Assembly (NCBI GenBank): GCA_012845835.1
Contig: JABAKD010000019.1
Location: 12,665,344-12,729,343 of the forward strand
Direction of reading: 5' to 3'
Source: Undaria pinnatifida
Taxonomy: Eukaryota; Sar; Phaeophyceae; Laminariales; Alariaceae
DNA: 64,000 nucleotides
In this document: positions 1 to 64,000 of the stretch, one piece after another
Layout of the letters: every line of letters begins with the position of its first letter
Position numbering within the stretch: position 1 is the stretch's first letter
Translations under genes and position numbers: made by a program
Notes under the pieces: model-generated
Database searches by the model: none
Seen by the model: the letters and a program-made list of their open reading frames with translations, nothing else
Told to the model about the DNA's origin: nothing

Positions 1-693
1 AACCATTGTCTTGTTCTTCAAGGTTCCTCAATTTCGGAGCTCAAGACCTGCCCCAAAAACTGATTTGGAGAAGAACAAAACTGCTGCCAGATGAAAAATC
101 CCGTGTCTTAGGTACAAAACGATAATCACATGCACAAAAAAAAATGGCCTATTTCTGAACGCCGGGGCTCCTTAAAAAATGGCCTATTTTCGAGCGGTAC
201 TCATCAATGGTCACGCGTCAACAAACACTCATTGATCATCAATCATCAATGATCACTGATCCAAATCAGCGCTCATCAATCATACACTAACCATCAAGCA
301 TCGACGATCAACCATCACCCATCAATCATCTAGCTTCCCTCATCAGTCATACACTAACAGAGATGCCCAACGACGGCAGCTAACCTCATCCCTTAGCGTT
401 CACCAAGCACCCCTCATCAACGAAACGCCAGTCAACCATCACTCATTAATTTGGACTCAAAAATCAGCACTCATTTATCATCACTCATAACCCCTCACCA
501 ACCAGCTATCATCAACCACCCCTCACCAACAAACACCCACCAACTCCCCCCCCCCCCCCCCTCCCCAACCAATCAAACTGCCTGGTCGGTGAAACCCCGA
601 CGCGCTCCGTCCGGGCATCGTAAGGAACGGAGGGTCTATGGTCCTATGGACCACGGTAATGCATTATACGATGATGCCGCCCCCCCCCCACCC
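1..693. other. TAF6 3' flank: repeats, no gene
   Basis: Bases 20-235 match the dispersed 300-bp family described at 7370-7870. Bases 200-520 are degenerate ATCA-rich simple sequence. Bases 575-692 are an inverted copy of the poly(G)-bounded repeat, with poly(C) runs near 546-562 and 681-690. No coding exon was recognised. Confidence 0.6.
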
Positions 694-3600
694 TCACACA
701 AACAACCCATGTCTGCTCGTCAACCACCCCCCCTGACGAGCGCCATCCCTCGCCAGCCCTAACACGTACCACGGGTACACCACTTCATCAAACGCATTAC
801 CCCCGCCTCCCTCCGCCCCAACGGCCGCATCCCGTCTGGAAAAGGAAACCCCCGTAGTCACCCCCCCGCTGCTCCCCGGAGCTTCCCCCGCCCGTACCGT
901 CTTGGTTGAGATAACGCCTGCTGCCGATTTAGGGGAGCGGGGAGTCTTGCCTGGGGAGTATAGTGACCTGTCTAAGCGTTGGCGCAGTCGGGATCGCCTG
1001 AGAGCATTATTGGGTGACGCTCCTCCCCGTGACATGGTGTTGTTGGTGTTGGTGTTGCTGCCAGTCGTGGAGCCGTTCGTGGGGTGTCCGGTTTTGACGA
1101 TACCATTAGCGTTGGTGTTGATGTTGGCGATGCCGTTGCTACCGCCGGTCACTGTCGCGGTTGCTGCTCGCGATGTCGACTTGACGGAAGAAGCCGCCGG
1201 TTTGTCGCGCACGCCGAAAACACCGACGGTGCTCGAGACTGTAGATAGCCCTATCGCTTGCTGGAAAATAAACGATGGAAGGGAAGGAGAGAGGGGGGAA
1301 ATAAGAGGAAAGGGGGTGGATAACGCGAACAACAATGGGGGGGGTAGAAGGTCGGATCGAAATTGCAGTGGGGGGGGGGGGGGGGGGGGGGGGCGACTTT
1401 CGGTTGCCCATTTGAGTCAGCAGCGACCACTCCGACAACAAAATGGCCGCGTTCCGGAGATAAATAACCCCCCCCCCCTTCTCCCCATTCGGCATTGGTG
1501 TTCAGGAAGGGGAAGGGAAGGGAAGCGACACACTCCGTCGTACTGTCCGCTGGGGCGACACGATGCGCCTCAGAACATCAACATCGACACTGGCCTGCCC
1601 TACAACAACCAAGCAGCATAAACACAAAGAGCAAACGCGGGTTGATCTCCCCCCCCGCCCCACTCATCCCCATATTTCAACCATGCCATAGGGACACACC
1701 GAACCTGCCCCCCCCCCCCCCCAAGCCCCCCACCCCCCTTCCCGACATTTTGCAGGAACTCCATCGCTCACCAGTAGCGCCAATCGGCACTGGTTGGCTT
1801 CGATGACACCCTCCACGTCCCGCTTAGCGACAAACGCCGCGCAGGATTGGGAAATCCTACTGGTGAGGCTATCCACCCGAGATCCGAGGGTTTGCTCAAC
1901 CGGGAGTGGGCCGAGACAAGCCAGCCCTAGATTTCATCAACGTGTACGGAACCGTTCGGATTGAGCGGGGAGGGGGGAGGTGGGGGGGTCAGGGACTGTA
2001 GGACCTGTTTCGTTGGGAGTTAGGAGGAAGCGTTTTGTTGCGGCGCTGGGATGGCCTTGGCATAACATGCGGAGATATCCTCCTGCAGGAACTCATCAAA
2101 ACACCAACCAAACCGCTCGAGATCTATAGCCGACATCTATCTCCGCAAATAGCAGTGTCAGAAAAAAAAATGCGAAAAAAACAAAATTCCCCCCCCCCCC
2201 CCCCCCGGGCCATGCATGAATATGGAGCACCCCCCCCCCCCCCCCCCCCTCCCTAACCCGGCGCACTGGCATAAACCAAACACAACAGCACCCATATCAC
2301 CCCTCCCTCCCCCCACCCACCTATGCAACCATTGACAGATACGGTTTTAGGCAGAGGACGCATAGGTGCATCAACCTTTCAACCGTTTTGTTTTTTCTGA
2401 CGCCCCACCCTCGAGGAGCGCTGAACTATTAATCTATTAATGCATTCTTCTTCATCTATTAATAATAGTAGACGCGCGTTAGATAGAGGCGCTGCACCAC
2501 TTTTTTTTCCGAGGTTTCCTCGATTTTCGGAGCTCAAGACCTCTCGCAAAAAAGGTAATAAAACTGCTGCGGGATGAAAAACTCCCAATGGCCTAGGTAT
2601 ATACAACGGGGAGAGTCATGCAAAAAAAAAAATGGCCTACTTTTTTTTTTTTCCCGACGATTTGGGGTTAAGGAGCCGCGTCATTCAGAAGACCATTCCA
2701 GACAAAAAGTGCGAACTCTATCGTAGCACGCGTCATTAGTATACCCCTCATAGGCAAACACATACTTCGAAGTACTTACCTTGTAGGGAGGAAAAAAAAA
2801 CTGTTACACCATGAACACAACCCCATGGTCTTAGGTATAGGTGTACGACGAAACATTTTTATCTAACAAATTGAAGAAAAAAAATGAAAAAAATGGAACT
2901 GTAGGAACGATTTTATTACGTTAAGGTAAGCCCTTCCATTCAGATTCGACCCCTCTCCCAAAAACCGATTTTGGGAAGAAAAACAAAAGCTTTGTATTGA
3001 AGATAGCTACGTTGCTACGCTACGTAACAACAGCAGAGTCAATTGCTTTTTTTTTTTTTTTTTTTTTATCCTCCGGCGGATGGGGAAAAATAAAGCTTTA
3101 GCTCACCACACTTCCGCGTATTTTCATACGCGTCGTGTGTCGATTTAACTCAGTTGCTTTCGCAGCCCAACGCTAGCTGGCGCACCCTTCGAGTCCCATT
3201 GTAGGTATAGCGTAAGCTGTCCCTATCATTGGATCAATTGCTATACACAGCCGTAGTAACGGTAGCATATCAGTGCGCTGTATCGGGACATAGTAATCCG
3301 ATTGAAATACTTCGTATCATAGAGCACAGCAGCATCTAGCGATCATGTACGAGTACCAGTAATGTCGGATCCATTGGCTAAGATACAGGTGAGATCAGTT
3401 TGTAGTAATTCGTAACGGTTTTATTATAGAAGTTTTTTTTTTTTTTCTTCCTTTATCCTCCGGCGGATGGGGAAAAACAAAGCTTTAGCTCACCACACTT
3501 TCACGTATTTTCATACGCGTCGTGTGTCGATTTAACTCAGTTGCTTTCGCAGCCCAACGCTAGCTGGCGCACCCTTCGGGTCCCATTGTAGGTATAGCGT

Positions 3601-6600
3601 AAGCTGTCCCTATCAGTGGTCTTCGTTACAAACCCCGGCAGCGCAAGCTATAGTTGTATACGGATGCGTGTGTATGTCGACCCGGCCTGTCGAAGGACCC
3701 CAGTAAACAGGTTCTACGGCATCTACCCAGTATGCCCGAGTTTTTACGTATTGTTTCTTGGGGTGCCGGGTACCGAGCATACAGGGTACAGGGTCTCCTG
3801 TGTCTTTTGTTTTGTTATTTTCTTTCGAGTCGAGCGATCGATGATCGTGTGCACCGCGCACACTCTCTCACTTCTTCTTCCTTCTCCCTCGTCTCCTCTT
3901 CGAGACCGCCAATCATCAAAAAAACAACTGGGACCATCTCGTCTATCAGCTCCGAGGAGCTTGCAGCTCATGCTGTACCAGTCGATTAACATCGATTGAG
4001 GAGTGCTTTACTCTGTCACCTGTAACACGCATCGTCATATCTGTAATACTTTGTCACACGATGAACAACCCCATTGGCTAGGTATACAACGAAAACCGTT
4101 CAATAAAAAATAATATAAAAAAGGGATTGTTAGTTACTTTCTCGGACGATTTTAGGTTATAACCCCTTTACAACTGGAAACCCGTGTTTGGGGACAAAAT
4201 TACTTGGATTTAGCATAGGGAGGGGTTCGGGGGCTCTAAAAGGGTTTACAACTGGAAACCCGTGTTTGGGGACAAAATTACTTGGATTTAGAATAGGGAG
4301 GGGTTCGGGGGCTCTAAAAGGGTTTGCAACTGGAAACCCGTGTTTGGGGAAAAAATTACTTGGAATTAGGATAGGGAGGGGTTCGGGGCTCTAAAAGGGT
4401 TTCCAACTGGAAACCCGTTTTGGGGACAAAACTACTTGATTTAGCATAAGGAGGGGTTCGGGGGCTCTAAAAGGGTAAAGAACCTCTGCCATTCAGCAAT
4501 CGGTTCAGCGCCCAAAGTGCTAAAGCTCTCTACCGCAGCACGCGTTCAACAACGCATCATACACCTAATACTGTACCTCTGATAGATCCGTAGAGGGTGG
4601 TGAGCGGGGTCTTCGATCTCGTGATCTGCGTGCAAAACATGTTGCTAGCTCGAGCTTGAAGAGTCGGGTAGGTGGTCCCATGCCTAAGCGCGCATGGCAA
4701 ATGAGGGGGTGGGGAGGGGGGGGGGGGGGTGGCGTGGGTTCAGGCCCAGAGGGGGTGTGGTTGGGGTTGGGGCTTGGGGTTGAAGTTGGGGGTTGGGGTT
4801 GGGGGTTGGGGACCAGCGTGATCGCGAATACAAGTGCCGTGTAGGAAAATGCGTCATCTAGCATTAAGCATGCCGTCGAACTTGTGCAACAGCAGTATGT
4901 GCACGATCAGCCTGGTACACCAAAACCCCTTTTGGGGGGGGGAGTTCAGCGGGGAAAAACGAGGAAAAAGAAAAAAAAAGGCGATTACAGCAGGGAGCCC
5001 TCACACGAACCAGAAGCAGCCCGAGCTGGCGGGGTAGGAAGGCCGTGCCACTGGCAATGAAAGGAGCTGTGTCACACGCGCGCGCGGCACCCTGATACCT
5101 GTGCTGTTGGACCCTCCTTGTAGTCGCTGGATAACGTCGCACTCGACGTTTTTATGGTCGATTTATATTGGTCCCAAAGGGATAACACCACATACACACA
5201 CCACTCTGTCCGAAAATAAAAAGCAGCATTGTATTTGAATACTAATGTACAAAGGCTGCTTATTTCTCGGGAAAGAGAAGTGAGTCAACATATATAAAAA
5301 TATATTAAATCATCACTTGTATTCTCCAGCTCAACTCGTAAGAGGTTTCACCCTCAACGACCTTCTGGACAAGCCGTGGTCACAGGTGTGTTCCCTTCTC
5401 CCCCCCCGGTACCTTCCTTCGTTCTTATCGCTTGTAGGGTTCAGCATTCCCACCTTTCAGCTTTTTTATGCTCGTCGATTTGATCGAATTTTCGCCAACT
5501 TACGCTCTTGCGCTTTCCGCTCGTCGTTTTTTACACTAGAAAAAGTCCCCACGAGCACGAGCACGCACTCGGTGAGACTTGAACCCATGACCTTGACATC
5601 AGTACGGACAATATTCGCCTACAACTCCATCGGGGACGCAATGTATTAAATACGGTACTCACTTATCGCATATCGCGCGAAGCAGGCCCGCCGCGTAATC
5701 CCGAACCTTCCAGTGAGTCCACTTAGAGGGGACAGCGGAATTCATCCCCGCCCCCCGCATCGAAGATGCCGTCCACGATCTGCCCTCCCCCCTGTCCTTA
5801 GCTCCGCCCCGCCTCGCGAAGTCTCGGTACAAGAGACAGCTCATCACCGGCGGTAGCAGCCGATCTAGCTGCATTGCACAAGTTTACGATCAAATATCGG
5901 GCTTTTCGTAAAGAGAACGGCATGTCTACAAGTTTGAAAACGTGATCCAGCCCCTGGTGGGCAGTGCTCATAGCAAGCATTTCGTGTAGAAAATTACGAC
6001 ACAATTGTAGGGGTTTGTTATAAATTGACAAAATGGCGTTTATACTAGTATCAAAAGCGTGACCTAGCCCCCCTGGTAGGCCGTGCAGAGAGCAACTATA
6101 GTGTCGGAGGACGAGCGCACGTTGCAGCATAGACGGCAGACCACACGAGCAAAAGGCGCGACCATAGCTGCCTCTGACTGCCTCCCATTACTCGCTTACC
6201 TCTCCACTCAAACCAGACAAGATAAGCAAAAAACTATCACCCAATAGTACAGGAAACGGGCGCCCAAATGCTGGTGGTGCTTCTATTAGGAGTAGGAAGT
6301 GCGTACGGTGCTCCGTGTCAAAAACGACCGCTTGTCAACGGCCAAATGACTAACGAAGGCAAGCAACACAATGAGGACGCCCCCCCGCCTCCCCCCACCC
6401 CTCCCACCCTCTCTCCCTCCCTCCCTTCCTCCGTCCCTCTCCCTCCTTTCCTCCTTCCCATTCCCTCCTTCTCTCCCTCCTTCTCTCCCTCCCATCCCAT
6501 CCCCTCCCTCCCCCTCCCCCTCTCCCTATCCCCCATTCCCTCCTCTTCCTCCCTCTTCTTCCCTCCCCCCACCCCGCCATCCCCTCCCTCTCTCACGTAA

Positions 6601-9600
6601 ATCTCGAGGAAAGCGAAGTGCGAGTTGTTGAGCAGGCAGTTGAGCATTTGCAGCAAGGTCGCGAGCTGGTCCGGGTCCTTCTGCCGCTTAAGATACTCCG
6701 TCACCTAAAACATGAAAAAAAACGAAAAAAATGATAAAATACACAACCACGAAACACTAACGGAAGAGCCACATAAACACACACAAAACACACGTTCGGG
6801 CGTGCTTTTTCTCTGGTCACACATTTCGTGTGGCAGTACATATAGTGTCGCCGTACATTCTTTCTCTTGCCGTACATTTTGGTTCTGGCCGATGCCATGT
6901 TCTAGCCGCAAATTTTCGTCAGGCCTTTCCATGCTTACTGCGATCGTACCGTATTCTGGCCGTATTTTTCGCCTTTTAGTTTGGCAGTACCTTCTTCTGA
7001 TCGTGTACTTCGTTATGAAATAAGCGTCAACACAAGCCGACCGATATCAAATCAACCCTCTGAAGGGCAGTTTTCCGGAACACCTGCACCAAAAAAAAAC
7101 ACACCACATCTTGGTATAGTGGGCAAGTCTAGCCGGCTACATGGCCGCTGTCTGGCCAACAAGCCCTCGTCTGGCTTCCATTATAGTCCTGACGATACGC
7201 TCGTTAGCCTGACCGTGCCATTTAACCGGCCGCAACTGCACCAAACCGCACCTTTCAGGCACGCCGTATGCGTTGTCTAGCCCGTGCTTTCGACTGTCCC
7301 AAGTTCCGTCGGGCGGAGGTTCCTATTGTCGGTCGCAACAAGCATCGCCTTTAAGGTAAAGACTTATCCCACCGAGGGGGTGCACCAAATTCCAAGAAAT
7401 TTCTGAGAGTTCCTTAACACGGGGAGGAGCTCAGTATCATCAACATCATCCATCATCACCCGAAGCATCACTTCGAAGGCGTTTTTTTTTTGGCAACCGC
7501 GCAACGGTAGAGGTGCACCACTTTTTTTTCTGAGTTTTTTTTTCATCATTTTGGGAGCTTAAGACCTCTCCCAAACAACTGATTTGGGAGAAAAAAAAAA
7601 AAAAAACTGCTACCCCGTACGAACGTACCGGATGAAAAATCCCATGGCCTAGATACACAAAGAGAATCATGCAAAACAAATTGCCTACTTCGTATTATTT
7701 ATTTTTTTTCCGACGATTTTGGGTTGAGGAGCCCTGTCATTCAGAAATAATTTTCGCCAAAAAAAGGTACACCTCTATCGTAGCCCGCGTCACCAACACT
7801 TCTACGCGCTATCAATAGTCCTAAAACAAGGTAGTTAACTCACTTGAGGAGCTCAATCACCCCGGCCAGCAAACGCCGGGCCCAAAAAGTGCAAATCCTA
7901 CCGTGGGTCGACTCTCAACTATACGACCTTTTCGTGTGCTGGTCAGTGTTACTTGCCCGGTTACTCGCGCGGTGGGTACTTGTTTCTCAAAACTTTATCT
8001 TTAGTTTAATCCGTTGTTTTATCGTATCTGGTATCGGTCACATCATAGGAACGTCTGTCGATCTGTTCCTTTTTTCGCTTGAGACACACCACCAGGATTT
8101 CAAAGCCAAACGCATCCCGAAAGGGGGAACCTCGTTTCCAAAAAATAAAACCACACCTTAGCTGCGAGATCAAGGATTTCGTCGAAACTCATATTCGCAA
8201 GCTGCGTTTGAAACCGCGGTCGCGCGGTTCGGGGTGTATATATCCTCATGAACGATGTACCGGTAGGTCGGCGACCCCCCTGGGTGCTAGTCCTCGCCTA
8301 GCCGTACCTTTTTGTCTCTAGCTGTGCCTTTTTTTGTCTATCCGTACCTTTGTTTGGATGAAGGTGCACAGGTGGGGAAGGAGCTGCTGCAATCCTGGGT
8401 CGGTCCTCAGGCTGGCCAGGGCACGGCCCCGCTTCGCCTCGTCCCGCGATAAAACCGCCTCACAACACCTGGAAAGCCAGATAAAAGAGCAGAGAGTAAT
8501 GAGGAGCTTTTCTACCGGATGCTTACCCAAAAAATAACTAGTCGGCGCGACTAATAGTCAGCCCACTCACAGCCCTAGAGCAGCAGTACCTTGCTATCGA
8601 CGGAAACAAAACATTATTAAATACTTCGAAATATGCGTACGGTAGTGATGCCTCCACAATGCCGGTATGTACCACCGGCACTTGGCGGCACTATAGAGGG
8701 CAACCGGCCTTACTGCTCACATTGCCACTATAGGTTGTTGCCGTCTATGCCAAGGGATTTCACCGGCATTCTAGCGGGCATCCGGCATTACTCCGGACAC
8801 TGCCACTGTGGCCCATCTGTGCCGAGCGATTTTATCGGCACTATAGAGGGCAACCGGCACCACTCCGCACACTGCCACTGTAGGTTATTTCCATCCGTGC
8901 CAAGCAGTTTCACCGGCACTATAGAGAGCAACCGGCACTACTCCGCACACTGCTACTGTAGGCTAGTCTCATCTGTGCCAAGCGATTTTACCGGCACTAT
9001 AGAGGGCAACCGGCACTACTCCGCACACCGCCACTGTGGGTCATTTCCATCCGTGCCAAGCGGTTTCACCGGTACTATAGCGGCAACCGGCACTACTGCT
9101 CACACTGCCACTGTAGGCTATTCTCATCCGTGCCAGACGATTTTACCGGCACTGTAGAGGGCAACCGGCACTGTAGAGGGCAACCGGCACTACTCGGCAC
9201 ACTGCCACTGTAGGCTAGTCCCATCTGTGCCAAGCGATTTTACCGGCACTATAAAGCAATCGGCACTACTCCGCGCAGTGCCACTGTAGGTTATTCCCAT
9301 CCGTGCCAAGCGGTTTCGCCGGCACTAAAGCGGCAACCGGCACTACTCAACCGGCACTGCAGGTTATTCCCATCTGTACCAAGCGGTTTTACCGGCACTA
9401 TGGCGGCAACAGGCACTACTCAACCTGCACTATAGAAGGACCACTACCGCAATAGGATAGTATTAATAGAGGTTTGGTTCAGGCGTTTTGAAGCACGAAT
9501 CTAGTGCTCACCGACGGAGGTAAGTGGTAAGCTCCTCGCTTAGCCTCGCTCGCACCGCGGAACCTCGGTCTGCCGTCCCCGCTTCCCCCGGCTCCTTCGA

Positions 9601-12600
9601 TCTGCCCCGCTTGCCTCCCTTGCCCTTACCTGTGTCAAACAAAAAATGCATAAGGCGTAAATATTGTAATGCACGCAACACATTCAGCGCATACAACAAA
9701 TACAACGCATGCAACCACCGTCTGCCATCCTTCCTTCCCCCTGTTGCTTCCATCTACCCCGCGTGCCTCCTTTGCCTCTACTTGCGCCATACAACGCACA
9801 CAATACATACAACGCACACAATACACACGACGCATAGAGCGCAAGGTCCTAGGAACACAAGAACAATGCCAGGTACATCGGTTCCACCTTGCGAACACCG
9901 TAGGACATCGCGCAGGGCGATGGACACCCGCGCTTCCTCCGAATGTCAAAAGCATACAAGCGGCCGCGCAGCAGCCACAGCAGTACACAGTACAGCGGCA
10001 GCGGTACAACAGCAGCCGCGCTTTCAGCTCTTGACCATTGTATGAAACTTGAAACAGCAACGAGGGTTTCGAGTATGAGCGTGGGCGGCGCTCAGCAGGA
10101 GATCCAATCGAGACCGCATTTTCACGCGCAATGCAAGAGTCCAAATACACGTCGTCAAACCTCACACATGCCTGATAGCTCATAGGAACGCCCACCTTGG
10201 TCCTTTTCACGCTGCCACACATCCGGGGGTTTCAAGCCATCCACATCACGAAGAGGAACTGTGCATCCCATATCATACCTACCACTCCGCGTATCTACCC
10301 CTTCGGGATACAGGAGGTGGCCCTATATAGTGCGGGTCCTATAGTGCGGGTGTCCGATATTGTGCGGATGAAATCGTTTGGCACAATTTAGACCCCTCTA
10401 TAGTGGCCGGTTTTTATATAGTGCGGGTGCCCGGTATAGTGCGGGTAAATTTTCGTGACACATGCCCGCACTATATAGGGCCACCTACTGTACAATGTAA
10501 CAGTAGCAACGTTTTGCGTAAAACACAAGGCTAGGTGATATGGGATGTCATACCGTATAGGGGGCGATTGGCGGGTAATGGACACCAGGCTCTGATAGTA
10601 GTCGAGCCCCGCCGAGTGCATACTCGTATAAATTCGTTGGGACTTTTTCTTGTGGACAAATTGACTTGCGGAAAGCGCGAGAGCGTGAGTTAGCAACATT
10701 CGATGAACAATCGACGAGCAGTGGGATTGCTGAACCCTATGCGCGATAAAAATTGAAGGCAAGAACCGGGGAGGAGAAGGGATGATACCTGTGACCACGG
10801 CTTGTCCAGAAGCTGGAAAGTCAAAGTGTGCAAAAAAAAAAAAAAAAAAAAAAAAAAGTTACTACTTCGGGCGATATGGGTCGTAGGTACACTTTCTACC
10901 GTTACGTAGACATATCTTCTCGTGAAGATTTGTATGAACGCTAGCCGTTCCGGAGGTGTTGGATATCGCGTCTTGTTGTACTAAAAGCGGTCGTGGAGTC
11001 TCCGTAGATTCTGGTGACAAGAGAGACGGGCACTTCCGTTTTTCCGCCAACAAGTGACAACTGTCGACTCTCGTCCTGCCTGTAGAAGCACCTCTCGTTT
11101 GCCTCAAGGAGCTTCTATCGCTTTGCCCTCGCTTGGTTCGCCGTCGAACCTTGCGCTAACCTGGTGTGTAGATAAGAAGAGAAGCTGTCGCAAGTCGTGA
11201 GTCGAACCTGGATTATCCCAACCTACAGGTATCTTGACATATACCACTAAAAATATACCTGGTATGTTTGAAATTACCTCTGGCAGCGGAGGAGGGAATG
11301 GGGTTCTGGGGGAGCAGGGGCTGCTGCCCGTCCACGGCAAGCCAGTGCATGTCGAAACCCGGCTCTATCGGGCACACCGGCAGAGACGCGTTGGCAACCT
11401 GAGCAGGCAAGCAGCATGAAAAGAAAAGAAAAGAAAAACAGCCAGAGGCACCGCGAGCGGGCAAAGACAAAACCTTAAGACTGAGGCGGCCATCCTTGCC
11501 AAGAGCATAATTACAAACCACAGGCAGCAGTAGCACTAGCAACAGCACAGAAGCAGCAGCAGTAGCAGCAGCACCAACCGCACCACCACCCACCACCACG
11601 ATTCCCGCCACCACTACGATCACCTTCACTATTAGAAGCACTGGCAGAAGCACACTAACAGTCAGCAGTGGTAGAACAAAAGAGTCAGCGGCTGGTTCCC
11701 CACATGAAGGCGTGGTGATCGCCCAAAGAAGAGGTGGTGCCAAGCACCCCCCCACCCCCCCACCCGTCTCCTCCCCTTCCCCTCTCCCTCCTCCCCTTCC
11801 CTCACCCTTCTCCGCCCCTCTCCCCCCCCTCCCTTCGCCGCCCCCCCGTTAACTCCATTCTCCTCCTTCAGCTCACCTTTCTAAGGTCCACCTTGCTGTC
11901 GGCGCCGAGCACAGTTCTAGCCGCTTCGCTCGAGCCGTCGTCTCTCAATGTCGCCATCCCCCCCGAAAAAACGAGAGAGCTCTATCATCGAAGCCCAAAA
12001 TCCCCCGAAAAGAAAAAGCGGCCAGCAGTGGAAAAACAAAAGACGGAAAGGGAAGAGCGACGAGTCAGCAACGCCACCACGCCCCCCGAAAAACGAAAGC
12101 GTCTTGTTGTCGAAACCTAGTCCACCCCCCCCAAAAAAATGGGAAAAAAAGGGAAAAAAAAGAGACGAGGCCGAAAGGTGGATTAATTAGTACAAGTAAA
12201 ACTTATGGTCGCGCCTGCCTCCTCTACCCAAAAAAATACATACAGCTTAGTACTCGAAAAAAACGAAACCACTACTAATATAGTTTATCGTTGTTTTAAC
12301 AGTTTGGTTTTGCTCCGTTGTGTTCCGCCCCTAACCGCAAAAAAGAAAAGCAACAGAATAGCTCAGAAAAAAACAACGCGAAAGGAAGCCATACGAAACC
12401 AAAAAAACTGAAACTGAAAGAAACGAAACGACGCGGAAACCAAACCAAACCAAACCAAACCAAATCAACTCAACCTAGTAAGGCCAGAAAAGGGCTAGAC
12501 AAGCCCCTAAGCGCCAGTCTCCTATTGCATCCAAGGTACCACCCTGGAAGCAAAAGCAAGTACGGTTGACACATCAATACGAATACCCAACTGTTCTCAC

Positions 12601-15600
12601 ATTTCGTCCATACTTCTTGTCTCACCGCGGCGCCGGCAGCAGAGTTCGAGGGAGGCGTTAACGTCGTCGACGGTGACGCGGGACCCACCAAAACAAAACA
12701 AACTAAACCAATAGAATTTACCTCCTTGACTGACCGCCCTCCACACTAACAATATAGTCTAGTAAGGCCAACAGAGGGCTTGACGCGACCAAAAACACCG
12801 GTTTCCTACGTATCGTACACCTCGTACCATATTTTCCGTCTTACCTCGGCGCCACGGAGTTCCAAGGAGGCGTTGATGTCGTCGACGGTGAGACGGGATC
12901 GCTTGCCGCGAGCGCGAAAGTTATCTGCGTCATTCACGACATCGAGGAGGTGGTACTCGGTCGAGGCCGACAGGAAGGAAAGCACGTCCGGAGACACTTT
13001 GCCCACCTGATAGCAGAAGTTGTGCAAAAAAAGGAACGGGAACGGCGGCATTGACGCAAAAGAAAAAATTGGAATATTCCCTTGTTTCCCAGGAAGCGAA
13101 CAAAAATTATTGCTACACATGCACTTCTTATTGGGTGGCGCATGCATAGTAGGTGCGCGCGCGCGCGGGGGGTAATCATCGTATCACGCATGGATGTAGT
13201 CCGCAGTCCGTAGGACCATGGTCCCTCACATCCCTGCAATATCGGGATGGAGCACGTCGAGTTTTCACCAGCCAGGCAGACATCGCGTGCACCAAGCGCG
13301 AAGCTCCTTGAGGTGTCGGGCGAGTCGCACAAAGGGTCAGCTGCATTTTGCTGGGAAACGCTTATGAGGCGGACTTCGGCACCTGGTGCGTACATTGTTG
13401 CATATGATAGCGTCGAATAACTTGGCGTATTTTCCGGTCGTGGCCACTTCCAGAGACAGCAATGGGCACAATATGTAACTGCCTCGTGCGTGCATTGCCA
13501 TATGCCTGGTACCAGGGCACACACCCTACGTGATACCTGATTCCCATCGGGGGGGGGGGGGGGGGGGGGGTACTCGTTTGCTACATGTCTTAGTAATTTG
13601 ACCATTGACCACGCATCCCTTTCGAGACGGAGCACCAATCCGACCCCTAACAGCGACAGCTCCAACAATTGGGCGCCCGCTACGTTTCTTACACCTGGTA
13701 TACTACAAGGAAAAAAAATGATTATCGTATCTCCGTCCTCTTAGGCCGCCTGTGGCCATCATCTATCTCCTGGGATAGCGATCGTACTATCGTTACTATC
13801 TGATGTACCAAACTGACCCCCATCGGTCTATTTTCCCCATCTCATATTCTTAACACATCCGGTTCCTCCTTGTACAGTACACATTCTCCCACTATTTGGG
13901 TCCTACTCTCGTAAGCCCTGCCACAAACGCGAGAGTGCCTGTGAGTTCACTTCGCACTGATGGGAACAACAGGCAGTGGCAGCATGCGGAGGAGTGCAGG
14001 TTGCCGCCATAATGCCGGCATTTCCGGCTGGCACATACCGGCACTATACAGGAACCACTGCTATATATACTCGTGTCATACTGGTATGTGCCAGGTATGT
14101 ATAATACATGTATGCGACTTGGCCCAGATTCAACTACAAACCCTAACCCCACCTACCACTACCCCTATAACCCCGACCGCCTGGGTAATTTCTCGTGACG
14201 GAGATACAGTGAGGAGGTACAGTGGTGGTCCCTTTATATAATAGCGCCGGTACGTGCCAGCCGGAAACTGGCACTATAGCTGCAGCCGGCACTACTTCGC
14301 ATACTGCCATTGCTAGGGCTGTGGGTTTGGGCACTACAAATAAAAAGTCGCCAGCTAGTTACTATTTGGCTAGGTAGCATAGTTAGCTGTGGCGGTGTCA
14401 ACTATCCAACCATTTTCCGCATTTAGGATTGCGTGCGTGTAGGAAGGCTTGCCAATTTTCCCTGGTTCATGAGGTCAAATCCTGAAGCCGGGACTTTCCC
14501 CAACGTGATCTAGTATACCAGGTATATAATTATGTCTCTAGTTAGTTTGTTCAGCGTCCAACGGGCAACGAGCGCCTCTGGCTTGGGTGTTTGAGCGATG
14601 CCCGTCCTGAGCTGCATGTCTATTTCAGCAAAAGACCGTAAGGCTCAGGAATGAAACCTCGTGGAGCACACAAATTGGTTTTGTGTGTTTGTTGCAAACT
14701 CATCCAATACCACGGAGGGTAGCTATGGAGGTATCCCATGGTGTTCGCTCATAGTAGCTCAACCCTTGATACGAACCGTTCTTGAATCGCCGACGACGAA
14801 TAATTTTCTCTCTGCTCCTGGGTTAGAATAGATCCCAGTTTATTTTCTTTAGTATTTAAGGGTTAGTTCTCGAGAACACCGCAGGGAGGTGTGAATCTCC
14901 ATTGTGACCCACATATCAGCATATTTCGTGTTATTTTACTGGCGGTGTGCCACTGCGTGCCGCACGAGTATTTATCGTTACGACATATTTTAACACCAGT
15001 GAGAGAACCCAAATGGGGACGGCATGTCCAAAATTCTGGTGCATCCAAATAAAGTCTTACAAATTGAGACGATTTTTTTCGTTATCAAACCCAAAGCTAA
15101 ACTTGGCCGATTCTTAACACTTATTGAGTGTAAGATTATGCTCGAATGCGGCGGCGCTTTCAGCGACATCCTCGCAAGGCGCCTCCGGCGGGCCCTCCGG
15201 GGGCGCCTCCAGCAGGGCTCCCTCGGCCGGGGGGGGCTTTTCACCTGACTTTAGTCGACTATAGTAGTGGCCTGGCTAACGCCAGCCAACTAGTCGACTA
15301 AAGGAGCGAGTTGGCGGCGGGTCTCACGGGGACGCCTCCAGCGGGGCCCCCTACCAGTGACTTTAGTCGACTAGTTGGCTGGCGTCAGTTGGTTCACAGC
15401 CAACAACGAACTAAGTGGGAACTCCAGCCAACTCACAGTCCAAGCCACTGCTGGTTGCTCCCATCTGTGCCAATAGATTTCACAGTCAGTCGCTATGACC
15501 TATAAAGCGGGCAACCGCCACTATTACGGGGGACCATAGTAAATAGGACCAAATATTGTCAGTCAAAATAGGGAAATATATTGGTTTTTGTGTGTACCGT

Positions 15601-16515
15601 AGGTCCTATTTACTATGGTTCCCCGTAATACGAGTTCTCAGCCTGCCTACTACTATCGAGGATGTAGTTTGAACTGTAAACCATTCCGTCCGCCAAGTCG
15701 TAAACACTACGCCGTATAATACGTACAGCAGCAGTAGTTGAGTTCTGCTGTAACTGACTTTCGACTCTCGAGACACAAGGTTTGGGCCTGCACTGCCGGT
15801 GTTGCTGATGCTGCCGCTGATTGCAATCATCAAGCGGCCAAGCGGTGCACGCAAAAAAATGTTGGAGGCGACGCCAACGACTGGAACGAAGTCTACCGAT
15901 AGAAATATTGGAATATTCACTCATCCTACTGCTGATACTGCTACCTGTACTGACTCGCCACCGCCGAGTAACCGACTCTACCTGGTACTCTGTACTGCTT
16001 TGCCTGGTATATAAATACCAGGTACGCGTGTAAGAGCGAAAGAAGGCCCTTGCCTCGCGAGAGGACATCCTTCTCAGATGCGGCTCAAATAGCCGCCGGT
16101 CCCACCGAGAAAAAAGGGCATCATGGCAGTAACATACTATCGATCTGTCAACGTTTTCTCGTGGCGTGATCAGAGGCTACCGAAAACTAACGCCTGAACA
16201 AACAGCACAGCATGTAAAGAGGAGGTTTTGCCCTTGCAGAGGGTGGCAGCAACTCTTTTCGGCGAAGGTCCGTCGCCAAGAACATTTGGTGTACAACTCC
16301 ACAATCTCGATATAAACGTTGCTCCTTTTAGACTGGAAAACAAATCTATATCAATTCCAAGTAGTTTGACGCCAAAAACGAGGGTGCAGCACTCTTTTTG
16401 ATGTTTGGTGTTTTTAAACATGATTAGGGTGGCGCAAACTTGTCGTCACCTGCGCTGCGGCTGTGACGATACGGAGCGACTCGTGGGATACGAGGGGTGG
16501 TAGCTGCTCTGACAT
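694..16515 (-). CDS. TAF6: TAF6, TFIID/SAGA subunit, complete 11-exon gene
   Basis: Transcription initiation factor TFIID subunit 6, a nuclear histone-fold protein that pairs with TAF9. Exons, in transcription order: 16450-16515, 12845-13006, 11877-11981, 11278-11398, 9512-9629, 8348-8468, 6597-6704, 5663-5868, 4577-4683, 1772-1926, 694-1260. All introns are GT-AG and every junction keeps phase; the total is 1836 nt, 611 aa. Residues about 8-76 form the histone fold (RLTVDDINASLEL near its end). Residues 111-150 carry the linker with MHWLAVDG. Residues about 175-423 form the HEAT domain: LSEELTTYLR, ALASLRTDPGLQQLLPHL, LLPPVMSCLLY, WKVRDYAAGLLRAICDK, LTTLYGSIRGLACLG. The last exon is a Ser/Thr/Asn/Gly-rich tail. 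The start at 16515 gives a short MSEQLPPLVSHESL leader, as in the family. The least certain exon is 11877-11981, whose acceptor was chosen because it alone keeps phase without a stop. Family assignment is firm. Confidence 0.92.
2480..3000. repeat. Two tandem copies of a dispersed 300-bp family in TAF6 intron 9
   Basis: Copies at about 2480-2760 and 2790-3000 share the order GGAGCTCAAGACC, an A-rich block with ACTGCT, a GATGAAAAATCCC-like block, CCTAGGTATA, and a CGACGATTTTGGGTTAAGGAGCC-like block broken by poly(T). Other copies lie at 20-235, 7370-7870 and, in part, 33700-33900 and 59640-59890. It is non-coding and probably a non-autonomous transposon; no clear termini were found. Confidence 0.65.
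3043..3225 (-). repeat. Poly(A)-tailed retroposon copy 1
   Basis: On the minus strand the unit runs GTGCGCCAGCTAGCGTTGGG, CGACACACGACGCGTATG, GAGCTAAAGC, CCATCCGCCGGAGGAT and ends in a long poly(A) (poly(T) at 3047-3067 on the plus strand). It is almost identical to the copy at 3431-3620. The 3' poly(A) points to retroposition. Confidence 0.75.
3431..3620 (-). repeat. Poly(A)-tailed retroposon copy 2
   Basis: Near-identical to the copy at 3043-3225, spaced about 390 bp away, with its own poly(T)/poly(A) end at 3431-3444. The high identity suggests recent insertion or duplication within TAF6 intron 9. Confidence 0.75.
4165..4480. repeat. 77-bp tandem array, about four units
   Basis: Four units each contain AACTGGAAACCCG, TTTGGGGACAAAA, TTACTTGGATT and GGGAGGGGTTCGGGGGCTC. 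Single diverged units occur at 22465, 33737, 34231 and, inverted, near 36865 and 59735. The array sits inside a copy of the 300-bp family (left part near 4050-4160, right part near 4480-4555), so it looks like an amplified inner module of that element. Confidence 0.8.
5320..5645 (-). mobile_element. tRNA-derived SINE, divergent subfamily, in TAF6 intron 8
   Basis: Read on the minus strand it opens with a tRNA-like head near 5645-5565 carrying a B-box GGGTTCAAGTCTC. It continues with GGGACTTTTTCTAGTG, GCGGAAAGCGC and CGACGAGCA, and ends with CTGTGACCACGGCTTGTCC. The body matches the copies at 10590, 32170 and 59952, but the head differs from those at 32170 and 59952. Its head ends about 18 bp from the TAF6 donor at 5663. 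Confidence 0.75.
6360..6596. repeat. Polypyrimidine/polypurine tract at a TAF6 splice donor
   Basis: A C/T-rich tract of about 230 bp (CCCTCCCTT-type units, plus strand) begins directly beyond the TAF6 donor at 6597, so the intron starts with a long G/A-rich transcript segment. It can form triplex or G-rich structures. No coding role. Confidence 0.7.
7370..7870. repeat. Copy of the dispersed 300-bp family in TAF6 intron 6
   Basis: Contains GGAGCTTAAGACCTCTCCC, AACTGATTTGGGAGAAAAA, GATGAAAAATCCCATGGCC, a broken GACGATTTTGGGTTGAGGAG and TCTATCGTAGC blocks, in the same order as at 20-235 and 2480-3000. Interrupted by poly(T) and poly(A) runs. Confidence 0.65.
8655..9435. repeat. 78-bp minisatellite in TAF6 intron 6
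   Basis: About ten units with the landmark CCGGCACTATAGAGGGCAAC at steps of 78, 78, 78, 78 and 77 bp (CGGCA at 8836, 8914, 8992, 9070, 9147). Each unit also holds CACTGCCACTGTAGG and CCATCCGTGCCAAGCG. Because 78 is 26 codons, a 174-codon open frame runs through it; I treat that as a repeat artefact. Related single units occur near 13960-14310, 15450-15510 and 32110. Confidence 0.85.
10309..10492. mobile_element. MITE with 26-bp terminal inverted repeats and TA target site
   Basis: The two ends are mirror images: CAGGAGGTGGCCCTATATAG at the left and its complement (one mismatch) at the right, about 26 bp each, flanked on both sides by TA. Length is about 180 bp. The inside repeats TATAGTGCGGGT. 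The TA duplication and CAG(G/T)AGG ends suggest a Tc1/mariner-type non-autonomous element. It lies in TAF6 intron 5. Confidence 0.8.
10590..10858 (+). mobile_element. SINE copy with poly(A) tail, degenerate head
   Basis: Contains GAGTGCATACTCGTATAAAT, GGGACTTTTTCTTGTGGAC, GACTTGCGGAAAGCGCGAG, AACCGGGGAGGAGAAGGG and CCTGTGACCACGGCTTGTCC, then a poly(A) of about 27 bases at 10831-10857. The upstream tRNA-like head is degraded (GTCGAGCCCCGCCGAGTGC). Confidence 0.8.
12610..12690 (-). pseudogene. Partial duplicate of the TAF6 histone-fold exon
   Basis: The minus strand encodes SRVTVDDVNASLEL followed by a donor-like GTGAGA, closely matching SRLTVDDINASLEL and the donor at 12845 of the real exon about 220 bp upstream in the transcript. 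The flank also repeats (CTAGTAAGGCCA at 12476 and 12758). It lacks the front two thirds of the exon and would not keep the frame in the reconstructed mRNA. Confidence 0.75.
13170..13400 (+). repeat. Poly(G)-bounded dispersed repeat, copy in TAF6 intron 1
   Basis: Begins at a G run (13166-13172), then ACCATGGTCCCTCACATCCC, GAGTTTTCACCAGCCAGGCA, GCGTGCACCAAGCGCGAAGC and GGCGGACTTCGGCACCTGG. A second poly(G) run of about 20 bases lies at 13550-13570. Same family as at 575, 45555, 47125, 48585, 51185 and 52185. Confidence 0.75.
15237..15395. repeat. Perfect 25-bp inverted repeat in a GC-rich tandem duplication
   Basis: Bases 15279-15303 and 15361-15385 are exact reverse complements (CGCCAGCCAACTAGTCGACT core), separated by 57 bp. 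CGCCTCCAGC and GACTTTAGTCGACTA also recur as direct repeats. Likely a small inverted-repeat element or its rearranged copies, in TAF6 intron 1. Confidence 0.7.
15524..15628. mobile_element. 105-bp MITE with TA target site duplication
   Basis: Ends TTACGGGGGACCATAGTAAA and the near-perfect complement (one mismatch over about 26 bp, ending CCCCGTAA), each flanked by TA. The middle is AT-rich and has no coding capacity. It is a textbook non-autonomous TIR element, with ends unlike the MITE at 10309. Confidence 0.85.
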
Positions 16516-18625
16516 GCTTCAGTCGTGGATGGAGAGGCCGGCAAGGAAGTGTATCGGCTGAAGGTGCCTCGTGCTGTGAGAATGCTTTTCTCGACAAAGA
16601 TGAGAAAACGGGGGAGTGCCATATATCAGGAAGGCTTTTCCAAAAAACGTTACATATTGTAATATTTATTTGACACGAACCGACGAACCAAACGTTACAC
16701 CCCTAAAAAATGCACTCTTCCAAGCCTATCTGGATTTCTCGACAATGTATACCTGGTACAGGGCAAGAGCCCAGCGACGCGTCTATGGAAAGCTCTCGAC
16801 AATACATTTTTCAAACCCGCCATGCTGGTTTCGTGAGCTTCCCTTGTTTTGGAGAAATTGTCTTCGAAGTTCATCCCAGACGTGCTCGTATAGTCTCGTC
16901 TATATTTATTTCGTGTTTTACGTCGTGACGAACGCACTTTATTTAAAAGTTATTTATTGTACCGGTTGTACTGGTCACACGGTACACAGTTGGTACACAG
17001 CAGTACACCAGTTCGCCAGCTAATAATCGGCCGCAGCGCCTCGGGGCCCAGGAAAGACACGTGAGTCTGGGGGTATAAGGGCGGGTACCAGGAAGGGGTC
17101 GAATTTTACTTGCTAGAAACGAGGAAGAAGCGCAAGAAAGCTGCACGCCATTTCAGCTCCCTGGTAGATAATTATATACTTCGAAGTATGTATGCTATTA
17201 TTATTATTGATGATATTATGTGGGAGGTTCCATGGACCAGATTACCGGACTCGACCGCCAGGAATGTCAGCAAGGAAGGGGAGAAAGGGGAGCGGTTTCC
17301 AGAGAAGAAGTGCATAAGGCATATCCGATATACCCGATAGGAACAAAAATCCGGAGGGAGTTTGCCGGCATCCGCGGCCGGAGAAAGGTGTTCGTGGGAG
17401 AGGTACGACGTATAGTCTAGTCTTCTATTATTGTACGACTTTCAGAAACCCGCACTGGCAAGTAAGGTATCCAAACGATGATTGGGAGCTGAATCATCAA
17501 CAAATCCCACGGGATTTGGCGGCAGCTTCAGTTTCAATCGGGTGTCTGAGATAAATTTATTGGAAGGCCGGATGAAACCTGGGAAGAGGTAAATAAATCG
17601 TCAGCAACTAAAAACGGGAAAATCAATCGGCGACCTTAAGCTCAAATCGTTCTTATTACACGGCGGATCTGGCTGGGAAGGGTAGAAGCTCCGTTGGCCG
17701 AGGCAACATTCTTCGAAGCTCTGGAGGATACCAAACATGGGGGGGTGTTGCGGAGGGGACGCGGGAGCACTGATAGGCTGGGATGGACGACGCGTTTCAT
17801 TTAGATAGAGCGGTTTCGTCCGCTGAATTGTAACGTCGGACCCCAGGGGTATTGCAAATTGCATACTCTTGAACTCATACGTATTAGTAAAGTAGTACGA
17901 AGTATTATACTAAACACTCCTCACGTGAAGAAGAAAAAAAAAGGTAAAGAAGTGAGAAGGCAACAACTGTTGTAGTCTATACATCTGGGTGCATAAGCAA
18001 CGGTTCGCTGGTACACACATCGTTCCCCTGTGCTTACGAGACTCATTAACTGCTTCTAACCAACTTGCTAGTAGCCTGGGAGTTTGGGAAATCCATCGCG
18101 AGCTGGGTGGGAATCTAGGAGATGTTGAAGGTATTCCTAGGACTTGCCAGGTTCTACCTGGTACGTGTACAAGCTCTCACGGCGGCAAGGTGAGAACTAT
18201 ATCCAGCGAGAAAGTAGAATGACAGAGGTCCGACTCGCTGCTGTAAAATTAAGAGTTGAGGGTATAGTCTGAGGTCCAACTGCCGAGGGTGGCCCCCAGA
18301 GGTAACGACATTAGAGTAAAGGTGAGTCTATGGCGAAGCGACGTCCACGAAAGAAGACAAGCACCGCAGGCGTGTACAAGTCTTCGAGGAAACGTCTACT
18401 ATAACAAGACCTTCAGAACTGCACCACCATTGTTATTATTTTGGGAGATAAGTATCGTAGTGCGCGAAAATTAGTGCAGTAATTTGTTCTAAAGGTTCTT
18501 TGGTGACCACTCACCACCCAGAAGGTTCATAGATGACCAATCACCCGGATGATCCAACTTGGATAAAGCCAAATTACGATCCTCGGCCGTTTAGAGTTGC
18601 TTGGTGTATTTCAATTTGACCTCCT
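16516..18625. other. TAF6 5' flank; no intact gene
   Basis: The region directly upstream of the TAF6 start holds no TATA box I can defend. It contains two TACCWGGTA motifs (16750, 18155), the perfect palindrome TACTTCGAAGTA at 17177 and the decayed transposon segment at 17240-17545. Open frames here show no recognisable protein. Confidence 0.5.
17240..17545 (+). pseudogene. Possible transposon-derived Tudor-like fragment
   Basis: One frame gives PIGTKIRREFAGIRGRRKVFVGEV up to about 17405; after a frame change, 17458-17520 gives WQVRYPNDDWELNHQQIPRDL. Together they resemble the small beta-barrel segment (F.G....W.G.V...........VRY.D.D.E.L...) found in some retroelement polyproteins of algae. 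It lies about 1.1 kb upstream of the copia relic on the same strand and could belong to it. There is no intact gene here. The assignment is by pattern only and weak. Confidence 0.35.
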
Positions 18626-19690
18626 GCGTTTTTGGCGATTGACGTCTCACTCTGGCTGTATGACCTTGAGCATGTCGGAATGGAGCAGAGTAAGACTTAT
18701 CATTGTGTTTTTCGCATGGTTGTGGATGGCAAGGTAGGACTGATTATGGCCGTTCATGTAGGTGACATTGTGATTGCAGGATCGGACGAGGCATGCAGAG
18801 ACTTCCATGCCGCATATAATACTATGTTTCCCACGAATAACCTAGGCGAGTTAACTTGGTATACTGGTTGTGCTTTCAAGCGTAACTGGGAATTAGGCAC
18901 GTCGGAGATCACGCAGAAGGCGTTCGTTGAAAGCATGCTGAATCGTTTTGGTGTGAACTCGTCCTCTGACATCCCCGCAACCCCTGGCGTTGAACTAGGT
19001 CCGAGAGAGGAGGGCGAACCAAAGGGAGACTGGCCGCACAGGGAGGCTGTGGGCAGTCTGATGTGGCTGTCGACCATGACGCGGCCAGACATCTCGAACG
19101 CGGTGCGTGCTGTCGCGCGCCATTCTCACAACCCCACCAACAGGCACTGGAAAGCAGTTCTAAAGATCATGGCATACCTCTACGGGACAAGGGGTATGGG
19201 TTTGACTTTTGTAAGGGGTTCGGGATTAGATTTGACTGCCTATAGCGATGCTGATTACGCTGATAAGTCGAATGACAGGCGCTCGGTGTCGGGGACGGCA
19301 ATTACCTTGGGGGGTGCTGCCGTCAGTTGGGCAAGTAGCACGCAGAGGTGCGTTACGTTGTCTACAGCAGAAGCAGAGTATGTAGCCCTGGGTGAAGGGG
19401 TGAAGGAGGCTCTGTTTACGGGGGCACTATCATCTTTCATTTGTCCAGAGCTAGCCGGTTCATGTGTCCGAGTTTTTGAAGATAATCAGGGGGCCATAGC
19501 ACTGGCTGAGAACCCTTTTAGTTCTGCGCGGAGCAAGCACATAGATGTGCGGTTGGTTCCATTTCGTCCGGGACTTACTTCATGCAAAGAAAATTGATAT
19601 TTAATTCGTAGCTTCGGAAGAGCAGCGCGCGGATATTTAAATTTTGACGAAATCTCTTGCTGCGACCCCTTTTAAACCTCACCGTATGAT
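18626..19690 (+). pseudogene. Decayed Ty1/copia retrotransposon, reverse transcriptase C-terminus and RNase H
   Basis: An open stretch from 18632 to 19597 matches the end of a Ty1/copia reverse transcriptase joined to RNase H. Visible are GMEQSKT, NNLGELTWYTG, MTRPDISNAVRAVARH, the RNase H start AYSDADYADKSNDRRSVSG, STAEAEYVALGEG, and EDNQGAIALAENP followed by SKHIDVR. The catalytic YVDD position reads HVGD, so the polymerase motif is damaged. A one-base insertion at about 19552 breaks the frame after KHIDVR. Weak similarity continues to about 19690 (EEQRADI, then TKSLAATPFKPHRM) through further stops. No LTRs were recognised. It is a 5'-truncated relic in the space between TAF6 and the light-harvesting gene. 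Confidence 0.9.
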
Positions 19691-21492
19691 AAGTTTTGGT
19701 TGAACCTACCTTTGGGTGATGAGTAAGGGGTGTGAGCATTATTCGATGAGTACCATGTTTGAGTCATGCGAGGAATAATTTGTCAGGCCGCCACCCCACG
19801 CTACTTTGAGGGGCATGGGTGAGTAGGGCGCTAATTGACATTTTAGTTTCTGGCCATGGTCATCGTTTGAATGCGGCCATCGTTACAATCACTAGTCTAA
19901 TGGTTTGGAAGAACACTTATAGCCCGGATCATGGATGGGACAACTGCAGATGGTTACGCCCGAAAAAATCAGCAACTGCGCCCTCTTTTCGAGAATAGTT
20001 TTCTCGCAAGTAGTCTTCAAGACAACATTGTTCGCAGTGCACAGGGGGAAAGGATTTCATAAAACACGGTCCGAGAGTCTGCAGACCGACCAAAAGTCGA
20101 CGAGCGAGCACAATCTAACATCCAGGCGTCCAGGAAAAGCTCACGGCAGCACGAGTATCAATCGCCGTGCCGCACGGTGCGTCTTACACAGCTTTACATT
20201 GCAGTTTTAGGCAGCCGGTAAATTCCTGGGACAGATCCTGAATTCGTCAGATATTTTCGACATGTTTTTCATCTCAAGCCCTGAACGCGTCCTTTGAAAA
20301 AAGGGCAAAAACAAAGGCAGCGACATCGCCCAAAACCCGACCAGACGCCGGAGGGCCATGAACATGAAGAACGAAGAAAGGGATGTGACAAGTGTAACGC
20401 CTCTGCCAGATGGCAGGGCCAGATACCGGGCACCCACAGCGGGAGGTCCTCCCAAATTCGGCCACCAAGAACAGAAAAGGAAAAAAAACAAGTGTATCGT
20501 CTAATTCGTGTGCCAGGAGACGTAGCCCAATCGCATGAATAATCACCGCGATGATACCTTAAACCCGGCAGAAGCACCAGACAACAAATCAGGCAAGGTG
20601 TGTCGTATGAAAAAGAAAAAACGCCACAAAAAAAGGGGTTCCCCTCCCCCCTAGAGCTTGAGAACGCCTCCCAGTCGTTGGCGTCCACTCACAAGCCCCC
20701 CCCCCCGCCCCCCCCCCCTCAGCATGTACCCATATGTCGCGCAAGCGACTAATAATCTCGCGCGGCACTTTTTAGCGCGGTTAGATCCAATCAATACATT
20801 GAAAGAAACTCGCGTCGCGACGTGCATGAAACGCCTCGTGGAGGACGGGGGCAAAGCCGCAGGCAGTAGGCGGGAGAAGAGGATAGCCGGGACAGCATGA
20901 GAGGACATCAGACTGCTGCCGACACACGCAAGGCTGCCGCCCCAACTTTATAACACGCCTCCAAACTTGCACGCAAACCTCGCAAGAGAAAAGCCCGGAG
21001 ATGCACAGACAGGCGTATTTTTGCCAAATCCCTAAAAGCTCGCTCGAATCATCAGGAGCATGGTATAATAGGTTAAGGTACTGTGATAGCTTCTGTTCCC
21101 ACCCAGAACATCTACGTGGCATGCATGTTGACACGCGATAACACGACACGACACACCCTGCCGAAAAAAAGAAAACGCAAGGTTGCCGCTGCCGCCCGCC
21201 CGACCCTTCAACCCTCCCTCTCCCTCCCCCCCTTCCCACAACAAAGTCGGGCAGGAAGGAAGGTGATCGCCGACCGAATAGCGGCCAGTCACTAACCACC
21301 AGGTGGCAAAGCGAGGCGAGCGTGTGACTCCAAAACTACCGCAACCGTAAAAGTAACCGCAAAAAAAGTAACCGAAAACGCGACCAACCGTAACCTGAAA
21401 CCTTCCCAACGGCAACCAACGCTTCACCGTCAAAACTTCACGCTATCTAGCGGTCGCAAATTTTCGTTTTGTCATTTTTTGGTTTAAGGTTT
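19691..21492. other. Intergenic sequence downstream of the light-harvesting gene
   Basis: No gene, structured RNA or clear transposon was recognised. A poly(C) stretch lies at 20697-20718. Open frames on both strands are short and unlike known proteins. Confidence 0.5.
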
Positions 21493-24400
21493 TCAGTTGA
21501 CCAAGGCCGCGAGAGGGTCGACGTTCTCCAGCACTCCCACGCCGGTGATGTGCTCCTGCACGATCATGCCAAGGATGGAAAACATAGCCAGGCGCCCGTT
21601 CTTGAGCTCCCTGAGCTGCACCCGCTCCCATGCCTCCTCGTTCTGCGGCTTGAGCCCGAGGGGGTCAAAGCCCAGGTCGCCGCCCATGGGGCTCAGCTCC
21701 TGCTGCTTCTGGCCCCACACCTCGACGGCGAAGATCGCGAGGATGATCTGGACGAAGGCGAACGGGCGCTGCTCGTACACCTGGGGAGGCGTCAAGGGGC
21801 AGGGGAACGGGGGGGGGGGGGGTCGATGGTAAGGCGAAATACCAGTATGAAGAGAGTTTTTTCTCGGCCGGGGGGGGGGGTCGAAGGACAAAAACAAGCA
21901 CCAAGGATGTGTAGGGGGGCGAGGGGCGAAGATACCTGTAGGGCGAAAACAGGTACAGTACTGCAACAGTACTGGTACGCGTGCATGCTGGAGAAGCTCC
22001 GGGAGGAGGAGAGGAAGAAACCTCGCGCCAATAAGGTTTCGATTGAAGCATATAAATCATCCAATTTGCAGCAGTAGCTTTGGAGGTGTGGGGGGGGGCG
22101 CGTATAACTAGTTGCTTGCCTTAGTTGTTCAACTATGAAACACGCATTCCTTCAAGAGACAAAGCACCACTTTTACTCGTAATGGACACCTCCAACGTTA
22201 GGGCAGGCGCTCTGTACTTTTTTTTCACGTAGTTTTCACGACTTTTTTTATAACCGGCCTCCCACGAAAGGGAATGGGGGCTGGACCTCTGATTGTTTTG
22301 GTCGATTTTTTGGGGGGGTCCTAAAAAGGATCATTTCGTGCCCCGACCCACCTGCATCCAAGGGATACACCATACCAGGTATGGAAAAACGATAAAAATA
22401 ATGGATGGTGTTGCAGTAGCAAAAAAATAATTCATCGTTTGATCCCGACGAACGTTAACGCCTTCCAACTGGAAACCCGTTCTGGGGGACAAGTTTACTT
22501 ACTTGAAAATAGTATGGGGAAGGGTTTCGGGGCTCTGATGAGTTAAGCGAAGCTAAAACAATGCAGCGCTTAATCCCGGCGGTCGTTAAGTGCATTTTAG
22601 CTTCACTTAACCCATCAGAGCCCCGAAACACAACCGGTGCAGGCGTCTCAAAATAGCTGGGCTGACAGAGTTTTCTCGGGGGTTACCTACTGATGTCGTC
22701 GCGCGGGCGATCCGATAATAATCCTCAGGTGACTTCACGTCCGCTGCTTGTGTTATTAATACTAGTGTCGTCGAAACGTGGATAAAGCTGTAAACGGGTT
22801 ATGGTGTCGTTCCGATAATTCGACGCAGCTACTATACGTTGCCGTCCTCGCCCCCTCCCTCCGGCGCCTCCTCCCCGTGACATTGAATTGAACGATTATA
22901 CGACGAAACCTGCATCAAACACATGCCGCGGCTGCCTACGAGACGTCGCAGTCAATACAGGAAAGCTGCCCTAGCCGATGAGAAGGTGGGGTGGGGCCTA
23001 AAACCTAACGCCGCATCCATCGGCATCGCAAGGACCAATACTACGCAAATATTCGCAAGAAATGGGGACAAAATAAACCACATTTATGCCATAGCAGGTA
23101 GTATCAATCGCCGCCGGAGAAAAGCGTGGGCGCGTGCAGCAGTACAAGAAAAATCATACCGTCCGCCAACACCCGCGTTGTGGCGCATCTCGCATTGTTG
23201 CGAGAAAGCACAAGATAGCTGTCGACGTATCGTCAACTAACTGGAAGGTTGTACCACCGACCGCCCCCCCCAAAACACCTCCAGATCTTCGGTGGGTATA
23301 CAAAAACCACCATGAAAACCAAAGCAAATTATGGACGTGGGCACACCTCCTTGTATTGTTCAAAATTTGTTTAATAGGTCAAACTATCACCCCCCCAAAC
23401 CCTAGCCGTGACCAACGCTCTCTGTCTGCTCTCTGTCGGCTTTGTCGTCATTTTTGGCCCTCTTTAGTTCCATGCTCGTAGGACTTGACAAAATCGACAC
23501 GAAAAGGACAAATGCTGTCATCATTTCCCCCCCCCTCAAATTTCAACAGGGTTCAGCCGAGGGGTGCCATATATACACAAAACGGTACGCGTCATTTCCC
23601 CCCCCATTCGTATTGCCAAAAATTAAACGGTGATAAACAGTGCAAGAATAAAACCATTAAAAAAGAACTACACGAACTTCCAAGGGGTCCTTGGCTTTAT
23701 TAACGATGAGATGCACAAAACGCCTGCTCACCGCTGCTTGACCCCTCCCCTTATTTGGGGGCAAGATAATTGGAAATAGAGTTAATCTTGTTCAACATTC
23801 CAACACTTTCGCAGAACAACAATGACACACAAAAAAACGCCTGTGATGCTCTACAACTCTCAACGCTTGACGAATTGTGGGGTGGCTTCAGAGTACCGCA
23901 GCCCTACCCGATGACAAGACCGCCACCGCGCTTCAATACTTCCATCAGTTAGTTTTACGTCAGCAACAAAACTAAAAGGCCAACGAAAAAAAAATGACAT
24001 ACTGTTATCAGTGACATACTGCCATCAGTTAGTTTTACGCCAGGAAAAACTAAAATGCCAATGAACAAAATGACGAAAAAAGTCACATAAACAAACTACT
24101 GTCGTTATCCCACGATAGGGACACCGTAGGGTGGTACCCTCTGGGGCAAGGCTCAAGTTTAGTGCGGTGTAATTGGCTTGTCGTCACCTCGTCCTACAGC
24201 GCTATGACGTACCGCATCATCTCCAGATAGTTCCCGAAACTGTCTCGTAGTTCCGAGATAGTTCCGGAAACTGTCTCGAGATAGTTCCGAGATAGTTCCG
24301 GAAACTGTCTCGAGAAAGTTCCGAGACAGTTCCGGAAACAGTCAACTTGCAAGGTACGGCGCAAATGGGGGAACAACACTGCACTGGTACGTTTTAAACA

Positions 24401-27400
24401 GGGCTCAAGAGACATAAACGTCTCGCCCGACTTCCACGCCAAGCTTGTTCACAGTGTTCCTCGGGGCATGCAGAAGCCGATTTCTACACCCTGACAGCAG
24501 TTGTTGGTATACTTTCAGGTACAAAAGACAAAAGCTTGCGTGTGGAATGGCCTCGTTCGAACATCATGGTTTGGAGGCAGGCAGACCCTGAACGAATACC
24601 TGGGAATAGAAGCCGAATTGTGTAGTCAAAACGGAGCAATATATACAAGGTTCAACTGTCTACCGAACCAAACAGCCTGCGATTGCGGCTGCACACACTG
24701 TTGCTGTGTACCAGGCACGACGAAAAAACTCCGTCGCAAGCAAGTTAACCTGCGGCGTTCTTAAACCCAAACACGCCAACTCCGCCTGTAGAGCAATTCA
24801 ACGCGTATCAACGAAGGGTGCGCCAGCTAGCGTTGGGCTGCGAAAGCAACTGAGTTAAATCGACACACGACGCGTATGAAAATACGCGCAAGTGTGGTGA
24901 GCTAAAGCTTTATTTTTCCCCATCCGCCGGAGGATAAAAAAAGAAAAAAGAAAAAATCAACGCGTATCGGACATCCTGCGTCACACGGATTGCCAAGTTA
25001 TGACCTGTCAAAGACGAAATATATTGGTAGTTTAAGGCATCCTTGACGGTTGTCCTGTCCTTCAGGGGACAAGAGCGCCGTCAACTGACATACTTGCTGA
25101 CCGCTGATCGCCGTACACTGCCATACCAACAGGTGTGTAGTCATTTTTTCAGGCGCGAGTAGTGAGACGTACGTATCAGTATGAACCTGGCACGTCGTAG
25201 GGCTGACTCTCGATTTCACATTTTTGTATCTAGCGGAGGCATGAAAAGAGTTGCGTCAGCTATGATATATGCGTGTACCATCTTGGTCTGTGTGTTTTCC
25301 CTGGGGTTTTCCTCCACTCCACAGTGATTGGAGCCTGTCCTGTGACCACGGACTTGATTATGCTAGTAAACGTGAGAAAAACAACAAGATACGCCTGACA
25401 GCGGGTCTCCACTCCACAGTGATTGGAGCCTGTCCTGTGACCACGGACTTGATTATGATAGTAAACGTGAGAAAAACAACAAGATACGCCTGACAGCGGG
25501 TACAACAGTTTTTTACTATCATCGTACAACGTCCAACACGCCAGAAAATACCCTGGTGCGTAATGGATTTCCGAGCCAATTGAAGCACTGCCTTCGCTAT
25601 CGTAACAAGACGGCATGAAACATAAAACACACCCTGGCACGTATGGATTTCCAAGCCAACACAATTATAAAAAGAGGGGTACCCAAAACGAAGAATAGAG
25701 GGCTTGGAAACATCTCGCGGAGATCGTTCCATAGCACACATCGCTCGTCCTTGGCACGTGAAAAAGATTCCACAACACCTCTTGTTATCGCCCCCCCGTA
25801 ACTATGAACTTCAATCAGAGGAACAGGAAATACATGACCAGTGCCTTCATGGTCCATAACGCAGCCATCCGACTACCTGCTGCAACGCCTCGTTCAATAT
25901 AAACTCTTGGCAAACAAAATATACTGTCGTCAATGAATCACCTGCTGCATCGCCCCCCACGCCGATCCGCTCTTGTCGAAGATGCCGCTGGGGTCGTTCC
26001 AGTGGGTGAAGTGCTGCGTGATCTGTCCCAGCGCCGCGAGCATGCACACGCGTCCGTGCTTGAGCTCCGCCGCGCGGTACCACTGCATCTGCTCGGGGGG
26101 GCAGTTCTTGCCGAAGTTGAGCGGGTCAAACACGCCTCCGGTCTCGATGTCGTAACCCACGAGGCCGTCCACAGCGTTAAATGCGACGGCGGGGGCCGCG
26201 GCCTTGCCCTTCTTCGCCGCCATCTGGAGGCTGTGGCAGTTGGTTCCAATGTTTCGGTGGGGTTTCCATAATTGCCATGGCGGTTTTCCCGTTATTTTGG
26301 TGTTTTTTTTGTTTTCCATCGAGGCGTTTCCGCGTGCGGCAATCAGGGCAAAGCGAAATAAGTAACGGACGAGGCAAGGATAGACCGGTTTGGGGAGGGA
26401 GGGGGAGAAAGGCAGGAATTGGTGAGCATTGGTGGAGAGTCAGGGAGGTAGGAGTTGGTAAGCATTTGGGTAGACAGCGAGGGAGGTGGGAGTTGGTGAG
26501 CAACAAAGAATTCCGCGTACATATTGTTCCTATGAATACGGGTGTGCCGGCACTTGTGTACTCTATTCGCTTGCACACGTCACATGCAACCCCTTTGGAA
26601 CTCAACACTGCACATATATGTGGTATGGACTACTTGAAAGTAGGGTGGGATACCGTTTCGAGCAGTGACTTAACAGTCAGTCAGTGTTGACGAGATGTGC
26701 ATCTCTGCAACCTGATGGGAACAGGACGGCTTGCTTTCTACTGGCGTACAGGGTAGGCTAACTCCCTGGCACGCAAATAGCCACTTGAGCGAAACACCAG
26801 AACGACTGCCGGTGTCGAATACGCTCTCCCCAATTACAGCAGTACCAGCTCTACGGCGAGTGTGACGATAAAATAACGCAGCGTGCAAATACGAGTTTCC
26901 CACGAAATTACCTACCTGGTATCTCACAGCCAGGGCAGGGTGTCACCATGAAAAAAATGTCGAAACATAAAACTAAGTCAACCCTAGTGGGTCTATTGGA
27001 GTCGATACGTCTTCTCTAACTTCGTATCATAGGGTCTACCGGTACCCTTTAAAACTGCACCGACGTTTTCCGTGACAAACTGCTTGAAACAAACGTTAGG
27101 GAGATCTTGTTTCGTGTTAGCGGCGAGAGGGTTGAGATGAAAGAGGACATCGTACCGCAGGAGGCACAGGTGGAGACCGCGGGTTGACCCCCTTGACTGG
27201 CCGCGCTCCTGAACTAGTACTTGTATATCAAACGCCACAAGAGACCCTGACCAGCACAAAAAGGACCTACCTCACTTACTCTTTACAACATAATAAACTC
27301 CAAACTCGTGTACCAGGTAGCGTTTCTGCATCAGAGATGGGTGAGATTCGACAACTTCACTCTGCCGTAAGTTGTGGGCTGTGGGTCATCGGCTCAACTT

Positions 27401-28900
27401 CATCATGCGACGGTAGAGAGAGGGCCTAGAAGTGAGGACAAACGCACCCCTCGGAAACCGCGGTTTGCCCCCTTGAGTGACAGCGTTTCTACGCGACGAT
27501 ACGTAGAACTACTGGTTGTAGTATAGTAAGGTCCAAAGAGGCCCTGGTGTCTCCTACGTAGCATTTTTGCCATGAGATGGGCGAGACTCGGCAACTTCAC
27601 GCTACCGTAAGCCGTGGTCTGGGGTCATCGGTCCAATGTGGCGGTAGAGAGGGCCAGGGGCAAGCATCGTCGAAACGACAGGAGCGCACAGGGTTGACCC
27701 AAGAGAGAGCTTTACCCGTGCTTCTAGAACGACCCGACAACCCATACCATAACGTACGTAACAGGCCAAAGTGCGCACCACGAATTTTGATATGCTGAGA
27801 GGCAGACGTGTTATAATCGCAAGAGACAAGGCATGGGGCTATCGTTCCACTCCAGAAAGCACGAAATAGCAGTACGTACTCGGTGCTCGTAATCAGGTAC
27901 TCGTACTCTCACAAAACAAAGTATACCAGGTATACAGCGGTACCAGATGGCCACTCTTCGCTCTATATTCTTATCTGGTGCCAGTATGTTATGGGATTGG
28001 AAAAACTTTTTTGCCGACGTATCCGGTACGAACTTAAGATGCCCTCCTGTTCGCTACGACTCGTACCAGGTATTATTCAGCTTGGCCCATGGAAAGGTTG
28101 AACACGGCACATTTACGGCAAACGATGAGCTAATAGAGGGCGCCTGCTACATGCGACAAGCGGTGTGGGTCCATGGGCAAGCCTGAGAAACTGCTCAGTT
28201 CACTGAGCGATGATCATGACAATGTTGCCTGGTGGGAGCCACGCGAGAAAAATGACAAACAACTTCAAATTAGAGAACACCCTTTGCTTGCATGATCTGA
28301 TCCGACACATGAAACCTCAACCCACCTCAAAGCCAACCCCCCCCTACAAAGGGGCCCTAAGAGAACGACATACGCACTGACTTCGTGCTGTATGGAAAAA
28401 TCACGCGAACGATGTCCGTTGCTGCCGCCGTAAACAGGTGAGAGCAACTGCTCCACGAAAGGTAATACACGCTCTCGAACATATGGCAACCTTCATCATG
28501 ATAGGCAATGACTGAGTCATCCAGCTGGGTGGGGCTCCTGGTGTGCATGGGACTCTCTCCCGTCCACCACGGAAGAGAGGCGCATGTTTCAGCGGTTGGC
28601 CAGGACAAAACATAGCCGGCGAGACTGGGGACACGTCTCTATGCCAGACTCCGGCCACGAATGCGGGCTAGAATAGAAACACACACGGCTCCTCATACCA
28701 TCCGCTGGGTCACGTCCTTGCGTTATGCTTTTGCCGGGCTACATAGCAGTCGCCATGGCAAAGACCATGTGCTCAATTGCCTCGCTGTCACAGGCTCACC
28801 TTGATGATGCGCGCGCGGCCGTCAGCTTCGGGAGAGGTGCGCTCGGTACGAAAGCGTTGGCCGAAGCCATCATAAGCGCAACACCTGCCGCGTACTTCAT
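21493..28900 (-). CDS. Plastid light-harvesting chlorophyll a/c-binding protein, 3 exons
   Basis: Thylakoid antenna protein of the red-lineage LHC (fucoxanthin/LHCR-type) superfamily, 225 aa. Exons: 28800-28900, 25942-26230, 21493-21780; junction phases 2 and 0 fit exactly. Exon 1 encodes a hydrophobic signal peptide, [16 protein letters not shown], followed by FVPSAP, so cleavage before Phe17 leaves an aromatic transit-peptide start. This is the bipartite signal used to cross four plastid membranes. Exon 2 carries the N-terminal FDPLNFGK motif and helix 1 with [11 protein letters not shown] (E89, H92, R94, chlorophyll and salt-bridge ligands). Exon 3 carries helix 2 (around E150), FDPLGL and helix 3 with [10 protein letters not shown] (E188, N191, R193). 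The stop lies at 21493-21495. The 4161-bp and 2569-bp introns are large and full of repeats. The subgroup within the LHC family is not decided from sequence alone. Confidence 0.94.
22460..22640. repeat. Element fragment with a long imperfect hairpin
   Basis: A unit of the GGAAACCCG/TTACTTG family (22465-22530) runs into an inverted repeat. GTTTCGGGGCTCTGATGAGT... at 22527 is answered by ...CCATCAGAGCCCCGAAAC ending near 22632, with arms of about 35 bp, two mismatches and a loop of about 38 bp. It lies in light-harvesting gene intron 2. Confidence 0.7.
24225..24345. repeat. Tandem palindromic repeat AGTTCCGGAAACTGTCTCGAG
   Basis: Three to four units of about 30 bp carry AGTTCCGGAAACTGTCTCGA and GTTCCGAGATAGTTCC. 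TTCCGGAA and TCTCGAGA are themselves palindromes, so the array can fold many ways. It lies in light-harvesting gene intron 2. Confidence 0.7.
24805..24955 (+). repeat. Poly(A)-tailed retroposon copy 3
   Basis: Opposite orientation to the copies at 3043 and 3431: GAAGGGTGCGCCAGCTAGCG, CGACACACGACGCGTATG, CCATCCGCCGGAGGAT, then an A-rich tail with interruptions ending near 24955. Confidence 0.75.
25124..25502 (+). repeat. Dispersed repeat with a 95-bp tandem duplication
   Basis: Bases from 25313 repeat from 25408 with about one mismatch in 95 (landmarks CACAGTGATTGGAGCCTGTC and GATACGCCTGACAGCGGGT). The flanking part from 25124 matches, inverted, the segment at 30815-31060, so a longer dispersed element is present in both places. 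Confidence 0.75.
27180..27735. repeat. Tandem duplication of about 270 bp
   Basis: Two diverged units share CCCCTTGA(C/G)TG, a G(C/T)A(G/T)C(G/A)TTT core, GAGATGGG(T/C)GAGA, CAACTTCAC and GGTCATCGG, followed by a GCGGTAGAGAGGGCC-like end. Short pieces (CCTTGACTG, AGTAAGG) recall the duplicated TAF6 intron near 12470-12840. It lies in light-harvesting gene intron 1. Confidence 0.65.
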
Positions 28901-28956
28901 GTCGCTAATAAGGAAGAAAAGGGTGTGCGGGTACCGACGGGGTTGAGAGGAGTATG

Positions 28957-28968
28957 GATCACGTGATC
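28957..28968. promoter_or_regulatory. G-box palindrome upstream of the light-harvesting gene
   Basis: GATCACGTGATC is a perfect 12-bp palindrome around CACGTG, 57 bp upstream of the light-harvesting start codon. CACGTG binds bHLH or bZIP factors in many eukaryotes, so a role in light control is plausible but only inferred. Confidence 0.35.
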
Positions 28969-30814
28969 GAGCGGAGAGCAGGGATGCGCAAACAAGGAGA
29001 GGATGAGGCAGTCAGAAAATCTCTCTGAGAGCTTTACGATAATTAATGTACGATTTTACTACAAATCTATGCAATATATTATCGATGTCAGTTTAACTTC
29101 AAGTCATTTGCGATTTATGTCGCAAATAAAGATACGACCAAAAATCGCCCAAGATCCTCCTCAATGTGTAAATATTTCGCAACCCTTTTCCCCGAAAAAA
29201 AACGCCTTACGACTCTATACAACTATGCGCAGACTTGGATTGTTCGATACGCGCGGCTTCCTGGGGTCCTCGGGGTCCAAGAGAACACGCCCTGCGTTAT
29301 TGTTTCCGGCTGCGGGCGGTTCCGGATCTGTTCGCTGCCTCGACCAGCGTCGGGCCGGCAACTCTAGCTTGCGGGAGAAGCTACAGCAGGTTGCGTAGCA
29401 ACGCTGGCAAAGGTGTCAAACGAGCACGTTTGTATACACGGCCCGGGGCGGCGGCCATCAGCAAGGCGCTCTTATACTCCCACTGCTGTAGACATACGCC
29501 TGGGAGCTATCAACCACCCCGACAGCAGGCGAGCGTGTGTGCGTTGCAACTTTCCTTGCACTCAACGCAGGCACAGCTCTTCCTTTCTTCAAACTTGTCT
29601 CGATCTCCAAGACTTTGAGGAAAGCGCATCTGTCCACCCACGAGCTAAGGAACGCATATTTGCACGCAGTACGCGCGGGCCTAACGATCTTGTGCGCATA
29701 GCGAAGCGTTGGCATTTGCGCGAACATTAGGCTTGGAACTGCTGTCTGCTGCCATTTGCAATAATAGGCGATTGCGCGAAGCAGCGAAATGGCTTCCGAT
29801 AGACAAGGCGAGCTGGGATGGACCCCTCCACGTGTTCCGGCGGCACCGAGGCTTGTCTCGGGGGTGAGCCCAGGATCTTCTCGGGGGAAGCTTCGATCCG
29901 AGTACCAGGTAAGTGGGCATATATGATAAGCGCCATCAGCTGCGACGTACGTGTTATAGCGACCCTTGGCCTCGCGTATACGTACCTACGTACCTGTGTA
30001 GCCTGGTGTAGCCGCAAAGGGGTGTTTGGGAGGAAGGTAAGCAAGGCCTTGTGGCGCAGGTTTGGAGCTTGGAAGCACTATTTCGCAGTAACCTTATTCT
30101 ACTGAGTTCAATGTTTGACCCTGACTTGTGCGTGGAGATGGTCCCATGCTGTGCGCGATGTGGTGGCGTGAGGCATGAGCTTTGCTTCGGCTGCGGAATT
30201 TGAGTAGCTGCGTGGGTAAGTATGTTACATTTGATCGGTATTGGCAGCAAGCGGTATTACACGGCTGGTCCATCTAGAGCTCGGAAGGGCGGGCGCGGGG
30301 GGAGGTCTTGTTCAAAATCCATCCTTCCTCCTTACATCTTTAGCCTGTCTATCTTGCGCGTGAAGAGCCCATGCCGTGATGTGATGCCGTGAGGCTTGTT
30401 TCCTGACAAAGGCTTTAGTAACGGTATTTGATTACCTGCTGCGTGGTGCCCATATTACACACAACATGGGCAGACTTAGCGGTAAACTACCGTACGTAAG
30501 TAAGAGTAACATAGTAGTGGCAGCAGCAGTATTCGGCTGGTGCAAGCAGTGTGTCTGGAGATTGGAGAGAGGTCGACAAGATGGACAGCAAGCAGTGCAT
30601 TGGGTGCAGGCATACATTGCATACACATCTTTATTCGCGGAATCGTCTTGAGTAGCGGGGGGGTTAGTAGTATGGTGTGTCACTCGCTCACCCCCTTTTA
30701 CAAGCACCCGTGCGTGCCTCGCCATATGCTTGGCGGTATTCTCTTTCAGACGACGCGAGGCGTGTAATGTGGTGTGTTTGTTGTTGTTGTTGTTGTTGTT
30801 GTTGTTCTCACATT

Positions 30815-31060
30815 AACTCGCATAATCTAGTCCGTGGTCACAGGACAGGCTCCAGTCACTCTGGAGCTGAGGAATAAATACCCCAGGGAAAAACACAAAC
30901 AAGCCAAGGGTGGTACATATGCATATATCACAGCTGACGCAATTCATGTCTCCACCGAAACATATAAAAGTGAAATCGGGAGTCAGTCTACGATGTGCCA
31001 GGTCCACGCCGGTGCATACGTCTCATTACTCGCGCCTGGAAAACCGACTATACCGCTTGC
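30815..31060 (-). repeat. Inverted copy of the 25124-25460 repeat
   Basis: Contains CCGTGGTCACAGGACAGGCT, CCCAGGGAAAAACAC and GTCTCATTACTCGCGCCTGG in the order expected for the reverse complement of the other copy. Confidence 0.7.
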
Positions 31061-32169
31061 CACCCAAGACTACCGTGTATATATTGCACGTAGTACCTAT
31101 CACTACGCATATGCACGACAGACGCAAGTCAAATGGAAAAAAAGAAACAAACAAAAGAAAAGATAAAGGAAAGAAAAGACAAGAAAGCGAAAAATGAAAA
31201 ACGAAAGGAAATAAAAAGAAAAGACAAGAAAAGCAGCAAAAGACAAGAAGAGGAAGCAAGGAACGGAAAAGAGAAATAAACTTCATGCTAGTAATAGCAG
31301 ACCCTAGGAACTGACTAAACGCGGTATATGCGATGACGTCACAAATCGAACATACCGCATAAACACCTACCAGGTACTATGGCTGTGCTCGGTACGTAGT
31401 TGTCACAGCTGGTGATGCTATCCTTGACACATCGCACGCTCGCGCTGTGCGCACACGCTCGCACACGATGCTCCTCTTTTGGTATTTGCGCAGAAAGCAG
31501 TCCAGGCAGTGTAGTTCAGTCCAGGCTGCATGACGTGGCAGTATATACGCATTAAATGTATTATAGCTGTTCTCTTTGCTCTCAAGTCTCGTTACGTTCC
31601 TCCGACTCCAAGCTAGGTAGGTAGCGAGCAAGTAACCAAACCATCTAAGCAAACAAGCAAGACAAGCAACCGCGAGCATTCGTAACCGTCCGTGCGTGCA
31701 TCCATTCACGCAACGTTTCATTTGCACCTGAAGCGTTATTCAAGTGCTATTAGAACCGCAAGAAAAAATCCTTACTAGTTCCGAGTAGAACGTGCCCGGA
31801 GACGCGGGGACAGTTATGAGTATTTATCAAGGGTTGCCTCAATCAAAGTTTTGCGACAATCGTTCCCTCAAGCGCTGCCACGAGCGCTTTCTCGATCGAG
31901 TGCTGCCTCGGTCAAGTATTGCCACAAGCATTACCTCAAGGGTTAGGGTTAGGATTGGGGTTGGGGTTATTACCAAGGTTATTATATTGCTGACTCACCC
32001 GTTATCTGAAGCTGTGCAGTAAGGGTTCCCCAAGTAAGGCGGTGGTGTGCCAAGGCAATGTGACCGCCTTGTAGGGGGAAGCCGCCTTTTTCATTCCAGG
32101 TTATGAGTGCAATCCCTTCGTCGTGCCAAGCGATTTTAACCACCTTATATGTAGGGGTTTATATGTAGG

Positions 32170-32492
32170 GGTAGCCGGTCGCCCCGGTGGCGTATCCGGT
32201 TATCCTCGAGCCTGGCATTGGTCAGTTTCGTGAGTTCGAACCCCCCCGAGTGCATGCATACTCGTATAAATTCGTGGGGACTTTTTCTTGTGCACAGATT
32301 GACTTGCGGAAAGCGCGCGAGAGCGTGAGTTAGCGACACTCGATGAAAAGTCGACGAGCAGTGGGGTTGCTGAACCCTACCAGGTATGCGCGATAAAGAT
32401 TGAAGGCAAGAACCGGGGGGGAGAAGGGACTACTACACCTGTGACCATGGCTTGTCCAAAAGCTTGAAAGTAAATGTGTGAAAAAAAAAAGA
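32170..32492 (+). mobile_element. tRNA-derived SINE with clear A and B boxes
   Basis: The head GCCCCGGTGGCGTATCCGG contains an A-box-like TGGCGTATCCGG, and GAGTTCGAACCCC matches the pol III B box. The body repeats CATACTCGTATAAATTCG, GACTTGCGGAAAGCGCGCG, GAACCGGGGGGGAGAAGGG and CTGTGACCATGGCTTGTCC, then an A-rich end at 32481-32490. It is the best-preserved head of the family and carries a TACCAGGTA inside its body. Confidence 0.85.
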
Positions 32493-33059
32493 CGGGATAC
32501 CGCCTTATTCAGACCGCCTTATTGGGAAACCCCTACTGCTGTCTCCATTGCTTCATTTATGAGCTTTGGCCTCAATCATCAAACATTGCCTAGGAAGGGT
32601 TGGGGGTGGGGTCATTTGTCTCAACCGTCACTGTACCTGAAGCCGTTACTTACCTGAAGCATTTTTCCAAGTGATTTATTAAGTCTGGCCTCAATCAAGC
32701 ATTGCCTGGAGGGCTATGTAAGGGTTAGCGCTGTTCTAGTGCCTCAACCGTTACCCTTACCCCAAGCGTTGCGTGCAGTCAATCAAGTCACTGAGGTCAA
32801 GCCAAGCCAGTCCCTGGAGGGCGTCGGTGCGCTGTGCTGCTCGGGAAGACACCCCCCGCCCAGTCCCTGGAGGGGGTGGGTGCGCTGTGTTGCTCGGGTA
32901 GACATCCACCGCCCGCCCTCCCGCTCCCAATAATAGCGTTGTTTGCCTGAGGGACTATTGACGCATTCAGCGTTAACCCGTTTCCAACTCCTAAAACTAT
33001 TCTAGTCTAATTCGAAGTGTTTTGTCTCCATATCGGGACTGCAGTGGGTGCCATTGGGT

Positions 33060-33600
33060 AAAGGTGTACTTTTTTTTTTTTTCGTTTTTCTGAGGCTCCT
33101 TCCTCACTCGAGGAGCTCTATACCATTACTTAGTACTATTAGTACCTCACCCCATAATAACTTGTTTTGGGCTGCTGTTGGGTAAAGGTGTACCTTTTTT
33201 TGTGTGGTTCTGAGGCTCCTTCCTCACTTGAGGAGCTCTATACTATTACTCAGGCTCCTCCCTCACTTGAGGAGCTCTATTACTCAGGCTCCTCCCTCAC
33301 TTGAGGAGCTCTATACTATTATATTACTCTGTCCTATGAGTACATCACCCCATAATAACTTGTTTTTGGCTGCTATAGGGTAAATGTGTACCTTTTTGTT
33401 CGTGTTTCTGAGTCTCCTTCCTCACTTGAGGAGCTCTATACTGTTGCTTAGTACTATTTAGTACCTCACCCCATAATAACTTGTTTTGGGCTGCTATAGG
33501 GTAAAGGTGTACCTTTTTTTTGTGTGTTTCTGAGGCTCCTTCCTCACTTGAGGAGCTCTAAATTATTACTTAGTACCATTAGCCCCTCACCCTCTAACTT
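33060..33600. repeat. Tandem array with unit of about 140 bp
   Basis: About four units of GGGTAAAGGTGTACC, poly(T), TCTGAGGCTCCTTCCTCAC, TTGAGGAGCTCTATA and CTCACCCCATAATAACTTG. A 31-bp inner piece (GGCTCCTCCCTCACTTGAGG) is further repeated near 33260-33310. Non-coding. Confidence 0.8.
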
Positions 33601-34485
33601 ACTTGTTTTGGGTAATAAATTGAACATGAAAGCCGCTGACCAGGACCATGGACTAGGCACAAAAAAAAGAGAGTTATTGTTGCAAGGCAAGCAATGAGAT
33701 TACGACCAGTTTGGGTTATAATGCCGTTCGTTACAACTGGAAACCCCTTTTTGGGGACAATTACTTGGAATTAGTATAGGGAGAGGTTTCGGGGCTCTGA
33801 AGGGGTGGTTAGGGAGCGCCGTCGTTCAGGAGATGTTTTTGCCAAAAGTTGTGCTACCTCAATCGTAGCACCTGTCTAGTCCAACTAGTCCAACTAAGTC
33901 ACAGGCACGATTAGTGCCGCGACACAAATAAGTAACGTTGTCGTGACTTGACCATGAATTAAGCGCCGTTGTCCCGTTATTGTTATATCTGTTGTCCGCC
34001 CCGCTTCACTCTTTTCCCTTCCTGCTGGTTCTTGGTTTAGCTTGCGCGTTGCCTCTCTCTGCCACATGTTACGGTAGCTTCTTGCGGCGTTGCTTATTTT
34101 GTCTGCGAGTGGTGCTTTTGTGCTTGTCTTGGTCTTGGGGGTAATAGTGCTGCCTCAACCGTTCTTTGTGCTCCTTAAAGACATCCAATGCAATCCAGCA
34201 CGCCTATGAAGGCTATACTTGGTGCCCGTTTACGACTGGAAACCCTTTTCGGGAATAAATTACTTGCAGGTAGTGTAGGAAGAGTTTTTGGGGCTTCAAA
34301 GGGTTTATTGGGACAAATAACGGCGGTGTCGACTATAGTCCAAGCTGCACGTGTAGACTACTTCGTATGGAGTGTTCTTTGCGACACGTACAGTACAGCA
34401 GTAGAGGACACTTCAATGACGTAATATCATTGCTTGCAGTCTTGTTAATGCTTCATGGTTACACACAGCAATGTTGTACCAGATA

Positions 34486-34915
34486 CTTATCGGTGTTGTG
34501 CGCCAATCGGCTCGGGAGCGGTCGATTCAGTGTCCGTTTTATGTACTTATCGGTGTTGTGCGCCAATCGGCTCGGGAGCGGTCGATTCAGCGTCCTTTTT
34601 ATGTCCGTGCGTGGGTGTGTGTGATTGCCGTGAAGAACACAGGGGTAATATTAACGAGTACACACGCTCACACACTACTAAACCTAGCCCTAACCCCTTA
34701 TGACCCTAGCCCGTGCGTGGGCACTTGCGCAGCCCGTGCGTGGGCACCTCCGTACGCATGTGCGTGCGCGTGTGCGCAGTGTGTGCGTGCTTCCACAGGC
34801 GTGTACAGAGTACGCAAGCTCACACACTATCCCCAACCCGCGTGTGCGCAGTGTGTGCGTTGCGTGCTTCCACAGGCGTGTACAGAGTACGCAAGCTCAC
34901 ACACTACCCCCAACC
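34486..34915. repeat. Two adjacent tandem duplications
   Basis: A 58-bp unit (CGGTGTTGTGCGCCAATCGG, GGTCGATTCAG) occurs twice at 34486-34602. Further on, a unit of about 85 bp (GTGCTTCCACAGGCGTGTAC, AGTACGCAAGCTCACACAC) occurs twice at 34780-34915. CCCTAACC words lie between. Confidence 0.75.
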
Positions 34916-36659
34916 CTATCCCTATCTAACCTAACTCAACCATGCGGTGCGTGCGTGAGTGGCATCACAAATCCACCAACTAACCCTTCCCCTAACCCTG
35001 ACAAAGTGCCCTCAGCCCTACTACATCGTTAGTACTAGTCTTACGTAGCAACTACAGCAAGCAATGAAAGAAGCGAGTTGTGTGTTGATTGTATCGCCTC
35101 ATCGCCCGCTCCCCGAGACTGAACTCGGAGCGAAGTAGTACCTGGCATGACTGACGGGTGCTGAACTTTTGTACAATGCGATCGTGCTGAACGACAACAC
35201 CCTCTGCTGATGCCGCACGAGTTTGTAGTACTGCATACCAGGTAGCACTGTACATGCAGCGTTGTAACCGGTTTGCTAGTACGAAATGGGCCTACTCCAC
35301 GCCGAAGTAGTTTGTCCGCAGAAAAACACGACGTAATTCACAAGGAGATGATCCTTGTTTAGCGTTATTGCGATCCCGGTGTGGGGACAAACACTGGGGA
35401 AATTGTCTAATATTTTTATCATATTAGCAGCTGGGAAAAGGTTGTTAGTGAAGAGGGCTCCTGTTGTGCTCTCCTCGCTCTCTCGGTACTTGTGCGATTG
35501 CCGGTGCGATTACCGGTGCGATTACCGGTACGATTAATTATCGGTGGGTATCTTAGCGCTGATGGACCGCATATCATACGTTTGCAGTATACCAGGTAGG
35601 TACTTGGCATATGCTTGCATATGTGATATTGGACGTTTGTCGTCTACGAGGTATTATACATGCTCCCGCTGTGCCTGGCTGGCATAGTGCTGGGTACTGT
35701 TGACTGAGCCAATGTAAATTCGCCAACTACAAACACCTACGCTGAGCAAAGCTGATACCCTAGTGTGACACGCCAGTAGAAAAACGCCTGCGTACCATAT
35801 TGTTCGCTTTGTGAGCAAAGCTGAAGCCTTGCTGCTGCGACACCAAAACCTCGGGCATGGGCTATTTGATTATACCCTGCTAGCCAACAAGAAACTCTTT
35901 ATCTGAGGAAAGCTGAAACCTTGCTGCGACACCAACCTCGAACATAGGCTATGTACGTTTTGTGCAATATATACCCTAGACAGGACTTTGTGCGCAGGCA
36001 GCGCTTGTCTGTCGCCGAGCGTCATTGCTTAGTTTATTGAAACTTTTATCCAAAATTTTGAGCGTAGTAGACTATTATGTTATGAACTAAAATAGCGTTT
36101 TCACACACCGCTTCGGTTCACACACCGCCTCCGAGCTACAATATATCCCTGCGTCACCTGCTTGCACCCATACTTCGGAGTATGTTGCACATTGCTAATA
36201 ATATTGAAATCGTTAAGTTCTTCTTACACCTTTTTTTTTTTCTTGGCTCTTAAGGCTATTATATTACTCCAATTCGAGCATATAGCTGCACTCCAATTGG
36301 CGTAATAACCCGAAACTAACCCGGGAAGAGGCACATGTGTACGGAAATGACCACTCCGAAGGAAAGCCTTGCTTGCTTGTACCCTTGTGCCCTGGTACCT
36401 GGTAGTATTTTGGGTACATAGCGCTTGCCCCCCAGATTCGTTTCTTGTTTCTTGGTGTATAGTTCGGAGTATTTAGTTATTCAGATTTTCTACTCTCGCG
36501 CACCGCCCCCAAGACCGAACGCCGATGTTTCTGAACCTGGTTGTTTCTTGCTCGTGGGCATTTGACATGCAGTGGCTCCCTCGATGAAAGAGGGCACCCC
36601 GTGACAGGCCATTTCTAGCACTCTTAATCGCATATTGCTCTTATTTGTAGCGGGAAAAA

Positions 36660-36960
36660 ATGGCTTTTAGTACGTAGGCGAGATATGCCGATTTGGCCGC
36701 TCTTGACCCTTTTTTGGCACCGCAGTGCCGGCATGGGGACAAAACACTTGGAATTGGACTAGGCAGTCCCGGCAAGGGGACAAAACACTTGCTGTTAGAC
36801 TAGGATCATTGTAGGAGTTGGTGTTAGACTAGGATCATCGTAGGAGTTGGAAATGGGTTAACCAACCCCTTTAGAGCCCCCAAATCCCTCCCTATACTAA
36901 ATTCAAGTAAAATTGTAACAAAAAGGGGTTTCCAGTTGTAAAAACGAATGCTCTTATCTT
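36660..36960. repeat. Dispersed repeat fragment, shared with an ISWI intron
   Basis: GAGATATGCCGATTT, GGCACCGCAGTGCCGGCA, GGGGACAAAACACTTGGAAT and TTAGACTAGGATCAT match 60635-60760 inside the ISWI gene. Its right part is an inverted unit of the GGAAACCCG family (TTTAGAGCCCCCAAATCC). Confidence 0.65.
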
Positions 36961-37944
36961 GGGCGCTCTTATACCGGAGTACCCACTGCTGTATATATTA
37001 TGTACCAGGTATAAACTAAGATGTAAACTCGCTCGAAAGTTCGGAAGGTGTTACTTGGTCGGCTGGCTGCTTGCGCGGTGGCTAAATTAAAATGTTTAGC
37101 TTTGAAGGGCTATATATTTTCCCGCTTTTCAACTCGCGACAGACAGACAAACGCCCCCCCCCCGGGATTTCAAGCGAACCACATCCCGAAGTTGTGCTGT
37201 ACAACTGTGTACAGAGATAGGAAGAAAGTGGGCCTCAGGTTCTTGGTGGGTTGTTTCGTGGAAACTAATTTGAAATGTAATTTCCGTTCCAATGTTATTT
37301 TCGAAGCTTCTTGTTCAAAAAGTGATCCCGCGGCAAGGCAGCACGGAGACAGCTAGTAAAGTAACACAGCAATTTGCCGGCGCAGCACGGAGACAGTAGT
37401 AGTAGCACAGCAGTAGCGCAGTGTACGCGAGTATTACACGGCACACACGATAACGCCTCCGTAGAGGTGACGACGTTCATGCGGTTCCTACCTGTTTAAT
37501 GTCATGCTGTACGGAAACGGGCTTCATACGTATCGTAGAGATATATGCATAGATTTTTTATCCTATATAGATTTTTTATCCCCACTTATCATATCATAGA
37601 CTCCTTTTTTTTTTCTCCTTCACGAGCATGGTCAATAAATAAATATACGCCAGTCAGTCGACCATTTTTTTTTTTCAAGTTTCGGAGCGGGGGGGGTCGA
37701 GGGGGAGGGAGGGGGTTGGAACCGTCACTTTTGCTTTCAATTCAACTCGCAGGAGCGCTGTTACGGTCAACGCTATCTTACTACCTTTATCTATTTTCTT
37801 CAACAGTTCGCTTCATTTTCCATCAGTTTTATTTCCGGCTTGGCGTCGTTCTTTCTAGTCGGGCCGTGGTCACAGGTGTCTTGCCTGCCCCCCCCCCCCC
37901 GCGGTAGTTGACGTTGTCAATAGTATGTTTTGAGCTGGGTCCCC

Positions 37945-38215
37945 ACAAGACCTCCTATGGGAACCCACGGCATACCGTGGAACCCGGGAACCCACGGCAT
38001 ACCGTGGAACCCGTGGGGCTCCCATGGGACGTCCCACGGGCCCACACTGTTTTTCTCGGTGTCCCACGAGATACCTTTGATAAACCTAAATGCTCCACGG
38101 TAAAGGTTATGCCGTGGGGTCCCACGGAAACCCGTGGGACTCCCATGGGACGTCCCACGATACCGCACGGTTTTTTAGCGGTTCCTCGCGGTAAGGCTCA
38201 CGGGATTCCGGGATA
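37945..38215. repeat. Palindrome-rich tandem repeat
   Basis: CCCACGGCATACCGTGG occurs twice in direct succession, followed by GCTCCCATGGGACGTCCCAC, also twice, with CCCGTGGGA and CCCACGGG words throughout. Nearly every unit is its own reverse complement, so the segment can form serial hairpins. Confidence 0.75.
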
Positions 38216-39019
38216 GACACAATGGTATAATACCGTCACCTTACACACGCCGGTCCCGGGTTTTCTTTGCCCAGTTACAGAGTAGTTGTCTCGGCGAAAA
38301 AAAAGGCTGTTGTAGTGCCTACGAGTGTAAAACGAGCGGTAGACCTCATGACTTATGGCGCGCTATGGTTGAAAAGCACACTGCTGTGTGCGATGAGAGA
38401 GCAGTAGACGCTGCCACGTATTCGACGCTGTGGTTAACGCACACTACTGTGTTCGACACGAGGAGGACTGGTGCTAGTCATTGGTTGATTGGGTTGGGAT
38501 TAGGATTCGGGGTAGGGATATATACACGTATTCGTGTTGTATACAGCAGTGACCCTCAGCCATAATATCGAATGACAACTGGTCAGCCGCCTTCTTAAAC
38601 TTTCAGAGCCCTATCTCCTTTTCGCTTTCCTCGTGTGTCCCTTGCCATCTCCAGAAGAAGGGCTTGTTCAAACTTGTCAAAATCAGTATTCCGGTGTACC
38701 GCTTTTGCGACATTGTGGTTGACGCGCACTGTGTACGACAGACAGACACGAAAGAGGACTATAATAGCCCTAAACATCGGTTGAAAAACTACCAAGCCAT
38801 TGGAAGGAAACATTTTAAAGATGAAATTTTACAAGGGGCCGTCTAAATGTTACCAGGTGTCCCTGGTAGGAACTGCCTAAAGGTAAGCCCCTCCCTCCCT
38901 GGGAGGTAATACCTATGTATAAACCATGCAAGGAACTACCTAAGTATAAGCCCCTGAAAGCAAGTACCTAAATACACGGCTAGCCCCCCTAGCCACTACC
39001 GCCAATAGGAAACACGCGC

Positions 39020-39365
39020 TGCTGTAGATCATTCACATCACTAGATCATTCAGATTACTAGATCATTCAGATCCTGGTAGATCATTCAGTTCACTAGATC
39101 ATTCTGATCACTAGATCATTCAGATCACTAGATCATTCAGATCCTGGTAGATCATTCAGATCACTAGATCATTCAGATCACTAGATCATTCAGATCACTA
39201 GATCATTCAGATCACTAGATCATTCAGATCACTAGATCATTCAGATCACTAGATCATTCAGATCACTAATATTCACATTATTAAATCATTCAGATCACTA
39301 GATGATTCAGATCACTAGATGATTCAGATCACTAGATCATTCAGATCACTAGATCATTCAGATGA
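39020..39365. repeat. 17-bp satellite array upstream of the Cdh1 gene
   Basis: About 20 units of TAGATCATTCAGATCAC with small variants (GATCCTGGTAGATCATTC). It runs into a segment (39360-39470) that recurs near 55480-55620 (AGATCATCC, GATCTATAGGCCATGCAGAT). Non-coding; rich in GATC. Confidence 0.85.
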
Positions 39366-39479
39366 TGCAGATCATCCGGCAACATGATCTGTAGGCCATA
39401 CAGATCATGTTGACCAGGGATCTATCTGTCTTCTCTGAAAGATGCGGATCTTGAAAAAGAGCTGATCCGTTGGAGGTGT

Positions 39480-39960
39480 GCAACAACCTTGCTTGCACAG
39501 CCTTGCTTGCAAAGCCTTGCTTGCACAACCTTGCTTGCACAGCCTTGCTTGCACAGCCTTGCTGGCAGAGCCTTGCTGGCACAGCCTTGCTGGCACAGCC
39601 TTGCTTGCACGACTGTCTTTACGAGACCTTCCTTGCCCAACCTTGCCCAACCTGGCGCATCCTTGCCCGGTTTGCTTGCTCTTATGTTTGCCCTTTCGCT
39701 TGTTCTTTTGCTTTCACCTTTGCGCATGCATGTATGCATTCCGTCGTTCGCTGCCGTTCTCGCTCTAAGTTTTTAGTCGACTGCCTCGCTGCCTGTTTGC
39801 TTGCTTGCTCGCTTGCATGCGTGCTTGCTTGCTCGCTTGCGTGCATGCTTGCTTGCTGGTGTGCGTGCGTGCGTGTTTGCTTGCATCCGTGTTTGCGTGT
39901 TTGCGTGCGTGCTTGCTTGCTTGCATACGTGCTTGCTCACTTTCTTTTGGTATGCTCGCT
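39480..39960. repeat. TTGCTTGC-type simple repeat next to the Cdh1 start
   Basis: First half: about ten units of CAGCCTTGCTTGCACAACCT type (15 bp). Second half: GCTTGCTTGCTCGCTTGC. It ends about 150 bp before the Cdh1 start codon and keeps the upstream frame open, which makes the true start less certain. Confidence 0.8.
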
Positions 39961-40110
39961 GGCTTGCTGACGCGCTCGCTCTATCGATCGCTTTCAATCC
40001 GATCCCTTCCTCCAAATAAACAACAGGCGCGACTGGGCGGGATAAGCGTGAAGAAGAGACGGGCGAGGGTGCTCAAGTTCCCGCCATCAATCACAGGCGA
40101 ACACTCCAGC

Positions 40111-43100
40111 ATGGCCGCTGCCCTGCCCGGCACAATCCCCCCGTCTCCGTCCCCGCCATCTTCGAGGGGAAACCCAAGCGCAATACGGAATTATGCGGAG
40201 GGGAAAGGGGACGAGGAAAGGCGGGGGAGGGACCGGCCAGAGCCCCCGATTGTCACGCGAGGTACCCGGCAAACCTCTATGCTGGAATATTACTTTGAGA
40301 AGGAGGCGGGAGGGAGGGGGGCTGATTCTGCCCCCGCCCCCCCTGCCAGGGGTGTTATAACGCCGACTTTGCGACCGCCGCCGCCGCCACCACCAGTACC
40401 GTCGATGTCCTCGCTTGAGCTTGAGGGGAGAAGTAGTAGTAGCCAGCAACAATTGAGACATCGACACCAGTTGGGTGTGGAGACGGATGCTTTGATGGGC
40501 CCAGAAGGAGGGGCGTCAGCAACGGAGGCGGTGGCGGCGGCGAACGCAGCGGCGAGAGTGGCAGTGGAGGTAGGGGAGGGAGCCGCTTCAGGCTCTTCTA
40601 CCTTGGTGGATGACATGGACACTGAGGATGATGATGTGAATAGCAGCTTGGAGCAGCAGCAGCAGCAAATACGTCAACAACAGCAGCAGCAAGACCAACA
40701 ACAACGGTTGCGACGGCACCCCGCTTCCCCTGTAGAAGTTGCTAGCGCTGGTGGCGGCGGCGGCGCAAACACGCCTACGCCTTCCCCGGGGACGCCGGTT
40801 CGCCACCCCCCCCCCTCCCCATCCGGGGGGCTCTTTCTTGGGGGAGGAGGAATGTCGGTAACGGCCTCGCTCACAGATCGAGGGGGGAGCGTAGTGGGCA
40901 TTAGTAGCCCAACTGCCGCAGGCGGCAACAACAACACCGGTGGCGGTGGTGGTGACATAAGCAGTGGATTCCACAACCAAGCCATCTACAGCGACCGCTT
41001 TATCCCGGCGCGCCACGGTTCGTTACTAGAAACGGGAAGCCCCTTTTTGGCGGGTTCTCCGGGATCTGCTGGTCGAGGCGTGAAAGGCCTCTTCTCCTCA
41101 ACTTCCCTTTCCGCTGTTTCTGGCCCGGGGGGGGGGGGGGGGACCCCTGCTTCTGCCGCTGCTGCTGCCGGGCGTAGAGAAGGTGCTGCACGAGGAGGTG
41201 GGATGTTTGGGGGGGGGGGAGGGGGGGGTGGTGGCGGGGGAGCAGGCGGAGCTGCTAGAAGATTAGAGGCTGCGGACCCGGGCGGCATTCGTGGGACGGA
41301 GGGCGCCGTTATCGCAGCGCAAGGGAGGTCTGCGGGAGGGGGAGCTGGGGGTGGGGGGGCGGGGGCGGGGGGGGGGGGCGGGGGGGGGGGGGGGGAGCGG
41401 GGGGAGCGGGGGGAGCGGGGGCAGCGGCTGCCGCTGCTGGTGGCGGAGCTGCGGGGGGTGGGGGGACGGCGGGGGTGGGGAGTCCGGAGTACTGGCCGTA
41501 TGGGTCGAGCGCCACGGACGCTCAGAAGGAAGGGCAAACGATGCTGAATATGCTGCTGAGGAGTGAGCTGCTGGGAGGGGACTCGGCTTCATCGACGGCG
41601 GCGGCATCGCCTGCGCGTGCGGAGCAGATGGGAGGCTCGGCGTGGAGGGGGGTGGGGAGGGGGGAGGTGGGGGCGGGGAGAGCTCTGACGCCGTCCCCGA
41701 ATGTGTTTCGGTTTAAGGTGGGTGGTTGGGAGGATTGGTCGTGTGGATGAGTTGGTGGGTGGGTGGGTGCGCGGAGGGGGGGGGGAGTTAAGAGCGGTTA
41801 GGTGAGAGAAGGTGGGGGGTGGGGGTGGGTGGGGTAGAAGGGGAGGGGAGAGGGGGGCGGGGAGGGGGGGGGGGGGGAACGAGACTTAAGTCCGTTGAGG
41901 CATGTGTGCGTGCGGGAGGGGGGAAGGGGGGGGTACGGTGTCGTGATTTGCCTAGGCGGCGATATGGGGTCAGTAGCAACTGTACGCACTTTTTGGGGGA
42001 TGCTCTACTTGAAATTGGTGTGGATTGTTTATCTGCAGTAGCAATACAGGTTAAAAATAGCGACCTTTGTTTGTTTTTGTTTCTGTTTTTTTCTTGTCCG
42101 TCCGCAGGTACCACGGCAATCGTACGAGGACGACGTGAAGATGACGTACTCGATATCACCCGTAAGCCTGTCGACGCGATTACTGTCCAAGCCCAGCAAG
42201 GTCAAGCGAAAGATACCCAAGATACCCTTCAAGGTCCGTTACTGTTAATTTGAGCCAAGGAAGTCGGTCAGCTTATCTATCAACAGTCTGGAGTCATGTT
42301 TGCAGATATACCTTTCAGGGTAAGCCACTTATTCGCTTGGCGAATCAAAGCGATCAGTCAATCTAGTCAGGAGTCATGTGTGCAGAGACACCCTTCACGG
42401 CGAGCCAAGTCACTCAATTCATCTACTCAGCCAATCAAATCAGTCAACCAATGAAACCAGTAAGAACCCAATGAACTTAGCCAATCAAGATCACTCACGA
42501 AAGCTCTACTCTACCCATCAAATCTATCGGCCAATGAAATAAACCTCCGCCAACTAAATCATCGTTCACTCTCAGCCGTTCAAACAGGTCAGCTAAGCTA
42601 ATTCAATCGCTCAGCCAACAAAAAAAAACAACCATGTAGTCATAGTAAAACAAACCTATCAGCCAATCAAAAAAGCATGTACTCTTGAAAAAATAAGCAT
42701 CCAAGTCAGTTTCACTCATGTTGGACCGTTAGACAGGTGACAATGGAAGGCCAAGCAAAGGTTTAAAATTCCCGAAGATCCCAGCCAAACTCTGCCTGGA
42801 CGGTCGTCTATGGACCCATTTTTTTTTTTTTGGAACTTTCCAATTTTCCGGAAAAACTGATTTCTCGGGGCGATCTTGGCCAGCATCTATCTGCTTGAGA
42901 AGTTTGGAAGCAGATCGCGGATTAGACGCGGCGTGATTTCGTGTGTTCCACACCCTTCGTTCGACGAAATCGACGACAGCGTCGTGAACTCTGAACGTGG
43001 TGAGCTCGTTAGGGGCTCCGACCCCCCCTTGGTGTACAGTGCTCACTCTACGGCCGGTGGTTTGTGGCGGGCGCCGATTAGGCTTTTGTTAAAAATACGT

Positions 43101-44894
43101 TTGGCGGCTGGTGTGTAGAAAACTGAGACGACAACTCTCTATAGTCTCCCAACGCAAAAATTATAATTTGAAGCGGATTTGACGGAGGACCACAGGACAA
43201 CACAAGCAACCTGTCACGCTCTAGGGCATGGATCTAGACGAACTCTTGAGCGCTGTCACGCATACTCATGTGACCTTGTCCGGAACGAAGAGGAGTGATC
43301 GTGGGCTGTCTCTTATCTCGAGATAGAAGGTCAATCATGTTTGGTGGTCAGTGACAGTGTTGGTCAAGGCTTGATGGAAAATTGGCAAATTGACCACTTG
43401 GGCCGCATGCATGACCCAAAAAAGGTCCACAAAAAAAAACAGTTCAACTGATTTTTCCCCGTAGCGACGTTACCCGGAATCTTCAAGAAACAACCCCAAA
43501 AAAAGTTTGGAAACTTTTTGGTCAAACAAACTGTTGTCCATAGCGTCGGCCCAAGGCGGAAGTTTTTTTTCTCCTATTTTTCGTTCGTTCTTGAGCAAGT
43601 TTTCCACGGCACATGCGTGGGGGCATCGAGCTCACCACCGAGCTATTGGATCTAAGATGAAACGACGGCGTAACTAACGATGCGGCGCAACTCCTATTCG
43701 AACAGGTACTGGATGCACCGCAACTCCAGGACGACTTCTACCTTAACCTCGTGGACTGGTCTTCGCTGAATGTGCTGGCCGTCGGGTTGGGGGCGTGCGT
43801 TTACCTCTGGAGTGCCTGCACGAGTAAGGTGTGGTGATTGAGCACTTTATGTACTGCATGTGCGTTGTGAAGGTGTCTCTCTAGATCAAGGCTACGGTAG
43901 GGGGGGTACCCCCAATTTTCACTCCCGGTTCAAAGCCAAAAAAGGGTATACCTCTAGAGGTATCAAGGCTACGGTAGGGGGGTACCCCCAATCTTCACTC
44001 CCGGGTCAAAGCCAAAAAACGGTATACCTCTTAGATCAAGGCCACGGTAGGGGGGGTACCCCCAATTTTCACTCCCGGGTCAAAGCCAAAAAAGGGTATA
44101 CCTCTTGTACGGTAGGGGGGTACCCCCAATTTTCACTTTTGGGTCAGATCCAAAAAAGGGTACAAAAGAAGCCAAAAAAGGGTGTACCTCTAGTACTGTA
44201 TCCTGTTTTGGCTTTGACCCGGGAGTGAAAATTGAGGGTACCCCCCTATCGTAGCCCTGTCCTCATGTGAGAAGTCTCAAGTGACTGGTCTATCGTACTG
44301 TTATTGCTGCTGCTCCTACTGCTTGCGCCTTTTTTTTTTTTTTTTTTTTTTCATCCGGCGGATGGGGAAAAAAAAAGCTCAAGCTCACCACGATTCCACG
44401 TATTTTCATACGCGTCGTGTGTCAATTTAACTCGATTGTATTCGCGTCGTGTGTCAATTTAACTCATTTGTATTCGCGTCGTGTGTCAATTTAACTCGAT
44501 TGTATTCGCGATCTTTTTTTTTTTTTTTTTTTTTTCGATCCTCCTGGGGATCCGGGTAAAAAAAGCTTAAGCTCCATACACTTTCGTTTGTGTACCAGTT
44601 TTCGTCCATCTGCAGAACGCAGACTTTGTGTCAAGCGATCCAGACTTGCACTGGTGCTGTTATGTTGCTGCTGCTGATAACGCTCAAAATTTCTTGTGCT
44701 GTTCACATTCTTCTGCTACTCTACTGCTGCTGCTAAATGTTAACGCTTGTATCGCTGTCAGTGCTTCTGTCAACGCTTCTGCTATGCTGGTCCTGCTTCT
44801 GCTACTGCTCGTGCTCCTGCTATTACTGCTGCTGCGATCGTCACTACTACTGCTCCTGCTACAGCTGCTGCCACTGCCACTACTACACCTACAC

Positions 44895-44947
<53 letters not shown>

Positions 44948-47737
44948 GCTACTGCTACTGCTACTGCTACCTCGAAGTACTACAACTAGTACTACTACCA
45001 CTTCGAAGTACTACTACTGATGCTGCAACAGCACCTACTACCGCTCCTACTGCTACTACTACTCTCATCCACGCTACAACCAACCCTTCAACACTACACC
45101 GCTTACCGCCTCGATCCCCCGCTGCGGGAAACACTGGATTCCACCCTGCACCACTAGACTACACCGTTTGCCGTCTCCGCTTCCCCGACAACACCCTCGT
45201 AACGTAAACCCAGGTGACGAAGCTGTGCGACCTGGGCAGGGATGCTGTCGCATCCGTAGCATGGACTCAAAGAGGGACGCACTTAGCCGTGGGTACCAAC
45301 ACGGGGCTGGTGCAGATATGGGATACCGCCAAGTGCAAGAAGATTCGCACGATGTCGGGACACACTCAACGGCAAGTCGCTCGGGTCGGGAAGTAGAGTA
45401 CCTCAAGAGCCGGAAGCAAGGCTTGCAGATGTATGTTTTACTTTTCGTTTTTCTTGCTTTGGTTTTGTCTTCTCTCTCCCCGTTTTTGACGTTGGTATGA
45501 GCTTGTTGTGCCATTAACGGAATGGTGTTGCTATCGCAGCCGACCCCCCGAATACCTCACCACGCTTCGTGCTTGTGCTTGGTGCACGCCATGTCTTCCT
45601 GGTCGTTGAAAACCCGACGTGCTCCGTCCCGTCATCGTAGGCGGGCGAGGGCCTGTGGCGATTGATACCACTACGGCTATACATGAAATGAGTACCCCCC
45701 CCCCCCCCTGCCCCCCTGTCCTCGATAACCCCCCTTCCCCTACCCTCCCTTCCGATATTCGCCTGCCTCTCGTTATATAACTCCTCCTTGCAGTTTTTTT
45801 TGTTTCTCACGCATCTATTGACCATACAAGTTCCACTGCAACTGCATGATATGTGACCCAATCTCAAACGCAAATCGAAGGTGTCAAAATGCTGTGCCTG
45901 TACCGTGAGTCGTGCAGGGTCGGAGTATTGGAGTGCGCATTCGCTCCTGTCGGCAGTACGTACCCTATTGGAACGCCCTTCTTTTTTTCACTGCAACCCA
46001 ATCTTATGGCGATCAAATGGTCGCCCCTGCTAAAACATCCCGCCTTCACTTTGAAACCCAATCTGATCGCAATCAAGTGGTCACCCCTGTTGACACATCC
46101 CTTTATGATTTCGACTGAAACCCAATCTTATCGCAGTCAAGTGATCACGCCTGTTTGAAACATCTCTTACCCAATCAAATCGAACCAATCCCACCGCGTA
46201 CTACTGTACCGTGAATCGATCAGGGTCGACACGATGTCTCGGATTGCTCAGTCGCTCCTGACAAGAATACCCCCATTGGAACATCCCTTCTTTTTTCGCT
46301 CTGGAACAACATGTTATCGCAATAAAATGGCAATCCCTGTTGAAACATTCCTTTCAGGATTTCTTCTGAAACCCAATCTTATCGCAGTCAAATGGTCACA
46401 CACAACCCTGTTGGAACATCCCTTTTTTATTTTGCTCTGAAACCCAATAAAATCGAACCAATCCCACCTCATACTGCTGTACCGTGAATCGATCAGGGTC
46501 GGCACGATGTCTTGGAATGCTCACTCGTTAGCCTCTGGGAGTCGGGACAGGTTTATCTTTCTGCGAGATGTTCGAGCCTCGGAGCCTTTCACGCAGAAGC
46601 TCGTCGGACACAAGCAGGAAGTGAGATTCTTCTTTGCATGCATTTAAGAAATATACGTTATTTTTCTGTTTTGATCGGGGGGGGAGAGGGGAGGGGACGG
46701 GAGGGGACGGGAGGGGAGGGGAGGGGAGAGGAGGGGAGGGGAGAGGAGAGGAGGGGAGGGGGGGGGAGGGGAGGGGAGGGGGGGGGAGGGGGGGGGAGGG
46801 GGGGGGAGGGGAGGGGAGGGGAGGGGAGGGGAGGGGAGGGGAGGGGAGGGGAGGGGAGGGGAGGGGAGGGAGGGGAGGGGAGGGGAGGGGAGGGGAGGGG
46901 AGGGGAGGGGAGGGGAGGGGAGGGGAGGGGAGGGGAGGGGAGGGGAGGGGAGGGGAGGGGAGGGGAGGGGAGGGGAGGGGAGGGGGGGGGAGGGGAGGGG
47001 AGGGGAGGGGAGGGGAGGGGAGGGGGGAGGGGAGGGGAGGGGAGGGGAGGGGAGGGGAGGGGAGGGGAGGGGAGGGGAGGGGAGGGGAGGGGAGGGGAGG
47101 GGAGGGGAAGGGAGGGGAGGGGAGGAGGTACTCGTTTCGTTCATTGCCGTATGACCCTCGCATCCCTACAATTCCGAGAGAGGGCGTCGAGTTTTCACCG
47201 ACCAGGCAAACACCGCGTGCACCGAGCGCAAAGCGCCGTGAGATGTTGGGCAAGTCGCATGAAGGGGTGAGCTTTTTACTACGAACCATTTATTAGGCGA
47301 AATTTCGCACCTCGTGCGTGCTTTCTGGTATACTGGATGACAGCTTCGAATGAAAATTAATTATAGTAATTAGTTTGTTTTCACAGAGGGGGGCGAGACG
47401 CGGGTGATCTGCCATGGACCCATCTGGATAAGACGAAAGTGGGGAGACGGTATGTTCTTGTGACCACCCCCTGGTTGGCCCTCATTGTCGTATCCTCTCG
47501 TTCTGATTGGCCCCTGTTTTGTACCATTTTGTTCTGGTTGGCCCTTTTGTCATCTGTTTTGGTGCTATTGATTGTTACTGGTTGTCTGTTTTGCTTTGCC
47601 GTCTTTTTCCCTTCTTTTTTTTGTTTTCCAATTTTGTTTTTCTCCTTTTCGTTTGTTCTTCCTTCTTATTTTTTTCTTTTTTTTCTTTTTTTGTTGCTAT
47701 TGATTATTACTGGTTGTCTGTTTTGCTTTGCCCGCTT

Positions 47738-47768
<31 letters not shown>

Positions 47769-50700
47769 CCCTTTTTGTTAGCTGTTCCTTCTTCTTTATT
47801 TTGTTGCTATTGATTATTACTGGTTGTTTTGCTTTGCCCTATTTTCCCTTTTTTGTTCCAAACTTGTTTTTCCCTTTTCGTTTGTTCTTCCTTCTTATTC
47901 TTTTTTTTGTTGCTTTTGGTTATTACTGGTTGTTTTGCTTTGCCTTCTTTTCCCTTTTTTTTCCCAATTCTGTTTTTTCCTTATCGTTTGTTCTTCCTTG
48001 TTCTTTTTTTTTTCTTGCAGATGGTCCGGTGTTTGCTGGCTTGCGTACGTATATTTTACCCTCGTGTTCATCGCGGTTTTGGCAATGCGTGGCCAAATCA
48101 ACTTGCTGTATTTACAATGTGTATCTCTTGCCTCGTCGTTTGTCACCACAGCAATACCAGAGCTCGTCTCTTTAGGAGGCAGCGGCACGGACACAGGCTG
48201 TGCTGGACGTAGATGGGTGGAAATATCAGTTTAGTGTGAAGAACGCACACACTTTCTGCTGTCGTTCGATTATTTCTTGATGGGCTTTCGATCGGCCACT
48301 GCGTTGGTTCGATTGTGATTGGCCAGGTGTGCGGATTGAAGTGGTCGTTCGATGACAAGCAGCTAGCCTCGGGCGGCAACGACAACAAGCTGCTCATCTG
48401 GAATGCCCACTCCACATCGCCGGTGAGATGCAGTAACAATTTCTAGAACTAAAGAGAGGGGGAGGGAGGGGGGGTATAGGCTCTTCTCATCTGGGATGTC
48501 CACCCCACCCCCCCCCAAAAGAAAATGCGGATTTTTCAAGAAGGGGAGGCGGGGGAGGGGGGCGAGGCGGGGGGAGGGGGATAGTGGAGGGGGAAGGGGG
48601 GGGGCAGGGGTTGTACTTATTCATGCATAGCCTTTTACGTCTCGCATTTCTTCAACGCCGGGACGGAGCATGTCGGGTTTTCGCCGACCTGGCAGACATG
48701 CGTGCATCAAGCGCGAAGCACCGCGAGGTGAGTCGTGTAACGAGTGAGCTGCATCTTGCTAAAGAGCCGCTTGTGAGGCGGACGGACTTCTGTACCTGCA
48801 CCACACCGCATCACACCGCACTACATCACGTCACGTGGCGCAACGTCACTTCACGTCACTTCACGTCACGCCACATCACGTCACGTCACTTCACTACACT
48901 TCACTTCCCGTCCCGTCACGTCACGTCACGTCTCGTCACGTCACGTCACGTCACGTCTCATCACAGCACGCACCACGTCACACAAAAAAACATCACGTCA
49001 CGTCACCTCACAACCACACCACATCAAACAACACTACATGTCACATCACGTCACAACCACACCACACCACACCACACCACACCACGCCACACCACACCAC
49101 ACCACACCACACCACACCACACCACACCACACCACACCACACCACACCACACCACACCACACCACACCACACCACACCACACCACACCACACCACACCAC
49201 ACCACACCACACCACACAACGCCACGCCACTCCACACCGAACCACACCGTATACCACATTTGGAGCCTTCTTTCTGACGATGGACTATTATTTGCTTACG
49301 GGCGATGAGTTCAAACGAGAACAACAATGGCAACGCTTACTTGGGGTACTGGGTATCGTACCTCATATCGTACCTCATATCGCACCTCATATCATACCTC
49401 TTGTCATACCTCATATCATACCTCATATCATACCTCATATCGTACCTCATATCATACCTCATATCATACCTCATATCATACCTCATATCGTACCTCATAT
49501 CATACCTCATATCATACCTCATACCATATCTCGCCGCGGAAACCGCTGTTTGTCCCTGGCGTTGAAATCGATCGATACCATATCTTTCCGATGCTTGTTT
49601 GCTCCTGTTCGCATCTCGCCGCCTTCCTCTCATCGGCCCAGGTGTTGCGCTTCACCGGGCACACGGCCGCGAAAATCGCGTGGAGTCCTCACGCACGTGT
49701 AGTATTTGTCTAGCCATAACCATATACTGGTACTTAATATCGTGCTATTCGTATAGTCTACATGCAATTTTCTTGCCGCTTTCCGCTGGTTGACATAACC
49801 GTGTTTTCCAACTTGTACCTCTTCGTATCCCGCCGCGTTCCGCTGATTGATTGGCCCAGGTGTTGCGGTTCAGCGAACACACGGCCGCGGTGAAGGCGAT
49901 CGCGTGGAGTCCTCACCAACATGGCATTCTCGCTTCGGGGGGCGGGACAGCGGACCGCTGTATCCGGTTCTGCAACAGCCAGACCTCGGCTAGGCTAAAC
50001 TGTATCGATACCGGTTCGCAGGTGCGTGCGTTTTTTGTTTCATTTTTTTTGTGCTTGTTTTGTTGTTGTTGTTTTTATGTTTTTGGGTTTGATTTCTCAG
50101 TTTTGGTGCGCGCGTGCGTGTATTTGCGTTCATGGAATACTTCGAAGTATGTATGTTGGTGTTTTGGGTGTTTGTTCCTTTGCTTGCTTGCTGGCGTGCT
50201 GGCTTGTTTTGCTTGTCTCACTACCTCTGGCTATCTGCCTGTCTGCCAATCTATCTGTCTGTTTGTCTGCCTTAGCTAGCTGCCTGGCTGGCTACCTAAC
50301 TAACTGCCTGGCCGGTCGGTGTTTTTTTGGTCGGTTCCTCGTATTTTTTTGGTGCTTGTTTTTTGTCTTGTTTATATGTATGCACGCTTACTTGCACTGT
50401 TCCCCTTACACCCCCCCCCCCCCCCAAATGCTGAAAAGGTTTGCAACCTGATGTGGTCGAAGAATATCAACGAGATCGTCAGCACGCACGGGTACTCCCT
50501 GAACCAGATTATCGTGTGGCGATATCCAAGCATGACTAAGGTCACCACCTTAACGGGACACACGATGAGGTAACAACACGAGGTGTAAGGTGTCACAGCG
50601 ATGGTACTAACAATGCGTTCTTTGTGTATACACACCAATGAAGTAGTTAATTTGGTGATTTTGGGTATATAGTAGGTTGTAGACACCTGATTCCGTAGCA

Positions 50701-51586
50701 TCGCCCCACCCCACCCTCGACCTCCTCCACTTTCCTGCTCGCTATGTTTGCATTTGGTTTGTATGTGTTTTTGGTTTGTTTTGTTTTGGGGTGTTTCTTG
50801 TACCTGTGTCCATCGTCAAACGTCGTGTTTATGTAATCCCCCCCCCCCTGTAAAACATGCCAGTCACTGCGTGAGCTAGACAACCAGGGTACCGTTTTTT
50901 TCTTTCTTTTTTTGGCGGTCACCATGATGGTTATCGAGTTCGATCATATTGTGCGGGGTGCAGAACCCTAACTCCGCACAAGGGGAATGATCGCATCACG
51001 TAGTGTGAATATGGTAAGGCACCCACGAGGCAGTTACATAGCAACACCCATTGCTGTCTTTGGAGTGGCCACACCAGAAAGCAAAGTAACTCATTGGCGC
51101 TGTCACCCATAAGCAAGAAAGTAGGCACGACAAGGTGCCGAAGTCCGTCTTACGAACGGTTTTTGGAAAGATGCAGTTCACTCTCCATGCGACTTGCCGA
51201 ACACCTCACGGCGATTCGCGCTTGGTGCAAGCAACGTCTGCCTGGTTGGTGAACACCCGACGTGCTCCGTCCCGGCATAGTAGGGAGGCGAGGGACTATG
51301 GTCATACGACTACGGCCATGCACAAACTGAGTACACCCCCCCCACCCCCTACCCCCTACCTACCCTCCCCTCCTGCCTTCGCTATTTTTGTCCTTATGTG
51401 TTTTAATTTGGTGTGTGTTCGTGTTTTAGGGTGTTGTACCTGGCCATGTCTCCGGACGGCCAGACAATCGTTACGGGCGCTGGCGACGAAACTCTCCGAT
51501 TCTGGAACGCGTTTCCCGGCCCCAAAAGCAGGGAAGGTTCGGGCTCGGCGGGCCTGCTCTTCCCAGCGGGCGCGGGTATTCGATGA
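40111..51586 (+). CDS. FZR1: Cdh1/Fizzy-related (CCS52) activator of the APC/C, 9 exons
   Basis: Substrate-recruiting coactivator of the anaphase-promoting complex. Exons: 40111-41717, 42108-42233, 43706-43828, 45214-45371, 46497-46620, 48327-48422, 49860-50021, 50439-50569, 51430-51586. About 894 aa if a one-base frame break in exon 1 is discounted. The C-box DRFIPAR lies at residues 295-301 (40993-41013). The conserved [11 protein letters not shown] block is near 41540. KIPKIPFK precedes the propeller, and seven WD40 blades follow ([52 protein letters not shown]). The protein ends in Ile-Arg, the tail that docks on the APC/C. These features favour Cdh1 over Cdc20. The 290-residue low-complexity N-terminus is far longer than usual (the C-box is near residue 45 in animals). 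Start chosen at the first ATG after repeat DNA; the frame stays open upstream. Intron 4 is GC-AG. An AATAAA lies at 51978. Confidence 0.95.
41352..41395 (+). other. FZR1: Poly(G) tract holding the Cdh1 exon 1 frame break
   Basis: G runs of about 12 and 16 bases separated by single C. The C-box side is read in one frame, the [10 protein letters not shown] side in another, so one base is missing (or two extra) somewhere here. It is most easily explained by homopolymer length error in sequencing. Confidence 0.75.
43865..44255. repeat. 75-bp tandem repeat with inverted final unit, Cdh1 intron 3
   Basis: Four units of GCTACGGTAGGGGGG, TACCCCCAATTTTCACTCCC, GGGTCAAAGCCAAAAAAGGG and TATACCTCT. A last unit at 44205-44255 is reversed (GGCTTTGACCCGGGAGTGAA). 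The opposed units can form a stem of about 50 bp in the transcript. Confidence 0.8.
44327..44600 (-). repeat. Two decayed poly(A) retroposon copies with internal 36-bp repeats
   Basis: Poly(T) at 44330-44350 and again at 44514-44535 each start a copy (CATCCGGCGGATGGGGAAA; TCCTCCTGGGGATCCGGG). In the first, CGCGTCGTGTGTCAATTTAA occurs three times in tandem. Confidence 0.7.
44885..44990. repeat. (ACT)n and (GCTACT)n microsatellite
   Basis: About 20 ACT units followed by CTACTGCTACTGCTAC. It lies in Cdh1 intron 3 and creates Leu-rich and Tyr-rich open frames that are not genes. Confidence 0.85.
45372..45377 (+). other. FZR1: Non-canonical GC splice donor of Cdh1 intron 4
   Basis: The exon ends CAACG and the intron opens GCAAGT, the usual consensus of GC-AG introns. 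Joining to the acceptor at 46496 restores an Arg codon and gives [12 protein letters not shown], colinear with Cdh1 proteins. The nearby GT dinucleotides (45376, 45385) give the wrong phase. Confidence 0.8.
45555..45715 (-). repeat. Poly(G)-bounded dispersed repeat, Cdh1 intron 4
   Basis: Inverted copy: CTTGGTGCACGCCATGTC, GAAAACCCGACGTGCTCCGT, ATGAAATGAGTAC and a closing C run of 14 (poly(G) on the other strand). Confidence 0.75.
45890..46496 (+). repeat. FZR1: Tandem repeats carrying decoy copies of the exon 5 acceptor
   Basis: Three copies of CTGTACCGTGA(A/G)TCG(A/T) (G/T)CAG|GGTCG end at 45917, 46223 and 46496. Only the last leads into the real exon. The first two continue as degenerate exon sequence ([19 protein letters not shown] versus [11 protein letters not shown]). 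Between them, units of about 50 bp (CAATCTTATCGCAGTCAA, GGTCACCCCTGTTG) repeat. Confidence 0.75.
46675..47128. repeat. (GGGGA)n pentanucleotide array, Cdh1 intron 5
   Basis: About 450 bp of almost pure GGGGA with occasional longer G runs. Open frames of over 200 codons on both strands (Gly/Glu/Arg or Pro/Ser/Leu) are artefacts. The transcribed strand is G-rich, so RNA or DNA quadruplexes are likely. Confidence 0.95.
47125..47345 (+). repeat. Poly(G)-bounded dispersed repeat, Cdh1 intron 5
   Basis: Directly abuts the GGGGA array: GGTACTCGTTTCG, TGACCCTCGCATCCC, GAGTTTTCACCGACCAGGCA, CGCGTGCACCGAGCGC, CACCTCGTGCGTGC. Confidence 0.75.
48585..48805 (+). repeat. Poly(G)-bounded dispersed repeat, Cdh1 intron 6
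   Basis: Starts at a G-rich run (48585-48605), then TGTACTTATTC, CGGGACGGAGCATGTCGGGT, TTTCGCCGACCTGGCAGAC, AAGCGCGAAGCACCGCGAGG, GAGGCGGACGGACTTC. The next 250 bp are CACGTCACTTCACGTCAC-type simple repeat. Confidence 0.75.
49050..49535. repeat. (ACCAC)n and CTCATATCATAC arrays, Cdh1 intron 6
   Basis: About 33 units of ACCAC at 49053-49216, then about 14 units of the 12-mer CTCATATCATAC/CTCATATCGTAC at 49360-49530. Both create long repetitive open frames without coding meaning. Confidence 0.9.
49642..49713 (+). pseudogene. FZR1: Decayed duplicate of Cdh1 exon 7
   Basis: After an intact acceptor (GGCCCAG) the sequence reads [18 protein letters not shown], then loses similarity and meets a stop. 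The real exon, 218 bp downstream, reads [20 protein letters not shown] after the same acceptor. The copy lacks two codons and the whole rest of the exon. Confidence 0.8.
51185..51350 (-). repeat. Poly(G)-bounded dispersed repeat, Cdh1 intron 8
   Basis: Inverted copy: CGCGCTTGGTGCAAGCAACG, GTGAACACCCGACGTGCTCC, CCGGCATAGTAGGGAGGCG, AAACTGAGTAC, then a C run. Confidence 0.75.
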
Positions 51587-52184
51587 CCGTTTGAAAGTAG
51601 TGGATGTTCGATGGCCATTCGAAGGTAGGGGGAGGTTGTGTTGCCGTTCCTTTCGATGACGGTTCGAGAGGGGGAGGTAAGGGGAGTGTGATGGATCGCC
51701 GTGCGGGCATAGGGGGAGGGTACCTGTTTCGGCTGTCTGCATATAGTGCTCCAGGGCTGCAGCAGCAGGCAGTCAGCAGCAGCAGGCAGTCAGCAGCAGC
51801 AGCAGCAGCATCAGCAGCTGCAGCAGCAGGCCGTCAGCGACCTCGACAACCTTCCCTCTTTCTCTTTCAACTTCTTCCTCTGTCTCTCTTTGTCTCTTCT
51901 GGAAGAGGGGGGGGGAGGGTGTTTCCCAACCCCTAACGCGGCTTATTCGAGGATCAATCAAGCTGGACGTACATAGAAATAAAGGCCATCGGTGTATTCA
52001 TATGAGTAACAAAACGGTCTTTACATTTCCGTTCGGAGTGGTATATGTTCTGGTGCTGTTTTGTCAACGTTTTCATGTTTTTGTTTTTTGTTTGTTTATA
52101 TCTTTGACGCACAGCGTCGCTACGATTGTTGTGGACGCAATATTTTTTCTGTCTCCGAGTGTATGCATCCACGCGATCGCCCAA

Positions 52185-52390
52185 AGTTGGCGTTTTCGAG
52201 GGACGGGTGTACTCATTTCACGCATAGTCGTAGTCGTATTATGACCATGGACCCTCGCATCCTTACAATGCCGATATGGAGTACGTCGGGTTTTCACCGA
52301 CCAGGCAGACATAGCGTGCATCATGCGCGAAGTTCCGTGAGGTGTACGGCAAGTCGCGTGAAGGTTGCGCTAGGAGGGGGGGCGGGGGGG
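52185..52390 (+). repeat. Poly(G)-bounded dispersed repeat downstream of Cdh1
   Basis: GTGTACTCATTTCACGCATA, CCATGGACCCTCGCATCC, GAGTACGTCGGGTTTTCACC, GACCAGGCAGACATAGCGTG and GTTCCGTGAGGTGT, followed by a G run at 52374-52392. Confidence 0.75.
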
Positions 52391-55329
52391 AGGGAGGGTG
52401 CTGGAGGAACATGTCCCCCTCCGATGGTTTCGCGTTTGTTTCACTCAAGCTCAAGCGGTAGGCGGCGCTTTGCCGCAGTGTATCGAGACGCCTTCCATCT
52501 CGTATGAACGCTAATTTTTTGGCGCCGGTTTCTGTGTGCTTGTGCAAGCAGGTGTCGGGTACTTGTGAAGATGTTGGATATTGATTACGTTGTGCTGGCG
52601 CTGGATGTTGATCATATATAGACTGGCGGGGGAGGGGGGGGGGGGCGGGGGTAGCCGCCCCCCCCCCCCCTCCGTCGGCCCCCCGCCAGCGGGCACGGTA
52701 CAACTTCGGGTCTTTGTTCAATCAAGAGCGCTTTCTTTGTTCTGAGGTCAGTCAAAGTAGGGGGTGTTTTATTTTAAGCATGTTTGTTTAGGCGGTATCT
52801 GTTCTGTTGGTTGGTGTTCCATCTAGTGGCAGGCGTTTTTTTTTTCGCGGGCGCGAAGGTTCGGTGCTCTTATTGTGTACGTTTCGACCGGGGGTTGCCT
52901 GCAGTGGTTTGGGTTGATTATTGTGGGCGTGATACCAACAGCCTCCTCATTTATCACTGCCATACCCACGTGTTTAGGAAATATGGTTCCATGGAGCAAA
53001 TAAAGGGTAGAGAGGTCTCTATTGACTATTCAGGCATATTTTCTGGTGTGAGTGATTTGATTGGTCGGACGGACGGACGGACGGACGGACGGACCAACAC
53101 GAAAATTATTTTCTTCTTTTTTCCGTTTCAGAGGTATGTGCCCCCACCTCCACGCACGCTCCCTCCTCTATCTACCACCGGGTATATTAATATATTTGGG
53201 TATGTTAATGTCTTCAACCGGGTATGTTAGTTGTCGGTTCGTTCTGTTGAAGGTCACCGGCCATTTTGCGAAGCTCTCTGATCTCCTCTTGAAACGAGGA
53301 TGTCACGTGTCCCTTTGCAAAGATTTTTGGGCTGGAGCTATGGAATGAAATACGTATGGACGTCAAACTGTGTCCTATTGGGAAGATTAGATTTTTGGCC
53401 CGGAGATATTAAAATGTGGACGCCAAGTGTCTTTTTGCCAAGACTTTCGGCCGGCTGCTACTGACGTGAGGACGTTGTCGTCGTCACTTCGCCAAGATTT
53501 AGGTCTGCTACTATTCATTCGTATTGAAATGAGAACGCGTCTCTTTTTTGTGTGTGTGATTTTTTAGGCGAGGCAACGATCATATATTGTATGTTACTCG
53601 TTCCTTTTTGTACCGTATTGTACCGTGTTGTTTGTCGCAGGCTTTAGCGTTCTTGTACTAATGGTGGTCATAGTCCACCTTACCTTGTTGCGTTTTTTTT
53701 CACGAGGATTTGTGCATTTTTTTTTCATGTATTATGGTCCCGTAGGAGGTTGCCCGCGTGTTGAGGGGGAGGCGGGGCCGGGGCGGGGGCGGGGGGGACC
53801 GGGATATGGGGTTGTGGTGGAAGTGGGAGCTGGGTACAGTGGGCATGAGGGTTGGGGTGCAATTTTACACAGCTCATCGGTGTAAGTTGGAATATCGGAT
53901 ACCCCCATTGGATCAGACGTATATATAATTCTACTACGTATCAGGGTACGCCTGCGTAACAGAGTCGCTCGAAGTCGATTTTTAGAATCGAGTTTTTGAA
54001 ATTGATTGTTGACTTGCGTTGGTCGCTCGAGCTCGATCGTACGGAAGAAGATAGGATGGGCGTAGGGGGGAGGAGGGGGGGGGGCGAGTTGGTTCAACAA
54101 ACAGCGGTCGGTTGAAAGACAGACAGCGAGGAATCTAGGCAAGAGAAAGCTAGGCAGAATAATGCTAGGCAAGTGAACGCTATGGAGAAAGCTAAGCAAC
54201 GTGTATGATTCCCCACAAAGAGATGAAGAGTCAGCTGGCGGCCGGCACCGGCAGCGACCGGCTGCAGCAGGAGTAGCAAGAGCAGGAGCAGGAGCAGCAG
54301 CATGAGTAGCTGCAGGAGCGGCAATCGTACTGTACCAGTAATATATTTTGTCGTGTGCCATTCACGCCTAAGGGCCTGCTGTACGCAGTTCTCAGCTTTC
54401 TCCTTGTCATTTTTTCTTGTTGGGCCCCTGATTATTATGTAGAATGTGGTTGTTGTGCCTGCGCAATATAGATTCGGTAGGTATAGGTACTGGGTGAGTT
54501 GGTACTGTTAGAAGAGATACGCATCGAGCTTTGCTGAAATTTCGTTGATGGGTTGATGGATTTGATTGGTTGATTGACTGATTGGTTGATTGTGTTGGTT
54601 GGTTGATTTGGTTGACGGGGTGCTTGATTGATGGATGTGATTGGTTGATACGATTTGGTTTGATTTTATTGGTTTGTTGGTTGATCGATTTCGTTGATGA
54701 ATGCATGGTGGGTGGCTCGCTTTTGCCTTATAACCTACGAGCACAGCACAAAGGAGAAAATCGTTACTAGTACGTGTTATATGGTCCAACGCGCGGACGG
54801 ATGGATGATGCCTTGTCAGCCTAGAGCCACAGCATCGCTGAAACACCCAGCTAGGTGATCACCCAGCAGATGACGTGAATAGAAAGACATTTTGGAGACA
54901 TTGTTCCTTAGGTTGTGTTTGAGACCGCTGTGTTCGGTTCCAAGGAGCAGCTGCGTGAGCAGATGAGCAGTACACAGAGTCCACTGCCGGCCACCTCATA
55001 AGACCGAGCTCCATGATACTCACCCTGATATTTTGGAGGAATGAGACGTTCGGGGGGGGTATATATTAGAAATTAGTGTGGAACACATCCTTTCTCAAAC
55101 AACGAATCTAGCCTGGCTCAGAGCCAATATATTCCTGTTGCTCATTAGCAATTCGGCATTGTATCCGTTATCCCCGCTGCATAATCCATACCCCCAGCTG
55201 TGGAACCCGGGGGTGGGTATACTTAGGATGTCCCGCGATGATCAAATTTTGCACAAAAGCGAGGGGTCGTGTTGGGCTAAAAAAACACCCGTGATAACCG
55301 ATGATTGACAATGACGGACTGAGGATTGC

Positions 55330-55360
<31 letters not shown>

Positions 55361-56745
55361 CATACCTCGAACAGACTACGACCTACACAGCATATCGTCT
55401 AGATCCTACATCTGTTGTTATAGTAGGATGTGTTGTGCAGGATCTATGTGCTGTAGTACAAATCCAGCCAAGGAAACATGATGTGCAATATTGATAGATA
55501 TTTCAGATCATCCTGTCCTCACCCGGCAGCACGATCTATAGGCCATGCAGATCTCGTTAACCAGGGATCGATCTGATCTGGAAGACACACAGATCATGTA
55601 GATAACAGACTATAGGGATCTGATTTGTTCGACGTGTGGTTGATTGGCGGAGGGAGTAGGGCTTCCCTCAGACAGCACTTACCTACTACCGGGTATGCCG
55701 ATTAGAAGTGTTGGATATCGTATCGAAACTTTCGATGAATATAATAATATCGAAATCGTATCGATTTGAGGTTTCGTTCATCAGTAACGCATCGAACTCG
55801 ATCGCCATTCTTGTAGCGGGGCATGGCAGCCCCGAAAACGTATCCAGACCACTTAGTACTTAGTCTATTACTCCGGAAGAGCGTTCGTTCGATCGTGTCA
55901 GCTTAATCCACTCTTACGGGAACCCCCACGGATTTTCGATTCTCGGTCCTGTTCACCGTGCGACGCAAACATCCACCTTTGGCCTTTTTTCATAACATCA
56001 CTGACCCTCACGAAGTTCCAGCGCTCTGTAGCCGCCATTGTCTACAGGGACGGTGGAGTTGGCAGCGAGAGCGAGATAACTTTGTCGGATTCTCCCTGCA
56101 CGAAGACGTCTCTCACTCTGAGCTGTGTATCAATTCTCGTCGACCATAGATGTCAGGGCATATCCTTTAGAGGGGCATAATCCCGAAAAATGTATTCTCC
56201 AGACCACTAGTCTATATATTCCAAAAGTGTGTTCGTGTGTGTTCGTTGGTTGATTCGTTGACGTCCGCTTGGTTCACTCTTAGGGGGAAACCTCCTGCAA
56301 TAATCGACTCTCAGAATTCTCGGTCCTGGCCACCCTGTGACGTATGCATCCACTGCATTGGCCACCTTTCATCACGGTTCTGACCCTCACGAAGTTTCAG
56401 CGCTTTTGGCGCCGCCTGTTACTAGCAGCGCGGTTGAGTCAGCAGCGCGTGAATCTTCTCGGGTTTTACATCCCATGCACAGAGACCACACGCGCATCTA
56501 GATATTTTCCCCCCTCTCCCTCACCGGCTTGGACTCTCCACTCACATGATATATAGGGGGCGTAATGCAATTGTAATAGGCTACCTTTACCGGTATTGTT
56601 TTAGGGCGGGCTTCTTGGCAATTAATTAATTTGGTAGAAGAGGAACGCAATATGGAGTATTTAGTTGATATTTTTTTTTACCAGATCGTCTTCGAACGCG
56701 TACAACACCTGCTTCTATTAGCACTACCGGCTACCGAAAAAAGCA

Positions 56746-56747
<2 letters not shown>

Positions 56748-56802
<55 letters not shown>
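56748..56802. repeat. (CAG)n microsatellite
   Basis: About 18 CAG units. They lie in an 86-codon open frame that would give a polyglutamine stretch, but nothing else in that frame is recognisable, so I call it a microsatellite. Confidence 0.85.
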
Positions 56803-56803
<1 letters not shown>

Positions 56804-58039
56804 CGGCCCGCACGACGCACTAGAGCCACTGCCCCACGCCACGGCTTATTGCTGGAGCACAATACTTGTCCCAGACGAGTCGCTCTCGTAGAGGCAACTT
56901 ACCACCATGCCAACCCAAAGCTGGAGTCTCGAGCGAAGCTTCAGGGAAGAGGACAGACTGGTGTATGCGAGTTGCCTGCCAGATGGTCGATTTCCTTTTT
57001 CGACCTAGATTTCAGGGGGGAGCGAACGATTCGCCCAGCCACGGCAACCGAGAAGCTGGAGAAGCTTTTGGGGACAGGATGGGTCAGCGAATGGTTGGAA
57101 TCATTGACGCACGACTCATGCCTCACTGTGAGTACAGTTTTCCTTTTTAGAGCCATCCCCTCTTGTGTCCAATTGTTTGATTTAAATCCCCCTGTTCTTT
57201 CTCCTTCGCCGTCCAATGACGCGTCGAGCAAGGTCCAAGAAATACTTTGCGAGCACGGGCCACATCATACACCGACTTGACACAAAGGGCGTTGGTTGCC
57301 TCCACATTACATTACCGATCTGAACACGCAACCAAGGCAGGAGCAGAGCAATTGTGGCCAATTACGTCAGGCAGGATTATAGCCACCGATCCTAATGTCA
57401 GCATCTCGGGTGGTGTATTGAAGGATAAACAGCGCTTGTAAAACCCATCCACAGTAGGCAGGATCAGAGCATCTGCTGCCAAAATCACATCACGTAGGGT
57501 CATGGCTACCGATCACATTATCAGAATCGTGCATGATGTATGGAAGGATAAAAAGTTGTATAAAACAAAAAGGAATAAAGCCCTCCCACGAACAAAACAA
57601 CACCAAAGCATGTACGCATGCGACCCTCTCCGCCCCCCCCCCCCCGCTCCCCTGTCCCTCGTCGCCAATCTACCTCCCTATGTCTCTCTTTCTCCCTCTC
57701 TATATCCTGCTCGTGAACCGACCCGATCTAATCCGACCCGACCCGATCACACCAGATACGAAAACCACCCGTCAAACACACCCCTGGCTCTCTCTCGCTC
57801 ATGGCCCACACAGAAGTAACACCTTTAGCCAGAAAGTTGCATGGTAAAACAAAAAATAACACGCTAAGAAAAACCTCCTACAAACGGTTTCACCCCCTAC
57901 CCCCTACCCCCTACCCCCAACCAGCCTCCTCCTGTCACCCCTTACTCTCCACGCCACGGCCTCCCCCCCCCCCCCCATACCCCCGGGTATCGAGCTTAAC
58001 AACGCGTACCCCCAGCACGGCATGATACGTACGGTACGG

Positions 58040-58760
58040 TATGGAGCGGTACCACTTGGCACGGGCTAGCATGGTGCCTCCGCCCCCCCCCCCCCCCCTC
58101 CCCTCCGGTATCTCGCTCAACCACACTCGTAGCCACGGTACGGTACGGTATAGAGCGGTGCCGTATGATACGGTACTGTATCAAACAGCCCGTTTGATAC
58201 GGCACAGTATCGTAAGGTACCCGTCTCACACACCTCGGGCTGACCACGCGTAGTCACGGCACGGTTTGACACGGGCTAGCATGGTGCCTCCCCCCCCCCC
58301 CCCCGCTCCCTTCCGGTATCTCGCTTAACCACACTCGTAGCCACGGTACGGTACGGTATAGAGCGGTGCCGTGTGATACGGTACTGTATCAAACAGCCCG
58401 TTTGATACGGGACAGTATCGTACGATGCTCGTCTCATACACCTCGGGCTAATCACGCGTAGTCACGGTACACGGTTTGACACGGGACATGACGGTATTGT
58501 ATGTACGATACGGTGCGGTATGGAACGGTATGGTTTTGTACGGTATGGTATGGCACGATACCCGTCTCACACGCCCACGCCAACATTTTTTCATGTGCTG
58601 AAAAAACGAGGCCCACCCCCCCGCCTCGCCCCCCCCCCCCCCCCCCCTCTGCCCGGGTATCTCGTCTAACCACGCTTAGTCACTGTACGGTATGATAAGG
58701 GGCGGTACGGTACGGAAAGGTATCGTTTAACACGGGACAGCGTGGTGTGGTACCCGTTTC
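58040..58760. repeat. Tandem array of about 200-bp units with palindromic core
   Basis: Three to four units of ACGGGCTAGCATGGTGCC, a C run, GGTATCTCGCTTAACCACAC, CACGGTACGGTACGGTATAG and a palindromic core (GATACGGTACTGTATCAAAC answered by GTTTGATACGG.ACAGTATCG). Units become partial after 58450. Confidence 0.8.
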
Positions 58761-59204
58761 TCACACGCCCCCCCCAGACTTTCTCGCGTGCTGAAAAAGG
58801 CAAGATGCACCCAGGCAGATGCAGCAGGGAGAGAGGCACCCACAATTACAATAATACTGCGAAAAAAACTACCAGGTACACGCTAGTACTGTCCTCTGGG
58901 GGGGAGGGGGGAGGGCACAACTGCCATGTTGTTGCCGCCGCGCAAGCAGCACTAGCATTAATAGCAGTAGCATCACCAATAACCAGCAGCAGCAGCAGCA
59001 GTAGCGACAGCAGCACCAGCAATAGCGGCAGTAGTAGCAGTACCACCAACGTCATCACCACTACTATTATCATCACCACCACCGCCAACACCGCCACCAC
59101 CACCACCAGTAGCACGTGCAGCGCTATCAGCAGTCACAAACCATCATCACCACCTTCACCACCACCACTAGCAGCAATATAGTACTAGCAGTCACAAACC
59201 CTCT

Positions 59205-61228
59205 TCATCGGCGTCGCTGCTTCTTCCCTGTTGCGGGGGTGGCAGGTTTCTTCTTCTTATGAGAGGCAGGCGCGTCCGACGCCGCTAGGCTCTTGCGCTT
59301 CTTCCCCCCGCCACTGGCCGTCTATGATCGCGTCGGTGAGGGGGAGGGGGAGAGGGGCGGGGGGGGGGGGGGGGGAGAAAGGGAGGAGGGAGGAAGGAAG
59401 GGAAAAGAATGAGCAAAAACAACAAATAAATGGAAGAGACAAGAATAAAAACATCACACTCGAAAGTGAACTTTTATGTCCCCCGTCGACGTTAACGTTT
59501 CTTGAGAAATAATGGCATACCAAGCTACAATTCCTACGTAGTTCTGTTGACTACTGCTACTACTCCTACTGTAGTAGCTACTTTTGACTATTACTACTCC
59601 TAATCTAGTTCTGCCACTACAGCTACACCACCTCCTACAAAAATCTGGAACCTACTTGAGACGCGTGCTACGATAGAGGCGTAATTAGCACTTTTTGGTA
59701 CATTTTTTTTCTGAACGAAGGCGCTCCTTAACCCCGTTAGACCCCCGAAACCCTCCCTATGCTAAATCCGAGTAATTTTGTCCCAAAAACGGGTTTCCAG
59801 TTGTAAAGGCGTTAACCCAAAATCGTCGAAATGTCGCCATTCTTGCTTGGCACCATGGATTTTTTTCATACCTAGGCCATGGGAAGGTGTGTTGTCCATC
59901 GGGTTTGCACTTTCGGTTTACTCTATTAACAATTCACTTTTTGACTCAGAGGGGCATATTCGCCCCGGTGGCGTATCAGGTTATCCTCGAGCCTGGTATA
60001 AGGTCAGTTTCGTGAGTTCGAGTCCCCCCGAGTGCATACTCGTATAAATTCGCAGGGACTTTTTCTTGTGCACAAATTGACTTGCGGAAAGCGCGAGAGC
60101 ATGAGTTAGCAACACTCGATGAAAAAATCGACGAGCAGTGGGATTGCTGAGCCCTGTGCGCGAAAAAAATTGAAAGGCAAGAACCGGGGGGAGAAGGGAC
60201 GACACCTGAGACAACGGCCTGCCCAAAAGCTGGAACGTAGAAGTGCGAAAAAGTAAATATATATATATGTATATATGTATAGACCTCCTCATCAGGTCAG
60301 GAGCCCTGGAAAAAAAAAGGTGCACCTTCACCGTACTATTAGTAGTATTATTAGTAGCATGTGTCTTGAGTCAGTATTGCGAAAATCTGCCACCGGTGCT
60401 GCAATGAGCAATGACCTTACCTCCAGCTCTTCGTTCTCCTTCTCTACGAGCCTGATCAGAGTGTCGCCTCTTCTTTGTAGTTCCGCCGCATTCCGGCTCT
60501 TGAAGAACCAGTCGAACCGGAACTGCCACGCCTGCAACGGTTCAATGTAACAGACCAAAAAACAACACGAAACAACAAGAGCAACGAGATACAAAGGCGG
60601 TCGAAGCATCAGCGCTATTGCAGGGGAACATATAGCTTTTAGTATACGCGAGATATGCCGATTTAACTGTTCTTAAACCTTTTTTAGCACCGCAGTCCCG
60701 ACACGGGTACAAATCACATGGAGTTAGACTAGGAAAAATTTAGGAGTTGGAAATGCGTTACTAGCTTGCAACAATGAGTTAAAATCCTCCATCTTACAGC
60801 TATGATATGATAGCTGGTGCGTATTTTTTACGTTTTATGGAAAAAGGTGAACAAACACAAAAATGAAAATTCATCATATTGGATTACATCAACGGATGAA
60901 AAGACATTACTAAACTGAAAACTTGTTTTTCGTATTGTTGCGTAACCTTATTTGCGTGTTTTTCGTTTTTTTTTCAGTTTTTTTTTTGTCTTGTTTTCGT
61001 TTTGTGTATAATATTTGTTGCTGTTATGCAAGTTTTTTTTTTTCATCTTGTTGGTGTTTTCCAATTATAAAGTGTTATCTTTTTCATTTTCTTCCGTTGT
61101 TTTGGTGTTTTACCTTGCGGATCTCCATGCGGATGACCTCCCAATTGCCATAACCGTAACGGTGCATCATGTTCAACAGGAAAGCGTCCTCCTCCTCTGT
61201 GAACACTTTGCCCTGAACAAAAAGAACG

Positions 61229-61259
<31 letters not shown>

Positions 61260-64000
61260 CACGTGAATAAAAACGAAAAACCAAAACGAAACCGAAACGA
61301 AATCGACAAAGCCACTGAAAGACAAAAACGGAAATCAGCGCGAAAACGATACTGATAAAAAAACACTAAAAAACAAAAACAAAAACAAACATGAAAGCTA
61401 AGACGAGAACGACGACGAAAACGCACACTGTATCATGCAAACACGAGCAAAATGCAAAAATGCACTACGTAAAAATAGACTATGGTATAAACTTGTTTGG
61501 GCTGGTCGGTGATTCTAGCCCAGTTGTAGAATATAAAGCGGTTCTTATAATAGCTGTTCAGCATGCCTCCTTTCAACATGCAACACCCTCGGGATTTTGA
61601 ACGCAACCACATCCTGAAGAGGGAGGCTTGTAATGAATAAAGTGGTAGTCGGGATGACTTGGAAAGTAAAAAAATAAAGCTCAAGCTCACCACACGTACT
61701 TCCACATATTTTTCCATGCACATCGTGTATCAATTTAACTCCTGCCTTGTATTCGCAAAAATTATCTTACTACGAATGTTCACCCTGACAACCTACAAAC
61801 GAGCGGCCGGTGTATCACGCAGCTTGCAAACATGAGTATCGACCCTAAGTTTGTCGAAATCGCAGCTGACGTTTTTCTTATTTACAATGTTTTTCATAAA
61901 ATATGTTGGCCAATGAAACACCCGAAATATCGGTGGTTGACCAATGACGTCCGACGAAATCCTCCATCTTACAGCTAGCTGGTGCGTATTTTCAACGTTT
62001 TTATGGAAAAAAGTGAAAACATCAAAAAGAAAACACATCAAATTGGATTACATCAACGAATGAAAATACATGGCTAAACTCGAACTCACAGCTGCCGTGT
62101 TCAAGAGTTTTCAAAGTACGCAATACTACACCGCACGCACCTTCCCGCCGTAGTAGTTGATGGTGAGGTCCTGCCACGGGTTGGCGTGTCGGTTGACCTT
62201 GCTGTCGATGGCGGAGCGGATCTGCTTGGACCGGAAGATTCGCTTCTCTCCCTTCTCGATCTTCTCCATGATCTTCGAGTGGTCGCTCAGCTCCCGGCAT
62301 CGTTTCCAGAACACCTGCAAACAAGTGCAACACACACACAAAAAGGTGTTACAGACGTACCAGGTTTTGTAAAAAAAGAAAGAGGAAAAACGTTGTAACT
62401 GTGGCATACACAAAAAATAGTACACCTGGTAAACAGACACCACGACTTGAGTGTAACTCCACCCACACTACCAAAAGTGTGATGACGTTGTATTGCCGGC
62501 GATCCGAATACAACCCTCAAGCTAGTTAGTTGACTATACGCCGACGAAGGCAGATGTTATACCTTTTGCATCATGTGGACTACCAGATTTATAAGAAAAT
62601 GATAAATAGACGATAATCGCGTGGAAAACAACAAATATGACTGGCTTGCGAGAAACGGACAAGAAAACGACAAAAGAACAAAAAACAAAAATGGGTAGAC
62701 TAGTCGTTCAGCCATTTCTGTAACCATTTCTGTAACCACCGAGGTAAGTAGCAACCGTCACGTCGACCGAGCGTGCCCAGTAACCGTCATCTCTATTAAC
62801 CGTAACCAATAATTGTCACCTCGACCGATCGAAGCCAGTAGCCAACGGAAACGAACGCATAAACGTCGCCTACCTTGACGTACCTGGTACTTGATTTCCA
62901 CCCAAATTCCAAGTACCTTTACTAAAATGTTCGCGGTTTTAAAACTTCTGTTGGGTTGCAAAACATGTAAACATAGTATTGAAATTGAGGAACATCACAT
63001 ATTACCCCAAGGCCAACCAACTCATGAAGAAAATAGGCTACAGAAATAAAAAAAAATAGGCTACAGAAATAAAAAAAATGGTAGGAAAACGTTATTTCTA
63101 AACATTTTTTCGCTGATTGTTCGTAGGTTGGGTTGGCCTTAGATCGTGACATTTGACGGCTTCAATACTATTCTTGATACACTTTTCCACTCAACTCCTA
63201 CCCCCGCTCCTACCCAACCAAACTTGGTGCCTCGCAAACACGCCACTGATTTCACCGAAACGTGGGCGCGACTCTAAAAGGGTGAACAGGCGCGCCTAAC
63301 AAAGCCGTCGCTTCGACCAACCGTAACCAGTAACCGTCATCGCGGCCAACCGTAGCTAGAAAAGAGCGAAGAACAAACTCAAACTTGAAAAACCACCCAC
63401 CTTGATGTACTTGCGGACGTTGTCCTCCATCTTGGCCGTCTCTAGGCAAACGTCCCGAACGACGGCCTCGGTGTCTTCCCTGTAGACAAAAAATCAAATA
63501 CAGGAAGCACGCCGCCAAACGTCGAACCAACCTCGGGGTAAGAACAAACCAACCAGAAGCAAAGAAGCCAACAAACATGAAACGACAAATCGAATACATA
63601 AAAACAGACATTAAACATCCAACGACACACTACGCAAAAAGACCAAGGCAGCAAAATCAACAGCTTGACAACAAACGAAACCAAACCAAAGCAAAAATAC
63701 CGCGAGCATGACACCATAAACTACCGGACTTGAAGCCGACACTAAACACGAACGACAAGACAACGACACAACGAGAAATACGAGCAACACATCAAAACCA
63801 TGCACCACCGCAAGAAACACCAGCAATATATATCGGAAATATATTTCTAGTCAGAAAAGCTTGTCCCCAAAAGCGCACCTCCTACCGCCGGATGAGTGAC
63901 ATCATCATCATCATCATACTCACCGTCCGTGGCGCTCGGTGGCGGCAACGAAGGCGCGGAAGTCCTTCCTGTTCCAGTCTCCGAACGCCGCATCGATCAG
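59205..64000 (-). CDS. ISWI: ISWI chromatin-remodelling ATPase, C-terminal part (SANT-SLIDE)
   Basis: C-terminal 218 codons of an ISWI-family (SMARCA5/SNF2H-like) nucleosome-sliding ATPase; the helicase half lies beyond the window edge. Exons in transcription order: 63924-64000 (partial), 63401-63479, 62141-62314, 61114-61212, 60421-60531, 59205-59321. All introns are GT-AG and all phases match; the first junction splits one Arg codon. The window opens in the SANT domain ([19 protein letters not shown]), then the linker helix ([20 protein letters not shown]). The SLIDE domain follows: [19 protein letters not shown], then [18 protein letters not shown], which contacts linker DNA. The last exon is a short Lys/Arg-rich tail (KKRK, HKKKK, KKQRRR) that could serve nuclear import or DNA binding. 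The gene runs toward, and is convergent with, the Cdh1 gene. Assignment is unambiguous. Confidence 0.96.
59700..59890 (-). repeat. Dispersed GGAAACCCG-family unit in ISWI intron 6
   Basis: Inverted unit (CCCGAAACCCTCCCTATGC, AATTTTGTCCC, GGGTTTCCAGTTGTAAA) inside flanks of the 300-bp family (TGCTACGATAGAGGCG at 59668). Confidence 0.7.
59952..60256 (+). mobile_element. tRNA-derived SINE in ISWI intron, antisense to the gene
   Basis: Head GCCCCGGTGGCGTATCAGG with B box GAGTTCGAGTCCC, then GAGTGCATACTCGTATAAAT, GACTTGCGGAAAGCGCGAG, GAACCGGGGGGAGAAGGG and GCCTGCCCAAAAGCTGGAAC. It ends in an A-rich and (AT)n tail at 60245-60275. Closest to the copy at 32170. Confidence 0.85.
60785..62080. repeat. 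Pair of 125-bp direct repeats in two ISWI introns
   Basis: Bases 60785-60915 and 61956-62077 share AATCCTCCATCTTACAGCTA, AGCTGGTGCGTATTTT, TTTTATGGAAAAA and TTGGATTACATCAACG. They lie on either side of the exon at 61114-61212, so exchange between them would delete that SLIDE exon. Only the two ends of this interval are repeats. Confidence 0.75.
61665..61770 (-). repeat. Diverged poly(A) retroposon copy
   Basis: Matches the family at 3043 and 44327: AAAATAAAGCTCAAGCTCAC, CACATATTTTTCCATGCAC, CGTGTATCAATTTAACTCC, TTGTATTCGC. Older and truncated. Confidence 0.6.

Follow-up and report, generated by a model that had tools for sequence, protein, structure and literature searches.

The question raised by this locus is why a single 9-bp palindrome, TACCWGGTA, should recur throughout one window (the whole 64-kb stretch of DNA that was analysed). 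All 20 copies reported in a preliminary description of the window were recovered at their positions, with no further copy elsewhere in it, and their centre base is A in 13 and T in 7. The chance level estimated there, about 0.5, was reproduced by dinucleotide shuffles of the window, which gave a mean of 0.52 copies and a largest count of 3 in 100 shuffles. TACCWGGTA is also the top W-centred 9-bp palindrome of the window, with 20 copies versus 5 for the next W-centred one. The sites, labelled here as putative footprints and given without strand, are as follows:

11256..11264, putative footprint TACCTGGTA
14516..14524, putative footprint TACCAGGTA
15979..15987, putative footprint TACCTGGTA
16016..16024, putative footprint TACCAGGTA
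16750..16758, putative footprint TACCTGGTA
18155..18163, putative footprint TACCTGGTA
22373..22381, putative footprint TACCAGGTA
26913..26921, putative footprint TACCTGGTA, with relatives at 8161-8208 and 61950-61978
27311..27319, putative footprint TACCAGGTA, with a local duplicate at 27558-27631
27924..27932, putative footprint TACCAGGTA
28064..28072, putative footprint TACCAGGTA
29903..29911, putative footprint TACCAGGTA
31368..31376, putative footprint TACCAGGTA
32378..32386, putative footprint TACCAGGTA, the filled site in a SINE-like repeat (~32179-32485)
35236..35244, putative footprint TACCAGGTA
35590..35598, putative footprint TACCAGGTA
36396..36404, putative footprint TACCTGGTA, with an extra CCTGG directly before it (CCTGGTACCTGGTA)
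37003..37011, putative footprint TACCAGGTA
58870..58878, putative footprint TACCAGGTA
62881..62889, putative footprint TACCTGGTA

The sites are clustered, with 18 of the 20 lying inside 25.8 kb, a concentration reached by none of 5,000 uniform placements. Positions 1-11,000 hold no site among 572 TA dinucleotides, and the site-free interval of 37.1-58.8 kb pointed out earlier proved to be genuine, positions 37,101-58,800 being empty despite 1,029 TA dinucleotides. The flanks do differ from site to site, as had been claimed, the only clear rule in the window being that of the adjacent base (T precedes the word in 0 of 20 cases and A follows it in 1 of 20). With regard to the extended forms that had also been described, GTATACCAGGTATAC is indeed present at 27924, but the flanks are otherwise without common sequence.

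Whether the word is frequent beyond the window was examined in the assembly to which it belongs (68 contigs, 511,146,479 bp). There, TACCAGGTA was counted 43,004 times in forward and 42,259 times in reverse orientation, 85,263 in total, versus 1,712 and 1,763 for the reversed control word (3,475 together), an excess of approximately 82,000 copies. The doubt raised in the preliminary description, that the genome-wide frequency might lie near random expectation, is thus answered by a 24.5-fold enrichment over the control. With a mean spacing of one site per 6.0 kb, 10.7 sites would be expected in 64 kb; the window, with its 20, has about twice the density of the genome as a whole. Closer comparisons were made in a sample of 221 kb consisting of the window and 27 loci of the same genome (220,848 distinct bases, 56 distinct sites, of which 34 have A and 22 have T at the centre); the sister-copy comparison counted 58 sites, two loci overlapping. 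Mutually unlike flanks were found in 47 of the 56 sampled sites, which upholds the earlier view that no single repeat family stands behind them. Among 100 listed A-centred sites of C1, spacings below 1 kb numbered 17 versus 7.3 expected with tandems excluded, and this excess, together with the cluster in the window, could reflect either hops over short distances or differences in age between stretches of DNA.

Repeats in which the word is lacking bear on its origin. The repeat that contains the 32378 site is dispersed, its label, SINE-like, being taken over from the preliminary description, and comparison of the window with itself revealed three sister copies of that repeat without the site:

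5362..5554, - strand, diverged SINE-like sister copy, empty when aligned to the joined flanks
10602..10840, + strand, sister copy of the SINE-like repeat, with an empty TA at the equivalent of 32378
59960..60252, + strand, empty SINE-like sister copy, with TG at the equivalent of 32378

Throughout the 221-kb sample, all 14 sister copies spanning the 32378 junction align without the 7 bp, the corresponding position being TA in 12 and TG in 2; hence TA became TA-CCAGG-TA. The change, from CCC-TA-TGCG to CCC-TACCAGGTA-TGCG, added five bases and duplicated the TA. In a further locus, L006:1501, the site lies in a minisatellite with a 10-bp period; at about 72-76% identity, the other units continue across a TA that is not split. 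At 26913, both short diverged relatives (E 2e-5 and E 6.3) show a 7-column gap in the MAFFT alignment, but the pairwise alignments split this gap and the case is a weak one. The local duplicate of 27311 gives no clean alignment at the site, the hits of L008:1501 come from a low-complexity site and are uninformative, and the remaining sites have no spanning sister copy within the 221-kb sample. As far as paralogous empty sites can tell, one strong locus and one supporting locus show TACCWGGTA to be a derived 7-bp insertion into TA with duplication of the TA.

The surroundings of the insertions were compared with those of all TA dinucleotides in the sample, reading the 112 flanks of the 56 sites outward from TA. 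At +1, A is found in 5 flanks versus 22.8 expected (p 3e-4); at +6, T in 53 versus 28.4 (p 2e-6); and at +7, A in 48 versus 29.1 (p 7e-6). Left and right flanks agree at +1 and +6, while the excess of A at +7 is one-sided (31 and 17 of 56 when the sites are oriented by their centre base). Genome-wide, TTACCWGGTA occurs 6,215 + 6,098 = 12,313 times, and T therefore precedes TA in 12,313 of 170,526 flanks (7.2%), compared with 20.2% for the TA dinucleotides of the window as a whole. The target preference around TA is non-random and dyad-symmetric. Relatives of the word differing by one mismatch (centre excluded, distinct flanks, 221 kb) number 73 versus 36.2 expected, with 38 transitions versus 12.5 and 35 transversions versus 23.7, while those of the reversed control word number 27 versus 28.9; the excess of near misses consists mainly of transitions, as for decaying scars.

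TACCWGGTA is accordingly viewed here as very probably the footprint left by excision of a cut-and-paste DNA transposon with TA as its duplicated target site, and scars of this kind seem to number tens of thousands in the genome. The donor element would insert at a TA, duplicating it, with ends that would begin 5'-CCAGG, and its excision would leave the flanking DNA with single-stranded overhangs of 5 nt. Two CCAGG overhangs could then anneal with the central A:A unpaired and be sealed by end joining, after which repair of the A:A mismatch would leave either A or T, yielding TA-CC(A/T)GG-TA, and each scar would be the record of one hop. The W centre matches such a pairing of mismatched overhangs; the mismatch itself we infer, and likewise a transposase as the cutter, the length and polarity of the overhangs, and the donor element. 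The filled-in product expected of unpaired ends, TACCAGGCCTGGTA, occurs at 3 places in 511 Mb versus approximately 1.9 for any 14-mer with even base use, which is about chance level.

By analogy, the scar would work like a Tc1/mariner footprint, and its anatomy is that of a TA-targeting cut-and-paste excision footprint. The footprint of Sleeping Beauty and Frog Prince is C(A/T)GTA according to the available text of PMC3878927. Sleeping Beauty transposase is described in excerpts of PMC7827188 as cutting 3 nt inside the element, the flanks keeping 3-nt 3' overhangs, and end joining after its excision as giving a footprint identical to the overhangs. TA-C(A/T)G-TA and the present word would have in common the duplicated TA, an overhang self-complementary except for a central A:A that gives W, an annealed end-joining product, and a non-random target around TA. 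They differ in that the footprint there is 3 nt and here 5 nt (CCWGG), and in that the present scars number tens of thousands in an assembled genome and the donor has not been found. Tc1/mariner footprints are 2-4 bp long in the portion of PMC7913693 available to us, a range that excludes lengths of 5 bp and, for the second class described below, 6 bp, so that both would be new variants with respect to that statement. Membership of Tc1/mariner is not claimed here because of the footprint length and because the donor was not found. Minos-type members of Tc1/mariner leave a footprint of 4 nt, likewise TA-bounded and only a few nucleotides long, but differing from the present one in sequence and length. 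If a low-copy element hops frequently and the sites it leaves are repaired by end joining, every hop would add one scar, and scars vastly outnumbering elements would thus need no new principle; to our knowledge, scar numbers on such a scale are unusual. The literature searched, as far as its text was available, yielded no report of genome-wide footprint relics or of footprints in kelps, and no mention of TACCWGGTA or TACCNGGTA.

If the word arises by a footprint mechanism, different TA-x-TA words should have been left by other TA transposons. When the 221 kb were scanned with x ranging from 1 to 12 bases (words found four times or more, unlike flanks only), TA-CCAGG-TA came out at the top with 47 distinct-flank copies versus 1.5 expected, followed by z-score, with simple repeats and words containing TA-CCAGG-TA excluded from the ranking, by TA-CAGCAG-TA, of which 12 of 12 copies were distinct versus 0.75 expected. 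Genome-wide, TACAGCAGTA occurs 30,703 times versus 1,084 for its control, and CAGCAG is self-complementary except at A:A pairs. This candidate second class is represented in the window by three sites:

26835..26844, + strand, putative footprint of the second class, TACAGCAGTA
34394..34403, + strand, putative footprint of the second class, TACAGCAGTA
46472..46481, - strand, putative footprint of the second class, TACTGCTGTA on the + strand

The palindromic mixed products TACAGCTGTA and TACTGCAGTA both number 0 in the 221-kb sample; if CAGCAG overhangs do anneal, both mismatches must therefore be resolved in favour of the same strand. At 303 places, scars of the two classes have a TA in common (TACAGCAGTACCWGGTA), one orientation having been searched, versus 0 for the control and approximately 91 expected by random re-use of TA, and the listed C1 sites include one such compound and one in the other orientation. 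As a third class, TACGAGTA (27 copies in the 221 kb, of which 21 have distinct flanks versus 6.2 expected) was set aside because the SINE-like repeat contains TACTCGTA. Separately, TAGACTA/TAGTCTA was seen in excess over the 220,848 bases, with 41 distinct flanks versus 10.9 expected and 55 copies versus 22 of the reversed control, and is possibly a footprint class of 3 nt.

The preliminary description had suggested that the word could be a protein-binding or DNA-modification site. Such a motif, its palindrome recognised by a factor or methyltransferase and kept by selection or drive, would explain the sharp palindrome, the strong enrichment, and the W centre, but is very improbable in view of the 14 of 14 sister copies in which the word is missing as a clean 7-bp insertion at TA, the 73 decayed forms versus 36.2 expected, led by transitions, the preference that reaches +6 and +7 outside the word on both sides, and a second TA-x-TA word similarly enriched. 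The excess of decayed forms and the word-free sister copies in particular leave the motif unsupported. HIP1, one of the highly iterated palindromes of cyanobacteria, is likewise a short palindrome enriched genome-wide, but the present word is a TA insertion that decays and not a maintained one.

The same description also proposed the scar of a very small mobile element, of which the scar is borne out by the paralogous empty sites, whereas the very small element is superfluous since the repair that follows excision of an ordinary TA transposon would give TA-CC(A/T)GG-TA. Mobile elements of extreme shortness with TA and CCAGG/CCTGG at their borders, or excision repairs that captured filler DNA, with TACCWGGTA as the shortest form, are given as little credence as the motif. 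Five convergent TACCAGG..CCTGGTA pairs (four of them distinct) lie within 250 bp in the window, where shuffles give 0.08, and 974 pairs with a gap of 45-75 occur genome-wide versus 16 for the control. However, approximately 845 pairs would be expected genome-wide from independent half-sites at the density of the 221-kb sample, and the likelihood of tiny elements was lowered because 974 is close to this figure and thus no clear excess. Moreover, in three of the four distinct window pairs one end reads TACCAGGTG, consistent with a scar that has decayed, and the interiors have no common end sequence beyond 5 nt, their matches elsewhere in the window being confined to poly-G and short strings (the best non-poly-G match a 15-mer, E 0.003). 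Many half-sites taken for filler DNA or tiny elements turned out to be decayed scars or parts of repeats. A mariner reading of the TACCWGGTGTA half-sites was also abandoned, as the sequence after GTGTA is not common to them; the base after TG obeys the flank rule of the scars.

Same-class tandems, TACCWGGTACCWGGTA, occur at 3,654 places genome-wide versus 2 for the control and approximately 251 expected from random re-use of TA. Six of the first nine C1 tandems have the same centre (AA) and three are mixed. Since four of the six AA tandems lie within 26 kb on C1, some tandems are probably duplicated DNA; if those four are copies of a single duplicated unit, as they may be, about half of the rest are mixed, as independent hops would be. 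The number of tandem copies is also what would speak for an origin of the word by tandem repetition or repair slippage of the 7-mer CCAGGTA, with no transposon involved. This is less credible still, as single copies outnumber tandems by about 20:1, the insertion is at TA with a target signature, the 303 compounds with a different word have only TA in common, and three of the nine tandems have unlike centres.

Least plausible of all is that the word owes its frequency to a Harbinger-like transposon that prefers it as a target: for Harbinger3_DR, integration is reported, in the available parts of PMC3016246 and PMC3432063, at the palindromic consensus AAACACCWGGTCTTT, of which ACCWGGT is a part, but a target preference makes no new copies of a word, the flanks are without the arms of that consensus, and the core ACCWGGT and palindromy held in common are, on that partial account, best taken as coincidence because the word is an insertion target there and here is itself the derived 7-bp sequence inserted at TA.

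The excision-footprint reading predicts an element with CCAGG ends, and the search for a donor found no intact one among 260 candidate end pairs spanning 40-6,000 bp in the 221 kb; most loci measure 3-10 kb, so that longer elements would be missed. The longest inverted-repeat run directly beyond the 7 bp was 5 bases among these pairs, with the one exception of two SINE-like copies facing each other. A profile search with PF13358 returned 8 matches, 7 of them over the cut-off, and those in the five loci whose ends were inspected belong to a family with TGGTCC ends; PF01359 gave 0 matches, but its control was silent too. Loci L015-L018 (G000 C18, C36, C55, and C30) hold DDE_3 copies of approximately 1.8 kb each that are about 99% identical, flanked by TA, and bounded by terminal repeats TGGTCCGTGCACAAC. 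TA-targeting transposition therefore occurs in this genome. The DDE_3 family was nevertheless rejected as the direct donor, for although it has TA on both sides and closely similar copies, its ends are TGGTCCGTGCACAAC and not the CCAGG of the scar. Related long open frames were noted in L019 and L020.

A bolder extension of the excision-footprint reading is regarded as rather unlikely. One or more lineages of TA transposon making 5- and 6-nt staggered cuts might be excised from the germline after almost every landing, leaving far more scars than elements; such excision would be near-obligate and perhaps host-assisted, recalling the elimination of elements in ciliates but with a heritable mark, and in an alga. 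Should the footprint reading hold, approximately 82,000 and 30,000 exact scars would form a record of where and how often cut-and-paste transposons hopped within one lineage. Their decay would give their age, and they would reveal the target preference in fine detail and the choice of annealed end joining as the repair route directly. The overhang length of TA transposons would be extended to 5 and 6 nt, and the question would arise why scars are plentiful while the donor elements are out of sight. It would also serve as a warning that enriched palindromes should not be read as regulatory motifs.

Some observations concern the surroundings of the sites. A frameshift test on the Copia-like element near 18155 was discarded, the site lying outside its recognisable coding part. 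The Copia-like reverse transcriptase frame at 18620-19597 of the window matches PF07727 at E 1.8e-6, below the curated cut-off. In viral contigs a SINE pattern had 0 matches, and the Copia protein matched two stretches, neither of which was confirmed; a search of Rfam gave 0 matches at gathering scores. Chlorophyll-binding protein exons (PF00504) lie on the - strand at 21493-22056 and 25930-26439, which identifies the host as photosynthetic, and the nearest solved chains of these light-harvesting exons are of LHCI, VCPI, FCPI, and ACPI types; together with the 511-Mb assembly, they point to a brown alga, perhaps the kelp Undaria. A string AGTGGG..TATAAGAGCGCC, possibly a promoter-like element, was seen at 36993 and 29490 (- strand) of the window and near 2847 of L025 (TTTAAGAGCGCC), places otherwise unlike one another. 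Finally, a dispersed repeat of approximately 78 bp (TTTACAACTGGAAACCCGTGTTTGGGGAC...) occurs in the window at 4167-4476, 33731-33811, 36864-36942, and 59730-59807, once as a fourfold tandem array.
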